63,803 nucleotides of DNA from Coriolopsis trogii (lineage: Eukaryota; Basidiomycota; Agaricomycetes; Polyporales; Polyporaceae). The DNA is taken from contig JAHYIO010000010.1 of NCBI GenBank assembly GCA_020543525.1, positions 1 to 63,803 on the forward strand, read 5' to 3'. Both the position numbers and the translations under genes were made by a program. Shown here one piece after another: positions 1 through 63,803 of this stretch; the stretch's first letter is position 1, and every line of letters starts with the position of its first letter. The notes under the pieces were generated by a model. That model saw only the letters and a list, made by a program, of their open reading frames with translations, was not told the origin of the DNA and did no database searches.

Positions 1-1606
1 AACGATAGAGGGTTTATCTGAGTCAGTATAATCATACAGAGGCATGAGAAAAGAGAACAATACACTTACCTCCTTGTATCTGGGGCATAGAGGTGGCGGC
101 AGGGAAGAGAGAGGGAGAGAGGATGAGCTGGCACATGAGTAACTAGAGCGCAAGAGCTGTCAAGGGTAACCTCTAGGTTCTCGCGCTGGGAACCTATAAT
201 CAAGTGTGCTTCCCGCGACAATATCTTGAGGAGTAGTGGTGCCGGCGCTGCATCGTACCATCGTAGCTGGGCACACACACACACACACAAACACACAAAC
301 ACACGGCGTGTTTCGAGCACACTGTGTACACTTAGGGAATTTTTCTTTGAATATTTACGATTGTACATGTATCTACCTGGATGAACGCGAGTCAGTACAC
401 GTCGTTGATCGGGCATGGAGATGTATACGTACTAGTCCAAGCAGAGGCGCTCCTCTACGCTCCCGTTCGACGCCACAGTGTCAGTACCTAAAGTCTGTGC
501 TCAAATACGCTCATACAACACATCCTGTTCATGATTCTGCAGATGGATGAGACTTAGTGCACGGTATACGAGGTTGTTACCTACTACTACTACGTCCGCG
601 CTTGACTGTGCACAGCCACCCGCCTAACCGTGCGCGCGACATTCGAAATAAAGCCGAGCTAGTAGCTTTGCGCACATAAAGGGTGGAGTGATGCACGATG
701 CCGCGGTTGGGAAATACTGAACAATTTGAGGATGAACAGCGTTCTGCAGCGGCGTAGAGAGGGAGACTCACGAGTGGGTCGTGTGTCGCGAGGTCGATTG
801 TAATTTGTGGTGGCACAGTTGATCTGGGGGCGTTATGGATCTTGATCACAGCTCGTCGAAACCGTCGTTTGCATACACATCGCAAGACTGGATAAAGTCA
901 TCCTGGACTACATCACTGTCATTTTCAGATGACTTAGGGTAAAGCAAGAGCGCGCTAAAGGAATTAGGATTCGTTCCTGACTTAAGTCCACAGACCTACA
1001 TGTCCCCCCCTGCACACATCAAACATCATATTCGTATATAATATAGGCCTCAGAGCATAGCAACAATACGACTCGGGGGAGCAAGGAGGAAATGGGCGCG
1101 AACGCACTAGCGGTACTGAGGTACGTGTTGGCGGGGTCGTGAAGGGAGCCAGCCCTCACAGACCCCATGCATCCCACAAAGATTTTCTGGAAAATTCGGC
1201 TTCTGACCGCGCCGAGCCAAGGGATGCCTCGCCAACAACCGATGCTTGGTCAACAAGCGCTTATCATGCGGTCAGGTGGGGTTGCGTGAGCGAATTCTAG
1301 ACCAGGTTGCCGAAGAGAAGCAGCTGCGTTGGAGTTTGAGTTTGAGTTTGATAAGCGCAACAATACAGATGGGGTGCCACAATTTACTCGCCTGCTACAC
1401 GGGGTGCAGTTGAGCACGGCATCAGCCTTGGACAAGGGTTTTTCTGGCATTGTGCAAACCATTCGCGCAATTGCGACTTCCACCGGTCAGCGCTCTCATT
1501 GTTCACAAAGAAACAAGTACTGAAGTAGGCGATGACCACCATTTGGCCTCTACTAAGTCACGCATTTCTGTCGTTCACTATGTCCCTCCCATTGTCGGCT
1601 GCGAAG
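1..1606. other. Gene-poor region with microsatellites
   Basis: No open frame here has a recognisable domain or a convincing exon chain. Two simple repeats stand out: an interrupted CA repeat at about 271-304 and three copies of GAGTTT at about 1334-1351. The open frames of roughly 100 codons on both strands look like chance. Confidence 0.5.
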
Positions 1607-2273
1607 TCACCTCGAGGTGTCAGTCAGCAATTGTGGCATTGAGCGCCCCGATGTACCGCAGGTTAAAAGTGCGTTGTCTTCAAGTGTACCGGACAGACGT
1701 AGTTGTGCGCACTTGTTGAGGATATAGGATAAATGCGCATTTGCAGAATGCCTTTTGACGGATGCTCACCTGCCATTGAAGTTCTGCGATTTGCTCTCGC
1801 AAGGATGCGATATCGTGTTGTGCGCCCGCAATAAGTACCTGACAACTTGTCAGTTGCGCACATGCTATACGGTGAAGTGAACACGATGCCTTGCACTGGT
1901 TGGTAGAAATACCACTGTAATTGTCCACCTCCCTGACGGGAAGTGACAACAGCGAGTGCTGGAGGAGCTGCTGGTGCAAACGATCGATACAATTTTCCAA
2001 CGCCGCTACGTATGCCACTCGTCTCTGACGAGGGCTTGTGACCGATCTATCAACTTGTCATGTACATACCCATCATGCAAACAAAGTCAAGCTTGACGTA
2101 CAATTCCTGCGTAGAGAAAACCAGCCCTTCCATCACAGGGTCCCTGCGAAAACGGGTGGGACTCGCCCTTTTCTTTGGCAGCTTATGCGCGGTGTCGTCG
2201 TCTTCGTCACGCCATTCAGATCCCGCGTTATGGGTGGAAGAGGTAGAAATGCTGCCTCGTTCGTCTCGATAAC
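1607..2273 (-). CDS. Coiled-coil protein, alpha subfamily (alpha-1)
   Basis: I do not recognise the family in databases, but it has a paralogue (alpha-2, 21.3-22.4 kb) and two more distant relatives in this window. Exons read on the minus strand are 2273-2102, 2046-1890, 1838-1770 and 1711-1607, and phases close from exon to exon. The protein has a basic stretch, then RVAYVAALENCIDRLHQQL, a predicted coiled coil, then an exon of exactly 69 nt beginning VLIAGAQHDI. The intron at 1839-1889 starts with GC, not GT. Its 51 nt keep the frame open, so the intron is inferred from the exon shared with the paralogues. A 34-codon tail exon ends at TGA 1607-1609. The 5' end is unresolved: the acceptor before 2273 needs an upstream exon I could not place. 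It is transcribed away from beta-1. A DNA-binding or dimerisation role is a guess. Confidence 0.6.
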
Positions 2274-2996
2274 CTGGTCATCATTGGCGTCGGCCATCGA
2301 CGCCTCGGCGTGAGTAGACGTTGCAGAGACATTCGAAAATGGGTCGAGGCTCTCGTACCAGTTTGTTTTTCGCGTGTCGCATTGTAAGATCAGAGCCCGA
2401 AAGTCGACCAGCGAGGAGTGGAAGAGTAGTGTAGGGCTTTCGCGTTGATGAGGTTATTGTTGAGGATTACAAGGAAAGAGCTTGTCGCCAAAGAGGTCGT
2501 TGAGGTCTTCTTAGAGAGGACAATGGGTGTGTGGGAGAGGCACGCAATTGGGAGGATAGGACCCCATGGATGGGGGAAGGCACTTCGGCCGCCAGGCATG
2601 CCATAATTTTTCAAACTGCGCCTGTGACTCGTGGGGGTTGCCCGCTACCCAGCTTCCACCACGTGCGAATAGGCACCCGCGTCTCGGTTTCTGCATTAGC
2701 TTGTGCATTATCATTTAGCAAGTCCTAGATTGAAGAAGATTATTCAAGTCCTCTCCATGTTGGCGATGAGGGCATGCTGAATATTATTCAAGTACAGACA
2801 CAAGTCGGTAGGGATAGTCTCTTAACCGACGGCGCAGTTTACGGGCAACACCGATGCACGACAGTCTTGTGACCCAGCGGCCCGATGTCATCCGCGAAGT
2901 CGCGAGTGCTTGTGTTGCACGGAACCTAAATGCCACTGATTGGGCCCATCATGTCCCCACCCTTGGTCGGCCTTCTTGCCACCACCTAGCGCGACT
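2274..2996. promoter_or_regulatory. Divergent intergenic region of pair 1
   Basis: About 0.7 kb separates the resolved 5' ends of alpha-1 (minus) and beta-1 (plus). It must hold both promoters and the unplaced first exon of alpha-1. I found no clear shared element with the equivalent region of pair 2 by eye. Confidence 0.4.
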
Positions 2997-4372
2997 ATGG
3001 ACATTGTCCATGGGCTCCCCGACCGATACTCTCAAACCCTATGCGGTTCTAATCACTGCGATACGACAGGAGATTGGTATGGGGCTGACGAGGTCGATCC
3101 GCTTATTGTTGAGGCGAACGCCATGGGAGAACACTTCTCAGTAAGTCTGTATTGCTCCGTGTTCGACCTCAATGAAGACCTGTAAGAATTGAAAACCTGT
3201 TAGCACGTCCCCGACTCAATATCTTGGGAGCAACCACAGGAAATACTCGCGATACCTGTATGGTTACCGGATGGATCGTCTGCCGCTTGGCCCGACAACG
3301 CTACTTTTCCATACATGTCAGCAGTCTCCTACAGCTCGTCCGCGGTGACAGGCTCTCCGCAAGTCATCGAGTGGGAAGAGTGGAACCCCTATTCCACACT
3401 AGCACAAGTCGCTGCTTGTGACGGTGGCAGCGAGACTGAGTCTATGGTTGCGCGCATGGGTACCACCGAGAACAACCGGAACCACAGTGCTAGAGTGGCT
3501 GAGTTCGTCGGTGACAACCGCGGCAGCGACGCTCAGTGCATGGCTCCCCCTACGGCAGCCAACGAGGATGAAAATCTGGCTACTTTTCCATACATGTCAG
3601 GAGTCTCCTACAGCTCGTCCGCGGTCACAGGCCCTCCGCAAGTCATCGAGTGGGAAGAGTGGAACCCCTATTCCACACTAGCACAAGTCGTTGCTTGTGA
3701 CGGTGGCAGCGAGACTGAGTCTATGGTTTCGCGCATGGGTACCAACGAGAACAACCGGAACCACAGTGCTAGAGTGGCTGAGTTCGTCGGTGACAACCGC
3801 GGCAGCGACGCTCAGTGCATGGCCCCCCCTAGGGCAGCCAACGAGGATAAAGATCGTCCACCACAAAAGCATAAAAAGTGGGAGTCCCTGTACAGGAGAG
3901 GTATACTTCCACCGCGCGCCGCTATGGCATTGTAACATGCACCACGTGAGTGTGATTCGTACCTATCATCCATCAGCAGGATCTCAAACAGTGTGCAGCA
4001 TGCACTTCAATGAGCGCACGAGGCAGGGGCGTTACATCGAGGCATTAGAGGAGCAAGTCAGACAGTTGCAAAGGCGCCTCGCCGACGCTGGAGTACAACC
4101 AGTCAAGGTAGAGCCTGTCCGCCTTGAACATTGTGTCCAAAGAGACTGTTTGAAGGTATGGTGTCGTACGAGTGCCTCCCCGCCTGTCATACTGATCATA
4201 TGCTGCAAACTGTAGAGAATACTGGTTCAGCAGCAAGCTGTGTTGCAGGAAGAGAGGCAGGCTAAGCTTCACGCCGAGAAAGAAGTGAGTGTTCCGCCAC
4301 GCTCACTTCCCCGTACGATGCTGATACTGCCATTCCAAGCTACGGCGTCTTCAGGACCTGGCTGCAAAGTGA
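2997..4372 (+). CDS. Coiled-coil protein with 93-residue tandem repeat, beta subfamily (beta-1)
   Basis: Family unknown; paralogue of beta-2 at 23.1-24.1 kb. The model is 2997-3140, 3204-3900, 3977-4155, 4216-4284 and 4340-4372, giving about 373 residues with all phases consistent (the acceptor of exon 3 could also be 3992). Exon 2 holds two in-frame 93-codon repeats. Exon 3 carries RQGRYIEALEEQVRQLQRRL, a predicted coiled coil whose opening resembles the linker-coil that follows Zn2Cys6 clusters, but no six-cysteine cluster is visible. Exon 4 is exactly 69 nt (begins RILVQQQAVL), as in all four relatives, and the last exon is short (LRRLQDLAAK). The start at 2997 is chosen because a short acidic first exon fits the paralogue; an in-frame ATG at 2940 is the alternative. 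Divergent from alpha-1. Function unknown. Confidence 0.65.
3300..3857 (+). repeat. Tandem 279-bp duplication inside beta-1
   Basis: Two direct copies at 3300-3578 and 3579-3857, differing at only a few positions. The period of 279 is a multiple of three, so the protein gains a second 93-residue block (each opens ATFPYMS and contains SETESMV and NRNHSARVAEF). The near identity points to a recent duplication. Confidence 0.95.
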
Positions 4373-4569
4373 TCGGTCATGTATATACCGTCAACGTGTC
4401 ATGACAAGACCTGAGAGTGGTGAGTATTACGTTGGTGTATCCTATGCATGAGTACCGTTCAGTGATATCGCAGTGCTCTATTACCATCATACCCTTTCCT
4501 CTAGTGTAAGTTCACTCAATGGATGCTTGTCACTAGGTTTTTGTAATCGGACATCCCGTCGCGATTGCG

Positions 4570-4830
4570 TTTTAGAGCTCCGCGCCGCCTGGCGTCTCTC
4601 TATCTCCCGTCATTGTTCCCTCTCTCGTAGTCGTCCCTCACGCCTTCGGACGCGCGCGCGCATGCGTCCGAACCTATTATACACTGAGCCTAGCGATTTC
4701 TGAGCCTCCAAAATGAGGTGAATGGTGCGAGTGCACTTGGGAGTGGGCGGTAGGTAGACAAAAAAGTCCCGAGGTTTAATAAACGACTTTTTTGTCCGAT
4801 TGTATATCGCTCGCCTTCCTTCTTGTGCCA
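4570..4830 (+). repeat. Dispersed repeat, copy 1
   Basis: This stretch aligns with about 31,380-31,640 read on the minus strand. Shared blocks include CCGTCATTGTTCC-like, GTCGTCCCTCACGCC-like and TTTGTCCGATTG-like tracts in the same order. I estimate about 75% identity by eye. At 31.4-31.8 kb the homologous sequence lies in a better open frame, so this copy may be a decayed gene fragment or a remnant of a mobile element. Confidence 0.65.
4757..4796. other. Perfect 12-bp inverted repeat (hairpin)
   Basis: GACAAAAAAGTC at 4757-4768 is repeated as its reverse complement at 4785-4796, with a 16-nt AT-rich loop. It lies inside the dispersed repeat. In the other copy only parts of the stem survive. 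Confidence 0.8.
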
Positions 4831-5432
4831 CCAGCAGCACAGTCCCCTCCGCCATCGCTTGCAGAGCAAGCTTGATGAAGAGCGTAGAGCTCACCGGTCC
4901 ATCGCACGATCCGAGACCCGTTTTCAATCTATGAAGAAAGACACCGACCGGGATGTCGCAAGGGCGTATGTCGCTCTTGCAGGACTCGACCGACGACCCC
5001 GAGCACCTCGAGGACACGCAAGAGTGCAACGAAGAGAAGCCCAAGAATGTGGCACGAGGGCTGAGGCACAGAAAGCCGCACGCGGTCCGAGTCGATGCCG
5101 ACGTCGGCGCTGGAGAGAGTAGGTTGGAAGGACGCACGACGGATCAGTCTTGCGAGGATGCAATGTGCACGTGGGAGGCCCGTGAGCGTGCGGAGGGCCG
5201 GAAGTTTTCGTTCCCGCACATATCCTCTAGCTGAAGGTCTACTGCTCACCAGATGCCTGTGCGAGGTCAGAGACCTTGGTGGCGTCGGCAGTCTTGAGGA
5301 AGACACTGTATAGTGTATGATGTCCATATGAGGATCAACGGAATAGTAGGTAGACACGCATCGAATAATGTATGTAGACATGCAGCAATTCCCCTATTGT
5401 ACGTACAGGCCATACTCGCCAAGCATGCAGAC
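4831..5432. other. Region with charged open frames, no firm gene
   Basis: On the plus strand, frames at 4823-5122 and 4953-5234 encode acidic and basic stretches (for example KLDEERRAHRS and STDDPEHLEDTQE) that could be exons of one coiled-coil protein. No splice pair I tried joins them cleanly. A minus-strand frame of 175 codons overlaps. I leave it unassigned. Confidence 0.3.
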
Positions 5433-7245
5433 TCACAAGTCCCGCATGAGGTACTTCGTTAAGCACTCGATCACCGCTTTTTTGATCTCTTCGTTCTGTG
5501 GGCCGTTCTTCAAGATCTCCCTCGCGAACGTCACTTTCTCTATCGAGATGTCCTTCTCCCTGTCCTTCCGCGCGTGTTCCGTACACGCCTTGTTCACTTC
5601 CACTTGTTGCTGCAGGATGTCCTTCAGCGACATGCAGACTCCCAAAATTGACTCGGTGACAGCGGTGAGGTGCGTGAGCGCATGCGTCGCCTGCATAGTT
5701 TGCTTGTGTGCACGAACATCACCGGAAGAGTTTTCGGGGAATGGTGATTGTCTCTGGCCCATCCCATTCATTGTAGCGACCTTCGAGGCCCGCGTCGTTT
5801 GCTGGCGTCGAAGGAGAGGCGTGCGGGGAATTGGACGCATTGGCTTCCGAAGAGCGGAGGTACGGGAACGATGGCCGTGACTGCACCGTCCTGCTCGATC
5901 CTGCCTGGCGGTAGTCGGAAGGTTGAGATGGCGGAGGGGAGTATGCGTATGGCGGCTGCGACTCTGCGACTTGATCAGAACCCTCCGGGCTTGCTTGCAT
6001 GCTGTGGCCCACCATGAGCTGAGGGTCAAACGTGCTGTGCAACCCCATCATCGCATTCGGTATAGACGACGGCGCCGGCCCAACAATTTGGTCGGTCGGC
6101 CCAGAATACGGTGATGGCAGGCCCGTCTTCGGGTCCTCGCAGTATCTGTATTTACGCAATTGAGCGAGCGTGTGGTTCGAGGTTGGCATACATGAGCTCA
6201 CCGTCTCTTAAATAAGTCGAACCAGCCAGATTTATACCAAATGTCTATGACCTTCACGTTCAGGTTGCCGACGTTCAAGCCAGCGACCCGCGCAGTTTCT
6301 AGCATAGCTTCAATATGTGGCTGCTCGGCGTTGGGGTTCTCCGCGTGGAGCTTCCGGAAGTGGTTGGCGGAGAATACTTGAAAGGCATGCATCTGCTTGA
6401 AGACTTCAAGGTTTCGGTTATAGCAACTCTTTAGCGCCGAGTACGACTTCCTCCCGGGGAAGAGTTCGCTTGAACACTGCCATGGCGAAAGTCAATCATT
6501 GATACGCGTACAACCACGAAGATATGATGCACCTCCCGGAACATGGTATTTGTCCTCGTCCGCAACGCGTCCCAGTGGACGTCACTTGCCAGCAGCCAAG
6601 TGAACAGCCGCGTTTTCTCCTCCACCGTCCAGTGTTTCGCGCCCCCACTGGTGGCCATGTCCAGGTCGTAGGTCTCCTCATCGTCCTCCTCCCCAGCGCC
6701 TGCTGCGGACACGCTCAAGCTTCCTCCCCCAGCGGAATGTCGTCGCTTCTTCCCGGCACCGTCAGGTGTAGCCGAATCGGGCTGCTTGCGCTTCCCACTC
6801 GCCGCAGTCGCGCTACCAGAGTTACTCCATGTTTCCTGTCCATTCAATATCGGCATGGCAGGCAGGGGCGACTGCTCTTCCTCTACTGCTTCCGTCTGTT
6901 GCGACTGTGGGTAATGTGGGTGAGAGTAGAGGAGCTCGGCCTTATGCGCGCTTCGGGGAGGGGGTTGGGATGGGATGGCATTGACGTTGTGCGCCGCGTA
7001 CCCGTCAGGACCGTGGGCTTTGCCGTTATATCCATAATTTCTGTCGACCGCGCCATATTGGCGTGCGTTCGGCTCCGTCTGATCACCCAGAGAGCGTTAG
7101 TAACCGCGCAGGCAGCAAAGGGGACACGGAACGGGGGCATTTGCATGTCATAGTGACTATCCGTAGGCGCCACATACGGGCACGCGCAGGGGAACTCCGT
7201 CACGCGCGGGTCTCCTATGTATGGCAATGTACTGGCCTCGACCAT
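5433..7245 (-). CDS. Myb/SANT-like domain protein
   Basis: Probable nuclear DNA-binding protein of a basidiomycete-expanded family. Exons on the minus strand: 7245-7126, 7078-6533, 6476-6202, 6145 to about 5720, then a last exon ending at TGA 5433. The first four joins agree in phase. After a low-complexity N-terminus with a basic KKRRHSA patch comes an acidic DDEETYDLDM stretch and then KHWTVEEKTRLFTWLL, a tryptophan-spaced helix pair of Myb/SANT type. Next come SYSALKSCYNRNLEVFKQM and a conserved KVIDIWYKSGWFDLF block. The C-terminal exon (ILQQQVEVNKACTEHARKD) looks like a coiled coil. The frame changes between the last two exons near 5,700-5,750 and I could not find an intron of the right length, so this may be a break. 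The first exon ends at a weak GTCCCC donor. The domain is also found in transposase-derived proteins. Confidence 0.65.
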
Positions 7246-8633
7246 CCATCCTAATCTCCCGCACCTGGGCTAAGCAGGGGGACTTTCTCAAGACCGACCA
7301 CTGGCATAGGCCTTTGCATTGGAGCTCCCTCATCTAAGACGGTGCACACATGCCGCGGTGACGAGACGAGACAAACGAGACGAACCTGCTGCATCTGAAC
7401 CGCGGCCAAGTGATTTGACGACCGGCCCATCACCATAGCTTGGGTGTGATATGAGTTGGACCAGGCTGCGACTGCCCGCTGCCCGCCACCGCTGGGGGTC
7501 ACGCCGGCATGGCTGATGGAACTGCGATGGGTGAGATACGCCGACGGAATGCCCGGGGCTGCAATCAGCGTCTACGAAGGGAAGAAGGCCGGCGTATTCA
7601 CCTCTTGGATAATGGCATGCTGGATCAAGCTCGAGAGTGGCGGGGTGGTTGGTCGTCTAGACGTGCATGTGGGTACCTTTTGATAAGGCCCGAGGCGCTT
7701 AGCGGCCCGGCTACGGTGCGCCCTCCCCATGCTACCACCATTCTCTCCCGCCGAGGCAAGCCTAGAGGAGAGCCGCTGTGGTCGGAACAGCTGTGTTGCA
7801 AAAATGCGACAGCGCATGCGTGCAGTTTACTACACCAGCACTCGAGACTCATTCAAGCTCAGTGCCAGCGACCGAGTACCAGACCTGGGAAGGGAATTCG
7901 AAGAGTCCATGGGGCGAATACATGGTCCGCGGTTTTTCCCACAGCTACGCGTCGGATGGGGCCCACGCCATCAGGCTGTGTTATCGCGCAACTGCGGACT
8001 CGTGTGTGCCGGCACCACAACGTACGTAGGAGGCGGTATGGTTAACCCACCCACTTACCTCAATATCATTGTCAGGCAGTAACACTACAGGCGCGTCTCA
8101 ATGGGTTTTTGATGGTCGCTTAGGAGGAGGGTGGCTTGTACGTAACGCAGCCCTGAGCGCATCGCAGACACGCTTCCCTCAATGCGGAGTTGGGTGAACT
8201 GGACCACGGCGTGCATCGGGCGGAAAAGCGGATTGGGGAAGGCTTGGACCCTCCAAGGAGGTCCGTACCTATCGTGATGGACCCCGTGGAAGGGTAGTAT
8301 GAGACTGAACCTTAACTCGTTTAGGTGGAGGTCTGAACCTTACGTCAACTAGGCATGTGCTGGAGAAGTGAACGTTATCTTCATTAGGCATGTCGGAGCC
8401 TACTGTGGCACCGTGGTAGGAGCTATGCGACGAGTGGGTGGGCAACCAGAGGAACGTTCGTGCATAGGACTGTCTGTGTTTCCGGCCTTCCGCCTTTTCC
8501 TACCCGCTTGTCTCTCTTGGTGCAGCAGGTCCTCTCCGCATAACGCCATTGTGAGGCTTGTTGCAACAGGGTACGTCCGCGTTCATGGAAAGGACATGGT
8601 ATGGTGTTGAAGGGTCGCTTTATACGCGCAGTC
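7246..8633. other. Unassigned region between Myb-like and CstF64 genes
   Basis: A plus-strand frame at about 7456-7683 contains AAISVYEGKKAGVFTSW, faintly like the N-terminal hybrid-binding domain of fungal RNase H1 (short xYxGxxxGVFxxW motif), but what follows does not fit. Minus-strand frames at 7251-7502 could be upstream exons of the Myb-like gene. Nothing is firm enough to call. Confidence 0.3.
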
Positions 8634-10233
8634 ATGAGCAAAGTGGTCTTCGGTACTATTTGGCTTTTGGACCTCTGTCTATCACTAAGTCATGCGTTCA
8701 CGCAGTTGGAAATGTCCCGTATAACATGTATGAAGTGAGTACAGGTGTACACTTCTCTGTTTGAGCTGTTACCTCATGACAATCTTGCAGAAACAACTCA
8801 TGGATTTCTTCGACTCGGAAGTCGGTGACGTACTGGGCGTAAGGTTCGTGTCTCCAAATGCACTTACCGATGATATTGCCATAACGTCTCTTATATGTCA
8901 GACTCCAGTTCGATCGAGACAAGGCAAGAGGGTGTGGCTATTGTGAATTCAAGAGTGGGTCAATATGACACGACGTAGGAAATGGCATACTCACTTTTCC
9001 ATCCTGGTCAGACGAACGAGCCGCTCGAGCCGCGGTAAGAAGAGTGGACGGGAAAACAATCAGCGGACGGAGGTTACGAGTCAATCTCGCTGAACCTGAT
9101 CCTCTGTACGAGGGCATGACAACGGTGCGCGGCCAAATTGTCGAATTCCCGTTGGACCCCTCCTCTCGGGGTAGACGTAACAGCGACCGACGAGCATTAC
9201 ATCAAGAGCCGGATTCAGGTCGTGGGCGCGAGAGGGATGCTGAACAGGAGGGAGAACAGCGCCGGGAGCACGATGGAGAGCGCGATGATGACCGCGAGCG
9301 CGAGCAGAAGCAAGAGCAGTGGTCCTCAAGATCCCGACGTGAATCGCTGACTCCTGCCCGAGTTCACGCATGGATGGAAACACTGCCTCAAGGCATTCCT
9401 CTCGAACACGGCAAGACAGCCATCCAGGCCATCAATAATCTCCTTGCAAACACGCATCCCAGCACACTATTCGCTGTGTTAGCAGAGATGCAGGTGGAGT
9501 TCTGTTGTGTTTCACTCTGTGGACGTACTGCTAACCGAGTTCGCGCAGTCTCTTGTGCGTACACAACCTGACGCAGCAAGCACACTGTTAGAAGCTACTC
9601 CTCAGTTGCGGTACGCATTGGCACGAGCGCTCACGGTGCTCAATGTCGTTAGCGACATGCAGCCGGAGGTATGCATCTACTACATCACCTGCGTCTGCTG
9701 CGCCGTTTATCCACCTGACGTCCACCTCTACCGGTAGTACACCCCTCACATCGCCGAAATGGCAACTCCTAGTAATCAATCGCCCTCAGTCGCCAACGGC
9801 TTCTCCACTCCCACCTTGTCAATAGCTACAGTCTCCAGTTTGCCGCACTCGCATACTTCGCAAAACCGGTCCACCCTTGTCATGCAAGATACGGTAGACG
9901 CTATTGCGCAGTCCTATCAAGCAGCACAAAGCAATCTATCAGGAGTGTTTATCCACTTCCGGCGGTGCAACCGCCACCGAGTGTGTCCACGTTTCTCACA
10001 TATTCACCAGTACCACAACCGCCTCACCCGACCGAGTTTTTGATGCACCCCTCAATGCCCACACTACGAGCAACGAGCACATCTGATACGCTAGCCTCAG
10101 GATTGACTGATGAAGAAAGGGTGAGTTCATTGGTTTATCTACTGCTGCGCGAACGATCATAACCTCATGTCTTGTCCCGTGACAGAGAACCCTCATAGAC
10201 ATTCTACGCGTCATCCCACGCCTCCTGCAGTAG
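8634..10233 (+). CDS. Cleavage stimulation factor subunit 2-like (CstF64/RNA15 type)
   Basis: RNA-binding subunit of the mRNA 3'-end cleavage and polyadenylation machinery, acting in the nucleus. Exons 8634-8652, 8706-8734, 8791-8843, 8902-8954, 9012-9493, 9549-9668, a middle exon from 9738, and 10186-10233. The N-terminus is one RRM: RNP2 VVFVGNVPYN, RNP1 ARGCGYCEF, ending at ISGRRLRVNLAEPDP. A charged Arg/Glu/Asp-rich linker follows. Then comes the CSTF2 hinge domain (TLPQGIPLEHGKTAI, then PQLRYALARALTVLNVV), which in the family binds CstF77/RNA14. The C-terminus is short: GLTDEERTLIDILRVIPRLL could be a reduced three-helix CSTF C-terminal domain. The frame changes between about 9,870 and 9,960, and no unique intron explains it. 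Spacing of small RRM exons is typical of basidiomycete genes. Several RRM residues differ from the usual fungal sequence, so this may be a diverged second copy. Confidence 0.85.
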
Positions 10234-11038
10234 TGTACAGTCAACAACAACCTCGTCCAGCGTGTCAGAGCGATCTTACTATGCGCCGGCTCGCTCACAC
10301 TGATCTCCACTGGATTTGGACATTTGAATCTGTCGGCTATTCCTAACTCAACAAGGCTCAACGTGGCTTCAGACTGCAATGCATAGAGTGGCGGCACACA
10401 GTAGCCCGTCATGATGCTCCTGGCGGCCTCCCAAAGGTCCAATGGGTAGCTAGTCCCCGGAAGAGCAGCTATCTAGCCATGCACTCAGAGAACGCCGTGT
10501 CGTGTGATGACCACAGGCCTTTTCGGCGACCCGAAAATGCCGCACCGGTGGTGTTACCGCACCGTGATGGTAGCCACATTGAACTCAGTGCCCAAGGTCA
10601 GCAAGAGGATATTCCTGCTGAATATAAAGTCATTCCTTAGGCTCCTCATACCCTCACATAAGTCTTAGTATGTACGAGGTCACTGTATCATGCACAGTAT
10701 TGTCTAGGTTTCAATCCTTTGACGGTGTGATGCAACTGTCAGCCAAGGTGTAGATAACAGACGCATTCATATATAAGGAGGAAATTGGGTTGTAAACGCA
10801 AGGCTTATACTATATGAATATGAAATCGGTGCACCTACGCCCGGTTGCGGAGATAATTCGCCAATTTGAACCGCGTGGCCGACTGCCCTGCGACCGACGT
10901 CCGAGCTCTCATGAATCACCTTTCTGATCAGCATTTCACTACATAAGCGTCGATGACGGCACACGGCTACAGAATGTAGGAGGAAGGCTACGTACACCGC
11001 CATATCGTCGCGGCCCATGTCCTCAAAGCTACAGTAGT
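10234..11038. other. Gap without recognised gene
   Basis: A minus-strand frame at 10767-11018 (83 codons) has no domain I know. The rest shows no coding signal. Confidence 0.4.
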
Positions 11039-11990
11039 CTACGGTAACTCCTGGAGACGACGCGCACGCTTACGCGCCGGCGAGCGACCGCTGATGCTCC
11101 CATCTCCGCTGCTGTTCTTCAGAGCGTTCGTCTCACGCGGGCCGCCTTTCTTCCTGGACGCCTCTGCTCCATTGCGCTCCTCCTTTTGCTTGTTCTCCTG
11201 CTTATCCGTGATCTTCTGCAACCGCGTGGCCACCACATTTCAGCGAATGATGAGCATCGCACATTAGGAAGAGAGGACGAGCCTTAGCACTTCTCAGGAT
11301 CATTTTGCCTCCCGATAGGCCGGCAGTACTACTTCCCGCCAGAGTCGTTTTGGTCTTGCTACCTGGAGGCCGCCCACGTTTGCGTTTTGTAGGAGCCTCC
11401 AACGGAGGCTGGTCTGTGAGTGAGACAGCGATGGTGTCGATCAGTGCATTGCCTACGTTGGGTCTGTGGGAGACCGGGCGCGAGGATTACTAACCAGACC
11501 CTGCGTGGCCATTCGCGACCAAAATCTGCTTGTTCTTGCCGCCTGGAGGCCGCCCGCGTTTGCGTTTGGCAGAAACCTCCGACGACGGCGACCGGGCTGT
11601 GGGGCGCAGAGTGGTCTAGTCGGTCACTACCTCTCATATGTAGCGTCAATGCGGTGCAGGGTTTGAGAATGACTGACCAGACTCTAGCTGATCTTGCATG
11701 TCTTTGTCGCTGATCAGAGTGGCCGCGCCGTTTCCGGCTATAGGGAGGGGCCAAGCAGACATGGAATAGCGCAGGTAGGACACAGAAAGCGGACGAACGG
11801 GGTGGAAGAACGCAAGAGCGCGTTTTAACCAGGCAGCCAGACTTCTCACGCGCCGAGCGCCCCCCTGGAACCTTATCTGTGGAAGAACGTCCACACGTAT
11901 TCGTGCCCGTCTTCTGGATTTCCACAACGTTATTCCGTTCTCGGCATGTATTCCCCCTCCCACGTTGTGTCTCATTGAAGGATCTCACGT
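11039..11990 (-). CDS. AT-hook protein with duplicated hook exons
   Basis: Likely a nuclear protein that binds the minor groove of AT-rich DNA. Two exons read on the minus strand, about 11596-11500 and 11413-11291, each begin after a CACAG acceptor. Each encodes a proline-rich lead followed by KRKRGRPPGxK, the core AT-hook (RGRPPG). A lysine-rich last exon, 11215-11039, starts KITDKQENKQ and ends with KRARRLQELP then stop. Upstream frames to about 11,990 (AGNGAATLISDKDMQDQLE) may be earlier exons. The join from hook 2 to the last exon does not close in phase with any donor I found, so boundaries are approximate. The similarity of the two hook exons and their introns suggests an internal duplication. 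Confidence 0.6.
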
Positions 11991-14639
11991 CAATCCCCCA
12001 CCGCCCGCCAGTGTTCTCCAGTCTCAGCTTCGGCTGGTGGGGCGCTATCTCTTTGCGTTACTTGGTGCGTTGCCAATCGTTTCACCTACGGCACGCTCAT
12101 ACATTCTATTCCAAACAAACACCCTTGGTGAGTGAATGGTTTCAAGCTTACCTCTCCAGAGCATCCCGCTGTACTGCGGGCAGCATGGTAGAAGTCAGTG
12201 CGAGCTCGAGAGCTTTGCATTCAACGTACGTGCCAACACATGTCAGAAGATGGAGCGATCACCTATTGTGGCGCTTCGATGAGTTGCCATGACAATCCCT
12301 GGATAATTGCTGGCCGCCTACTGGGTGGGCATCCGGCAAAAAGCGACAGGGAAAGCATGGTCCGTTCTGAGAAGAGCTGAACTGGGTTGAGCTGGCAGCG
12401 GATGGAATTTACTGGCACTCCGGAGGCCACCACAGTCATAGATGTGTGTCGTCAGCGCGTTATGTCTAGTACAACGTACATGCTTATCAGAATGCAACAT
12501 CGTGTGAGTGATGACCGGCCAGTGCTTATTTGTTAACAAAGAATACAACGTAACAGTCCAGAATCTCGTGCTGGTGTACGTGTAACGGTACCAGCTCGGG
12601 ACCAAAATCAAGTACAACATGGGCACTTCGAAACACTGCCTCAAGTCGCGCATCAGCTCACCGTCGATGAAGTAATCCTACTCAGCTTGTCCTCCACCCT
12701 ATCTGGGCAGACGGCGGAGAACTAATGAACGAGTGCGCGAGGGATGGTCTTGCACTCGCTGTTTCTGTGCTCGTCAAGGTTATCAGGGGGTATCCGAGAT
12801 CGTGAGAGAGCCAATGAACGAGGGTGACAACTAAAATGTATGGCAAATCAAGATACCAATGAACTGTCCAAAACAACTCCCTGGACAACGCAGATAGCTT
12901 TGTGCCACTTTTTGCCGGCCCGGCATTTGCCATTCTGCCATATCTGCCCGCATAATGGACGAAAACAATTCTGCACTATACACTAAGTTGCTCTTCGGCT
13001 AATCTCTGAACTCTAGGGGAACGCTACCTTCATTGCACCAGTAATGAAACTCCTGCAGTTGCGCAACGCAAATCAAAGTCTTGGCCCTTTCAACAGTTGC
13101 TCGCCTCCTTACCGCCATTCTTATGGAAGAGTACTCAGCGGCGTAGTAGCTACACGTTCGTGAAAGATTAGTGCAAATTGGTGGAGAAGTCCAGAAGATA
13201 CGTGAGTTACATGGCCGCCAAACCCCTTTGTCTGTCCTCGCTTCACTTACGCAGTTTTCGGGCCCCTCCAAACTTCATGAGTACTCCAACCCAATCAGAT
13301 CAAGACTAAGAATAAAATTTCCGAGAGGGCTCGCACAGTCCATGACCTTGCATCAGGAAATTGGGTTTTGATCCATCGCGTCTGTATGGTACCAGATGGA
13401 GCCATGGAGCGATGGAAATCCCCCCCCTGTATACGGAGGCCTCCATCTGGATCAGCATGGAAGCGCCTGTTTCTATCTGGATTGGCTGTTTCCATCTAGC
13501 ACCGGACGGAGGCAGATGGGCGACCTGCTCCCCTGTTCACTCCCTCGAAAATTTATCTCCTGTACTGCGGGCGTGCTACAGGCATATAGTCTCAGTAACG
13601 ATGGCCATAGTAAGAGGTATATGCTATGTCAGGGAGGGACGCGCAGAGAGGTACACACTCGGATCAAGTGCGGCCTCTGCCGAGAGTGCCGATAGTCCCG
13701 ATGGAGTCGTATGGATCCATGGAAATTGTGTCTCCAGCTGGAAGAGACCGCGTTTCCTGATGTGGGCTAACGAGCCCTCCATCGAGCGTGACATTCAGCC
13801 ACACCGAAAGGTCGGCGTTCTACTGATGAACCGTGGGTGCCTGCATGAGCTCTTCCGAAATTGGAAATGCCGTGTCGGAGCTATGATTGGTTTGTCTTGG
13901 ATGTAGTGCAGTGCCGGCACTGCCGGGCGGGGCCAGGCTCTAATGCGTATACCCCAACTTGGGCTGACCGCTTGACGGCTCAGGTTCAGTCCCTGCCAGT
14001 TGGCCCAGGCCTGGAGCGGTTTGGCTCGGCTCAGGCATGAAGCGGTTCGGACCGGGTTCGAGCCCGATGATGGGACGTAGAAGAGGTCGGGTGGCATTGC
14101 GTAATCTTCCGAATTGGGCAACAGAGACGCCAAGCTGTACCAGACGCCGCCGCTCCTCCGTAGGGCATAGAGCACAGATCACTACTTGAATGTGATTTTT
14201 CGTTGAGGGAAACTCCGGCTGAGTCCGATACTGTGCGATGAGTCTGCATCCCGCAGGTTGGACTCATATCCCACGCTAGACAACGCGCACAGTCCAATGT
14301 TTTCTTGTACCACTTTCCCTGCTCGCTCGTTCTATTCGCCTTCCTCTTGTCTACGGTATATGCTAGTACAAAACTCCATTTTTATTCGCTCATACAAATA
14401 ACAAGATGTTCTATCTTTGCCTCCTTCCTTCCAGCTCTGTGTGCAGCGATACCCGGGACGTACGAACGCTTGACACTCCGGTTCGCCTCGCGTTTCGCGC
14501 CTCTCTTCTCTTTCCATGACGTCTCCTAATCGCAGGGGGAACGTTCCGTCCCATGCTGAGTCCCGGTTGCATATTAGAAGCACCGAGGGGTGAAATGGGA
14601 CTGTCAAATGTACTACTCACCGACGTCGGCAAATCTTTT
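11991..14639. other. Long gene-poor stretch
   Basis: Only unconvincing open frames of 60-180 codons on both strands. A run of imperfect direct repeats of the type TTTCYATCTRG lies at about 13,430-13,510. I see no domain, no exon chain and no terminal repeats that would define a transposon. Confidence 0.45.
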
Positions 14640-15795
14640 TCATTGGAAGGGGCCAACGGTGGGATTATTGACAACCTGTCTATGACGTTGGTGGATGAAA
14701 TGCTGTAAGACGGGTGTCTCACGTACAGGCGTGTCATGCATGGCATGGACAAGGGATTGAAACGCAGGCGATTGCCTGAGCTCTGCCAGAATCCGCGTGA
14801 CCCAGACCTCCCACGGACAGGGGATGGGAGCCGTAGGCGTGAAGTAGGGGAGTACGAATTGCGTACCGGCGAACGGATGAGGCGCAGGCGGAGAGGAGAA
14901 TACGTAGACCGAGAGCAACAGCATAGCTTGACCTCCCGTGTTGAGGGTGCCGTTGTATGCCGGTAAGGAAGCAGACATATCTGCCCTCAGAGTTATGAAT
15001 TCTCCAGACCTACGCAGAAAGCACACAGTGAGCCGATGACGAGTGTTCTATCCATACTGAAGAAAACATCACTTACCGCCCGAATCCTAGAGAGACGGAT
15101 CGTCTGTGACAATGGTGGTTCAGCAAGTAGAAACTATATGCGTAGAGGGTTATACACTCACATGCCTCGAGCTGCGAATTGCGCGGTTTTGCACTCCGAT
15201 CTGCAGAAAGAGCGGATAATTGTTTCAGACAACCCCTGACATGAACAATCGCCCATGTATAAGACAAACTGCAGAGAGGATAAGTCTGCGTATGCTTACA
15301 TCGCCAGGATACTCATTCCAGTAACATTTCATGATGGGCGCGTTTTCATGAATGTCTATGCCGTGCGGCGCGGGGAAGTTCAACCATTCGAGGTCGGCGC
15401 GACGAGCGTCATCCCATCGCAATGGGGCTACGGCCTGCATGTAGTCCACATAGAGAGTGAACGGCATCTGGCGGATATTGTGTATGTGAAATAAGGGCGA
15501 GCAGCAACGGTTGGGGCGGCGTGGAGGGCAGAATGAGAGACAAGTGGAAGATGGAACATGCATGAGTCATTATATATCTCGAACGATTTCTCACCTCGCG
15601 GAGCGCATGGCATGCGTCGAATTGCCTGCGCGGATGACCTCCGATGTGCTGAGATCTCGATAGAACGGTATCCAGCTAATATGGAAACATCATGCATGCC
15701 TTGTCGGGGTTTGCAAGCATTGCTCGAGCATACTATCCGTCTGCTTGGTACACCCAATCTGGGTTCTTAGGCGCAAAAAATATCGCGCTCCGCAT
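14640..15795 (-). CDS. Unrecognised multi-exon protein
   Basis: I do not recognise this protein. It appears to start at ATG 15795 (MRSAIFFAPKNPDWVYQADG), followed by a good GTATGC donor and a second exon with YWIPFYRDLSTSEVIRAG. Further exons include MPFTLYVDYMQAVAPLRW to NEYPGD at about 15472-15300, two very short exons near 15.1-15.2 kb, and a last exon with PCPWEVWVTRILAELRQSP ending at 14640. The sequences look coding, with aromatic and charged residues evenly mixed and clear GTAAGC, GTGAGT and GTAAGT donors. However, exon 2 leaves phase 2 while the MPFTL exon needs phase 0, and only one acceptor exists between them, so the gene may carry a 1-nt lesion. Confidence 0.5.
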
Positions 15796-18000
15796 GGCAC
15801 TCCGATGCAACACAGCACCTTCGCTCGTTGAGTCGTAGTTTTGGTACTTCATTGGCGAATCCGCGCCACTGCGCCCACAGTCCTTCCAGTCCTCCTAAAC
15901 CGGATCACCGTGTACTCCGTACTCCTTAGATGACGCGACCTAAGCGGCGCTGTCGTTCGGCAAACCAAATGAGACACCGCAGGTCTGTGACTAGCCGTGG
16001 CAAGGGTGGGCTTGGCTGCGAGACTACACAGGGGCTGGGCTTAGAACGGAGTTTGGATCAATTACTCCGCATGCGTCAACCGACAGGAGATCTGTGAAGA
16101 TTGACAAAAGCTGTACATCGCAAAGTCAGCCTGGATTGAGTCATTGCATGCGGTATTGGACGACTTCAGCTCATCTCCATTGCATCCCGACTTGCCTGGA
16201 TGGTACATGCGACGATCGATTGCCAGCCAATGGACGTTCTGGGATACGTGGCGATATTACTTCGTTCTCAGGGAGGTCCGGAAATGAAACGCTAATGGAA
16301 AGAAGGGCGGTAATGCATGAACAAAATGAAGGTGGCCCGATAAGCGCAGTCCGTATAAAGACCGTGGGGCTCATGTGATCATGCTCGGCCAATCATAGCG
16401 TGCCAGGGTTCACGGCCTCTGTTCACGACGGGCAATTCCTGGCAGGGAAAGCACAAAATCTGTTGGACTTTCTTTGCCACTTGCCAGGGAATTGGGTGAT
16501 GTCAATTGGCTATCCTTGCCATTCTGCACCCATTTCCTTGCCTTCCCTTTGTACCGGCCTGTGCTGGAAGGGGAAATGTACAAGCAATGTAAGGGACATA
16601 TGAGATTTTTGTAGCAAGGAATGGGCTCGAAACATGCATAACCGGATAGATGTCAGCGCCATTTCGTCCGCCATTTCCCTCGACGAGACTCGGCGCTTTG
16701 CCCGTCGTGCTTCTTCCTTTCTGTGCGTATGAGCAACCAACAAAAGGTGGGCACGTCCTTGCCTATATCGCTCGAGAACCAGTCCGTCACGGTCAGCCAA
16801 TACAAAGAGATGCACGACAGAGTCTGAGTCCGCTGACGTACGGCTCGGCTTCTCTTCTCTTGGAGCAGCGTTTCGCTCCCAAGAAGTCGCAGATATGACG
16901 GGCATCTGATAGAGATGCATTGATGAGAATGACACGAAAGCCAGCAAGGTCGAAGTTGCCAATGCCGTTACGCTGCAGCAGTAACGTCGGAAGCTTTTGA
17001 GTAATGCCGTAAAGTATACGCAATCCAAGGGAGGAGCGAACGATACAGTCAGCGACGAACGAGACCCCAGTCATGTACAGAGTCAGCAGCGGGTAGAGAA
17101 GATGCAGGTGGGAAATTCACACGGATGTACGGGAGCATTGCAGCCATCGATGCGACGTGCTGCGGCGCCGTACATGAAGAAAGCGGACCGAACGTGCGGG
17201 CACCGATGGTGCGCGCGAGAGTGACCTTGATTAGCCTTGATCAAGGACAAGGTGCATACGTTCATAGCAAGAGCCCGGCCCCCGAGTCTAGGCTTTGTGG
17301 TCAGCGTGTAGCAGGACTTGTACGCTCCGAAATTCCGAGGAGGGAACGCCGGAGTAGATTGAATGCTCGACGAAGGCGAGACAGCGGCTGATACCGACGT
17401 TTGCTACGGTTGGTGGGTGTACCGGTCTTGCTCGCAAGTTCTCTGTCGCGTGAGGAGGACGTGTCGCGCGCGACGCGTCCCTAATTTACCTTGTTCCTCC
17501 TCCCCCTCCCGTCTGTGTTTGCTTTGTCGCCTATCTACTTTGTGTCGCTTATCCTTATATGTCTCTTCTCCCGCTTCTGTCTCTCTGGCTCCTCCTTCCT
17601 CACCGACGTGCGCTGGAAAGGACCGTAGCTGCGCAAAGTTCCCATCCTCATTCCGTGATTGAAAGGCCCGAGGACTTGGAGATTTACACTCATCCATCCG
17701 CTTTGCTCTTATCAGACGCTGGCTGCATTTTCGTCGATGAACTCCAAACCTACAGAACTGCACTCCATCGACATAGCTCACTTCCTATTTCTCTATATGT
17801 CTACTCAACGCTTCGTATTAGTTCCCTGTATGCACTTCGCTGCCGCCGGCTTGCCCTCGGCCCCTCCGGGTCAAGCGGGAGCGCCAGTGACGCGACCCAG
17901 ATCGGCGCTCTCCCGCGGTGCTGCGCGGCAATTACATCGGCCTTTGCCCTGCTCGACTGACGCGTGAATAGACCGCATTGAGGCCTGGGCGGATGCGCCG

Positions 18001-18015
18001 TTAGGGTTAGGTTAG
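18001..18015 (+). repeat. Short interstitial telomere-like motif
   Basis: TTAGGGTTAGGTTAG, about two and a half copies of the TTAGGG unit used at most fungal telomeres. It is too short to be telomeric and may be chance or an old end-joining scar. Confidence 0.6.
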
Positions 18016-18653
18016 TTTGGCACCCGCGGCCTTCCAAGGCGCGCCCGTCTACACTATCGCGCGAACCAGGCTTCAGCGTGCTCTGCCCCTCATCTCCGTC
18101 CTACTGGTCAGGCGCATCAGCTTCTCTCGGACTACCTGAAACGCCACTATTTCCTACTGATCCCGGTCGCTTTGCAGTGTACTACTCAGTTAACTTCTTT
18201 TTCCGCGAATATATTTCTGCTGTAAGTAATCCCGCTCAAGCTCGATCTGAACATCACGCCGTCTTTCGCCTAGTCAGCGGCGCAGTACCTTGGCACACTT
18301 CAACGCACCGCCCGCTCACCAGGCTGTGTAATGTCCCCCATCCCGTCCACACTCGTGCCGAAATGGAGCTCGGTCTCTGTATCTGCATTTACGTCGGGCC
18401 GTCCTGACGTCCGCCTGCTCTCACGTCCGCGTATGTGCTCCTCGTTCTCATACGATGAGGCCGAAACAAATGTAGAAATCTTCCCACATACCCGTTCTGT
18501 TGAAATCCGTATAGAGCATATACTAAATATACATTGGGAAGACCCCTGTTTCCCATCATCCTGGTCATATGTTTGCCAGGGCTTCCGCCTTGGTTGACAC
18601 CGCTTCAAACACCGAAGGCCCGACCTCTTGCGGGCGCGTTTATATTCCACTCG

Positions 18654-18710
18654 GCCCAGAAGGTCCAGAAGGTCCAGGAGGACCTTCTGGGCCTGCGGCG
18701 CCGCAGGCCC
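18654..18710. other. Compound GC-rich palindrome
   Basis: Two nested inverted repeats: GCCCAGAAGGTCC at 18654-18666 pairs with 18680-18692, and a 22-bp perfect palindrome centred between 18699 and 18700 follows at once. Both could form strong hairpins. Confidence 0.85.
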
Positions 18711-18927
18711 TCGGTAATTCCCACATAGGCTCCCACAGCCTCGGTTTGAGTTCTCAGAACGGTCAAAGCGCAAAAAACCCCGGCCGCATCGACGAAAATT
18801 GCACAGTAGTTACTCAATATACAGGAGAAGACAATTCCATGACGAGTCACTTGAATCCGATATACAAACGTAACAATCTCCAGTGCTAGCGGTAATACAG
18901 ACATTGGCCATTGTGATAATCCAAACA

Positions 18928-20322
18928 TTATGACTCAACTTCGCGTCCGGGTGGTGCGCAGTGCTCAATGTACACGTCCCGCCATTTCACTATAGCAGTT
19001 GCCCTGAATGGCTGGAGTACGTCGTTCGCCTGACCCAGGGCAATGAGTCGGGGCGAGACGCCGTAGCTCGTAGCCCACACGCTACGATGTCTTGCCCCGA
19101 CTTTGAAGCGGGGCACGGTTGGGTCATGCGATTCGGATGAAGGCGAGAGGAGAAGGCCTAGCGCCATGCCGTCACAGAACCAGGACAAGATGGCCACGGT
19201 CTGTCCGGCGCATTTGACCAGGGGTAAGTGCGCTCGAATACCATAAGGAGTGATGGAAAAGGTGGGAACGCCGTAGTGGCTCTTCTTGGCTGACTTTGGG
19301 CCCTGGCCATTGTGCTATCAGACGCATAGCGATATCATACAGTTTGACCTTACCCCATGGAATCTCTTGAGAATAGCCAGTAAGTGTGACTTGTCTGGTG
19401 TCGGCGGGACAGGCATGATGTGTAGGAGACCGCCGCAATCCCGGAAGGCGGAAGGCGCAGGAGCAAACAGATAGCGCTCGTGCATTGAAAAGGAAGTGGA
19501 TGCACTCTCTGCAGGGGTAGCCGCTACCTCGGAGGTGAGCCAGCGGCTACCCCATGCAAAGAGCGTTGTGTCTGCGCAGCGCTGCATGATCTCCTCTTGC
19601 AGACGTTGGAATGCACGGTATCTTCCTTCCCCATATCGTACGCACATGGTGATGAAGAACAGCCCCACGAGGCAATAAGCTTCGTCCTCTGGGCGCGTGG
19701 TATGGCGGTCCGCGGCCCACGACATTCTAGCCGCGACACTGACGGATTGCAACTCTGTCTCAAACCTCAGTACCTTTACCGGAATGGCGGTGATCTGCTC
19801 AATGATGTGCGCAAGGTCTGCCTTAGAGCCAATTATTTGCCATTCTCGGTTCAGGAACAGAAGATTACGAGGGAAAATGAGTTCTTGCAGGGTCCACCCG
19901 CGCTGAAACCATCGGCTGGTACGGAATGCCGCCATGAAAGTGGTCTCGTCTTGGCATGCGGACCGTGGTGGCACGTCGTTCAGGTACGCATAGCAGATGT
20001 CTGCATTGGCATAGAACTTGCGCATGGAGTTGATTCCCTCGGAGAGCTCGGCGCTGCTCTTTTGGTCAATGCAGCATGTGTCATTCCACATCCAGTCATA
20101 TCCATTGGCCTGGGCGACCATGCACGAGTGCTGGACTTTTGCCGACGAAAAATCACGCGGACTCTGGTATGACGTCATACACTTGATCCGCAGTGATTCC
20201 GTCGCTTGGAATGATTGCTCATTGGAGTCCCATACGTGTGACAGAATCGCATAACGAGCCGGTATGCTTTGCGGTGACAGGAAGTGGTGTAGCTCGGCGC
20301 GATTGGTACTGAGGAGCCACAT
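18928..20322 (-). CDS. HET-domain (heterokaryon incompatibility type) protein
   Basis: Belongs to the fungal HET family (PF06985), whose members trigger cell death or growth arrest after non-self contact; many paralogues have unknown roles. The gene has two exons, 20322-19354 and 19302-18928, joined in phase 0 by a 51-nt intron, giving 447 residues. HET motifs are complete: ARYAILSHVW at residues 23-31, YDWMWNDTCCIDQ near 75-87, and SRWFQRGWTLQEL at about 136-148. The C-terminal part ends with IVKWRDVYIEHC, a conserved closing block of basidiomycete HET proteins. No NACHT, TIR-like or repeat domain is attached, so this is the HET-only class. It lies between the two alpha/beta pairs, just upstream of the minisatellite at 20.5 kb. 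Confidence 0.93.
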
Positions 20323-20482
20323 CAGTCAGTTCAGTAGGGGCAGCCGGGGGCGGCAACGCGCGTCAAAGAAGTGGCGGCGGAGGGAGAGAACGAGTGGCGA
20401 GCGTCTAACGGACTATCTTATCTGCTGCCGCATTAGGGCATACAGCACACCGGGATCGATCCTGCCTCCTTGGCGGCCAGGC

Positions 20483-20656
20483 GCTGACACTCCGCTCACA
20501 CCAGTGACACTCCGCTCACACTCCAGTGACACTCCGCTCACACTCCAGTGACACTCCCCTCACACTCCAGTGACACTCCGCTCACACTCCAGTGACACTC
20601 CGCTCACACTCCAGTGACACTCCGCTCACACTCCTGTGACACTCCTGTGACACCCC
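20483..20656 (-). repeat. 22-bp minisatellite, locus 1
   Basis: About eight tandem copies of CTCACACTCCAGTGACACTCCG with few changes. Each unit is two 11-bp half-units; on the minus strand the half-unit reads AGTGTSACTGG-like. The same repeat family occurs at 47.9 kb in the opposite orientation. Confidence 0.95.
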
Positions 20657-21344
20657 CCCACATCCCAATTGCAAACCAAATGCCGCGGCCGTCATGTTGA
20701 CAGAAGACACATTACGCGATAAGGACGGCTAAAACATCTCTCTCTCCCTTATACTATGCCTGGTAGTGTGTACCAACTCGCAGAGGTAGGATGATACATG
20801 TGCCCGCATGAGGAAACACGTTATTCTCCGTAGAGAGCCCGATGTCAGAACAATCCTGGGAGATAATGAGTGGGTGGCCATTCTCTCGACGGAGACAGAT
20901 TCTCTCGAAGGACTCTCCGGGAATTGCCCGAGTCACAGTAGTATTTCGTTAGGATCATAGCTGTATAACCGCTAAGCGTAATTGATGCGGACACTTATCA
21001 TAGATATTACCAGGGTGCTCCTTAGAGAGCGCCTCGAGAGACAGGCGGATCCCTCGAGAGAATGCATCTCTCGGTGTCTGCTGCGTGTTACCAGTGCAGC
21101 GCACGAAACGGCATCCTGTCCTCACTTCGGACACCTTCACTTGCCTAGTGGTCGTCTACATCGCCTACCTTCATGATAATATGTGAGATACCTCACCTAT
21201 GGATCATCATATAATCAGAGGACACGCGATGGATACCTAGGTTATATCGTGGCCACATTGGATGCATGGGCTGTCCGAGCGTGAGCCAGGTGCACGCCTC
21301 ACGCACGTACGTATTCCGAATGGCGTGAAAAATAAATCTAGATG
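20657..21344. other. Gap without recognised gene
   Basis: Short frames only (60-64 codons). No domain or terminal repeat seen. Confidence 0.5.
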
Positions 21345-22444
21345 CTATGAGACGCCTTCATCCATCAAACTACGCATCGCAAGCAACGTACAACAGCTTT
21401 TCACAACATCCTCAATGTCATCCTGAAGTCAGAACACTGTGTGCAAAGACTAAGTCGACAACGCTGATTGAGAGATCGTTATGGCCTTACTTTGTCTTCC
21501 ATTTCCAGTGTCTTTCGGCGTATAGTCGTGAGATTGTGTTGCCCCTCAGCTATCAACTTCTAGAGACCGATGAGCGGGCTATGCTTGGGCAGTTCACAGA
21601 TGACTCGCCTTGCAATGCTCATAAGCAATATTATCATATTCATCAACCTCTTCTTCGGATACGAATGGGATTGAATGCTGGAGAAGCTGTTCGTGCAATC
21701 GTTTGACATAGGCCTCTAACGCAGCGATATACTGGTGTCGCTTGTGATACCGTCCAGGTTTTCTGGGAGGGACAGTCGTGAATTGACAGTCATAATAATG
21801 GAATGGATGAGAAGGCCGCACAAGTCGGTTTGGCTCAAAAACAGGCATTCCAAACAATCAACCAACGTCGAATGCCTCACCCGACGATGACGACGACAAC
21901 GTCGGGCTCGATCCTCTGCCTCCGGTGTCGACGCGGCGTGGCATACCCGCTCCCTACTATCAGACTCCCGGTGACTCGGTCCGGAAACAGCATTGGGTTG
22001 CGGTAGCTGCTCTACCCCGTTGACGGGGAAGGCCGGCACCTGCGAACGTCGCTCTGGGCTACCTGCTTGACTGGCTTGCTGGGAACTGTTAATGTGAAAG
22101 TGTAGAACGTCGGGGATCAGGCATGCCTGCGCGCTGGACGACACCGAATCCGCGGGAATCGCGGACCCCGGACGGCCGAGCGGATGTCCCCATGGCGAGG
22201 GGCTCGAATGCGGCACCAGAGGGACGTGCCATTCGGAGTAAGTCAGTCCACCTCCGCAAGGCGGTAGAGTAGCATGCAGGGACGGCGGAACCAATGGTCT
22301 GCGCCGCAATGGTTGGGTGGTGAAAAGCGGTTGTGGCGGCGGCGACATTCGGCTTCCGGCTGTACCTGCGTGAAAATCTGCCTGGTAAGGAGACGAAGGA
22401 AAAAACGTACCCATGGCGTCGGCTTCCAAAGCGGATTGTCTCAA
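21345..22444 (-). CDS. Coiled-coil protein, alpha subfamily (alpha-2)
   Basis: Close relative of alpha-1. Minus-strand exons: from about 22444 (in-frame ATG at 22414) to 21881, then 21833-21609, 21559-21491 and a last short exon whose acceptor is ambiguous. The first exon encodes ALEADAMGTFFPSSP, similar to VEANAMGEHF in beta-1, then a proline/serine-rich region ending in RRCRRHRR. The next exon carries RYHKRHQYIAALEAYVKRL and LHEQLLQHSIP, aligning with alpha-1 (AALE, RLHxQLLQHS, EVDxY, CK). The 69-nt exon begins KLIAEGQHNL. The 49-nt intron before it starts GCGAGT and ends TCTAG. Reading through it hits a stop, so it must be spliced, which makes a GC-AG intron here well supported. The true first exon upstream of 22444 was not found. 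Function unknown. Confidence 0.65.
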
Positions 22445-23091
22445 TAAGTGAGGGACAGAGAGTCACGAATGCGAGTACGTTGGGTAGAATATGCAGCTGG
22501 ATGAAGGGCGGGGGGGAATACACGGGGAGTACACGGGGAGGACTCTTTCGCACAGTCCTGATAACGCTTGCCTCGAAAGGTATTTGATATTCAAGGTGGC
22601 GCCATGGCCTGAGCATGCACAAGGTCTTTCCCATGGCGGATGCCGCCCCCTGTATACTCAGCGGCCACTGTCAGTAGTCACTATGCTCATTGCAATTGTG
22701 GGCACATAGCGAAGAAGGCCCGCTGTAGAAACCAGTACGCCAGTGATGTCCAGAGGTGCGTCGCAGCCTGGCAAGGTCGATACCGTGGTTAATAGTGCTC
22801 CCTTTCCTCAGTACCTAAACGGTGGACAATTTGCGTGGCATGATGTTGAGAGTATTTGACGCAACACGGCCCGGCGCAATGGAGCAGGCGTGAGGTCCAC
22901 GCGCGACTTGGTGAACTTCTGACTAATCCGCCAATGCCAACCCTGTGCCCTCCACCTTCTCGACCAAACCACCACATTCCCCGGTCACTCGAGCTATCCG
23001 CGTGGCCCCTTAGCACTCCCGTCAGCCTCATCTGCACCTCCACCCCCCTTACTGCTCGACGGTGCCACGCAGTACGCCTCGCCAACAAGCT
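22445..23091. promoter_or_regulatory. Divergent intergenic region of pair 2
   Basis: About 0.65 kb between the alpha-2 and beta-2 start regions, the same spacing class as in pair 1. It should hold both promoters and perhaps the first exon of alpha-2. Overlapping frames here show no domain. Confidence 0.4.
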
Positions 23092-24064
23092 ATGAACATT
23101 ACTCTGAACCCCATGGAGACACCGCTGGAACTCGATGTGAGTGTACTTTCTGCTGGTTTCGTGGACTCCAAGCATTCATAATGTTAGTTACAAGGTGCGC
23201 TCACACCGCATGAGGCCGCACTGGAAGAGAGAATTTTTCAAGAAATTATTCGTGATGACGCGTGGTCGTCGCCGCCTGTCGACTCTTCCACTCCGATGCT
23301 GGAGGCAACCGAAACGCAACCACCGCCGATCGTGTGGTACGCACTGCTGTTATTACAGGAAATGCAATGGACGACATCACAATCTAATCCTGAGCCCGCT
23401 GTCGGTGCGACGGCGTGGGCAGGAGCCCTTCCTTCGACGGCCACGCACACCAGGTGCAGTTCGGAGAACGTGTCTGGTAAATACCGCAACATGGGCACCC
23501 AGTATGCAAGCCCTCACTATGGAAGAGCCGAAGCTACCCAGAATGGAGGCGATGGGTTTGCCCGCCGACATGGCATCATTGCCTGTAACAGGTCAGTGCA
23601 ACCGTCGTCGACCGCTTCCGGCCAGCTTGTGAAGGCCCGTCCCAGGGGAGGTATGAGCTCACAGCATGAGGAGGATTGTTATGTGGAGGCGTTAGAGGAA
23701 CACGTCCGAAGCATACAAGGCCAGCTCAGCGCAGCCGGTGTGCCACCCGCGGCATTCTCGACTCCGGCCTTATCGAGCTTCACAGACAACATCTCCCTCC
23801 GGGTACGCGAGAACTGCACTAGGCTTACGATACTTGTTCTTCTGACCCTCGGCAAATACAGAGAGTGTTATTCCATCAACGGGCCCTCTTGAAGACAGCA
23901 CGAGCGGAGCAACTACGCGTCAAGCACAATGTAAGCTCTATGTCAGTCTTGACATTGGATGGGCTGGCTGAGTTTCTCCGTGCCTTCCTTAGTTGACGAC
24001 TTATCAAGATCTGGCCGAATGGAAGCGGCAGCTACGCAGGGGCATGTATTACTCCTCATGGTGA
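23092..24064 (+). CDS. Coiled-coil protein, beta subfamily (beta-2)
   Basis: Paralogue of beta-1 without the 93-residue repeats. Exons 23092-23136, 23188-23802, 23862-23930 and 23993-24064; every intron is phase 0 with GTGAGT, GTACGC or GTAAGC donors, giving 266 residues. A 15-residue first exon (METPLELD end) precedes an acidic stretch (HEAALEERIFQEII). The coiled-coil region is EEDCYVEALEEHVRSIQGQL, then SAAGVPP, matching LADAGVQP in beta-1. The third exon is again exactly 69 nt, beginning RVLFHQRALL, and the last exon has YQDLAEWKRQLRRG, matching LQDLAAK in beta-1. The gene is transcribed away from alpha-2. I see no zinc cluster, bZIP basic region or homeodomain. Nuclear or dimerising function is inference only. 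Confidence 0.7.
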
Positions 24065-24577
24065 ACCCTAGGGGTGTATTATCAGCAAGGGGATGGCTCC
24101 ATATGTACTTCATTTGAGTCCGTGTATCCAACGACGTCCACCAGTTGCGTTTGCGCGGATTTGTGGAGGAACTCTAGCCGATCCTAGCGCACACATAATC
24201 TTATGGAGTGATACGTCGTTAATGGTGAATTGGTGAAGAAGTAGTGGTGCTACAAAAGACAGATGCGTTCCGCGAAAGCGTCATGCAGAAGTCCCCTGCC
24301 CATGCAGATAGACATCCCCACGCGCAGACGGCGTCCGTGAATGGTCGAAGCGGCAGAGAAAGAATGAGAGAGGTAGGGAGGGTTGCGCGTACATGTCCGG
24401 GTTGTAGGCGGGAGCCCTGTGCACTTCGGCGCAACTTCAATAGGTCGCGTGGCACATTGAGACCGTACTGAATGGAAAAGAGAGGACGGCAATGGGAATG
24501 AACGAAACAACTCGGGTCTGGCGGTGCGATCTGCGATCTGGGTCGTAAAGCGCGGCAGTAGGAAGGTCGGCGTCGTC

Positions 24578-25567
24578 CTACACCGTGTGTTGGATATTAG
24601 ATGGAGGGGAGGAGAGTCCAGAAAACGCAGTAAAACTTCCTCCCTCGGAGATGGTCTCCCAGTCCTCGCGGCTGCGGCGGGGCTCGTCCCACACCAAGTC
24701 CCGGATGATGTCAACGACGTCCTCCAAGATGTCCAACGACTCCCTGACGGGCAACCATGCTGCCACCTTGCTCTCGGAATTGCCTCTATCTCCGGTCGAG
24801 GAGGGTGCGGTTTGACCTCTGACTGCTGTGGGTAGTCTGGGGTGTTCCCGGCTACTATGAGTGGCGGGGGTGGAGTCGGGGGTGGAGGTGTCTCGGCATT
24901 GTGCTGGGCGGGGGGAAGGCTTTACAGTCAGCTCACTTCCACCAGACGAGGTATCGCCTGAGAGGCTGTCGACCGCCTTTGTGAACTCGAGTGACGAGGG
25001 GCATCTACCGCCTCTAGCTTGGGTCGACTCTTCTGGCGGGTAATCGATACGATGTTGCTGTCCGCTCAGCTTGTTGAGCATGATGGCGTCTAACTCCGCA
25101 GGTCCCAACGGCAGGCTCCATGGGGGGGAGGAGCAGCGAGGCTGTACCATGCCCGGTGCACGATTTGGGCCCTGCGCACTGGGAGATGCCCAGCCGTTGC
25201 ACGCACAAACGAAATCGATATGGAAAGGGGAAATATGATGGCGGACCGTGAAGATGATCCAGGAATCACTGACGCATTTGGTGTCCAGGACATCGACCTG
25301 AAAGTCGCGGCGGTCGTCCGTTCTCAGCACGAGCTCCATCTCCGGTCTGAGGATTACCCCTGCGTGTTTGGACAGCATCCATACGTCAGATCCAGCGACG
25401 GTGCCCGCGAAGAAGACGTCTGCCGAAGGCATATGGACGGACGGTGCGGGATGAAAGTAGGAGAGGATTTGCGAGAACAAAGGGAGATGGAGGCACATGT
25501 CGGTCGACGATACGAGGCGTGCTGCAAGGCAGCAACTATTTACATGTAGGGCCACAAACGACAGCAC
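24578..25567 (-). CDS. Hypothetical protein, about 329 residues
   Basis: A single open frame of 990 nt ending at 24578. The middle (RPEMELVLRTDDRRDFQVDVL, then SDSWIIFTVRHH) reads like a folded beta-rich domain. The C-terminal third is Ser/Pro/Thr-rich, then acidic (SLDILEDVVDIIRDLVWDEP). I do not recognise it. The start is uncertain because several ATGs lie in the first 50 codons, and downstream exons may exist. The stretch from 24065 to 24577 shows nothing firm. Confidence 0.5.
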   Translation of the reverse strand: MLSFVALHVNSCCLAARLVSSTDMCLHLPLFSQILSYFHPAPSVHMPSADVFFAGTVAGSDVWMLSKHAGVILRPEMELVLRTDDRRDFQVDVLDTKCVSDSWIIFTVRHHISPFHIDFVCACNGWASPSAQGPNRAPGMVQPRCSSPPWSLPLGPAELDAIMLNKLSGQQHRIDYPPEESTQARGGRCPSSLEFTKAVDSLSGDTSSGGSELTVKPSPRPAQCRDTSTPDSTPATHSSREHPRLPTAVRGQTAPSSTGDRGNSESKVAAWLPVRESLDILEDVVDIIRDLVWDEPRRSREDWETISEGGSFTAFSGLSSPPSNIQHTV

Positions 25568-26252
25568 GTCAGCAAGACGCGGCTCGGCTTGTTTTTCCTG
25601 GGTGAAAGATGCAGCAGTTGCTGGAGCGGCATGCAGCCGAAGCTGCGGACCTTCAACCTAAATCTACTTCGTACGGTTTCACTCCCGCATCGGCAGTCAC
25701 CGTCAGAACGCTTGACTCGCGGCTGCTTACCACCCAGGCGGCGATAGGTGACTCTCCCGCGTTAACGCGTCACGCTCCCAGGAGAAAGTATTTGCGCCAT
25801 TGATTTGAATGTCTAAGTCCTATAAAATCAAAACGTTGAGGAGACCTATGCCCGTTGCCACGTGCGGAGCGCTCTTAAATGAACCACACGCAATCCGACA
25901 CACAGTCCAGATCAATTTATACTCGGACATGATGAGTGACAGCATCGTGTCCAATGCTATCTGTACCGGTAAGCAATGAGAGTGAGCATCGCCTGTGTAC
26001 TGCGATAGGGACAGAGCGATGGCGAGAAAAAGTCATTAACCACCCAATTTGCCAACCTCGCCTCGCTTCGGAGACATTGCAGCCACCATATTTCAAATTG
26101 GACGGCTTCTACGTTCACTTGATCCATCAGCGCGCCCCGATCGCCGCATCCAGGCCTACCGGTCCCTTTGTGCGTACCCATAGGGACTCTTCTTTTTCCA
26201 TGAGTTCCGTGCCCGACCTTATACCACACGAAGCCCGAAACTCTGGCATAGA
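25568..26252. other. Upstream region of the velvet gene
   Basis: No supported gene. Frames of 60-110 codons on both strands lack domains. Confidence 0.4.
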
Positions 26253-27424
26253 ATGAGGGCAGGCGTGTTTGCAACGAATATCGGATTGGATTCAGTGAAT
26301 AGCGTGCTCGTGTCATTGACGACTCTTTTGTCCTCACAGCGACCAGAACTGCCTGCATTCCCCAAGCCCCGCCCTGCAACACTCCCTGTACAACCGAAAC
26401 AGAACAATTACACCGAAGAGCCCGCAGATCATGGTGTGTCTTGTCTCCTTCAACATTCGCCCAACACAAGTTATGCTTGTGGAAATATCATTATGAAACT
26501 ATCCCTTAGGCAAGCTCAATCACTGACTGCTTTTTGGCAAGTCCAGACAACAAGATACCGCTTGCACGTCGTACAGCATCCTGACAGAACAGCAGAATGT
26601 GAAGGGTCTTGGCTATCTCGGGTACCTCTGGGGCCTCCGCTCATTGTTGAGCTCGTAATGCAGGAGGCCAATGCAGGACAACTGTACGCCACTTCCACAC
26701 ACACACTCTACCACCTTATGAAGCTGACATTCTGGGCAGTGGTCTATTACTCGCGCAACTGTCTCTGTGGAATGCTCACGGCACTCATTGCATCGACGCT
26801 CCCTCAGATGTTCCGCATCCTGTAAGGCCTAGAAAGCTCTATGGCGGCCTTGTGTCCTCAGCATATGACTTGCGCAATGAGCGGGGGGCAAAAGGGACCT
26901 ATTTTGTGTTCCCTGACGTCAGTGTCCAGTCCAAAGGCCGCTTCACCATCCGAGTGTCTTTAATCGAATTAACAACGTGAGCGCGCAAATATAAACCTCA
27001 GCTGCTTGTGCTCAAGCTCACCCAATTGAGATTCCTTCAGGGACGTCAATGGGGGTTTGACTGGACTGGTTGCAGCCGAAGCTCGGACGCTGACATTTGA
27101 CGTCTTGCCGCTGAAGGACTACATTGCTCCCCGTGAGTTATTGCCACCTGGGTCAGGGTATAAAATCATATCCTGACTACAAAGACACAGCACCAACTCC
27201 TCTCATGCAAGCATTTGCCTTGCAGGGCTTCAAATTGTAAATTGATAACGCACTTGTCATGAGCAGATCAACCAGCTGATATTTCGGAATTCGACAGTCC
27301 GACTATGATGCAAGGAGCACACCGCTCTCCGACACTGTACCAGCACAGCTTAGGAAATGTGAAGGTTAATGAACAACAACGGAGGAGGAAGCGTCCATTC
27401 TCAGAGTTAGACAACGACGAATAA
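26253..27424 (+). CDS. Velvet-domain regulator
   Basis: Member of the velvet family (PF11754), fungal DNA-binding regulators that link development, light response and secondary metabolism. The velvet core starts with TTRYRLHVVQHPDRTAEC and PLGPPLIVELV, matching the family's YxLxVxQxPxxAxxC and PPPIVQL motifs. It continues in a second block, LYGGLVSSAYDLRNERG, TYFVFPDVSVQSKGRF and IRVSLIELT. Later exons are 26808-26976, 27041-27132, 27191-27236 and 27298-27424, with consistent phases. They add TPLMQAFALQGFK, the end of the velvet fold, and a basic tail RRRKRPFSELDNDE that could be a nuclear localisation signal. The join of the first long frame (26253-26825) to 26808 needs a short intron I could not fix uniquely, and the ATG-proximal part may contain a 45-nt intron. 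Which class (VosA, VelB or VelC-like) it belongs to is not decided. Confidence 0.85.
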
Positions 27425-28087
27425 GAAACTGTAGAGGGGATAGCGCAAGCTTGTGATGAACTGTTGCTGTATATTTCACGCTGCCGTCAATAGCACGTTT
27501 TCAACATTAGATCATGGTGGTGTGATCGACTATGGGCATGAAACGTCGACATTCCGTGCGTGACAAGACTATAGCAACAATAGAACCACCCAATGACGCG
27601 ACTGCTACTCGTACCCAGAATCGCCGAAGTCCCAGAGGTCAGAGTAGTGGAAAAGGCGCATAAACGTTGACCATGATTACCTTTAGGACGTCTTCAAGGC
27701 GTCTTGAGCATTCCGATTAAGGGTGCAGTGCCCACAAATCATACCTTTCGAGACGGAATCCTTCATACGTGATAGCAAACCGTATTTCGCCACATAGTGT
27801 GGCACGCGTCAGTCACACACCATATGCGGCACTGGTAGCAAACCGCACGACCCGAGGCTTGAGCTGACTCTGAGTCGACAGCTACCCAACACCGGGGCAG
27901 AAGATCATAACGCAATGGGGAATGAGTAAGTACATAACATGCTAATCGCATACAGCAGCTACTGGCTGGTATCGGGAAGCGTGTAGCGTCAACCGCAGCA
28001 TGGAAAAGAAGGTTAGACACTAGCAGAGAGGATGGCAAGCATGAATGGCTGACCACTGACGTACTGAGAAAACCTCCGTATACTCGA
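27425..28087. other. Intergenic, velvet to JmjC
   Basis: Nothing recognisable; the two genes converge here. A 97-codon minus frame at 27763-28056 has no domain. Confidence 0.5.
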
Positions 28088-30849
28088 CTAAGTGTCCTTG
28101 GTTCTCTTCCTCTTCATTGACGAGCCCTGAGAGGAGGGGCTTATGAGATGCGCGATTATGAACTGAGCAAACGCCATCTCCTGAATGAATTCGGCATCGT
28201 TCATAATGGCCAGTTCTTCCGGGATATCAGTGACAATCTGTTGCGCCGTGGCGAGCAATTCCTCCAAAACTTCAAGGAGCTGTCGTGGTGCTGAAACATA
28301 TGCATATTCAATCCAACAAATACGAGAGGATAAAGGGCAGAACAAACGTACGGTTCGTCGGCACGGGTACCACCAGAGACATAGTCATCCTTGCCAACAT
28401 CCTGAATACAGCCGGATGGACAGCATTGGATCCCACACCTCTAGTTTGAATCTCAACTCGCCGCGTCAACATTGTATGGACCAGACTGTCAAAACAGAGA
28501 AAGTGGCCGCCAATGGTCACCGTCTTTACGGGAGTGTAGACCATGTGAAAGGTTCCGGGACATTGAACACTGCAACGACAATGTGAGTAGGGACACAATA
28601 TGAGTACCAGGAGGAAACAGCACATACAGCACGGTCCCAGGGAGCAACGCCACGGCACCAATGTCAAAACGGTCGAATATGCTTCCTGGCATATCTTCCT
28701 CCATCGTTTGGGATAGTGTGGCCAGATCTGCGATCTGCGCAGCAGTTGTCTCCGCGCGAGGTCGAAAGATGATCCAGAGCTTTCCGCCTTCAGTGACTGA
28801 AGCCCAGGTAGCCATACCGTGAGCGTCATGGTGGGGATACGTCAAGAATCCTCCATTCGCCATCAAGGCCCAACTGCTGATCTTTCCGACATCCGTAGGA
28901 TATGAGTGGGGCCCTTTGTCCACTTCTTTGAGTGCGACTGAGGAGATATCGATGGATCGTCTTTTCATGAGAGATTGGATACTTAGTGAGCCGACCGACG
29001 AAGTGGATCTCATTGCCAGCAAGTCGTCCGCAAGGGTCCTGATGGCGTGATTGTTGTATGAGACGCGGTACGTAGGTCGGAGACTGAATTGGTTTGGACT
29101 TACTCGATGAACAAGGGGCATTGCCCACGTAACAACGGGATGTCGAGCAAATTGGCACACTGGTCGGGATTATCGGCGGTTTCAAGAAACTCCCGAACGG
29201 TGCCCACTATATTCGAGCTGTCGTTGATGTTGCTGTCAAGACTGCGGCCCTTCATCCTCAATCGCAATCGGTTTTGTGCATCTGAAACCAATAAGTACGC
29301 ATAGCAATGCAAATGTTAAGACCCACCTTGCCACTCGACCGGCCTGTCCAAGCCGCCCAGGAAGTGTTGAGCCGTGGCCGTGTTCCAACCCAATGGCTGA
29401 GCCTCCCAACCCCGCACAACCACAGATCGACCATGTGAAAGACTTTGACGGATGTTGGTCGTTAAGCTGACAAAGTCTGCCATGCACCCATCTCCTGAGT
29501 AGGCATACACATCTACCAGCGGATCACCGCTGTCTCCAGTGGGGGCAGTAGCATCTTTTGCATGCACCGATGCCCAACGCACCAGATCTGCGTCGACAGT
29601 GTCCTGTGCGCTGTTTGAGTAGGGATTCAAGCAAAGACTTAACAAACGCACCGCATCGGAGGACATCGTACCTCCCTCCTTCGTTGTCTGCTCAGGCTGA
29701 ACCGTGAAAGGAAGATGGGTTACCATCCCATTCCACCACTGGCATGTGGGCGTATCCGCCGGAAACTGAGTAGAGTGCGGTGGCGGGAGTAGTACGTCGC
29801 ACTGGGTTGCTGCAGGGTACATAGGCTGATAGGTCTGAGCCACTAGCGAGTGGAGAGAATCTGGAGTGGGTGGACGAGAAGCAGGTGGTGGACTCAATGG
29901 AGATAGTGGTGACATCGCCACATCTTCCGGGATGTGAACTACCACATCGGCACCCGGAGCGTTCTCAGAGAAAGTGCTGGCAAGATGGTTGGGGGAGGGG
30001 AGGTTGTCATTGCAATCCAGGATGACCCCATCGGTAGCAAGTTGCTCAGGGTGAGGAGCGTTGGAAGTCACAGGCGTGCTGTCGACGTGAGGTGTTACAA
30101 CCGGAGAACGGCTCGGCGGCCCATGGATGCTCTTCTCAACCTCCAGACGTTTCAATTCCTGGAGTGAAACGTGGCGCTCTCCAAAGGTACCAGAGAGTTG
30201 GAGGTTCGGCGGGGCTTGTGCTACGGGTGTTAAGCCGGGAGCAGAAGGGACGATCGCTGCTATGCGTTTGGCAAAATCGACTGAGAAAGCGGCAAGACGA
30301 TCGGCGGAGAGATGGGTCAGATCGGTTATGCCGGGTATCTGGGCCACGGTAGATTTCTTGTACGATTGCAAGTGGCCCTTGAGCGTAGTTTTAGCGACCC
30401 AGATAGAGCGACAAGAGGCAACGGAGAGAAGCAAGGCTGTAGTGAGCGGATGCTGGTGCCTCAATGCGCTACCAGTGACCTGCTGCCAAGTAGAATTGGT
30501 TCTTATGAACATATGAGAGTCGTTCTGCAGCTTGACGTGCCAGATGTCTCCCGGTTGCCCAATGGAAGGCAGGGCTATTGCATCGCCGTGGGCCTCAAGG
30601 AAGAAGGTGAGGAACAAATAGTTGCCGGCAGTGTTGTTCGTGACTTGACGACTTGCGGCCCACGTCTCCTTTGGCCCCACTATGTTATGTTTCGCTGTCT
30701 CAACATATATCGTAGCTCCAATGTCTCGTTCAAAGGCCTCCAGCGCCTCAGTTTCCGCCGACGCTGTTCATTGGTATGGTCAGCTTGGGCGGAGTCTGGC
30801 TGGCTAGACGCGTACTAATGACGGGAGCCAATCCGGGCAAGATTCGCAT
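28088..30849 (-). CDS. JmjC-domain protein
   Basis: Probable Fe(II)/2-oxoglutarate-dependent oxygenase of the JmjC fold, a class that includes histone demethylases and protein hydroxylases. Exons 30849-30816, 30763-29327, 29281-29104, 29038-28628, 28569-28352 and 28290-28088 give 826 residues with all phases closing. The first 450 residues are a family-specific N-terminus with a Pro/Ser-rich linker (SPLSPLSPPPASRPPTP). The catalytic part has SWALMANGGFLTYPHHDAHG with the H-x-D pair near residue 620. It then has VALLPGTV and PGTFHMVYTPVKTVTIGGHF, where the His after PGTF is the likely third iron ligand. The C-terminus ends in a basic KRKRTKD. The short 11-residue first exon was chosen because the next ATG upstream is out of frame and GTACGC with a CTGAC branch gives phase 1. 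No PHD or JmjN domain is seen. The substrate is unknown. Confidence 0.9.
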
Positions 30850-31007
30850 TGACGAGAGAACGGGTTGACTACCAGAAGCAATAGAAAGCAGGCTTGGCCA
30901 CACAACCAAGATCCTTCCTTCACCAGGATCGATGACACAGCACGTCACACGCTACAGCATAGACGCCAGCTACAGCTGACAAAGCGGTTAAACTGCAGGG
31001 TACAACA

Positions 31008-31048
31008 ACTCCAGTGACACTCCAATCACGCTCAAGTCACACTGCATG
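31008..31048 (-). repeat. 22-bp minisatellite, degenerate locus 3
   Basis: Two or three decayed units (CTCCAGTGACACTCC, then ATCACGCTCAAGTCACACT), in the same orientation as locus 1. They look like a relic of the same repeat. Confidence 0.6.
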
Positions 31049-31231
31049 CCCGGTGTCCTGGAACGCCCTTTTTCGTAATGCGTCAGTGCACAGGGAAGCG
31101 CCCCATGCCGCGGCTGAGACCTTTTGTATACTCAGCATAGTTTGCATATCCAATCATCGGGTACACAAGGTTTGATTAAGGCTGCACGACACTTGCCACA
31201 ACGCGCGTAAAAGGTACATACGGGAGGTGAA

Positions 31232-31790
31232 CTACAGGCGTGGGTTGAGGACCAATGTGCGATCGGCTAGGAGACTGCGATGTAGAAAGACAATATGTGT
31301 AAGTACGAATCTGACATTACACTGGCCATTAGCTTCGAGGTACATTGCGATGCATTCAAGGAGAATGACGTCTTCGGTATGGATAGCCGCGAGGAGCCAT
31401 ATGCAATCGGACAAATAAGTCCCAGAATCAACACCTCCGAGACTTTGTTGGCGCACAACCCCCCAGTGTACCCGAAGCATTCACCTCTTTTTGGATGCTC
31501 AGAGCTTGCAAGGTACAGTGTATAGTGAGTTTGGACGCATCCGCGCGCGGGTCCGACGGCGTGAGGGACGAGTATGACAGAGGAACGATGACGGGAAATA
31601 GAGTGACTCCAGGCGGCACGGAGCCATAAAAGGCAATGCCGACGGGCGGGAAGCCATGAGCGATTGCATCACCCCACGCTTCCATATCAGGAGTCATCCC
31701 GCCCCGCCGTTGTCCGTCGCGTATGCCATCGCAGCGGTCTGCACGATCTACAAGACAGTCCCCATCCAATCCCCTGAACAGAATGTGATG
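31232..31790 (-). CDS. Hypothetical protein fragment with dispersed-repeat homology
   Basis: The minus-strand frame 31769-31428 contains MEAWGDAIAHGFPPVGIAFYG and VTLFPVIVPLSYSSLTPSDPR, which look coding. A second frame at 31480-31232 (LLAAIHTEDVILLECIAMYLE) may be a later exon. I could not link them with a clean intron. The region about 31,640-31,380 is homologous to 4,570-4,830. It may be a live gene with a decayed copy there, or two remnants of one element. Confidence 0.35.
31380..31640 (-). repeat. Dispersed repeat, copy 2
   Basis: Minus-strand match to 4,570-4,830, collinear over about 260 bp. This copy keeps a longer open frame. Confidence 0.6.
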
Positions 31791-31799
31791 GTCATATAG

Positions 31800-32639
31800 T
31801 AGGCTGTGGGCATCAGCATGCTAGAACAGAGGGGGAAGGCGGACAAAAAAGTCACCAAAGTTAATCACTGTGTAAAAGGCTTTGCTATCCACCGATGGAA
31901 AGCCTATGTCTAATTGATTAGATTGTACTATCCGAAGCCTTGGACAGCATGAGTATCCCCGATGGATAGCCAAAGGTGACGGCATTTTTCCTTCGACCTG
32001 GTACGGTTCGGCTAGTGAAGGTATCTGCAACACGGACAGCTGGACCAGGCTAACTGAACTCACGAGGCTACCACCGGCGACATGCCTCATATCCACGCGG
32101 GATAGTGTGCTGATAAGCAGGGTAGACACAGATGGTCGCCCTTGGAAATACCAAGCATCCGCTGAGGATTACTTCGCCCCGCCAAGAACTTGCGTTGCAC
32201 AAGTCCAGGAGTTACATAACTGGTGCAACAATAGTAACTGAAGATTGGACGTCGACGTGTCCATCCTAGCGCAAGATCAGGGCACCCAAATTGCAAGGAA
32301 TGTGCACGCGCTATCGATAGACAAATATTCCTCATCCATAACAGGGCATGCACAGAGACGGGAATGTGTACTGTGGCCAGCGCACTCCGTCGAGAGTAGG
32401 AAACGCGTGATGAAGAAGCTGAGTTGCTCGCTACATTGGCCTTGATTACACGGAGCTGTTAATACTACGAAGCTACAGGAGAGCACCCAGACAGTAGTAC
32501 GGTAATATGGAGCGTTATAAGTGCGCGCTGGCCTTGACATGCACGTAGGAACGCCGGAGTTATGGGCATACGCGATCTCTGGATATGTGAGACACGAAGC
32601 TGATGAAAAGACAGAGTGCATACTGCACGCGGTACATCA
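31800..32639. other. Gap without recognised gene
   Basis: Frames on both strands of 66-114 codons, none with a domain or exon partners. Confidence 0.45.
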
Positions 32640-34348
32640 TCAATTTTGTACCATGGGATAACTGTAACGTACTCCGTCCCGAAGCAAGGGGAATATATGT
32701 CCTAAGTAAAGTCCCGCAAGCCTAACCACTTCCGGCGACCATCTACCAGAGACGAACTCGATCCAGGTCGTTCGATTGTGGTACTTCGGCAGGGATGTGA
32801 TATCGAGACTCTGGAGACCGGAGGGGTTTGGGATGGCCATTACAATTTTCTCCAAGTGGATGCAACGCTTCGCGAATTCCTCTAGGACGGTGACAGGCAG
32901 TTGCAGCTCTGGCGTGAGGCTCCTGACCGCATGTGACAGATAGGATGGGAAGGCGTGCGGCAAGACAAGAACGCGGAGCTCTGGCCAAGCCTTTGTCATA
33001 GCCATGACATCTTCAACGGTGATATGAACCACCGTCAACTGGTACATGCTAAGTGCAACCTCTTTGCACTTGGCGAGTCCATAGAGAGCCGTATAGAGTG
33101 ATGCGAAGTGGACCGTTTCTCCTGTGAGGACGTCGTCGTCTATACCTAGAGCAATGGACTGCAGAGTAGGTGCAAAACGACCGAGGATGGTCATGCAACG
33201 CTTCCACAGCGACGCGGTGAAATCCGTCTCAAGTGTCAACTCCTGCAACTGGGGCGCGCGTATGCTGTCAAGGAGTGACACGACCATTGTCTGCACACCA
33301 TGAAGATGCAATGCGGTGAGGAATGGCAAGTGGATGTCGATGGAATAGGAAGGAGCGAATGCGGCGGGGATCATCGCTTCAGCGTTGAAGCACGTGGTCA
33401 CTTCGAGTTCTGCCAGGTGGACGAGGTCAGTGCAGGCGGCTAGCACAACCGCCCGGTCTTTGACGTTGCGCAGGCGTAGGGTGTGAAGAAGCCTGAATAC
33501 TGCAACGTGGTGGATGCTGCACGGCAGACTGGCTTCGATGTCCAGGCACCTGACGTCGTGTGTGCGAGACTGAATGAGATGCAAGGCATTCGAGGTGGCG
33601 TAACGGTGCTCGAGGATTTCGTGATCCGGTACGTGGTGTGCGCGCATGGGAGGGCTGAAAGAGATCGCGACCGATCTGAGGGCAGTGGAGATGAGTAGCA
33701 GGATTGTTGAAGAAGTCGCGCTCATGTTGGTGCACTTCAGATGGGCCAGCCGCGGGAAGAGCGGACGACTGGCAAGCTTGTCCAGCAGTCTCGCGCAGGT
33801 CATGCCATCAATACTATCCGATGTGTCCAGTGCCCGAACCATATTCGCGTAGTGTTCGAGACGACACCATTCGAAGTCCTTGAAAGCGCATTTCAGAGCC
33901 TATAAATTGAAGCGCAATTAACGAGATGAATACTGAGCATAGTAGAGGCTGGAAGAGTTGTATGCCAGTGGCGTACGGAGAGGACAATCCATAGGACGAG
34001 ATTAGCCTCGCGTCGTCATGCAATCCGGCAAGGGATTCCAAGATGCAGAATTGAAGACACAAAAGTATGGCTCACATAATGCTCGACCGTGCCCCCTGAA
34101 TCATCCAGGCCGTAATGGATCCGCCGCATGGACGTCTGCACTAAAGCCAACAGAGGGGCGAACCCATCGAGCTTGTGCCACAAAACCTCCAAGGCTGCCG
34201 TGGAGAACCTTTGAGAGACACGAGCGGAAACCGCGAGTGTCGCTTTATCGTCGGCGTTGTTTTTCATGACCTCGAGGACGAGTTCAGCGATTCCCCACAT
34301 CGAATGAGGTGATATGCGAGCGGATGTGAGGCTAGTCAAGAGAGGCAT
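32640..34348 (-). CDS. F-box protein with leucine-rich C-terminal region
   Basis: Likely a substrate-recognition subunit of an SCF ubiquitin ligase, binding Skp1 through the F-box. Exon 1 is 34348-34076 and exon 2 is 33899-32640; both join in phase 0, giving 510 residues. Residues 16-60 (MWGIAELVLEVMKNN, then VSARVSQRFSTAALEVLWHKL) form an F-box-like helical pair typical of the degenerate basidiomycete type. The rest is a series of irregular leucine-rich segments (LHTLRLRNVKDRAVVLAAC, LPFLTALHLHGVQ, PQLQELTLETDF, LRVLVLP). The intron is 176 nt, long for this window, so a small exon could hide in it. Such families are greatly expanded in agaricomycetes. Confidence 0.8.
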
Positions 34349-36833
34349 GGTTGTTCGTTCGCCAGCTGTGGACGAACGGCAACATAAATATATCGAAGAC
34401 GTACGCAGTTCAGAGCAGATGGCGAAGGCGACAGGACATGGTCGCACGTGCACTACGTTACGTGCTGTGCTTCCTCAGTGAGTCCACACGAACATGAAGC
34501 CATTGAACGTTCCCGAAAAGCTGGACAATTGCTGCGTGGCTCAGAAATGGATCTGATCCTTGCGCCATCTCTAGCACTGAGATGCCCGGGGACACGCAAA
34601 TCCATCATTCCGCTCGCCCTCAATGCACTCACTGAGCATACCACACGATATACGATGTCGTGATCGAGCAGGACAAAGTCCCCGCCCGTGATAGCCTACC
34701 AAGGTTGCGGATGCCACAGGGGCCCATACCTCCAGCGTTTTTTGTGGAATTCGGTTGCCGCCGCTCATTGTCAACTGGAGAATACTGACGCATCCAATTC
34801 ACATGGAAGACGCCGACATGAAGACTGTCTCCCATGCAAGCATGACATTACCGCCATGAATACACACTGGACGCACGCGTGGCAAGTCGCAACGATGGCT
34901 TGCATGTGGCGTGCTGTTAGCGTGCTCCGCTCACGGCAGTTTCACGGGTCAATCGGGACAGGACGTCCGAATCCCCACGCGCGGCAAAACCAGACACTAG
35001 TACTGTATGGATGACTCGGTACCGGTATGCACAGTTAGTCCAACGGAGAAAGCAATGGCAAGAAATATGAGGTAAGACCAGCTATCAGACGCCCTGCTGT
35101 GCCAAGGTATGCCTGGTCACCCTCATGTGTCTGTGCATGTGGTCCGCCAGCGTTCCGTAGACCCGGATGAAGCAATCTGCAATTCTTACAGCCTTGGGTC
35201 GTTTCCAGACTTTTGCTCACACACAGAGCGCATGATGGAAAGTGGTCGGCTATTGTCGCCCCCCCCCCCGGGCCCCCCCCGGCTGCGTGAGACATCGCAG
35301 CCACATGCGTATGCCGATGAAGTCCCCACAAGCTTATGGACTTCGGACGGGAGCAACGCAATCTGCATGGTTTCTTACTGACGTAGATATCGCGTCTTTG
35401 CGCAGTCTCGCCTGCTCATGGGGAAGTTGAAATGATGACGTCAACATTGAAAACTTATCTGACGCGCTCTGCCTTTGGCCACGAACGGATGCACGCATGG
35501 GAGCACCGAGGGCGTAGACAGGATACCTCGAACATGCGCTGAGTTCCACTTGGCCAACACGAGCGCGGGCATAGATGAGCGTGTACGTTCCGGTGCTGGA
35601 GAATGGGACAACGGTAGCCTCGACGTCATGATAGATGTGTTCCTGCCTGTCGTCTTCAGCGTCGCAGGCGCATGCGGTAGTGTTGCAGTCGAGTTAGCCA
35701 GGGGAGGCTTCCAACTTTGCCCCTGCAGCCACGGGCGGACTGAAGGAGGACAAGTGGGATGGAGGGCAGATGACATAGCGTCCTGACCGTAGCGCTGTCC
35801 GAGGTCCATGCGGAGTTTTGGGATGACCGAACTCTTCCGAAAACGTAGCAACTGTATTCCATCACAAGACAGCAACTATCAACTCCCACTAACCACCGGA
35901 AATTAAGATGCACTTGTGCCGCCCTGGCGGGATCTAAACACGTATATGAATCGGGCCCTGTGATTGGTATGGGAAGCAGGCTTGGAAAAGACCGCAAGAA
36001 ACTCTTGGTCCCCAATGACATGCGAGAACACAATGGGTGGGAGGAGGGCCGCGCTCTAGAATCGGCGGTGTTCACAGCAACGGCAAAGGTCAATCAAGAA
36101 ACGAACATTGACGGCGGCCATGGAGCGGCAAAGAAGCACTCGGCTGCCGGAGCAGAAGCTCACTCGTAACTCCGCCATTGCTACATGAATTCCAACCGGC
36201 GTGATCACGTCCCGAGATTCTGCAGGGACGGAGCCATGGATCTTTTCCTTGTACACCGAAACTGCGCTCTTGCTTCGGCAAAATGTTGGGCTAAAAGCCG
36301 GATAGAAACAGAATTCTACGTACGCGCAAGCACGTATCAATCGGCCACAAGGGTGTGGGGAAACAATAGTATTAAAGAGGACATGGTAAAACGCCGGGTA
36401 TTGGCCTATCTGAAGTCTGACTAAGTGTCCGCGTGCTCATCTCCAAATGACATCGAATGTGGGCGGTCACATGGTGTGTGGCCGACGCTTCGCAATCGCG
36501 AAAGAGGGCACTAAGAGAGGGCGGATACACACAGGAATACACATAGCGGGGGCGGTGAACCATGAGGACAGTGTACTGTGGACGAAACCGAGGGCGGAAT
36601 AGAGCAAGAAAGGAAACTGAGACACTGACTAATCGCACAGAGTGGGTGCTTCGCCTACGGACGCTGAGCGACGTCCGCGGTATGCACACTCAGCACAGCG
36701 ATATGCGCATCATCAGATACATAGGAATAAGGGGACAGACGTGGTACAGAGAGGAGCGCACAAGGTGTTGGTCAAGACTTAAAGGAACAATTGGGAGTGA
36801 GGATGGTGCGCCCTGGATAATGGAGCCAGTGGT
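34349..36833. other. Long gene-poor stretch with a C/G homopolymer
   Basis: No supported gene over 2.4 kb. Frames at 35,441-35,875 (minus) and 35,475-35,786 (plus) overlap and lack domains. A run of eleven C, three G and eight C sits at 35,259-35,280. Confidence 0.45.
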
Positions 36834-38633
36834 TCAGTTCTTCTTTGCCTTCTTAGCGACGACAGTCACGCGCCGGCGGGTGCCACCTGTGTGAGACGAC
36901 GGAGAGACAGGCTCCTCGGCCGGCGTGCTCACTTCGCTGTGAACTCGCTTTCGCGTCGTCTTCTGCGCCCCGGTGGACGGTTGAATCGTAGGCGACTGCT
37001 CTTCCTGCTCCGACCCCGCACGAACGAGAATTGTCTCAGACTGAGAAGGCGCGATGCCTGTGTGGCGTCCTCGGGTATCATTCTGCGTCTGCAGCGATCA
37101 GCGAACGATTGAAGCACGACATGGTACTGAAAACGTACATCATCAACACCCTGATGCGATCCTTCCAGCGGTAGCACATCCTTCGAGAGAGGCTGACTGC
37201 GGCCTTGAGGATTCCCAGCGACGATGACTGCTGAGGTGTTGTCCTACAGGAACCTCCTTGTTACACGCAAAACAAAGGAGAGCTGTTGCACAACCACTCA
37301 CAGGAATATTAGCCTCGCTTAAATCACTCGACGACCACGAGAGTGGGGTGTCAGCGCGTTCCACAGTGGCGTACTGCTCAGCTAGGTCCTCACGGAGGTT
37401 GCGAAATTTTTGAATGTCAGCCGGCCCAAACTGCACTTCGTTCGCCGCTGGTGCAGCATGCGCGACCGACTGGGCGTCCGATTGGATGGCCGGTGGATCC
37501 TCCTTGAACATAGGGTAATCTTCCGCTAAATCAGGGTGGTCAGAACGCGTCACCGAAAACACAGGATGGGCTCGTTACGCACGCATAAAAACCTTCTGGC
37601 CTGCAGTTAAGCCTTCATGAGGAACCATATCCTCACTATCAACTTCGAAAGTGCCACGACTAGTCAGGAGATCGGGAGAGACTTTGCCGACGCGGACAAA
37701 TTCATATGGAGTGAACGTTGTGACCCAATTCTTCGAGCCTATGAAGAACTCGACAGAAAAACTGAACCAAACGATGTCTCCAATCTTGAGAGCCGCGGGA
37801 TTGCACTGGGATATGTCGCGCAGTTGACCCTGATGAGGTTCCATGATGGATGGGCGGTCGGGGTTGGGGAAGTACTCGGTACCGTCTCGCGTCGCGGCGG
37901 CAATCCAAGGGTGGAGCTTATACTTCACACCCGCCTCTTTGACGTGAGAGTAGAGTGTGCGTTTCATGAACATTTGGGAGTTCAGAGTGAAACCGTTGGG
38001 CAGATCCCCTTTGCCGTTCTGCCATTCGCGGCGAGGTTTATTGTGTATATTGAAGTCTTTGGTTGACTCGATCAAACTTTCAAACTTCTGAGACAAGATT
38101 CAGTTCCACAGACGGGGAGTGACTAGTCATGGCGTATCACTCACCTCCTGTGCCTCCCATAGGGTCTTGTCATGCTCGGTGTCAATGCTGTAAGAAAATT
38201 GGCACATGTTGTTGGCAGACGTTTGGCTATGGTTCGTGAGCGATGGAAGAAGGATGGCAGGGGTCAACGCTCACATGCGGTTTTCGGCAAGATTGGATGG
38301 CGCCGTATGACCGGTTGGGACGAAGTTTCCTGTGTCCAAATCCGAGCTCCAACGCCACACACCCACGGTATGGAAGACAGCGGCATTTTTGCTGCCCGCT
38401 TTCACTACCTGGAGGACGCAGATAGTGAAATAACAGAGACTACAGCCAATAAAAGTGCAACATACCAGCCAACGGGGAGCGAACAGATGGCGGGTATCGA
38501 CCAGCGGCTGCTCAGATGCAAGGGACTGCAGCGCATCGTTCAGATTGAGATAGCCGTCCTTGAAGGAGACGTTCCGCCAATAATGTAAGGCCTGCTGAAG
38601 GTGAGGGACGGACTGATAGCAAGGAAGGGGCAT
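36834..38633 (-). CDS. Conserved basidiomycete protein of unknown function, 477 residues
   Basis: Seven exons on the minus strand: 38633-38466, 38408-38275, 38187-38145, 38087-37583, 37525-37302, 37243-37139 and 37088-36834. All phases close, giving 477 residues. It starts LPCYQSVPHLQQALHYWRNV and has a middle block KIGDIVWFSFSVEFFIGSKNW followed by YEFVRVG. I know this pattern from many agaricomycete hypothetical proteins, but no function is established. The C-terminal third is disordered and basic (KTTRKRVHSEVS, TRRRVTVVAKKAKKN), suggesting a nuclear location. These proteins often sit in lineage-specific, transposon-rich regions. No catalytic motif is visible. Confidence 0.82.
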
Positions 38634-39872
38634 GATCGTGTAACGTGAAATGAGGCAAAGCGCATACGAAGGACGGTGTCTTATAGCCTATGTCACGTCT
38701 CCCTAGAGAGTTAAAGCGCGTGCGGCAGAAGTGGTGTGCTTTGTGTTGCCAGACGACACTCCAGTGATCAAGAACGAACACAGTCGTCCCTCCTCGCACT
38801 GCATTACACATGCACGGAACACAGCGCACACACCTACATGATTGCGCCTACATGGGACAATGATGGCGTGATGAATGAGGGTGATCACGGGAGAGTTGAG
38901 ACGCTGGGACTGTGGCGTCATGTGTGGGAAACGTAGGGCATGATGTGCAATGGCGATTGTAGCAATGTCTCCACACGGTCACGAGGACAACGCTGTCTGA
39001 GGTTCTCAGTATTTTCACAGGAGAGTCCGGTGTTTGGGCTAGTAATAAGAACCCGAGGCCTATCACTGAAGGGGAATCTCCCCAGCAGCGAAAGACCCAC
39101 AATGCCTGAACGATTCCGTTCGTTCGCGACGGTCATACATATCAAGACAGCGGAGTTGGTGCGCGAAACCTTGAAGGCATGCGACGTATGTCAAGTCGTG
39201 TGTTCGCACACAACGATATCTGGCAATCATATTCGATACCAGCATGGTGAGCTCCAGCAAAGTGACGCGTGGCAATACGTACCTGACTGCACACGTTTTC
39301 CTTGCAGTTCACAAAGTGGAAGGTTACATTGTCACCATCCGTGCAACTGCGAGGTCGTCCCGGACCGACCTACGGAACGACACATACCAGGCCATCGTGA
39401 TTGACACTGAGAGGAAGCATGTGGTTCGTCGTGAGTTACTTGTATGGACGACTTGCTCACGGTGTTCGCATCAGGAGGGCATTTTTGTTCCCCTCGGACA
39501 CTATCCAGTGTCTGACAATGACGGCGTGAACGCCGAGGCACCACTTGGAAGTGCGACATCGGAGGACAACGTTCGCTGAGATGACATACTTGATGCTTGG
39601 TAGTTAGAAAGCATGCATGTACATCTATTGGCAACTATACTGCATGATGCAAGCCAGGAAGTAGCGTATGAGGTTGGTGGAAGACAGTGAGAAGCCTAGT
39701 GCCACGTCTGGCGGTTGTGTATGTTCAGACTGGTCATAGTTATTCTCCGGCGGGCAGGACACTGTTATGACAACCACCGCGCGCGACGATGGATATGTAA
39801 ATCAAGGCGCTAGAAACGGTGAGGAGGATTTGCGAGGACTGTAGAGCCCACAAGATGTACAGGTGTTGAATG
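38634..39872. other. Unassigned open frames
   Basis: Plus-strand frames at 38,940-39,404 and 39,244-39,579 include AVHKVEGYIVTIRATARSS and TAELVRETLKACDVCQVVC. They may be exons, but no start or splice chain could be fixed. Confidence 0.3.
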
Positions 39873-39880
39873 GCCGCGCA

Positions 39881-40175
39881 TAGGGCATGGCACGGGTCGC
39901 CACGGGTGCGGGTACAGGTGGAGGAGAAAGTAATCCGCGCAAACCCCGTACCCGCAGGCGGGTACCCGTGTACCCGTGAGAGGCTCTGTATGACCATGCA
40001 GCAGCGTGCTGCAACCGCTTCGTGTGCACCTTTCTGAGGCGTACTATACACTCACAGGGTTGATTCGTCTGGCCATCGAGGCTGTCACCACAGACGACAT
40101 CGCGTTTCGCATCCCCTGAGAGTAGCTCACGGGTACGGGTCGGGTCTACCTGTACCCGACCCGAGCCATACCCTA
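39881..40175. mobile_element. Short TIR element with 8-bp target duplication (hAT-like MITE), copy A
   Basis: A 295-bp element with inverted ends: TAGGGCATGGCACGGGTCG at the left, and at the right the reverse complement of TAGGGTATGGCTCGGGTCG. It is flanked by a perfect 8-bp direct repeat GCCGCGCA (39873-39880 and 40176-40183). Ends starting TAGGG with 8-bp duplications fit the hAT superfamily. Subterminal CGGGTAC/GTACCCG motifs are abundant on both strands. It has no coding capacity, so it must be moved by a transposase made elsewhere. The perfect duplication suggests a fairly recent insertion. Confidence 0.9.
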
Positions 40176-40183
40176 GCCGCGCA

Positions 40184-40803
40184 GTGTAGATTGGCAGCAT
40201 ATCAACATGTCAATTGGGTAGTTTGAAACAGAGGCGCAAGAACGAAACTGGCGATATCCATATCGCCGGTGACCACAGGGTGCGGACCATAGAATAACGA
40301 CGTGCATACTAGCGCAGGTATCACGACAAAAGGAGTCTTGTCAGCGGACACAGTGCTGCGCAACCCAAGGCCACGAAGGACAGTATCGCGTAATCGGAGT
40401 ACGATCAGAGTACAATGTAACAAGAAGTCACAACAAACGCTAGTCATATATTCTCTACCTCTGTAGAGGCCTCAGTGTCATAACCATCAAAGTTATCATC
40501 CGGGTCACGCCCCAACCCGTACAGAAACTCCACCGCAGGCTGGATGGACCGATATTCCGGAAAATGTCTCACTGGATCAGTGATGTAGGCAATGGAGCTA
40601 GACCGACCATATGAGACCCAGCGCGTGGTACGGGCAAAACGTGAGCAGACCTGTACATGAACCGTGGGCCAACTCGAAGGGCAGCGCCGGTAGGAACGAC
40701 CCCATACCCGGTGTGAAGAACCTCAAACGAGTATGGTGAAACCGATGGCGTGGTTACCTTGAATAGGCCTGCAGTTGGTCAATAACTATACTTCAGTTGA
40801 GAT
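40184..40803. other. Gap without recognised gene
   Basis: One minus frame at 40202-40447 (81 codons) with no domain. Nothing else seen. Confidence 0.4.
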
Positions 40804-41878
40804 TCACAGGCACATACAAGTGCGAGCATGTGCGTAAGGGAGGACCCATGTATAGGCGTCGCCCACATTGCGCTTCCATACACACAGCTCGCGAATGTCT
40901 GGAGGAGAATGTTCTGCGCGTAGAATACGGAAGCCGCGTGAATGATACTTGGAAATCCACTCCTGGGTAGCGGTGGTTTCCGTAGTCAGATCTTGACAGG
41001 TCGCCATGACATTGTGAACAAAAGTGGACCGGGGAAACAAGGATAGCGCGTAGGTCGCAGTCATGATATTCATGACCCCCGCTGTATGCCGTCGCGGCGT
41101 CAGAAAACACCAATGGAATGTGTGTCGACGATAACTCACTGGAGTGGAAGTTGTTGATTAGGTATTCTCCAGGATCTCCATTGATGACCGTGAGCTGAAT
41201 CCGACGCCCGGTCAAGATGGGTCCGCAGTCACGCGAGCGGACGAAGTGGAAGGTCATGATATCGGATGCGCGGCGACCGGAGGTAATGTTGGAATGGCCT
41301 TGCAACGAGCAGCATGTCGCGCCAAAAGCCAAAGCCGCGGCGTCGAAGAGTTGGTGTCCTCCGTCTGGGCTTTGATATTGAAAGTCCTGTCGCCTGAAGT
41401 ACCGACCAGCCGGAAGGACACCATGGAGAGGTACGTAGACGTTCAAATCTGACGGTGGGTACATGCGTCTGCCGAGGAATTGTTGAGCCTCCGATCCCGA
41501 CACCACACCGGAGCACGCTTCCAGCATGCGGAGGAAGTTGGATACGTCGCAGAACCAGCGGCGAAAGTGATCTTTGACGTTCCATTTCCGGCGAATATAG
41601 CCCTCCACCGCGTAGAACAGGGAAGAACAGACGGGACGCAAGAGGATGATGACATCCGGTGTCCAAATGTTGAAGCAATGATCAATGGAGTCGAGTGGGG
41701 CGAGAAGAAGGAACGATTCCAGGTGGGATAAGCGCGGACCCGTAGCCACGTCAATGCCGCGAATAGGAGGGGACGAAGGCAGCAGGTTGACGTCCTTCGA
41801 GCACAACCTAGTGAGACTGCGGCAAAGGAGGACATTAGAGGGAACACATACCATTATGCCTGACTGATCGTATTGCAT
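40804..41878 (-). CDS. F-box/nucleotidyltransferase-like protein 1
   Basis: Member of a mushroom-expanded family with an N-terminal F-box-like segment and a domain carrying a nucleotidyltransferase-like G-S then D-x-D pattern. Exons 41878-41140 and 41081-40804 join in phase 1, giving 338 residues. The F-box-like part is HLESFLLLAPLDSIDHCFN. The second domain has CSGVVSGSEAQQFLG, then PSDLNVYVP, then RRIQLTVINGDPGEYLINNF and VMNIMTATYALSLFP. In the D-x-D position the second Asp is Asn, so catalysis is unlikely here. The family role is unknown; SCF association is inferred from the F-box alone. The start at 41878 is provisional because a GTATGT nine codons in could be a donor. Related genes lie at 48.5 and 50.2 kb. 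Confidence 0.72.
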
Positions 41879-42472
41879 TCGAGTATACCGAGGGGAGGAT
41901 GAAGAGAGATGCGAGAAGGATACGGGTGTGATGGAACATATACTAAAGACCTTGTGTGGAACTGTTGTTGCTTCACTCGAGCGCAATATCTGCCCGTGTG
42001 GGTACTGTATGGATGCCTCCCAAGTGGGCGCCGATTCTCCGGCAGAGAAGTGGTGGGATACATCAGAAGGCAAACATGGGGACAGATGGAACGCAATTGT
42101 CGCGTCATGAACGTTGGTGGTGAGAAGTCGTCGTGCGCCCAAGTCACCGGCAGTGGTCTCGATGCTTCCTTGCACACATGATGGAGTGTCGGTGCGGTGA
42201 ATTACGCAAGCTTTCGAAGTACAAGTCACGCGGAATAATATGCGAAGTGCGCACGAAACACGGCGTGACCGAGGGACGGTGAAGGCTGGAAGCTGGTAGC
42301 CGAGCAGTGGAGACAGCCAAACATGCGCTATTGTATGCTACGCGTATATTGCATGTCGGGGTGCGGGTTTTGCGACATGTGAATGACTTTGGTACGCGAT
42401 GGTAGAAGGGTCAATGGTAGTCATCGTTGGGATATTCAAAACATTACACATTCAAGGCCGGTAAGTGTACAG
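41879..42472. other. Gap without recognised gene
   Basis: Antisense frames of 60-107 codons only. Confidence 0.45.
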
Positions 42473-43672
42473 CTACACTTGACCGTGGTCGCTCTGATGA
42501 GCATGAGTCACCCATAGGGGAGACTTACAGGCATCTGCTAGATCCCACCCCTTATCCCTGTCCACGCTCCGGACCCACATGCGAAGTCCAACGACGAAAT
42601 ATCGCAGACGCGGATGGAGAAGGCATTCGGCGTGCTCCGAGGACCAGTGTGCCAACAGAGTTTCTTTGCGCACCGACAGTTGCCCGTGATTAACAGCAAC
42701 GACTTCAACGCCAGGTCGCGTCCTCACCATACTCAATGCCGCGTCCTACCACCATCGTTGTGAGCCAAGATAACGCCACCCAAGGACGTAGCTCACCAAG
42801 AACGTTGCAAGAGCATGACCGACATCAACGGTTATATCCAAATACTCCAATGACGGGAAGGACACGAAGATGGCTTGGAACAGGGCTTGACGATCTCCTC
42901 GATCATGCCAGTCAAACGCCAACCGACGTAGATCTGGGGACCTCCAAGGAGCTTGCGCCCTGAAAAACTTCGCTGCTGGTCCAGGCATGAGTGGGCGCTC
43001 TAGGACGACGGTGTGAATGGAACGATGGCGCATGAATGCTTCAACGATGGGAAGGCGAGTGGACCTGATGCTTCTGAGAGACGGGAGCGTCAAGGGTTGA
43101 TAGGTCGCAGAGGGGAAAGTCGATGACGGCAATATGATGAGCTCGGCTCGCATGAGAATGTCAAGGGCAACGGGAACAGATGCTGCTTCTATGTCGATTC
43201 GAAGGTGTCGGAGACGAACGGCCGCGCGCAACATATTGGCAAGGAGAGGGAGTCCACGGAAATCTTCCCGAATTCCGTAGGATGAGTAATTGAACGTCAC
43301 GAGGTGATATGCGTAGCCACCGGCGTGATACAAGTCCATGGGAGAGGTCGCGGTGCGGATAAGGGCGCCGAGTATCCTTGCTGGGTGGTCGACGTCCATG
43401 CCAGACAGCTCGTGGGGATGAAACCGAACGCTGAGCGAGCGATACAGGAGTGGGGCGACAACGCGATGCAACTCTCTACTGCAAAGGAGCATGGCATGCC
43501 TGTCGGTACGGCAGAGTAGCTGTGCGATGGCGTAGACAATGTCCGAGGGGACGGAGATTGTTCTCAGACGTGTGAGATCTGTTGCAGGAGTTTCTGCCGC
43601 AAGAAAGGGAAACAGAGTCAGTTCGAGGCATACAAAGGATCGAACGTTGCACACCATCGAACTGCTCTCCAT
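42473..43672 (-). CDS. F-box protein with leucine-rich region
   Basis: Likely SCF adaptor. Exons 43672-42797 and 42745-42473 join in phase 0 through a 51-nt intron, giving 382 residues. Residues from about 35 (ISVPSDIVYAIAQLLCRTDRHAMLLCSRE, then LLYRSLSVRF) are an F-box-like helix set. Leucine-rich segments follow (LRHLRIDIEAASVP, LPSLRSIRSTRLP, LEYLDITVD). The C-terminal exon contains ALSMVRTRPGVEVVAVNHG and RLRYFVVGLRMWVR. The true start may lie upstream if the first ATG (43672) is inside an intron. It has the same general class as the 32.6 kb gene but low similarity. Confidence 0.75.
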
Positions 43673-44037
43673 TGGAAGTTGAGACAATGACGGGTTGAAA
43701 GGTCGACATGCTAGGCAGGGAGAAGACTTGACACTTAGAAGATGCGAATGTATCTGCTGGGTGCTGTTGGGTCTCCATCATGAGGAAGAGGATGTTTGCG
43801 TACGATGGAACGGGGGAGGTGGAAATTGTGCGATCCAAGAACTATCAGTGATCGGTTCAGGAATAAAACAAACGGCGGCGAGCAGCTTACGACAAGTCCG
43901 TGAGCAATGTGTCCTTCGGTCGCACCGGTCAGAAGTCAAGCGAGTCAATGAGCGCTGCAGGGATCACACGCAACAGATGACGTGCCATATGCCCTATTGC
44001 TCACGGGGCCGATTAAAATGATTTCAGATGATGCACG

Positions 44038-44835
44038 GTGAACTCTTGGCCTATCCGAAGTTCGGCACTCGACATACACAACCGCAATATGGGCGATAAT
44101 ATTCCCGTAGGCCAGATGGCGACGCCGCAGGGGATTTTGGCGCAGCTACAGATAAATGAACACGAGTGGTGGGATGATGCGACGTACTCTCCCAGCGATC
44201 CCCATCGCCTAATAAAGCGCATCCCAACCAAGTCCAACCAGGTGCGTCTTCGTAGAGTTGACAACATTGTGCAATGAATACTGAGCCTGTCCGTTAGGAT
44301 GCATATTGCTATAAGCTTGTTTGGTGTTCAACACACTGTCCTGGTGCCAAATCAGACCGAGTGCACGTGGAGTCTGGCGCAGATACAAATGATCGACATG
44401 ACCGAGGAGGGCCAGCGTCCCCAGACATCATGTGAGTATCGGCCCCGAGGCTACTCATGGTCCGGAGGACATGGAGGTTGAGGAATCGGATACAGGGGCA
44501 TTGAGTATTGTTCCCCAGGACGGGACAATCGAGGAGTCCGATCTCGTAACGCTGACATCCATTGAGTGGGTGTGCAGCACCGACGAGGTATGAAGCACAT
44601 CCGATGCGATAGCTCGCTGTATGCTTACAACGAGCCAGCCCGCCAGAATGATCACCCTGGCGAAGCTCCATCGTGGGCAAGGTGGGCAACACCGAGTGCA
44701 CTGTTTAAAATTCCCCAACAGTCAAGCCTTCGCAAGCTGGACGACCCTCTATGCCACAATAAAGAATGTGTACTACGAGCAAACGCAGTGACTTTCTTGC
44801 ATGCGGTGGACGCTGGAAGGAGGGCAGTTGGGTAG
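44038..44835 (+). CDS. Hypothetical multi-exon gene, structure unresolved
   Basis: Plus-strand frames that read as exons: 44038-44277 (GDNIPVGQMATPQGILAQL, NEHEWWDDATYSPSDP), 44299 to about 44431 (FGVQHTVLVPNQTECTWSL), 44446-44587 (EDMEVEESDTGALSIVP, ending before GTATGA) and 44588-44835. Their composition is convincing, but the joins were not fixed. No domain is recognised. Confidence 0.4.
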
Positions 44836-45639
44836 ACCGTATTGGCGTGATTGATTAGAAAGACATCTGCGGCTGAGAAAGCAGTCGCGTTTGCGGGCGG
44901 AGAGCAATGCAACCATAATACGGCAGCCGATTGATTGTTGCGACGATGTTAACCATGTGTAGAGAAAATAATTCATAGAGGTCGCGCTGTGTGCCATAGG
45001 AACGAGATACGGACCGGCACGCACTGAATGACGCCGACGTCTACAGATTTCTTCGGTTCCCTGAATGATGGGAACGGAATACGTGGCTCGTCGAGCTTCA
45101 TAGTCGAGCGATGACCAGATGCGCCTGTTGCAAAAGGTTTTGATCTCCAGTGTCAGCAGACGAACTGTACATCCAATGTACTAGGACAACGTTACATTGT
45201 CCAAGCGTCGCCGACAGACACGTCTGAACTGCAAACCGGGGAGGAACTGCTGTACGTTTCACAACACTGATGTGACAGCACTGGACTGGTGACTAAATGC
45301 ACGGAGCACTCATCCTGAGGTGACGTGATTGAACCGTTAAGAGCGAGTGGGAGAAGTGGTAGGGGAGCATGTGGTCTCGGTTGAGGTATAATTCATTGTG
45401 ATTCAATTCCAAGCGAAGTCAGCTTATCATGCACATGAAATACGAGAGCATGATACGCCTTCACCCCACCACCTAACGACCAAACGACCTTCGCCTCCCC
45501 TCGCTTCCCCTCGCCCCCGTCACCTGCCTCCCCCTACACAGACGGCGCTACATATACACGCATCCAGACATCTACTTCCAACGCATATCGCCGTACGATG
45601 CCACTGGGGACTTTATTCTCTTGCCCTGCGGCAGACTGG
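44836..45639. other. Gap without recognised gene
   Basis: Nothing firm. A plus frame at 45398-45706 is Pro/His-rich low-complexity sequence. Confidence 0.4.
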
Positions 45640-46087
45640 ATGGATGTCACCTGCAAAGCAAGCACGCGCGAGCCAACCGCGGAGTGGCAACGCATTGCAG
45701 TCGTAGTGGCACAATTATTTGACAATCGCAGTACGGTGTGATTTGGTGGGCATGCCTTAGGGTTGCGAAACTGACAACACAACATAGGTTGGTTAATACT
45801 TTCCCAGGGAGACAATCCGCCTTTCTCCTCCATCGTGATTCGGCCTGAAGGCTTCCTAAACCTCGACGAGGTGAGTAGTCACTCTGCGCTGTACAAACCC
45901 CAAAAGCTCGAGAGTACACTTGCAGGGGATGTTGACCATTACCGTCTACTCCACGCGCGGGGTCAACGGAGTGAGGTACATTCAGAAGTTCAGAATGTAT
46001 ACCTCTAAGGAATTCTGGGGCCTTGCGTCTACGCTGATGGGAGCACGCGCTGCGGCAGCAAGCAGTATAGTCATAACTGAAGGGTAA
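45640..46087 (+). CDS. Small unrecognised protein, 106 residues
   Basis: Three exons, 45640-45735, 45808-45870 and 45926-46087, all phase 0 with GTGTGA, GTGAGT and CAG sites. The protein contains AEWQRIAVVVAQLFDN, PFSSIVIRPEGFLNLDE and GMLTITVYSTRGVNGVRYIQ, then FWGLASTLMGARAAA. It looks like a compact mixed alpha/beta fold. It has no signal peptide or membrane segment. No family recognised. Additional upstream exons are possible. Confidence 0.55.
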
Positions 46088-47885
46088 TGGTAGTGCTACA
46101 CGAACACCTGGTACGAAGATGGAGTACGATGTTCGAGGGCGCAGGCCCCGTGTGGAAGAGTCATGCCAACGCGCACCCCCCTGGATACAAAAAATGTAGT
46201 CCCCAACGAATCAGGAGGGGGTCGAATAGAGGATTTCGGAACATGCATGTCAACCGAATGGAAGTATTCTCGCGCAACACATAAGCTGGATGATCAATAC
46301 GACATGGCCGGCATTACACATCATACGCTTCCTACTGAGATGGCGCGCGATTAGAGAGAGAAAGGAAATCTTCATGATTTTCCTGCGTGAGGCAAGACGT
46401 ATTGTGTATGTATATACTCAGGAGTAATAAGTGAGTACTCAAGGCGTGCCATCATGATTGAGACGTACGATGCGGAGTAGAGTCGTTGGCATAGAACTGG
46501 ATGTGAACGTGTGCATGCGATATTGGCTCTGCACAGGGTTCCCTTGTTTCGGCGTGTCCATCCCTCCTGCTCCTCTTGCCTGGTATGGTGGCAGTCGAGG
46601 ATTCGACGGCGGTCATCGGCATTGAGTGCGATAGTGGTGTCGCCGATCTTGGTGAACGCGCCGGGCGCCGGAATGAAGCGCGGCTGTGCCCTCGAAGGTG
46701 CCAACGGCGTCTTCGACGGTTGGGATCAGAAATTGCTCACCCGAATTCTAGCAGGTGTCGAATTACGCTCTGGGTTAACCGAGGGGCTAGACGTTGAATA
46801 TATTACCATCTCGTACACGTTCCCTGATACCGCGACTGTTCAAGGTCTCACCGAGGTGAATTCCTGTTCCGGTGTCGATCCGAACCGCCTGTCGACCAAC
46901 ATGCATGAACGAAGAAACAGAGAGAAGACTGTGTACACTATGTACCAAGACGCAGTCCCTGTTTACATCATCAGGAATAGGAAGTGTCTCTAGGAGACGT
47001 GGGGGGACGATTATCGAGTGAGGCTAACTGTGTGGCGCCGGACCGAGGTTTGCTAATCAGTACTCGTACTGCAGGATACTCTCCTCCTGCATAAACGGCT
47101 TGCCCGTCCCTCCTGGTTCGTGTGTCAGTGTTCGGGCGTTCAGCGGCGGTTGTCGGTCATGGGGATGATGATGGTGTCTGATGCACCCGTCGCAGTGGTG
47201 AAGGGCGCTGGAGCGGCTACACGCGCATCCGTTTCAACCTTGGCGTCGACAGACCGTCATGCCGGGTACGATGATGAGCGAGGACTCCGACTGCACTGAA
47301 ATGTCTCCGTCGGACCAAGTAGGGAAGATGCATCACGCCCACGGACTTGGTCTCAAGGAATGAGTCGGCCATTGACATAAGTAGGACGTACACATGGAAA
47401 TGGATCCGTTGCAAAGGTACGCGAGGCCGCCGCAAGAAGCGCCTCACAAAATGATGGCAGTGTTAGCTGGAAAGCATCCGATGTATGTGTGGGTAGCTAT
47501 CTTAGAAGAACACAGGCAGACCAACAGCTCATCGCCACGGGAATGGGTCTTCCTTCGAGCGCGTGCACGGTCGCATTTGCAGAACATGCCCGCAACTAGT
47601 AGGCCCCACCTCCACCTTCCGTAGCAGATGCCATCGCAAAACCTCAGCGCAGCCCAGGGTCACAATGCGTGGAATTGACTGTGCTGGTAACCCAACACGA
47701 CACATCGAGTGTAGGGTAGCGACATATGCTTAGCATGAAGGTCCACGCGCCCGATCGACCCTAAACATGCCCAATTTCCTTCCAAAAAATCCAATATGTT
47801 ACATGAACTATCACCGCTCTGTTATCGGGGCACTCACGCCGGGGGCTTTGTGGGCGACTCGTGGTGGTGGCATCGACTGGAACTA
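46088..47885. other. Region with isolated open frames
   Basis: Plus frame 46511-46993 (160 codons, with LTRILAGVELRSGLTEGL) and an overlapping minus frame 46372-46704 (RFIPAPGAFTKIGDTTIALN) compete, and I cannot decide between them. Nothing else is supported. Confidence 0.3.
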
Positions 47886-48108
47886 GAGTGTCACTGGAGT
47901 GTTACGAGAGTGTCACCGGAGTGTTACGAGAGTGTCACCGGAGTGTTACGAGAGTGTCACCGGAGTGTTACGAGAGTGTCACCGGAGTGTTACGAGAGTG
48001 TCACCGGAGTGTTACGAGAGTGTCACCGGAGTGTTACGAGAGTGTCACCGGAGTGTTACGAGAGTGTCACCGGAGTGTTACGAGAGTGTCACAGGAGTGT
48101 CACGGAGT
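47886..48108 (+). repeat. 22-bp minisatellite, locus 2
   Basis: About ten tandem copies of AGTGTTACGAGAGTGTCACCGG, made of 11-bp half-units AGTGTTACGAG and AGTGTCACCGG. It is very homogeneous. Because 22 is not a multiple of three, all three frames stay open and give a fake repeat protein; I do not call a gene here. From 48,109 to 48,511 I see no gene. Confidence 0.97.
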
Positions 48109-48511
48109 GACGAGAAAACGCTGCATGCAGACAAGCAGGATGGGGAAAACACCAGCACATACGAGAACACCTGCACCATCGTGAAATTTCCGCCGGATCC
48201 AGACACTCACGCACATACGGTCAACAAACACAACTGGGATGAGGAGGAAGGAAGAGAACACGACGTTGACGCATGGCTTGCACTCACCCGGCACTGGCTC
48301 GGAGGGCTACTAAGGCGGATCCAAAACGAGTGCGATGTTAGCACGCTGACTAACACCGGCTGCGGTGGGATAACGTGTTCTTGAGAAGCCAAACATGGTT
48401 GACAAGCAAGCTTTGGATTGCTAGGTCAGAAGGGAAACGAAGCGTGTGCGTTGTGAAAGTACACGAACGAGCCAGGGATACACAGAGAATGCGTGCTAAT
48501 GGAGAGAGCAA

Positions 48512-49384
48512 TCATAGAGTGCATTGCGACGAAAGGTGGTAAGGGGTCGGCAGGTCGACATGGGGTAAGAGACAGGGTCCGGGGCATATACGTGGGTCCA
48601 AACGATAGCAAATATCCGTGATTAGAGGAATTTGTATAAGCGGGTATACTCGGATATGCATGGCTCCTGCATCCCGGAAATATCGCGGTTGAGCAGGACA
48701 AAGGAAGAGTTTGGCTGCACAGGCTTGCGGTGCAATGCCCATACCGTCCCACATCCAAGCATACAGTTTGACATCAAAGCCCCACTGTTCCAAAGTGGAC
48801 GCATGAGTGCACTGTCCGCTGCCCAACGCCCCCAAGAGGCCGCGGCGGGAGAATGTGAGTTTCGGCCAAAGTGTGCCGAAATGTCCGGGACCCATGTACG
48901 ACGCATACGCTGTGTTTAGTGGGGCTACGAGGGCGTCTAGTGCTTGGTCCGTGCTGCTGGCGTAGACCAGAAGGCGAACTCCGGCGCACCGTATGTGCAC
49001 GAGGTGCAACAAGGCGCTCCCTCCCCTTGGAAGCGTTATGAGCCGCTTAGTGATGACTGCGCCCTGACAGTCTACCAAGTGTCCCACGACGTTGACGAGC
49101 TCGTCTTTCGGCGTGAAGATGTCGATACCGTGGTCCGGAATGGGCTCGTCACGGAGCAGGAACCTCAAGGCGGCGGAACCGACTACGTAGGAGCGGAAGC
49201 GGCCTAAGGCGTTGTAGAAGGATCTCGGGTCTGGGATGCCAAGCGCATGGAGGTAGTGGCGGGCGGAAGTGGTGATCTCCATTGAAGTGAGTTTCAGAAG
49301 GCGACGAGAAGTACAGCGAACGGCCATGAGCGTGGGGATATCGCAAAAGGAGAGTATAACGAGGAGGGTGCCTTCATCGAACAT
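48512..49384 (-). CDS. F-box/nucleotidyltransferase-like protein 2
   Basis: Same family as the genes at 40.8 and 50.2 kb. The start is at ATG 49384 (MFDEGTLLVILSFCDIPTLM), an F-box-like segment followed by VRCTSRRLLKLTS. The second domain has RFRSYVVGSAALRFLL and then IPDHGIDIFTPKDELVNVV, the G-S and D-x-D-like motifs, followed by GVRLLVYASSTDQALDALV. The first Asp of D-x-D is shifted or replaced (H-G-I-D), so activity is doubtful. The last 60 residues (after RYFRDAGAMH) do not look like the family and may be intron or non-coding, so the real 3' end is probably near 48,690 or after an unseen intron. Confidence 0.7.
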   Translation of the reverse strand: MFDEGTLLVILSFCDIPTLMAVRCTSRRLLKLTSMEITTSARHYLHALGIPDPRSFYNALGRFRSYVVGSAALRFLLRDEPIPDHGIDIFTPKDELVNVVGHLVDCQGAVITKRLITLPRGGSALLHLVHIRCAGVRLLVYASSTDQALDALVAPLNTAYASYMGPGHFGTLWPKLTFSRRGLLGALGSGQCTHASTLEQWGFDVKLYAWMWDGMGIAPQACAAKLFLCPAQPRYFRDAGAMHIRVYPLIQIPLITDICYRLDPRICPGPCLLPHVDLPTPYHLSSQCTL

Positions 49385-50177
49385 CGTTGGATGGGGGCAC
49401 AAATCTGTGACTTCGCTCTCTTAAACTAGCCCAACGGACAACAACTTCACCATGCCAGGCGTTGTTTCCACACGCTGCAATGTCGAAAGGCCACGGGAAC
49501 CCTTCGCAACCCACGCACGCAATCCTGATGTGCTGGTCCTTATCGACGTGTGAATACAATATCAGCATTGCAACAACCGATCAAAAACCCATAGGAAATT
49601 GTTAGATAGGCACATTCGTGGATCATACCACGCAGCCCACGGATGAATGGCCACACCCATAGGCGAGATACTCAGCGTGATGTCATCGATGAGCGACTGT
49701 TTTTCATGGTTTCCTCCAACCGCACGAGTTATGCCATGTCTACGTTTACGACGCAGTGAATTATAAACACGTGATGACATGGGCCTTGTTCGCCTGGTTG
49801 GTGGCATCTGATACTTCGCCCTGTCTGTAATATGCATTTCCCCTTTGATGACGCTCGCTGCCCCACAACTCGTTTGCTCACTGTGTAACGCCATCGTTGT
49901 GGAAGGTTGTACCGTGACAACAGTGAGCAGCACTCGTCAGCACGCAATCCGCGGTCTGGGAATGTGTCCGTCACTCTGAACGGATCGTCCCCGAGTGCCG
50001 GCAGGTAGGTCGCTGCTTAGTGTGTCTTCCGCACTCGGTCTGGCCTTCCGTGACATCGGCCGTCCTTGTAATCACGCACAGTAGGCTTTCCGGATGGCCA
50101 CGTAGTTATCCCAGTCGCGGAACAGAGCAATCATCGTTTATACAGAAAGCGCGTTACATCGTGATTATGGCCGGGCT
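49385..50177. other. Gap without recognised gene
   Basis: A minus frame at 49562-49933 (123 codons, KGEMHITDRAKYQMPP) has no domain. Nothing else. Confidence 0.35.
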
Positions 50178-51131
50178 CTACGCTACGTGGATTGCTCGCT
50201 TCGTCCAGACGTCACCTAAGCGAGAAGGTGCTAAAGGGGCACAACGCTCGCAAAGACCACCTCCCCTCCACCACACATTCGTCACCCCAAAGGCCACATC
50301 AGGCGTTGCAAGAAAGCCCATGCGTTGATGCAGCGGTTTGAACGTAGCGTAAAGCGAGTGACGGTCCGCTATCCAGCGCACCGTGTACGGACACGCGGCG
50401 GTGGAATGTGCGACTGGGTGTATCTCGTCCATTGCCCAATCCGACTCGTGCACTCCTATAGCAAACCCACGCGTCCGGTACTTGGCGATCGCCAGTTCCG
50501 TGGAACGCTGCATGGCTTCTTCAGAGTGTCCTATTCTCCAAGGGGTGATGAGGCCGCGGTCGAACTCAAGCATAGCTGGGTAGGCCACAAAGGCTCCCGC
50601 ATGCGTAAGAAAGTTCATGACCAGGGTACCCCAAAACTGGAATAGGGGCGTTGCGGGCGAAGTCGTCAGGCTTTGGATGACGTCGATAGCGCGGCCGTCC
50701 GGGTGCAGAAGCCGTACGACCGCTGCGACGCCACCTCGGTATGGCGACTGGTCTAGGGAGAAGGGCAGAATGCGGACTATGTGATAAGTCTCGACGCGGG
50801 TGAGGTACGCCAAAACGTGGAAGAATGTTTGGGATGGGCAGTAGATATCCATGTCGCGAGGTTGAAGCTGCAGCGGCGAGGTGCAAACGGAGAGAGCGGC
50901 GGACCCTGATATGACGGCGCCCGTAGCCTGGAGCTCTCGCTTGAATCCTTCGCAGTCGTGGAAGAAATGGCTGAGCAGGTTGTTGTGGCGAATGGACATT
51001 TCGGATGAGCACAAGAGGTCAACTAGCACGGAGGTGGCTCGGAGACGTGTGAGGGTCGGGAGACTGCAGAAACGGATGATGTGTGCCAGGACATCCTCAG
51101 GGAGGACCACCATGATTGAGGACTTGCTCAT
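50178..51131 (-). CDS. F-box/nucleotidyltransferase-like protein 3
   Basis: Single-exon gene, 317 residues. The N-terminus is a clear F-box (MVVLPEDVLAHIIRFCSLPTL at residues 7-27). Residues 71-80 read GAVISGSAAL and 91-99 PRDMDIYCP: the G-S loop followed by D93-x-D95, the arrangement of nucleotidyltransferase-fold active sites. RAIDVIQSLTT and ITHAG-like segments (MNFLTHAGAFVAYP) follow at the place where the fold has its third acidic residue, and D154 of RAIDVI is a candidate. This copy therefore keeps all acidic positions that are lost in the other two genes. Whether it transfers nucleotides is unknown; the family has no characterised member that I know of. Confidence 0.78.
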   Translation of the reverse strand: MSKSSIMVVLPEDVLAHIIRFCSLPTLTRLRATSVLVDLLCSSEMSIRHNNLLSHFFHDCEGFKRELQATGAVISGSAALSVCTSPLQLQPRDMDIYCPSQTFFHVLAYLTRVETYHIVRILPFSLDQSPYRGGVAAVVRLLHPDGRAIDVIQSLTTSPATPLFQFWGTLVMNFLTHAGAFVAYPAMLEFDRGLITPWRIGHSEEAMQRSTELAIAKYRTRGFAIGVHESDWAMDEIHPVAHSTAACPYTVRWIADRHSLYATFKPLHQRMGFLATPDVAFGVTNVWWRGGGLCERCAPLAPSRLGDVWTKRAIHVA

Positions 51132-51905
51132 AGCAGTCGCAGGATCAGTTGTATATAGTTCTGCCGCTGTGATGCACGAGACCCAAAAGTTCGGAGGGGT
51201 TCACACGCGACTAGAACTTGAGAACATGAGGTTGTAGGGTGCCAAGTGTTGTCTAGCAGGAGGATGACGCAATACGGCTACCGTGTGACCGACAAGCGTG
51301 CGTCCCAAGCACGCATACTATTGATGGACTCACGAAGGCACGAAGGCCGCACGTGTAGTCTTCGATCACCACATGGTGCCTTGTGTAGATCGGCCTTTGC
51401 GCACTGCCCTCCACTCTATCCGCAGCGTAGCAGCGCTTCAGACTAGTCAGAACTTCACTGTGTACGGCCGTTTTGGACAACATAACGCTCACGTCTTCAC
51501 TGCAGCGCGGAAATTGCATGCACTACACGTCTGCATTACAGTCAGTATACTCGGCAGCTTCAGCGCGGCCTCAGGCATGCTCTGTCACCTGCCAGCAGCT
51601 GAAGATGACACATGCCAACGCTGACGCAAGTTTGATTCGCACGTCTTGGCCCATAGGGGAACTGTGGGCTTCTCGGTACAATACCGAGCGGGATCGTAGC
51701 TCTTACTACCCATGCCTGATCACAATTGAGAAGCGAACCACTATCTAATGAGAACAACTTCAAAGTGGGATATGTTCGCAGTAAATGACTGTTGTCCGGT
51801 CTCGATGGAACAGTTTGAAACATTATTTATACATGAATCATGAACAGCGAAGCGACAGGTAAACCGGAAAGGAGATTTTTGTCTATGGCGGTGGCGACCC
51901 GTGGT
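51132..51905. other. Gap without recognised gene
   Basis: Frames of 60-118 codons only, without domains. Confidence 0.45.
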
Positions 51906-54580
51906 TTAGTGCATATGTGTGGACTGCTGTGTTGGGCGTAGACTAATAGAGAGTGTGAAGTGACTGGATTGTTCTATCGTGCGGGCGAGGTCGGCGCAGA
52001 CTCGGTGATGCTGCAAGCTGTTCTTCCATTCTTTGGCAGTCTTAAGTCTCGCTTCCCCACTACGCACCTCTGCCAACCGCCTCTGGAACCAATGCTCCTG
52101 CGCTGGACTCCATATACCAACGAACTGACCACTTTGCTGCCAATGATGATGTTGCGGCCACCATGACATCTCAGCGACCTGATCGCCCCGACCTGTACTT
52201 GATCAGGATAGGATCGATTTCTAGCATGGAGAGCCGTCCACTTACCTGTGCTCACTTTGTATACCCCGCAGATTATATCCAACTCGTCTTTTGTAAGGAC
52301 GTCATCCACCATCTCCACACCGCTGACAGCTGCGACAACCGGGGCGTGAAGACTGCTGTCCTCTGTAGGTCCGCTAATTGCCAGGTCCTCAAAGAGCGTT
52401 CTGATGTCCTTGTCACAGCCAATCACCTCCAGCAACAACCTCCATACTATACCTCCCATACACAGGCCGGCCCTGACTTGTGGAGTTTGAAGGAGTAGCA
52501 TGACCCGCTCCACATAGTCACAGTAGTCTCGGGTGGTAGGAATGTCGTGCTGTTCACGGTACAATTCGATAGAGCGGCACCGGGAGGCGATTGCCGAAGG
52601 GTATGAGGAACCGGGGGTCGAAATGGGCTGAATCGTGCGAAAAGCGATCCCTGCCTTGACAAGTAGTCGAGCGGCGTATTCGGTAGTCCACGTGTTCTCC
52701 GTATTGCGTATAATGAAAGCCACGGCACTCGCTGTGGTGACTATGTGCCAACGTTGATCGGCAGGATCGGCGGTGAAGCGGATGTCGAAGACCGACAAGT
52801 TGCGGTTGGTGTGGAACGTTGTGTCGTAAAGCGGCGTCCTATCGAATAGATACAGTGATTGTTTGACAGTAGGCGTAATGAGATATAGATCGCATCGGTG
52901 TTCCACATCAAGGGCAGCAGTGAGGACCGGGTCGGCCAACTTCCTCCTTACTAGAGCGTCAGCGCACGCCTGCAAAGTCTGTTTCTGGGTGATGTCCGTA
53001 GGAATACGATCAGTGCGCTCCCCATACATCTTTGCAAGATGTACGGTGACGTCGGGATGTGTGGCGTCCGGTAGATGAAGCGTCACACTGTGGATTCCGT
53101 ACCATTGCCTGATGTAGTCGTCCGGAAAGGTCAAGGAAAACGCTGGCAATGGGTCGTCATCTCCAGACACAGACAGCTCCTGTAGAGCCTCAAGGCTCTT
53201 CGCAGCAGGCTTATTAGCAGAGTCGTCTGCGGTCTCCAAACGCCCATACGTGGATAGGATGGAAGGAAGCATGGCATGTACCGGGGTGGCTTGAGAGGCG
53301 TCCGAGACCGGCCAAATATCCCATTGATGGTAAAAAGGGTCGTAGCGCCGCTGCGTCGTCGGTATCAGAGGCCACAACGCGCGAGCACTCTGCGCGGGCA
53401 ACCGGAGTCGGTAATCGAGCATGTGCCAACTTGCTGGACTGTTAGGGAAGATTTCGCCCACATGAACCCAGATGAAGACGCGAGATCGAGGGTGGGGGGT
53501 GGTGTGTGTCGCAGCATAGGCTTCCCGCCTTCGTCGATGTGTGATATCCTCGCTATTCTGCCGACGGAGGATGGCAGCATGTATGGTGGCCCTACGTGCA
53601 AAGAATGAGACGCGACTCTCCTGAGGTTGCTGTTCTGGGCCATGGGGTGGAGAGTTCCTGTCAGAAGCGATGGCATGCAAGTACTTGTAAGTGCTTCCGA
53701 GGCGACACAGCGTGAAACGATGCAGTCCGTGGCGCTCGCGAGGGTTGTTGAGGGCAAGGAATCGCTCTTCACCACTGGGAACCAGGTCCTGGCATGAGGG
53801 CAGCGCAGACTGGAAGTCGCTGAGGTCCTGTGGAGTCCTCCACCGTATGATGATGGGTACACGCGCCCAGCGCAGCACAGGTACAAGGTGAATGATAGGC
53901 CTATCCGCCACAGTCAACGCGACTCCCACTCTTTGATCTCGTTCAAATTCGGTGACGACAGAAGACTGCAGCGCGTCAATCCAGGTTGGGTGTACTCTGT
54001 ACCTCCTCAGACAGCTAATCCAAGGAGGGGTGACGTCTTTGCTAGCAAGAGGTAATTGTGCAAATCGCCAAATGGCAATAGCGAGGGAACATCGCGCAGC
54101 GAGTAAGAGGATGGCTTCGCGCGCATGTCGCATAGCGCGCTGGGCGGCCTGGAAATCAGCGTGCGTTCTTCTATAGCCGTAATCGGTTGGACTTGGCGCA
54201 TCGACAGGACGTCTGACGGCTTTTGCAGCATCACTGTTTGCGTTTTGAAGGAGCGCCTCCGTGATGTAAGACAAGCCATTCTCAAGCTCTGCCCACTTTG
54301 CCTCAAGAGCACCGGGCGTCCGATATACACCATTAGTAGCTTCTGGTGCCGGAAGCATGGTCTCGCACGCTAAGCAGGAGAGGAGGAAGTCATTGATTGG
54401 GGATGCACTGAACAGAAACGCGGCTTCAGGAACGCCAGGAATGGCATACTGGAGCTGGCGAGACGAATGGAACAGGTGGAAGGGTGCTGTGTTCGGAGAA
54501 TGGATGGGGAGTCGAAGGTCAGCGGGCACGTTGACGACTGTGAACATCTCATTATTATTGGCTGTGAATGTATACGCCAT
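51906..54580 (-). CDS. Large conserved protein of unknown function, 873 residues
   Basis: Exon 1 is 54580-52246 and exon 2 is 52192-51906, joined in phase 1 across a 53-nt intron (GTAAGT donor). Exon 1 is one uninterrupted frame of 778 codons. The C-terminal exon has EMSWWPQHHHWQQSGQFVG, then WSPAQEHWFQRRLAEVRSG and TAKEWKNSL. This closing block recurs in long agaricomycete hypothetical proteins, as I remember them. The central part (PIIHLVPVLRWARVPIIIRW) looks globular. The region around RRATIHAAILRRQNSEDITH is charged and helical. I see no enzyme motif, transmembrane segment or signal peptide. Function unknown. Confidence 0.82.
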
Positions 54581-55752
54581 ATCCCTGACGGCATCGTCAG
54601 CGCAGCATTCTGAATCACTACGGTACCTAATAGTACATACCTATCCATCTTGCAATAGTAAGGGCGGCGGTTGTGTAGGGTTTGCGTACGCGAGCGACGT
54701 GTCACTGTGTCGCGGTGCAGAATGTGAGTTGATGACAATGCGCGCGGTATAGTTGACATACACTGAAGTGGTGCGGGCGCAGGAGCGTGAGCAGTGAGCA
54801 AAGACAATTGCAAACTGATGAGCTTTAGCAGAGTGCACACGTAATCGTCTATGCCGTCTTCGGCAGGTGGACAGTTATGGAAATTGCGCAGCGCCTGTAC
54901 ATGGAAGTTGAGTTTCCAAATCTCTCGATTTTATACCACCAAACATTCGTACTACCGCCATTCAGCGGGCACTGCGGTCTTTCCAACCACGCATTACGAG
55001 AGCTTGTCCCGTAGGTCTTGGATGACATGTGCCCGACGCCTCACTCGACAGATCAAAATACGCATGTCACCGCGCCGACGTAGTCCTACAGATGGGTTCA
55101 AGCTTATGTCGTGCCAACAACATCCACGGCGGTCGCGCAGACCAGTACAATTGCTATAGATACAGTTCCTCCCGGGTACGGATATCACGAGCCGCGCGTG
55201 TCTGCCAGACCGGCGTGTTTCCCTACTAACAACGCACCAATGGGGAAACCTAGCCGAAGAATGACAGGGCTCTTAAGAGCCTTCTCCATCAACCAACGAC
55301 GACGCAGGCCAATAGTGCCTCGGCCCACCTGCCCCAAATACTCTCAATGAGACCGCACACAGCAAGACAGGAGCGCTACCATTTGAAAGGCGTACGCAGT
55401 AATGACGATCAGCGTCGACGTGAACAGCCACCAATGAAACGGTACGAGCGACATACCCGGGAGGTGATGTTCATCAACATGTTGCGCTCAGCGACCGTGT
55501 TGTAGACGACGATGTTTCAGATGTGGGATGGACATCATGCACGGTGTAATGATATTTGGGGTACTGCAGGCGGAGACGATGGGAGTAATTCAAAGATGAA
55601 AACGAAGGATATAGCTTGGGACGCTGATGAGAAACGGGCTGTGCCTTCGTGCCCTGCGAGTGGAACGTCACAAAACAGTTGGATTGGCATTGTTACACAT
55701 GGTGTGTACAGAATTGGTCAGGCGGGTAGAGAGCGCAGGCGAGCGATCGGTG
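54581..55752. other. Gap without recognised gene
   Basis: A plus frame at 55111-55350 (TVPPGYGYHEPRVSARPAC) is the most protein-like, but it has no partner exons or domain. Confidence 0.4.
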
Positions 55753-57277
55753 TCACTGCCACTGCAACCTATTCAGCGCATCGAAGTACTCGTGATTCCC
55801 CGCCATGCGTAGCGTTAAACGTTGAGCGGGAGCGGGGTTCATGAGGCTCTGTAGGAAGCCATGCAACTTCGAGTCGAAGACCAGGCTCTAGAATGGCGTT
55901 AAAGACGTGGATATTCACAGAGGAGTAATAACATAGGGACATACAGCCAAAGGCTTCATCCTCAAGAGGCGCTTGAAGGCCGCGATCACATGCGGGTCGG
56001 AAGTGGAGCAAGAAACCGGTGGGAATCGAACGGAAACGGTGTCATCTAAGATGAACGTTCCGGGCAGCTTGTCCTCGACTTCACGCGCGAAGTCAGCGGG
56101 GAACGGAGATACGACCTTTTCCACCATGGCGACGTGTTCGCGATCGCTGCCTATGGACGTCGGGAACAGGAAGTGTCCGATGTGTAATTCCGAGATAACG
56201 CAGCCGAGCGCGAAAGCGTCTACGCCAACAGACCAAGGAAGACCTGGATGGTGGTTAGTGACTGATAATATGCGGATTACGACACGTACCGAGACTCATT
56301 TCAGGAGCACGGTAAGCGATGTGGCCAGTACGTCCCACGTGTCTACCAGCGACCTCGGTGGCTGAGCCTAAGTCGAGGATACAAAGCTGCGTCGTCTGCA
56401 TGATTTTCTAGAATACTGTTAAGAAGCTTATTGTGAACGGAAGTGTCCAATTACTACCTTCCGGTGAAATCCCGTCAGCGGATCAAGCCATGCTATTTCC
56501 GTTGTCTCAGGGTAACGGAGCGCAATATTGTCGGGTTTGATATCACAATGTATGATGTCGAGGGAATGAAGATCTGGAGGACGGATGTTCAACGTGATGT
56601 GGCAAGAGCAAGCGAGGTCACGTACACTCCAACGCTCTGACGAGCTGGTATGCAATCTCGAGAAGTTGGCGGCCAGGGAGTGGAAGCAATCCACAATAAC
56701 CACCTATGACATCTTGCAGGGTGGCGTGGCAAAGCTCAAACACAATGTAACTGAAGCCGCAATGGAAGCCATGATCCAAAACCTCGACAAAAAGCCTACG
56801 CAGAAAGCCATGAGAGTGCAACTCAGCAAGCATGGAAAGCCGGGAAAAATTGACTCAGCGTGACGGTCACAGCCAGCAAGAACACGCTTGCAGACAGTCA
56901 ACTCCCACTCCGATTGAGTAGGATTAACATCTTCGTCCTTGCGTAGAACCTTGATGGCGACCGAATTCCCGGTAGCACAGTCTTGAGCGCATACTACAGT
57001 TGCGGACGCGCCTCGACCAAGATGCATCTGAACTTTGTCTGCATGATATTCAAAAAATCAGAGACAGAAAGAGGGGATGCAAAGGTAACGCACAGCGTTC
57101 TTTGAAGATGTCCTGAACCGAAGGCACGTAGTCACTGGATGATGCATGAGCGAGAGGAAAGGCGTATCGAGACATGACGCACCGTGCCAGATCGTAGCCA
57201 GAAGAACGAGGATTAGAAAGCAGGGGAGGAGGTGTGGACCGCGGGACTTTGACAGGGTGACGGCCGAGGCTGGTCAT
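55753..57277 (-). CDS. LAMMER/CLK-like protein kinase
   Basis: Probable dual-specificity kinase of the CMGC/CLK group, whose members phosphorylate SR splicing factors. Exons include 57277-57094, one starting at 57038, one ending at 56626, then 56573-56458, 56407-56290, 56243-55945 and 55887-55753; the last four close in phase. N-lobe: MHLGRGASATVVCA glycine loop, VAIKVLRK with the ATP lysine. C-lobe: YLHSLDIIHCDIKPDNIALR catalytic loop (HCD in place of the family's HTD), then CILDLGSATEVAG, where DFG has become DLG. The activation segment is GHIAYRAPEM, then SVGVDAFALGCVISEL. HVAMVEKVVSPFP stands where the family has its EHLAMMER motif, which is not intact. The tail MNPAPAQRLTLRMAG matches the usual DPxxR close. 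The junction between the N-lobe exons (about 56,822-56,930) lacks a clean donor. It is probably active but diverged. The start at 57277 is provisional. Confidence 0.85.
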
Positions 57278-58091
57278 CGTGCCGTGCGACCTGACACTCA
57301 GGGCTGGGACTGGAGGCGCATTATGCATGCATGCGTGGGGCAATTCAGTCAACGCAAAACGTAGTATACGGTGAACACTTACGAATTCGGGGAGAGCGGA
57401 CTGTGAGAGCACTCGACGAGCGCTGCTTGCGAGAAGCCGACTTAGTCTGCATGAAGAGTGCATACGTCGTAGGTCAAAACGACGGCAGACAGTCATTATA
57501 AGGACGTGCAGTCATGGGACAGACCTCTCCCCTCGCCCCAGTACGCAGTGGCGGCGGTCCTGGGTGATTGCGATGCACACTCTATGGGAACCAACGATAC
57601 CTGAGTCACAAGGGGCTTGAGGCGCTATTGCTTGCGAGCGCAATCACGCCATTAGCAGTACGGCAACGATGGCGTGCTGAGCGCCATAAGACGTGATCGA
57701 TGGCAACTGTGAGAGTCGGGAAAGACTGACCGTGATTATTGCCGAGCGCTCGGTAAGAACACTCGGCGGAAGCGGGTTGGGATACAATGCCGACAACGCA
57801 ACGCGCGAGATGATTGCGCTCGCTGCGACAGTGCGACGTACATAGAGGCGGTGCCACATGCAAAATGAGAACGCCTTGCCAGCTTATAACAAACCGGGAA
57901 CCACAGAGTCCGCCGACGTCTATCTATAAGGAGACAAGTCAGCAGTAGCAAATCTCAGAATACTGCACTTCTGCCTCCCATGCAAGCTAACCGCTGCCGC
58001 CACACCTATCATGTCGAAGGAGTACGTGCACAACAAAGCATGCGAGTTGCACTAATCAATAGGGCGAATACAGATCAGATGGGTACGGGCG
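57278..58091. other. Gap without recognised gene
   Basis: Minus frames upstream of the kinase (57496-57280) could be its 5' exons, as a GTAAGT donor at about 57,382 suggests, but phases fail. Nothing else. Confidence 0.35.
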
Positions 58092-58594
58092 ATGTTGTAT
58101 CCGATAGGGAGGCGCAAGCGCCTGGAATACGTGCCTGTCGAGCGACGACGTCACGCCAACGGTGACATTGAGGAAGTTGTCGATCCTTCGGGATGGTGTT
58201 CGTTCGCAGGCGTGGCGGGTTGCGCAGACACGTGGCGAATTCGTACCCGAAGGACAAGCCGATGGGACTATTACTGCGTTCTGTATGCGGTTCCAGTACA
58301 TCCGACACGCCGAAGGAATCTGGCGATGCGACGTCTTCGCGGCTGTCCTCCCTTCAGTGGTGAAATGGTGGTGCTGCGCATGGTTGACGACACATGGCGC
58401 TTGGTCGACATGGAACGACAAGATACAGAGAAGGCTGATATTGCTGCGTGCTCGTAAGTGTATTGCACCGTGCGTTTGTTTTCCATGGTGGTCTAACTTC
58501 ATATCCGCATAGGACGGCTCGCAAGCTGATGGGCATGGATCGGCAGGGTGACGCTTTGGGAACCGTGGTTCAGTACATGCGTGTTGGAATGTGA
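58092..58594 (+). CDS. Small unrecognised protein, 147 residues
   Basis: Two exons, 58092-58453 and 58513-58594, joined in phase 2 (GTAAGT donor). The protein has an arginine-rich N-terminus (RRKRLEYVPVERRRH), a middle SGWCSFAGVAGCADTWRI, then GEMVVLRMVDDTWRLVDM and a C-terminal TARKLMGMDRQGDALG. No family is recognised. It may have more 5' exons. The predicted pI is basic, which would fit a nuclear or nucleic-acid role, but this is weak evidence. Confidence 0.5.
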
Positions 58595-60373
58595 GGGAAG
58601 ATGAGAACACTTATTATTCGGTGGTTGATGGTGTATTGCAATGTAGGCGTGCACGAGTAGACCAAATCTGACACAGAGAACTCCGCACCCCTGGTCGAAC
58701 CGAGACTGAGACATTGGGTGTGTGTGTGTGTGCTGAATTTGGCTTGGGTTTCATCATTGGTCGAGGATACAGGAGGGACTGGGCTTGCAATGCATGTCCA
58801 AGATAAGGCACTAAGAAGTCAGACGCCGCTACGGGAATGGGGAGAGTATTATTGACGTTCACGAGCCCAGACAGTGCACCGCTTGCGAAAATTACAGGGG
58901 CACCAGAGTGTGACGAGTTTGGTACTGTACCATGCTCACAGAACATCAAATGAGCCAGATTGTCGTCAGCGGAGACGAGAAACGGTGGCGTTGGATGCCA
59001 GACAACCGGAACACAACAGATGGCAATGGGGGAGCGTGTGATTGATTGTACTGTGTGGAAGGTGGCAAAGTGAACTAAAGGCCGAAAGCGGGCCACGTAA
59101 TGAAGCCAATTACAGACTTCTCAGGAACCAGCGTATAGAAGAATTGCACATCCTGGAACGGGTTACAAACGATGGGTTTGAGAAGGATGCAGGGCCCCAT
59201 GGAAGGTACACAGCGAACGGGCACTATCAGGCCATTGATGGCTGCGCGTGGAACGTAGTACGAGATGACACTGTATGCCGACCCATCGTAGACGACCTTC
59301 GCGTACTGCATATAATGGTTGGAGAGTCAACGATGCGCTCGATGCATGTACTGAAGCTTAACATATAAAACTGACCTTTCGCACCAACGCGGTTCCAAGG
59401 ACTACATCAGGAGATGCCGAAATGCCACATAATTGGTACGCCAGCGTGGAAGCTAGACGAGTGCCAACCGACTGACGATTGGGAACTGGCATGGTATGAT
59501 GGGCGGTGATTGCGGATGCAGTCCTGTGGTGGGGGTAAGGTGGCGTATCCAGTGGTTGAAGACAGAACTGTAAAGGTGCAGCGTGAACTATCAGGACATG
59601 GATGAGACCGCTTAGCGGACGGTACCTCAAACGTGTCGGTCTGAATCCGATGTTGCCATGACTGCCCATCGCAGTGACTGCCGGACGAAAGGGGTTCAGT
59701 GGAAGGTGGGAGGTACGCAAGTGTGAGAGCATGAACGGAGTTGATAGCTCTTTGCGGCATATTGTGAAGTTCCAGCGTGTCAACGGCAACAACACCGCTA
59801 CGAACAGCTTCGATGAAGAGGGTCGCATCAGTGGAATTCTGCATCCAGGCGCCTTCTATGATGGCGCCTTGCAGAGGAGCTGGAGGACTGATGTTCGCGC
59901 AGACGCAAATTTCAGGTGGGTGAGACATCAGTGGCGAGGGATGACAAAAAAAGGGATGGACCGACCTATGTATGGGGAGGCAGACAGCTACTTAAATGTG
60001 GTATGAGGGTGAGTCCGAGATTGTTGCTCCACCTACGCGACAAGCATCCATAGGCTCTGTACGTAGCGAGTGGGTCGAAGACGGCGTAGCACAGCTGGCA
60101 GCAACACTGAACAGAAACAGAGCATTTCCAATGCTGCACGGTGGGCGGCTACGCAGACGCATCGCTCACTCTCCGCGGCATAGTGCACGTGGGCACGTGT
60201 GAGGCCTTCCCACAGACCTAGGAATCGCCACGATGGCTAATAGGAGGGAAGCGATGACGCCTTGTAAGCGCGGTGAGTCAATACCACTAGGTGAGAGGAA
60301 CCAGGTTGCATATCAATGGGCAGACGTGAGGATATCAACTCGGCACATACTAAGGGCACATGATAACAATGGA
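58595..60373. other. Region with minus-strand open frames
   Basis: Minus frames at 58614-59096 (ADDNLAHLMFCEHGTVPNSS), 59075-59311 (PVRCVPSMGPCILLKPIVCN) and 59358-59928 may be parts of one gene, but I found no consistent splicing or domain. A GT repeat sits at 58,717-58,733. Confidence 0.3.
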
Positions 60374-61197
60374 TAGGGCATGGCACGGGGCGGGTAAACC
60401 CGTGACGGGTACGGGTATATACCCGTGAGGGTGCGGGTACGGGTCGAGGAGGTGGTGACCCGCGGAAACCCCGTACCCGCAGGCGGGTCCACGGGTACCC
60501 ATGAGAGCCTGTACACCTTGCGAGCGCTTCAGATGTCGTAGGCCTAGCTCACTAGTGAATACCAGTAAGGAAGGTTCCTCGTAAGTTACATAAGCTGCGC
60601 GACGGTCATTTTGCGACTCATTGGTGACACGATAATTGCTGCTTGATACGCCCCTCCCCCACTCCAACTGATACCACATTTCCTCGACCACAGTCGTTGC
60701 ATGTCATCGAGAAAAGGTTAGCAAGAAGGCGCCTCCAACTCGTACCCGCAAACGCGCCGCTCCAGACGATACTCGGGAGAATACACCTCTGTAGACAGAG
60801 GTATTCATCGATTAGATGTCAGAGTGTAGTCGAACTTTTGCAGGTCTACGATGATACTAGCTGAGTAGCAGTAGGCGCTTGCTGTCCCCTCTTCCACACA
60901 CTGGTTACTCCGTATGTTCATATGGCGGAGCACCACAACCCGCTCGAGTACATCCATACACATATACAGGACGAGTTTGTCTTAGACATTGAAGCCTAAT
61001 GAGACAGGCCCAATCGCGTTCCCTGCATGAATAAGCGCCGTGCATAGGTACACGTCTTCATCTGCCTACCCGTCCGTCTACCCGTCCGTCAACCCGTACG
61101 GGCACATACCCGTACCCGCCACTCACGGGTACAAACCCGCACGGCTACGGGTCGGGTCTGCCTTCAAATACCCGTACCCGACCCGTGCCATACCCTA
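60374..61197. mobile_element. TIR element related to copy A (hAT-like), copy B
   Basis: An 824-bp relative of the 39.9 kb element. The left end is TAGGGCATGGCACGGGGCGG; the right end is the reverse complement of TAGGGTATGGCACGGGTCGG. Subterminal blocks (AACCCCGTACCCGCAGGCGGG) are shared with copy A. No perfect 8-bp duplication: the left flank is ACAATGGA and TCAATGGA occurs 3 bp after the right end, so the site may have been altered. The extra internal 500 bp have no transposase-like frame. Confidence 0.8.
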
Positions 61198-61513
61198 ACG
61201 TCAATGGACTATGAGACGCAACAAAGGGCGTCGTTGAGAGGAACAGGAGGTGTCCTGCACCTGGGTGGGAATACCTCAGCAACGCCAACCGGTAAGGTGA
61301 CTGCTATAAGGAACATACTTCCTTGGCATAATTGAGCTGGTCCGCGTCATATGTTGCAGCGCGGCATTCCTCTTGTCCATGAGGCGTGAGGATTGAACCA
61401 GATAGTATCATAGTACCTGCGTGATCGTCACGCTGAATGTGTTTGCCAGTTGGCAGGAGCTGGTACAATTGCAGGATTTGACCATGGCTTCACTCCTGAT
61501 CCTCAAACAACCG
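61198..61513. other. Gap without recognised gene
   Basis: Nothing seen. Confidence 0.5.
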
Positions 61514-62446
61514 TCACAATGTCAAGCGGTCTGGTGAGAGCATCGTCGTTGAGCTCATTGTGGGGTCATCCGACATGAACATGGATCGGGACAGAATGAT
61601 TTGCAACAGCCGGGGCTTCACTGATTTCAGGACTCGAAGCGTAGTCTTTGCACTGCTGCATGTGTTGGGAGTAGTACAGTATACGCAGCATGGGAAGGAA
61701 CATAAGGACGTGGATCTCGTAATGCCTACAAACACGACTGAACAATCACAACAGGTGTACTCATAGAACTGCGTGGAGCGCATTGTAGAAGACGGAAGAA
61801 CTGAGTACATCCTGCAAATGGCCCAGTGTATATACATACTAGTCACGCTAATGGCGTTGGGATGTAGCATAGGCGGATGGAAAGTGTTGGGTGTAAAGTG
61901 GGGGGAGGGGTCGGAAATGAGCCGGACATGCGCGATCAGGGCGGCAATGGCGGCGGGAGATAACACGCTTGACAGCGGGTGCATTCTGTAGAGTAGACCC
62001 AAGCGTTTGAGGGCAGCGGCAAGCGCAATGGGGCTTGCCAATGGAACGCAAGTAGGGATTGAGAGGAACGGATGTGAGCAATGGAGGGACAGCGACGTCA
62101 CGGAGACGGTGCCCATGTAGGGGGCGACGTTGCAAGATCGGATGATCGAATCGTGATACCCAAGGAGGAAGCAGCCAGGGCGCCGGGGAGAGGTTGCAGC
62201 AGCGGATGCTGCAGGCGCAATCCCGCGCGGCCGAAAACGTGTAGCAGGGAGCGGACATTGAGTGAGGGCGTGTGGACGGACCAACGGCAAGGGATGGCCG
62301 CGCCAGGGCGTAGAAAGGGGTACGGCGGGGAGCTGAGAGGAGGAGATAAGCTTCGCGCATGGAATACCCTTGCAGGATGAGTGGTTCACAAGGCTTTTGT
62401 GGGTATGGGGAGGAGCAGCGAGCTGAGCAAATGAGATGTACGTCAT
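61514..62446 (-). CDS. Hypothetical protein, 310 residues, overlapping another long frame
   Basis: A minus-strand frame open from above 62,600 to 61514; the start is set at ATG 62446 (MTYISFAQLAAPPHTH). The protein is rich in Ser, Pro, Ala and Leu, with hydrophobic stretches (VPLASPIALAAALKRLGLLY, SPAAIAALIAHVRLI). No domain is recognised. A second frame on the same strand is open over 61848-62828 (326 codons), and a plus frame covers 62,081-62,380, so lack of stops here may come from base composition. Treat as tentative. Confidence 0.35.
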   Translation of the reverse strand: MTYISFAQLAAPPHTHKSLVNHSSCKGIPCAKLISSSQLPAVPLSTPWRGHPLPLVRPHALTQCPLPATRFRPRGIAPAASAAATSPRRPGCFLLGYHDSIIRSCNVAPYMGTVSVTSLSLHCSHPFLSIPTCVPLASPIALAAALKRLGLLYRMHPLSSVLSPAAIAALIAHVRLISDPSPHFTPNTFHPPMLHPNAISVTSMYIHWAICRMYSVLPSSTMRSTQFYEYTCCDCSVVFVGITRSTSLCSFPCCVYCTTPNTCSSAKTTLRVLKSVKPRLLQIILSRSMFMSDDPTMSSTTMLSPDRLTL

Positions 62447-62988
62447 GGTGGGGCGGAGGCCGCGCCCCCGGGCGTTTACAGAACGATGGACCGATGAAAT
62501 AATAACGAGAGTGAAGGAGACACGTGCAGGCAAGAACGAGCTGAGTGCTGAGCCGGGACTCGGAGCCACTCGCTGCACATCCTGCCCTATTTTCAGCTGT
62601 GACAGCCGCACGCGGACAAGTAGACTCGGAGTGGTTGGCTGCGCTGAAAGAAGTACTCGCCGTGCGAGAGACGACCGAGCATACAGCAGAGGAGTGAGGG
62701 AACGCGAGAATGAGACATATGAGGAGGAGGCAGAAAAAGGCAGCGCGGTACGTGCTCCTCACTAGACATAGACTCCGTGTCTTGCTTACAAGACCGGTAC
62801 ATAGCCCCCACCCCAGAATTACAGACATAGCTCTGCTTGCGTGATCATAAGGCCACTCGGAAACTAACTCTTAATGTATTTCCACCATACTGCGTTGCGC
62901 GTTTAACAGCCAAACATAGCCCCTAGAATGTAGGATTGATACGGAATACTCGACCACCAACTGGGCCATCCAGCAAAGGTATCAGAAG

Positions 62989-63803
62989 CTAAAACTCGGA
63001 TAGAGGCACTGACAACGGACAAACCGATGCATTAAACCTCTGTGTAGTGTGTTCTGTCAAAGTGTCTATGCGCGCCAACTCTGTGCGGATCTCCTGGGAA
63101 AGTCTAGAGCAGACTTTAGACGCAACAAACGGCCGCAATATCATAAGTCCGTTCAGAGTGGTCACCCTGGAGAGCATAACGTAGGCTCCTTGCAGGCTCA
63201 TAGCACTCTGTAGGTCGACAATGGCGTGAGTCAAAGAGCGTCCCTGACTTTTATAGTCAGTGTATGCATACGCTGGAATAAGGGGGAGTTGAGAACGTGA
63301 GACCCATTTAGTCACAGAGCGTCCGTTGAGGACTAACGTACAGCGAAATCGAGAGCATTCTGGAAAGATGGGAACGACATCACGTTCCAAACCGGGGGCA
63401 AACTGACCGCTACCAGGAACATGAACATAAGCAACAGTGGCATAGCATATGCCGTCAGCGACATCACACATGACTTTTCTGATAGTGCCCTCCGTACCAT
63501 TCACGAGTCGGCGAGAGAAGGCCAGATTCTCACGCAACATGACCTTCATGCCAGGGAACAGAGGTAGACCACCGAATGCGTCATGAGTACTGGTGGTGGA
63601 CATGTTCCATAAGCCTCTTTGCACTGCTTCTGGTACAGGTGATTTCTTGATCGTATCACGCGAGTAAAAGTCGTTACTCCGACACCTAGCTCTTGCGCCT
63701 TATGGGCGATGATGCGAGCGTTCAGCGCGTCTCTTATACTCTTCGTGCCGACGATTATAGGGCATCGTTGAACGGCAAAAGAGAAGCGGGGTCGCGCTGT
63801 TGA
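62989..63803 (-). pseudogene. PIF1-like helicase, C-terminal part, frame broken, cut by window end
   Basis: The minus strand reads into the C-terminal half of a PIF1/RecD-type superfamily 1B helicase, as found in fungal Helitrons and in free-standing gene copies. The frame from about 63,660 to 62989 has GGLPLFPGMKVMLRENL and NGTEGTI, then AYTDYKSQGRSLTHAIVDL (motif V-like, SQGRSL) and GAYVMLSRVTTLNGL (motif VI-like SRV). Upstream of that, CPIIVGTKSIRDALNARIIA is in another frame. The switch falls at a run of four T on the minus strand (63666-63669), so a single-base loss is the likely cause. The N-terminal Walker motifs lie outside the window. Stop at 62989-62991. Confidence 0.85.

What the first reader, a model, noticed from the sequence alone, without database searches (positions are those of the whole stretch)
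1607..24064. Duplicated divergent pair of coiled-coil genes (alpha/beta) with matching exon architecture
Two loci about 19 kb apart each carry a minus-strand alpha gene and a plus-strand beta gene, transcribed away from each other. alpha-1 resembles alpha-2 (shared AALE, RLHxQLLQHS, EVDxY, CK) and beta-1 resembles beta-2 (YxEALEExV, AGVxP, xQDLA). All four share the Y-[IV]-x-A-L-E coiled-coil opening and an exon of exactly 69 nt after it. So a divergent pair, itself probably born from one gene, seems to have been copied as a unit. Divergent pairs whose products pair with each other are the layout of HD1/HD2 mating-type genes in basidiomycetes, but no homeodomain is visible. A two-partner recognition or regulatory system is a testable hypothesis, not a conclusion.
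Basis: partly seen in the sequence, partly recalled or inferred. Interest (0 to 1): 0.88.

Follow-up and report, generated by a model that had tools for sequence, protein, structure and literature searches.

The report
Head-to-head coiled-coil gene pairs, duplicated
This fungal DNA carries two copies of a pair of related genes that point away from each other and may make two partner proteins with a short zipper-like helix; a third such pair sits elsewhere in the same genome, so the pair is a real inherited unit whose function is not yet known.

The parts
1607..1711 (-). alpha-1 last exon
   Evidence: spliced model; frame intact in C21 and C9
1770..1838 (-). alpha-1 69-nt exon
1839..1889 (-). 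alpha-1 GC-AG intron after the coil exon
1890..2046 (-). alpha-1 coil exon, 157 nt, entered at phase 2 (YVAALENCIDRLHQQL)
2102..2297 (-). alpha-1 N-terminal exon, start codon uncertain; one base (at 2272) missing against C21, C22 and C9
2298..2996 (.). intergenic region of pair 1 (putative shared promoter region)
   Evidence: coordinates; no word of 10 or more bases shared with the pair-2 intergenic region
2997..3140 (+). beta-1 exon 1 (ends at phase 0)
3204..3945 (+). beta-1 exon 2 (ends at phase 2 in C21); one base (at 3894) missing against C21, C22 and C9
3300..3855 (+). 279-nt (93-codon) tandem duplication inside beta-1
3999..4155 (+). beta-1 coil exon, 157 nt (YIEALEEQVRQLQRRL)
4216..4284 (+). 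beta-1 69-nt exon
4340..4372 (+). beta-1 last exon (LRRLQDLAAK)
21345..21422 (-). alpha-2 last exon
21491..21559 (-). alpha-2 69-nt exon
21560..21608 (-). alpha-2 GC-AG intron, same position as in alpha-1
21609..21762 (-). alpha-2 coil exon, 154 nt (YIAALEAYVKRLHEQL)
   Evidence: helix predicted over residues 2-28 of 51, pLDDT 95 and 87 in blocks 11-20 and 21-30
21822..22414 (-). alpha-2 N-terminal exon (6 nt longer than in C21, C22 and C7, in frame)
22415..23091 (.). intergenic region of pair 2 (putative shared promoter region)
   Evidence: coordinates
23092..23136 (+). beta-2 exon 1 (ends at phase 0)
23188..23591 (+). beta-2 exon 2 (ends at phase 2), ARRHGIIAC matching ARRYGIVTC of beta-1
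23646..23802 (+). beta-2 coil exon, 157 nt (YVEALEEHVRSIQGQL)
23862..23930 (+). beta-2 69-nt exon
23993..24064 (+). beta-2 last exon (LTTYQDLAEWKRQLRR...)

Best explanation
A gene family whose unit of inheritance is a head-to-head pair: one alpha and one beta gene, themselves ancient paralogs, sharing an intergenic region of about 0.7-1.4 kb. SHOWN from sequence: the homology, the common exon plan, the repeated divergent layout, constraint on the coil and 69-nt exons, and origin by copying of the whole pair. INFERRED: both proteins are nuclear (basic clusters 31-45 residues before the coil in 5 of 6) and pair through the short helix as alpha:beta heterodimers; the acidic beta N-terminal part acts on transcription or chromatin; the shared intergenic region keeps the two subunits in step. 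The two window pairs are old, diverged copies that probably took on their own partner choice or expression.
For: Phases 2-0-0 with 154-160 nt then 69 nt in 6 of 6 genes. A third intact divergent pair on C1. One search, with the C1 beta, lists 6 rows: 4 are the gene itself, the other 2 (C33, E 0.001; C20, E 0.0026) both lie 2.3-2.7 kb from an alpha match in divergent orientation (alpha E 0.034 on C33 and 3.8 on C20; E 0.06 on C33). Tree: alpha/beta split 99-100, beta-1 with beta-2 90-99. pS 0.75-0.89 against pN 0.39-0.49 in four comparisons. alpha-2 and beta-2 intact in 4 of 4 contigs read, and a 6-nt difference in alpha-2 keeps the frame. A helix in the alpha-2 coil exon. Basic clusters, and acidic beta N-parts (K+R/D+E 5/23, 10/38, 5/15).
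Against: No test of dimerisation or nuclear location. Heptad signal marginal: 225 of 5000 shuffles reach the coil's column mean, single genes 0.0085 to 0.23 of shuffles, and none in the 69-nt exon as a whole (955 of 5000). No recognisable DNA-binding domain. Intergenic regions share no more words than shuffles. The C33 and C20 pairs could not be read; the C20 alpha was seen only, and queries alpha-1, beta-1 and beta-2 found neither C33 nor C20. Among alphas the tree puts alpha-2 outermost (76-88), not alpha-1 with alpha-2. Alpha N-parts are not sharply different: alpha-1's short one is acidic too (3/8), and S+P+T+Q+G make up 46, 34 and 48% in alphas against 41, 34 and 38% in betas. beta-2 has only RRH at -21.
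Confidence: 0.5

Rival explanations
1. An HD1/HD2 mating-type locus or a relict of one.
For: Same layout: divergent paralogous genes in several paralogous pairs; for HD genes this is stated in PMC8686365 (passages only).
Against: No homeodomain in any of 6 proteins. Homeobox_KN has one hit, on C20; of 14 PF00046 rows none lies on C7, C9, C10, C21, C22 or C34 (lists are of best candidates, so lower bounds). A Peptidase_M3 hit lies 1.4 kb from a homeodomain at C1:2.337 Mb, the probable HD locus, about 0.48 Mb from the C1 pair. All 18 STE3 rows lie on C4. Contig versions of the window locus differ by about 0.1% in SNPs.
Confidence: 0.03
2. Derived bZIP transcription factors that lost the basic region.
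For: Y-x-x-x-L-E opening and short zipper; a weak bZIP_1 match of an alpha-1 fragment (E 0.22, 12.1 bits against a cut-off of 27.6); basic residues before the coil.
Against: N-x7-R in the bZIP register is missing in 6 of 6 (residue -14 is H, T, Q, Q, C, C; beta-2 has one N-x7-R at -28, out of register). No bZIP match for any of the 6 full proteins. The conserved part before the coil is a different motif (RKxWxxxLExLVFTPHE-like).
Confidence: 0.2
3. Two homodimers that merely travel together because they share a bidirectional promoter.
For: Each clade keeps its own conserved C-terminal pattern; head-to-head genes are often simply co-regulated (general knowledge, not tested).
Against: The partners are paralogs with one exon plan and travel together in at least 3 and probably 5 pairs, which is more than promoter sharing requires (inference).
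Confidence: 0.2
4. Decaying duplicates without function in the window, with only the C1 pair working.
For: Frameshifts in alpha-1 and beta-1 in contigs C10 and C22; strong divergence from the C1 pair; tandem arrays and insertions around.
Against: alpha-1 and beta-1 intact in C21 and C9, alpha-2 and beta-2 in 4 of 4 contigs read; pN well below saturated pS. Single-base differences near contig ends look like sequencing errors (inference).
Confidence: 0.1

Closest known systems
HD1/HD2 homeodomain gene pairs of the basidiomycete HD (A) mating-type locus
   Same: Divergently transcribed paralogous partners, several paralogous pairs, basic (NLS-like) clusters, a dimerisation segment expected (HD features from PMC8686365, passages only).
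   Different: No homeodomain; the coil is C-terminal, whereas HD partner choice is N-terminal; not at the probable MAT loci; little difference between the contig versions at hand.
bZIP transcription factors (Pfam PF00170)
   Same: Short leucine-rich helix opening with Y-x-x-x-L-E, basic residues upstream.
   Different: No N-x7-R basic region in register; hydrophobic a/d positions seen for only about 2.5 heptads; a conserved pre-coil motif and a constant 69-nt exon after the coil.
Snowball (snb1) family
   Same: Considered because it is a family first described among unannotated agaricomycete genes (PMC10949477: abstract, outline and section 8).
   Different: SNB1 is predicted to have seven transmembrane helices and a DUF6533 region; no relation seen.

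Membership tests
HD1/HD2 mating-type genes | homeodomain | tested here: not met
   no Pfam homeodomain in 6 of 6 proteins; no W[FY]xNxR motif in 6 of 6
HD1/HD2 mating-type genes | divergent transcription of two paralogous partners | tested here: met
   pairs in the window and on C1; probable on C33 and C20
HD1/HD2 mating-type genes | flanked by the MIP (Peptidase_M3) gene | tested here: not met
   14 Peptidase_M3 rows on C1, C20 and C30, none on C7, C9, C10, C21, C22 or C34
HD1/HD2 mating-type genes | high allelic diversity | tested here: inconclusive
   contig versions differ by about 0.1% in SNPs, but they may not be two nuclei; no population data
HD1/HD2 mating-type genes | non-self heterodimerisation | not testable with these tools
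   no complex could be modelled or assayed
bZIP | basic region N-x7-R in fixed register before the first zipper leucine | tested here: not met
   0 of 6 in register
bZIP | match to PF00170 or a related profile above cut-off | tested here: not met
   0 of 6 full proteins; one fragment at 12.1 bits against 27.6
bZIP | leucine zipper of four or more heptads | tested here: inconclusive
   only +1 to +15 after the tyrosine were tabulated; a helix of residues 2-28 in one exon, without the 69-nt exon

The most novel reading that the evidence does not exclude
A second, homeodomain-free two-partner system in a basidiomycete: paralogous alpha and beta subunits kept head-to-head, multiplied as whole pairs so that several alpha:beta combinations are possible in one cell, with partner choice set by the coil and 69-nt exons, used to tell nuclei or cell states apart.
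Probability: 0.12. Interest if true: 0.85.

Novelty: new variant of a known kind. Interest (0 to 1): 0.6.

Why it matters
Divergent paralogous partners multiplied as pairs are the layout described for HD mating-type genes in the passages read (PMC8686365). The same layout in a family with no homeodomain, no Pfam family above cut-off and no convincing PDB relative asks whether the layout itself, not the homeodomain, is what selection keeps: dosage-matched heterodimers free to swap partners after duplication. It gives six readable genes with fixed exon boundaries that a mushroom group can test by two-hybrid and knockout.

Tried and rejected
Searches that led nowhere. Prokaryote and viral collections, alpha profile only: 120 and 96 stretches matched a pattern, none was confirmed. 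PDB by sequence for the C1 alpha and beta: best E 0.06 and 0.63, judged chance. Shared promoter words: none of 10 or more bases between pairs 1 and 2, one of 10 in each comparison with the C1 intergenic region, below the shuffle mean. Six literature searches (listed 15 of 141, 12 of 453, 10 of 35, 8 of 11, 10 of 47 and 4 of 5 papers): no listed title or abstract start describes this family. I saw listings only, plus passages of PMC8686365 and the abstract, outline and section 8 of PMC10949477; this is not proof that the family is undescribed.

Rejected readings. (a) The near-identical pairs on C7, C9, C21 and C22 as extra gene copies: they are alternative contigs of one locus, 99.4-99.9% identical. 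(b) The C34 match to alpha-1 at 75% identity as a new paralog: C34:1-1610 is 99% identical to window 600-2207, so it is the same locus; notebook entry 5 says otherwise and is corrected in entry 6. (c) My first splice models for alpha-2, beta-1 and beta-2 (and as queries) were replaced after the C1 genes showed the phase-2 intron before the coil exon. Notebook entry 2 places the 6-nt difference at 21867 in an intron; in the final model it is in the alpha-2 first exon. (d) Snowball family.
Full report
WHERE THE WINDOW LIES. The window is a complete contig (C10, 63,803 bp) of an unnamed 38.8-Mb, 39-contig genome. Clustered STE3-type receptors on C4 and introns of 49-68 nt in these genes fit a basidiomycete (inference). 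The same stretch is also covered by contigs C21, C22 and the ends of C7 and C9, in order C9(reversed) - window - C7, at 99.4-99.9% identity, and C34:1-1610 equals window 2207-600 at 99%. This is one locus assembled several times, not several copies. C21 and C22 share 13 of 56 variable sites against C9 and C10 (window 1.8-20.6 kb) and 17 of 38 against C7 and C10 (20.7-30.4 kb), or 0.07% and 0.18% of sites; SNPs only. This suggests two haplotypes, but C7 sides with C21 and C22 at 6 sites between 12.3 and 20.6 kb, so the contigs are mosaic or partly mis-assembled, and larger insertions exist.

THE FOUR GENES. Minus-strand alpha-1 (1607-2297 or a little further upstream) and plus-strand beta-1 (2997-4372) point away from each other, as do alpha-2 (21345-22414) and beta-2 (23092-24064). 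In all four an intron of phase 2 precedes a coil exon of 154-157 nt, a phase-0 intron follows, then an exon of exactly 69 nt, a phase-0 intron and a last exon. Both betas have a short first exon ending at phase 0. Both alphas use a GC-AG intron after the coil exon. In this contig alpha-1 and beta-1 each miss one base that C21, C22 and C9 have; they are intact in C21 and C9, broken in C10 and C22. alpha-2 and beta-2 are intact in 4 of 4 contigs read. The models are not checked by RNA; their support is the conserved phases, lengths and protein matches.

HOMOLOGY. Smith-Waterman Z against 1000 shuffles: alpha-1/alpha-2 24.4, beta-1/beta-2 27.7. Alpha against beta in the window alone is weak (1.0-4.7), as is the C1 alpha against beta-1 (1.1) and beta-2 (3.7), but the C1 beta bridges them (5.9-6.7 to the three alphas; 8.0-9.6 to the two betas). 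A profile comparison of three alphas with three betas gave probability 73.6% and E 2.9e-5. In the coil and 69-nt exons synonymous differences are saturated (pS 0.75-0.89) while pN is 0.39-0.49 (four comparisons): the genes code for protein, are constrained, and the copies are old. Against: the 69-nt exon alone, in register, shows no clear alpha-beta similarity in most combinations (9 alpha-beta comparisons: Z -0.5 to 2.7).

MORE PAIRS. An own-genome search with alpha-2 found a diverged gene on C1. Reading C1:1,857,600-1,863,500 gave an intact alpha (exons 506/157/69/30 with the stop codon; the script cut the last exon one base short) and, 1.4 kb away and divergent, an intact beta (exons 24/572/160/69/126), with the same phases. 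Searching with this beta gave two further places, C33:422,379-422,495 and C20:2,283,024-2,283,203, both minus strand. Each has a plus-strand alpha match 2.7 or 2.3 kb away: C33:425,219 (E 0.034; 0.06) and C20:2,285,477 (E 3.8 only). Queries alpha-1, beta-1 and beta-2 found neither place. Each match is weak alone; both non-self beta places falling beside one of the three other weak alpha places, in the same divergent order, is unlikely by chance in 38.8 Mb (my rough estimate, about 1e-7). The third weak alpha match, C34:1,993,126 (E 1.24), has no beta match on its contig. The letters of C33 and C20 could not be fetched.

COPYING AS A UNIT. In two alignments of six genes the alpha/beta split has 99-100% support and beta-1 with beta-2 90-99%. 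So alpha and beta parted before the pairs multiplied, which is what copying of a whole pair predicts. Within the alphas the tree puts alpha-2 outermost (76-88), while identity (44% against 32-33%) and the shared GC-AG intron group alpha-1 with alpha-2; the order is unresolved.

WHAT THE PROTEINS LOOK LIKE. No Pfam family passes its cut-off in 6 of 6 proteins, and the C1 alpha and beta have no convincing PDB relative by sequence. The conserved part begins with RKMWNHALEKLVFTPHE in the C1 alpha and RKAYFRSVSDNVGFTITD in the C1 beta, then the coil, with hydrophobics at +4, +8, +11 and +15 after the tyrosine in 6 of 6 and at +1 in 5 of 6. AlphaFold on the alpha-2 coil exon, with the four window exons as alignment, gives one helix over residues 2-28 (pLDDT 95 and 87 in blocks 11-20 and 21-30; mean 74.6, pTM 0.43) and a low-confidence rest. 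The heptad signal is marginal for the coil (225 of 5000 shuffles) and absent for the 69-nt exon taken over all six (955 of 5000). Beta N-terminal parts are acidic; so is the short one of alpha-1, while those of alpha-2 and the C1 alpha are not markedly so; Ser/Pro/Thr/Gln/Gly content overlaps. Basic clusters lie 31-45 residues before the coil in 5 of 6, at -21 in beta-2.

MECHANISM. Most likely the two products pair as alpha:beta heterodimers in the nucleus and act on gene expression, with head-to-head transcription keeping the subunits balanced. Shown: anatomy, homology, repeated layout, constraint. Inferred: heterodimer, nucleus, regulation. The intergenic regions (699, 677 and 1380 bp) share no more words than shuffles.

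NOT A MATING-TYPE LOCUS. Homeobox_KN has one hit, C20:1,964,386; 14 PF00046 rows lie on C1, C20, C28 and C33. A Peptidase_M3 hit at C1:2,336,726 stands 1.4 kb from a homeodomain hit, as MIP does beside HD genes (PMC8686365, passages). All 18 STE3 rows lie at C4:842-889 kb. None of these is on the window's contigs. The C1 pair lies on the same contig as the probable HD locus but about 0.48 Mb away; the C20 pair is about 0.32 Mb from the Homeobox_KN hit.

VERDICT. The HD parallel is one of layout only. From memory I believe similar hypothetical proteins occur widely in Agaricomycetes, but no call tests that.

Noticed in passing
window 3300-3855: beta-1 carries a tandem duplication of 93 codons, 13 nt differences between the copies in C21, pS 0.06 against pN 0.04.
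   Followed up: partly
window 20485-20645 and 47885-48109: Two 22-nt tandem arrays about 27 kb apart whose units share GGAGTGT on opposite strands; the C22 and C7 alignments break inside the second.
   Followed up: no
window 19321-20325 (-): HET (heterokaryon incompatibility) domain ORF between the pairs, next to pair 2 (E 7.8e-15).
   Followed up: partly
window 8969-9568 (+): ORF with a CSTF2 hinge match (E 1.3e-4, 22.8 bits, below the cut-off of 27), perhaps a cleavage-stimulation-factor gene between the two pairs.
   Followed up: no
window 6201-6491 (-): Weak HMG-box match (E 0.0091, below the cut-off) in an ORF beside pair 1.
   Followed up: no
window 11339-11409 and 11519-11589 (-): Two 71-nt repeats, 77% alike and 180 nt apart; the first codes for KRKRGRPPGSK in an open frame, which resembles an AT-hook (the motif name is recalled).
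   Followed up: no
L035-L036 (C22:28983-35485), L036 (C22:36112-37729) and L046-L047 (C7:19230-20847): Insertions of about 6.5 kb (C22) and 1.6 kb (C22 and C7) relative to the window near window positions 30.8 and 31.4 kb.
   Followed up: no
window 62992-63699 (-): ORF with a weak Pif1 helicase 2B match (E 0.0072, below the cut-off), perhaps a mobile-element helicase end.
   Followed up: no
window 2340-2381 (-) and 3057-3101 (+): The frame upstream of alpha-1 and exon 1 of beta-1 share a CDT...WY...DP-like pattern; may be chance or a trace of the common ancestor.
   Followed up: no
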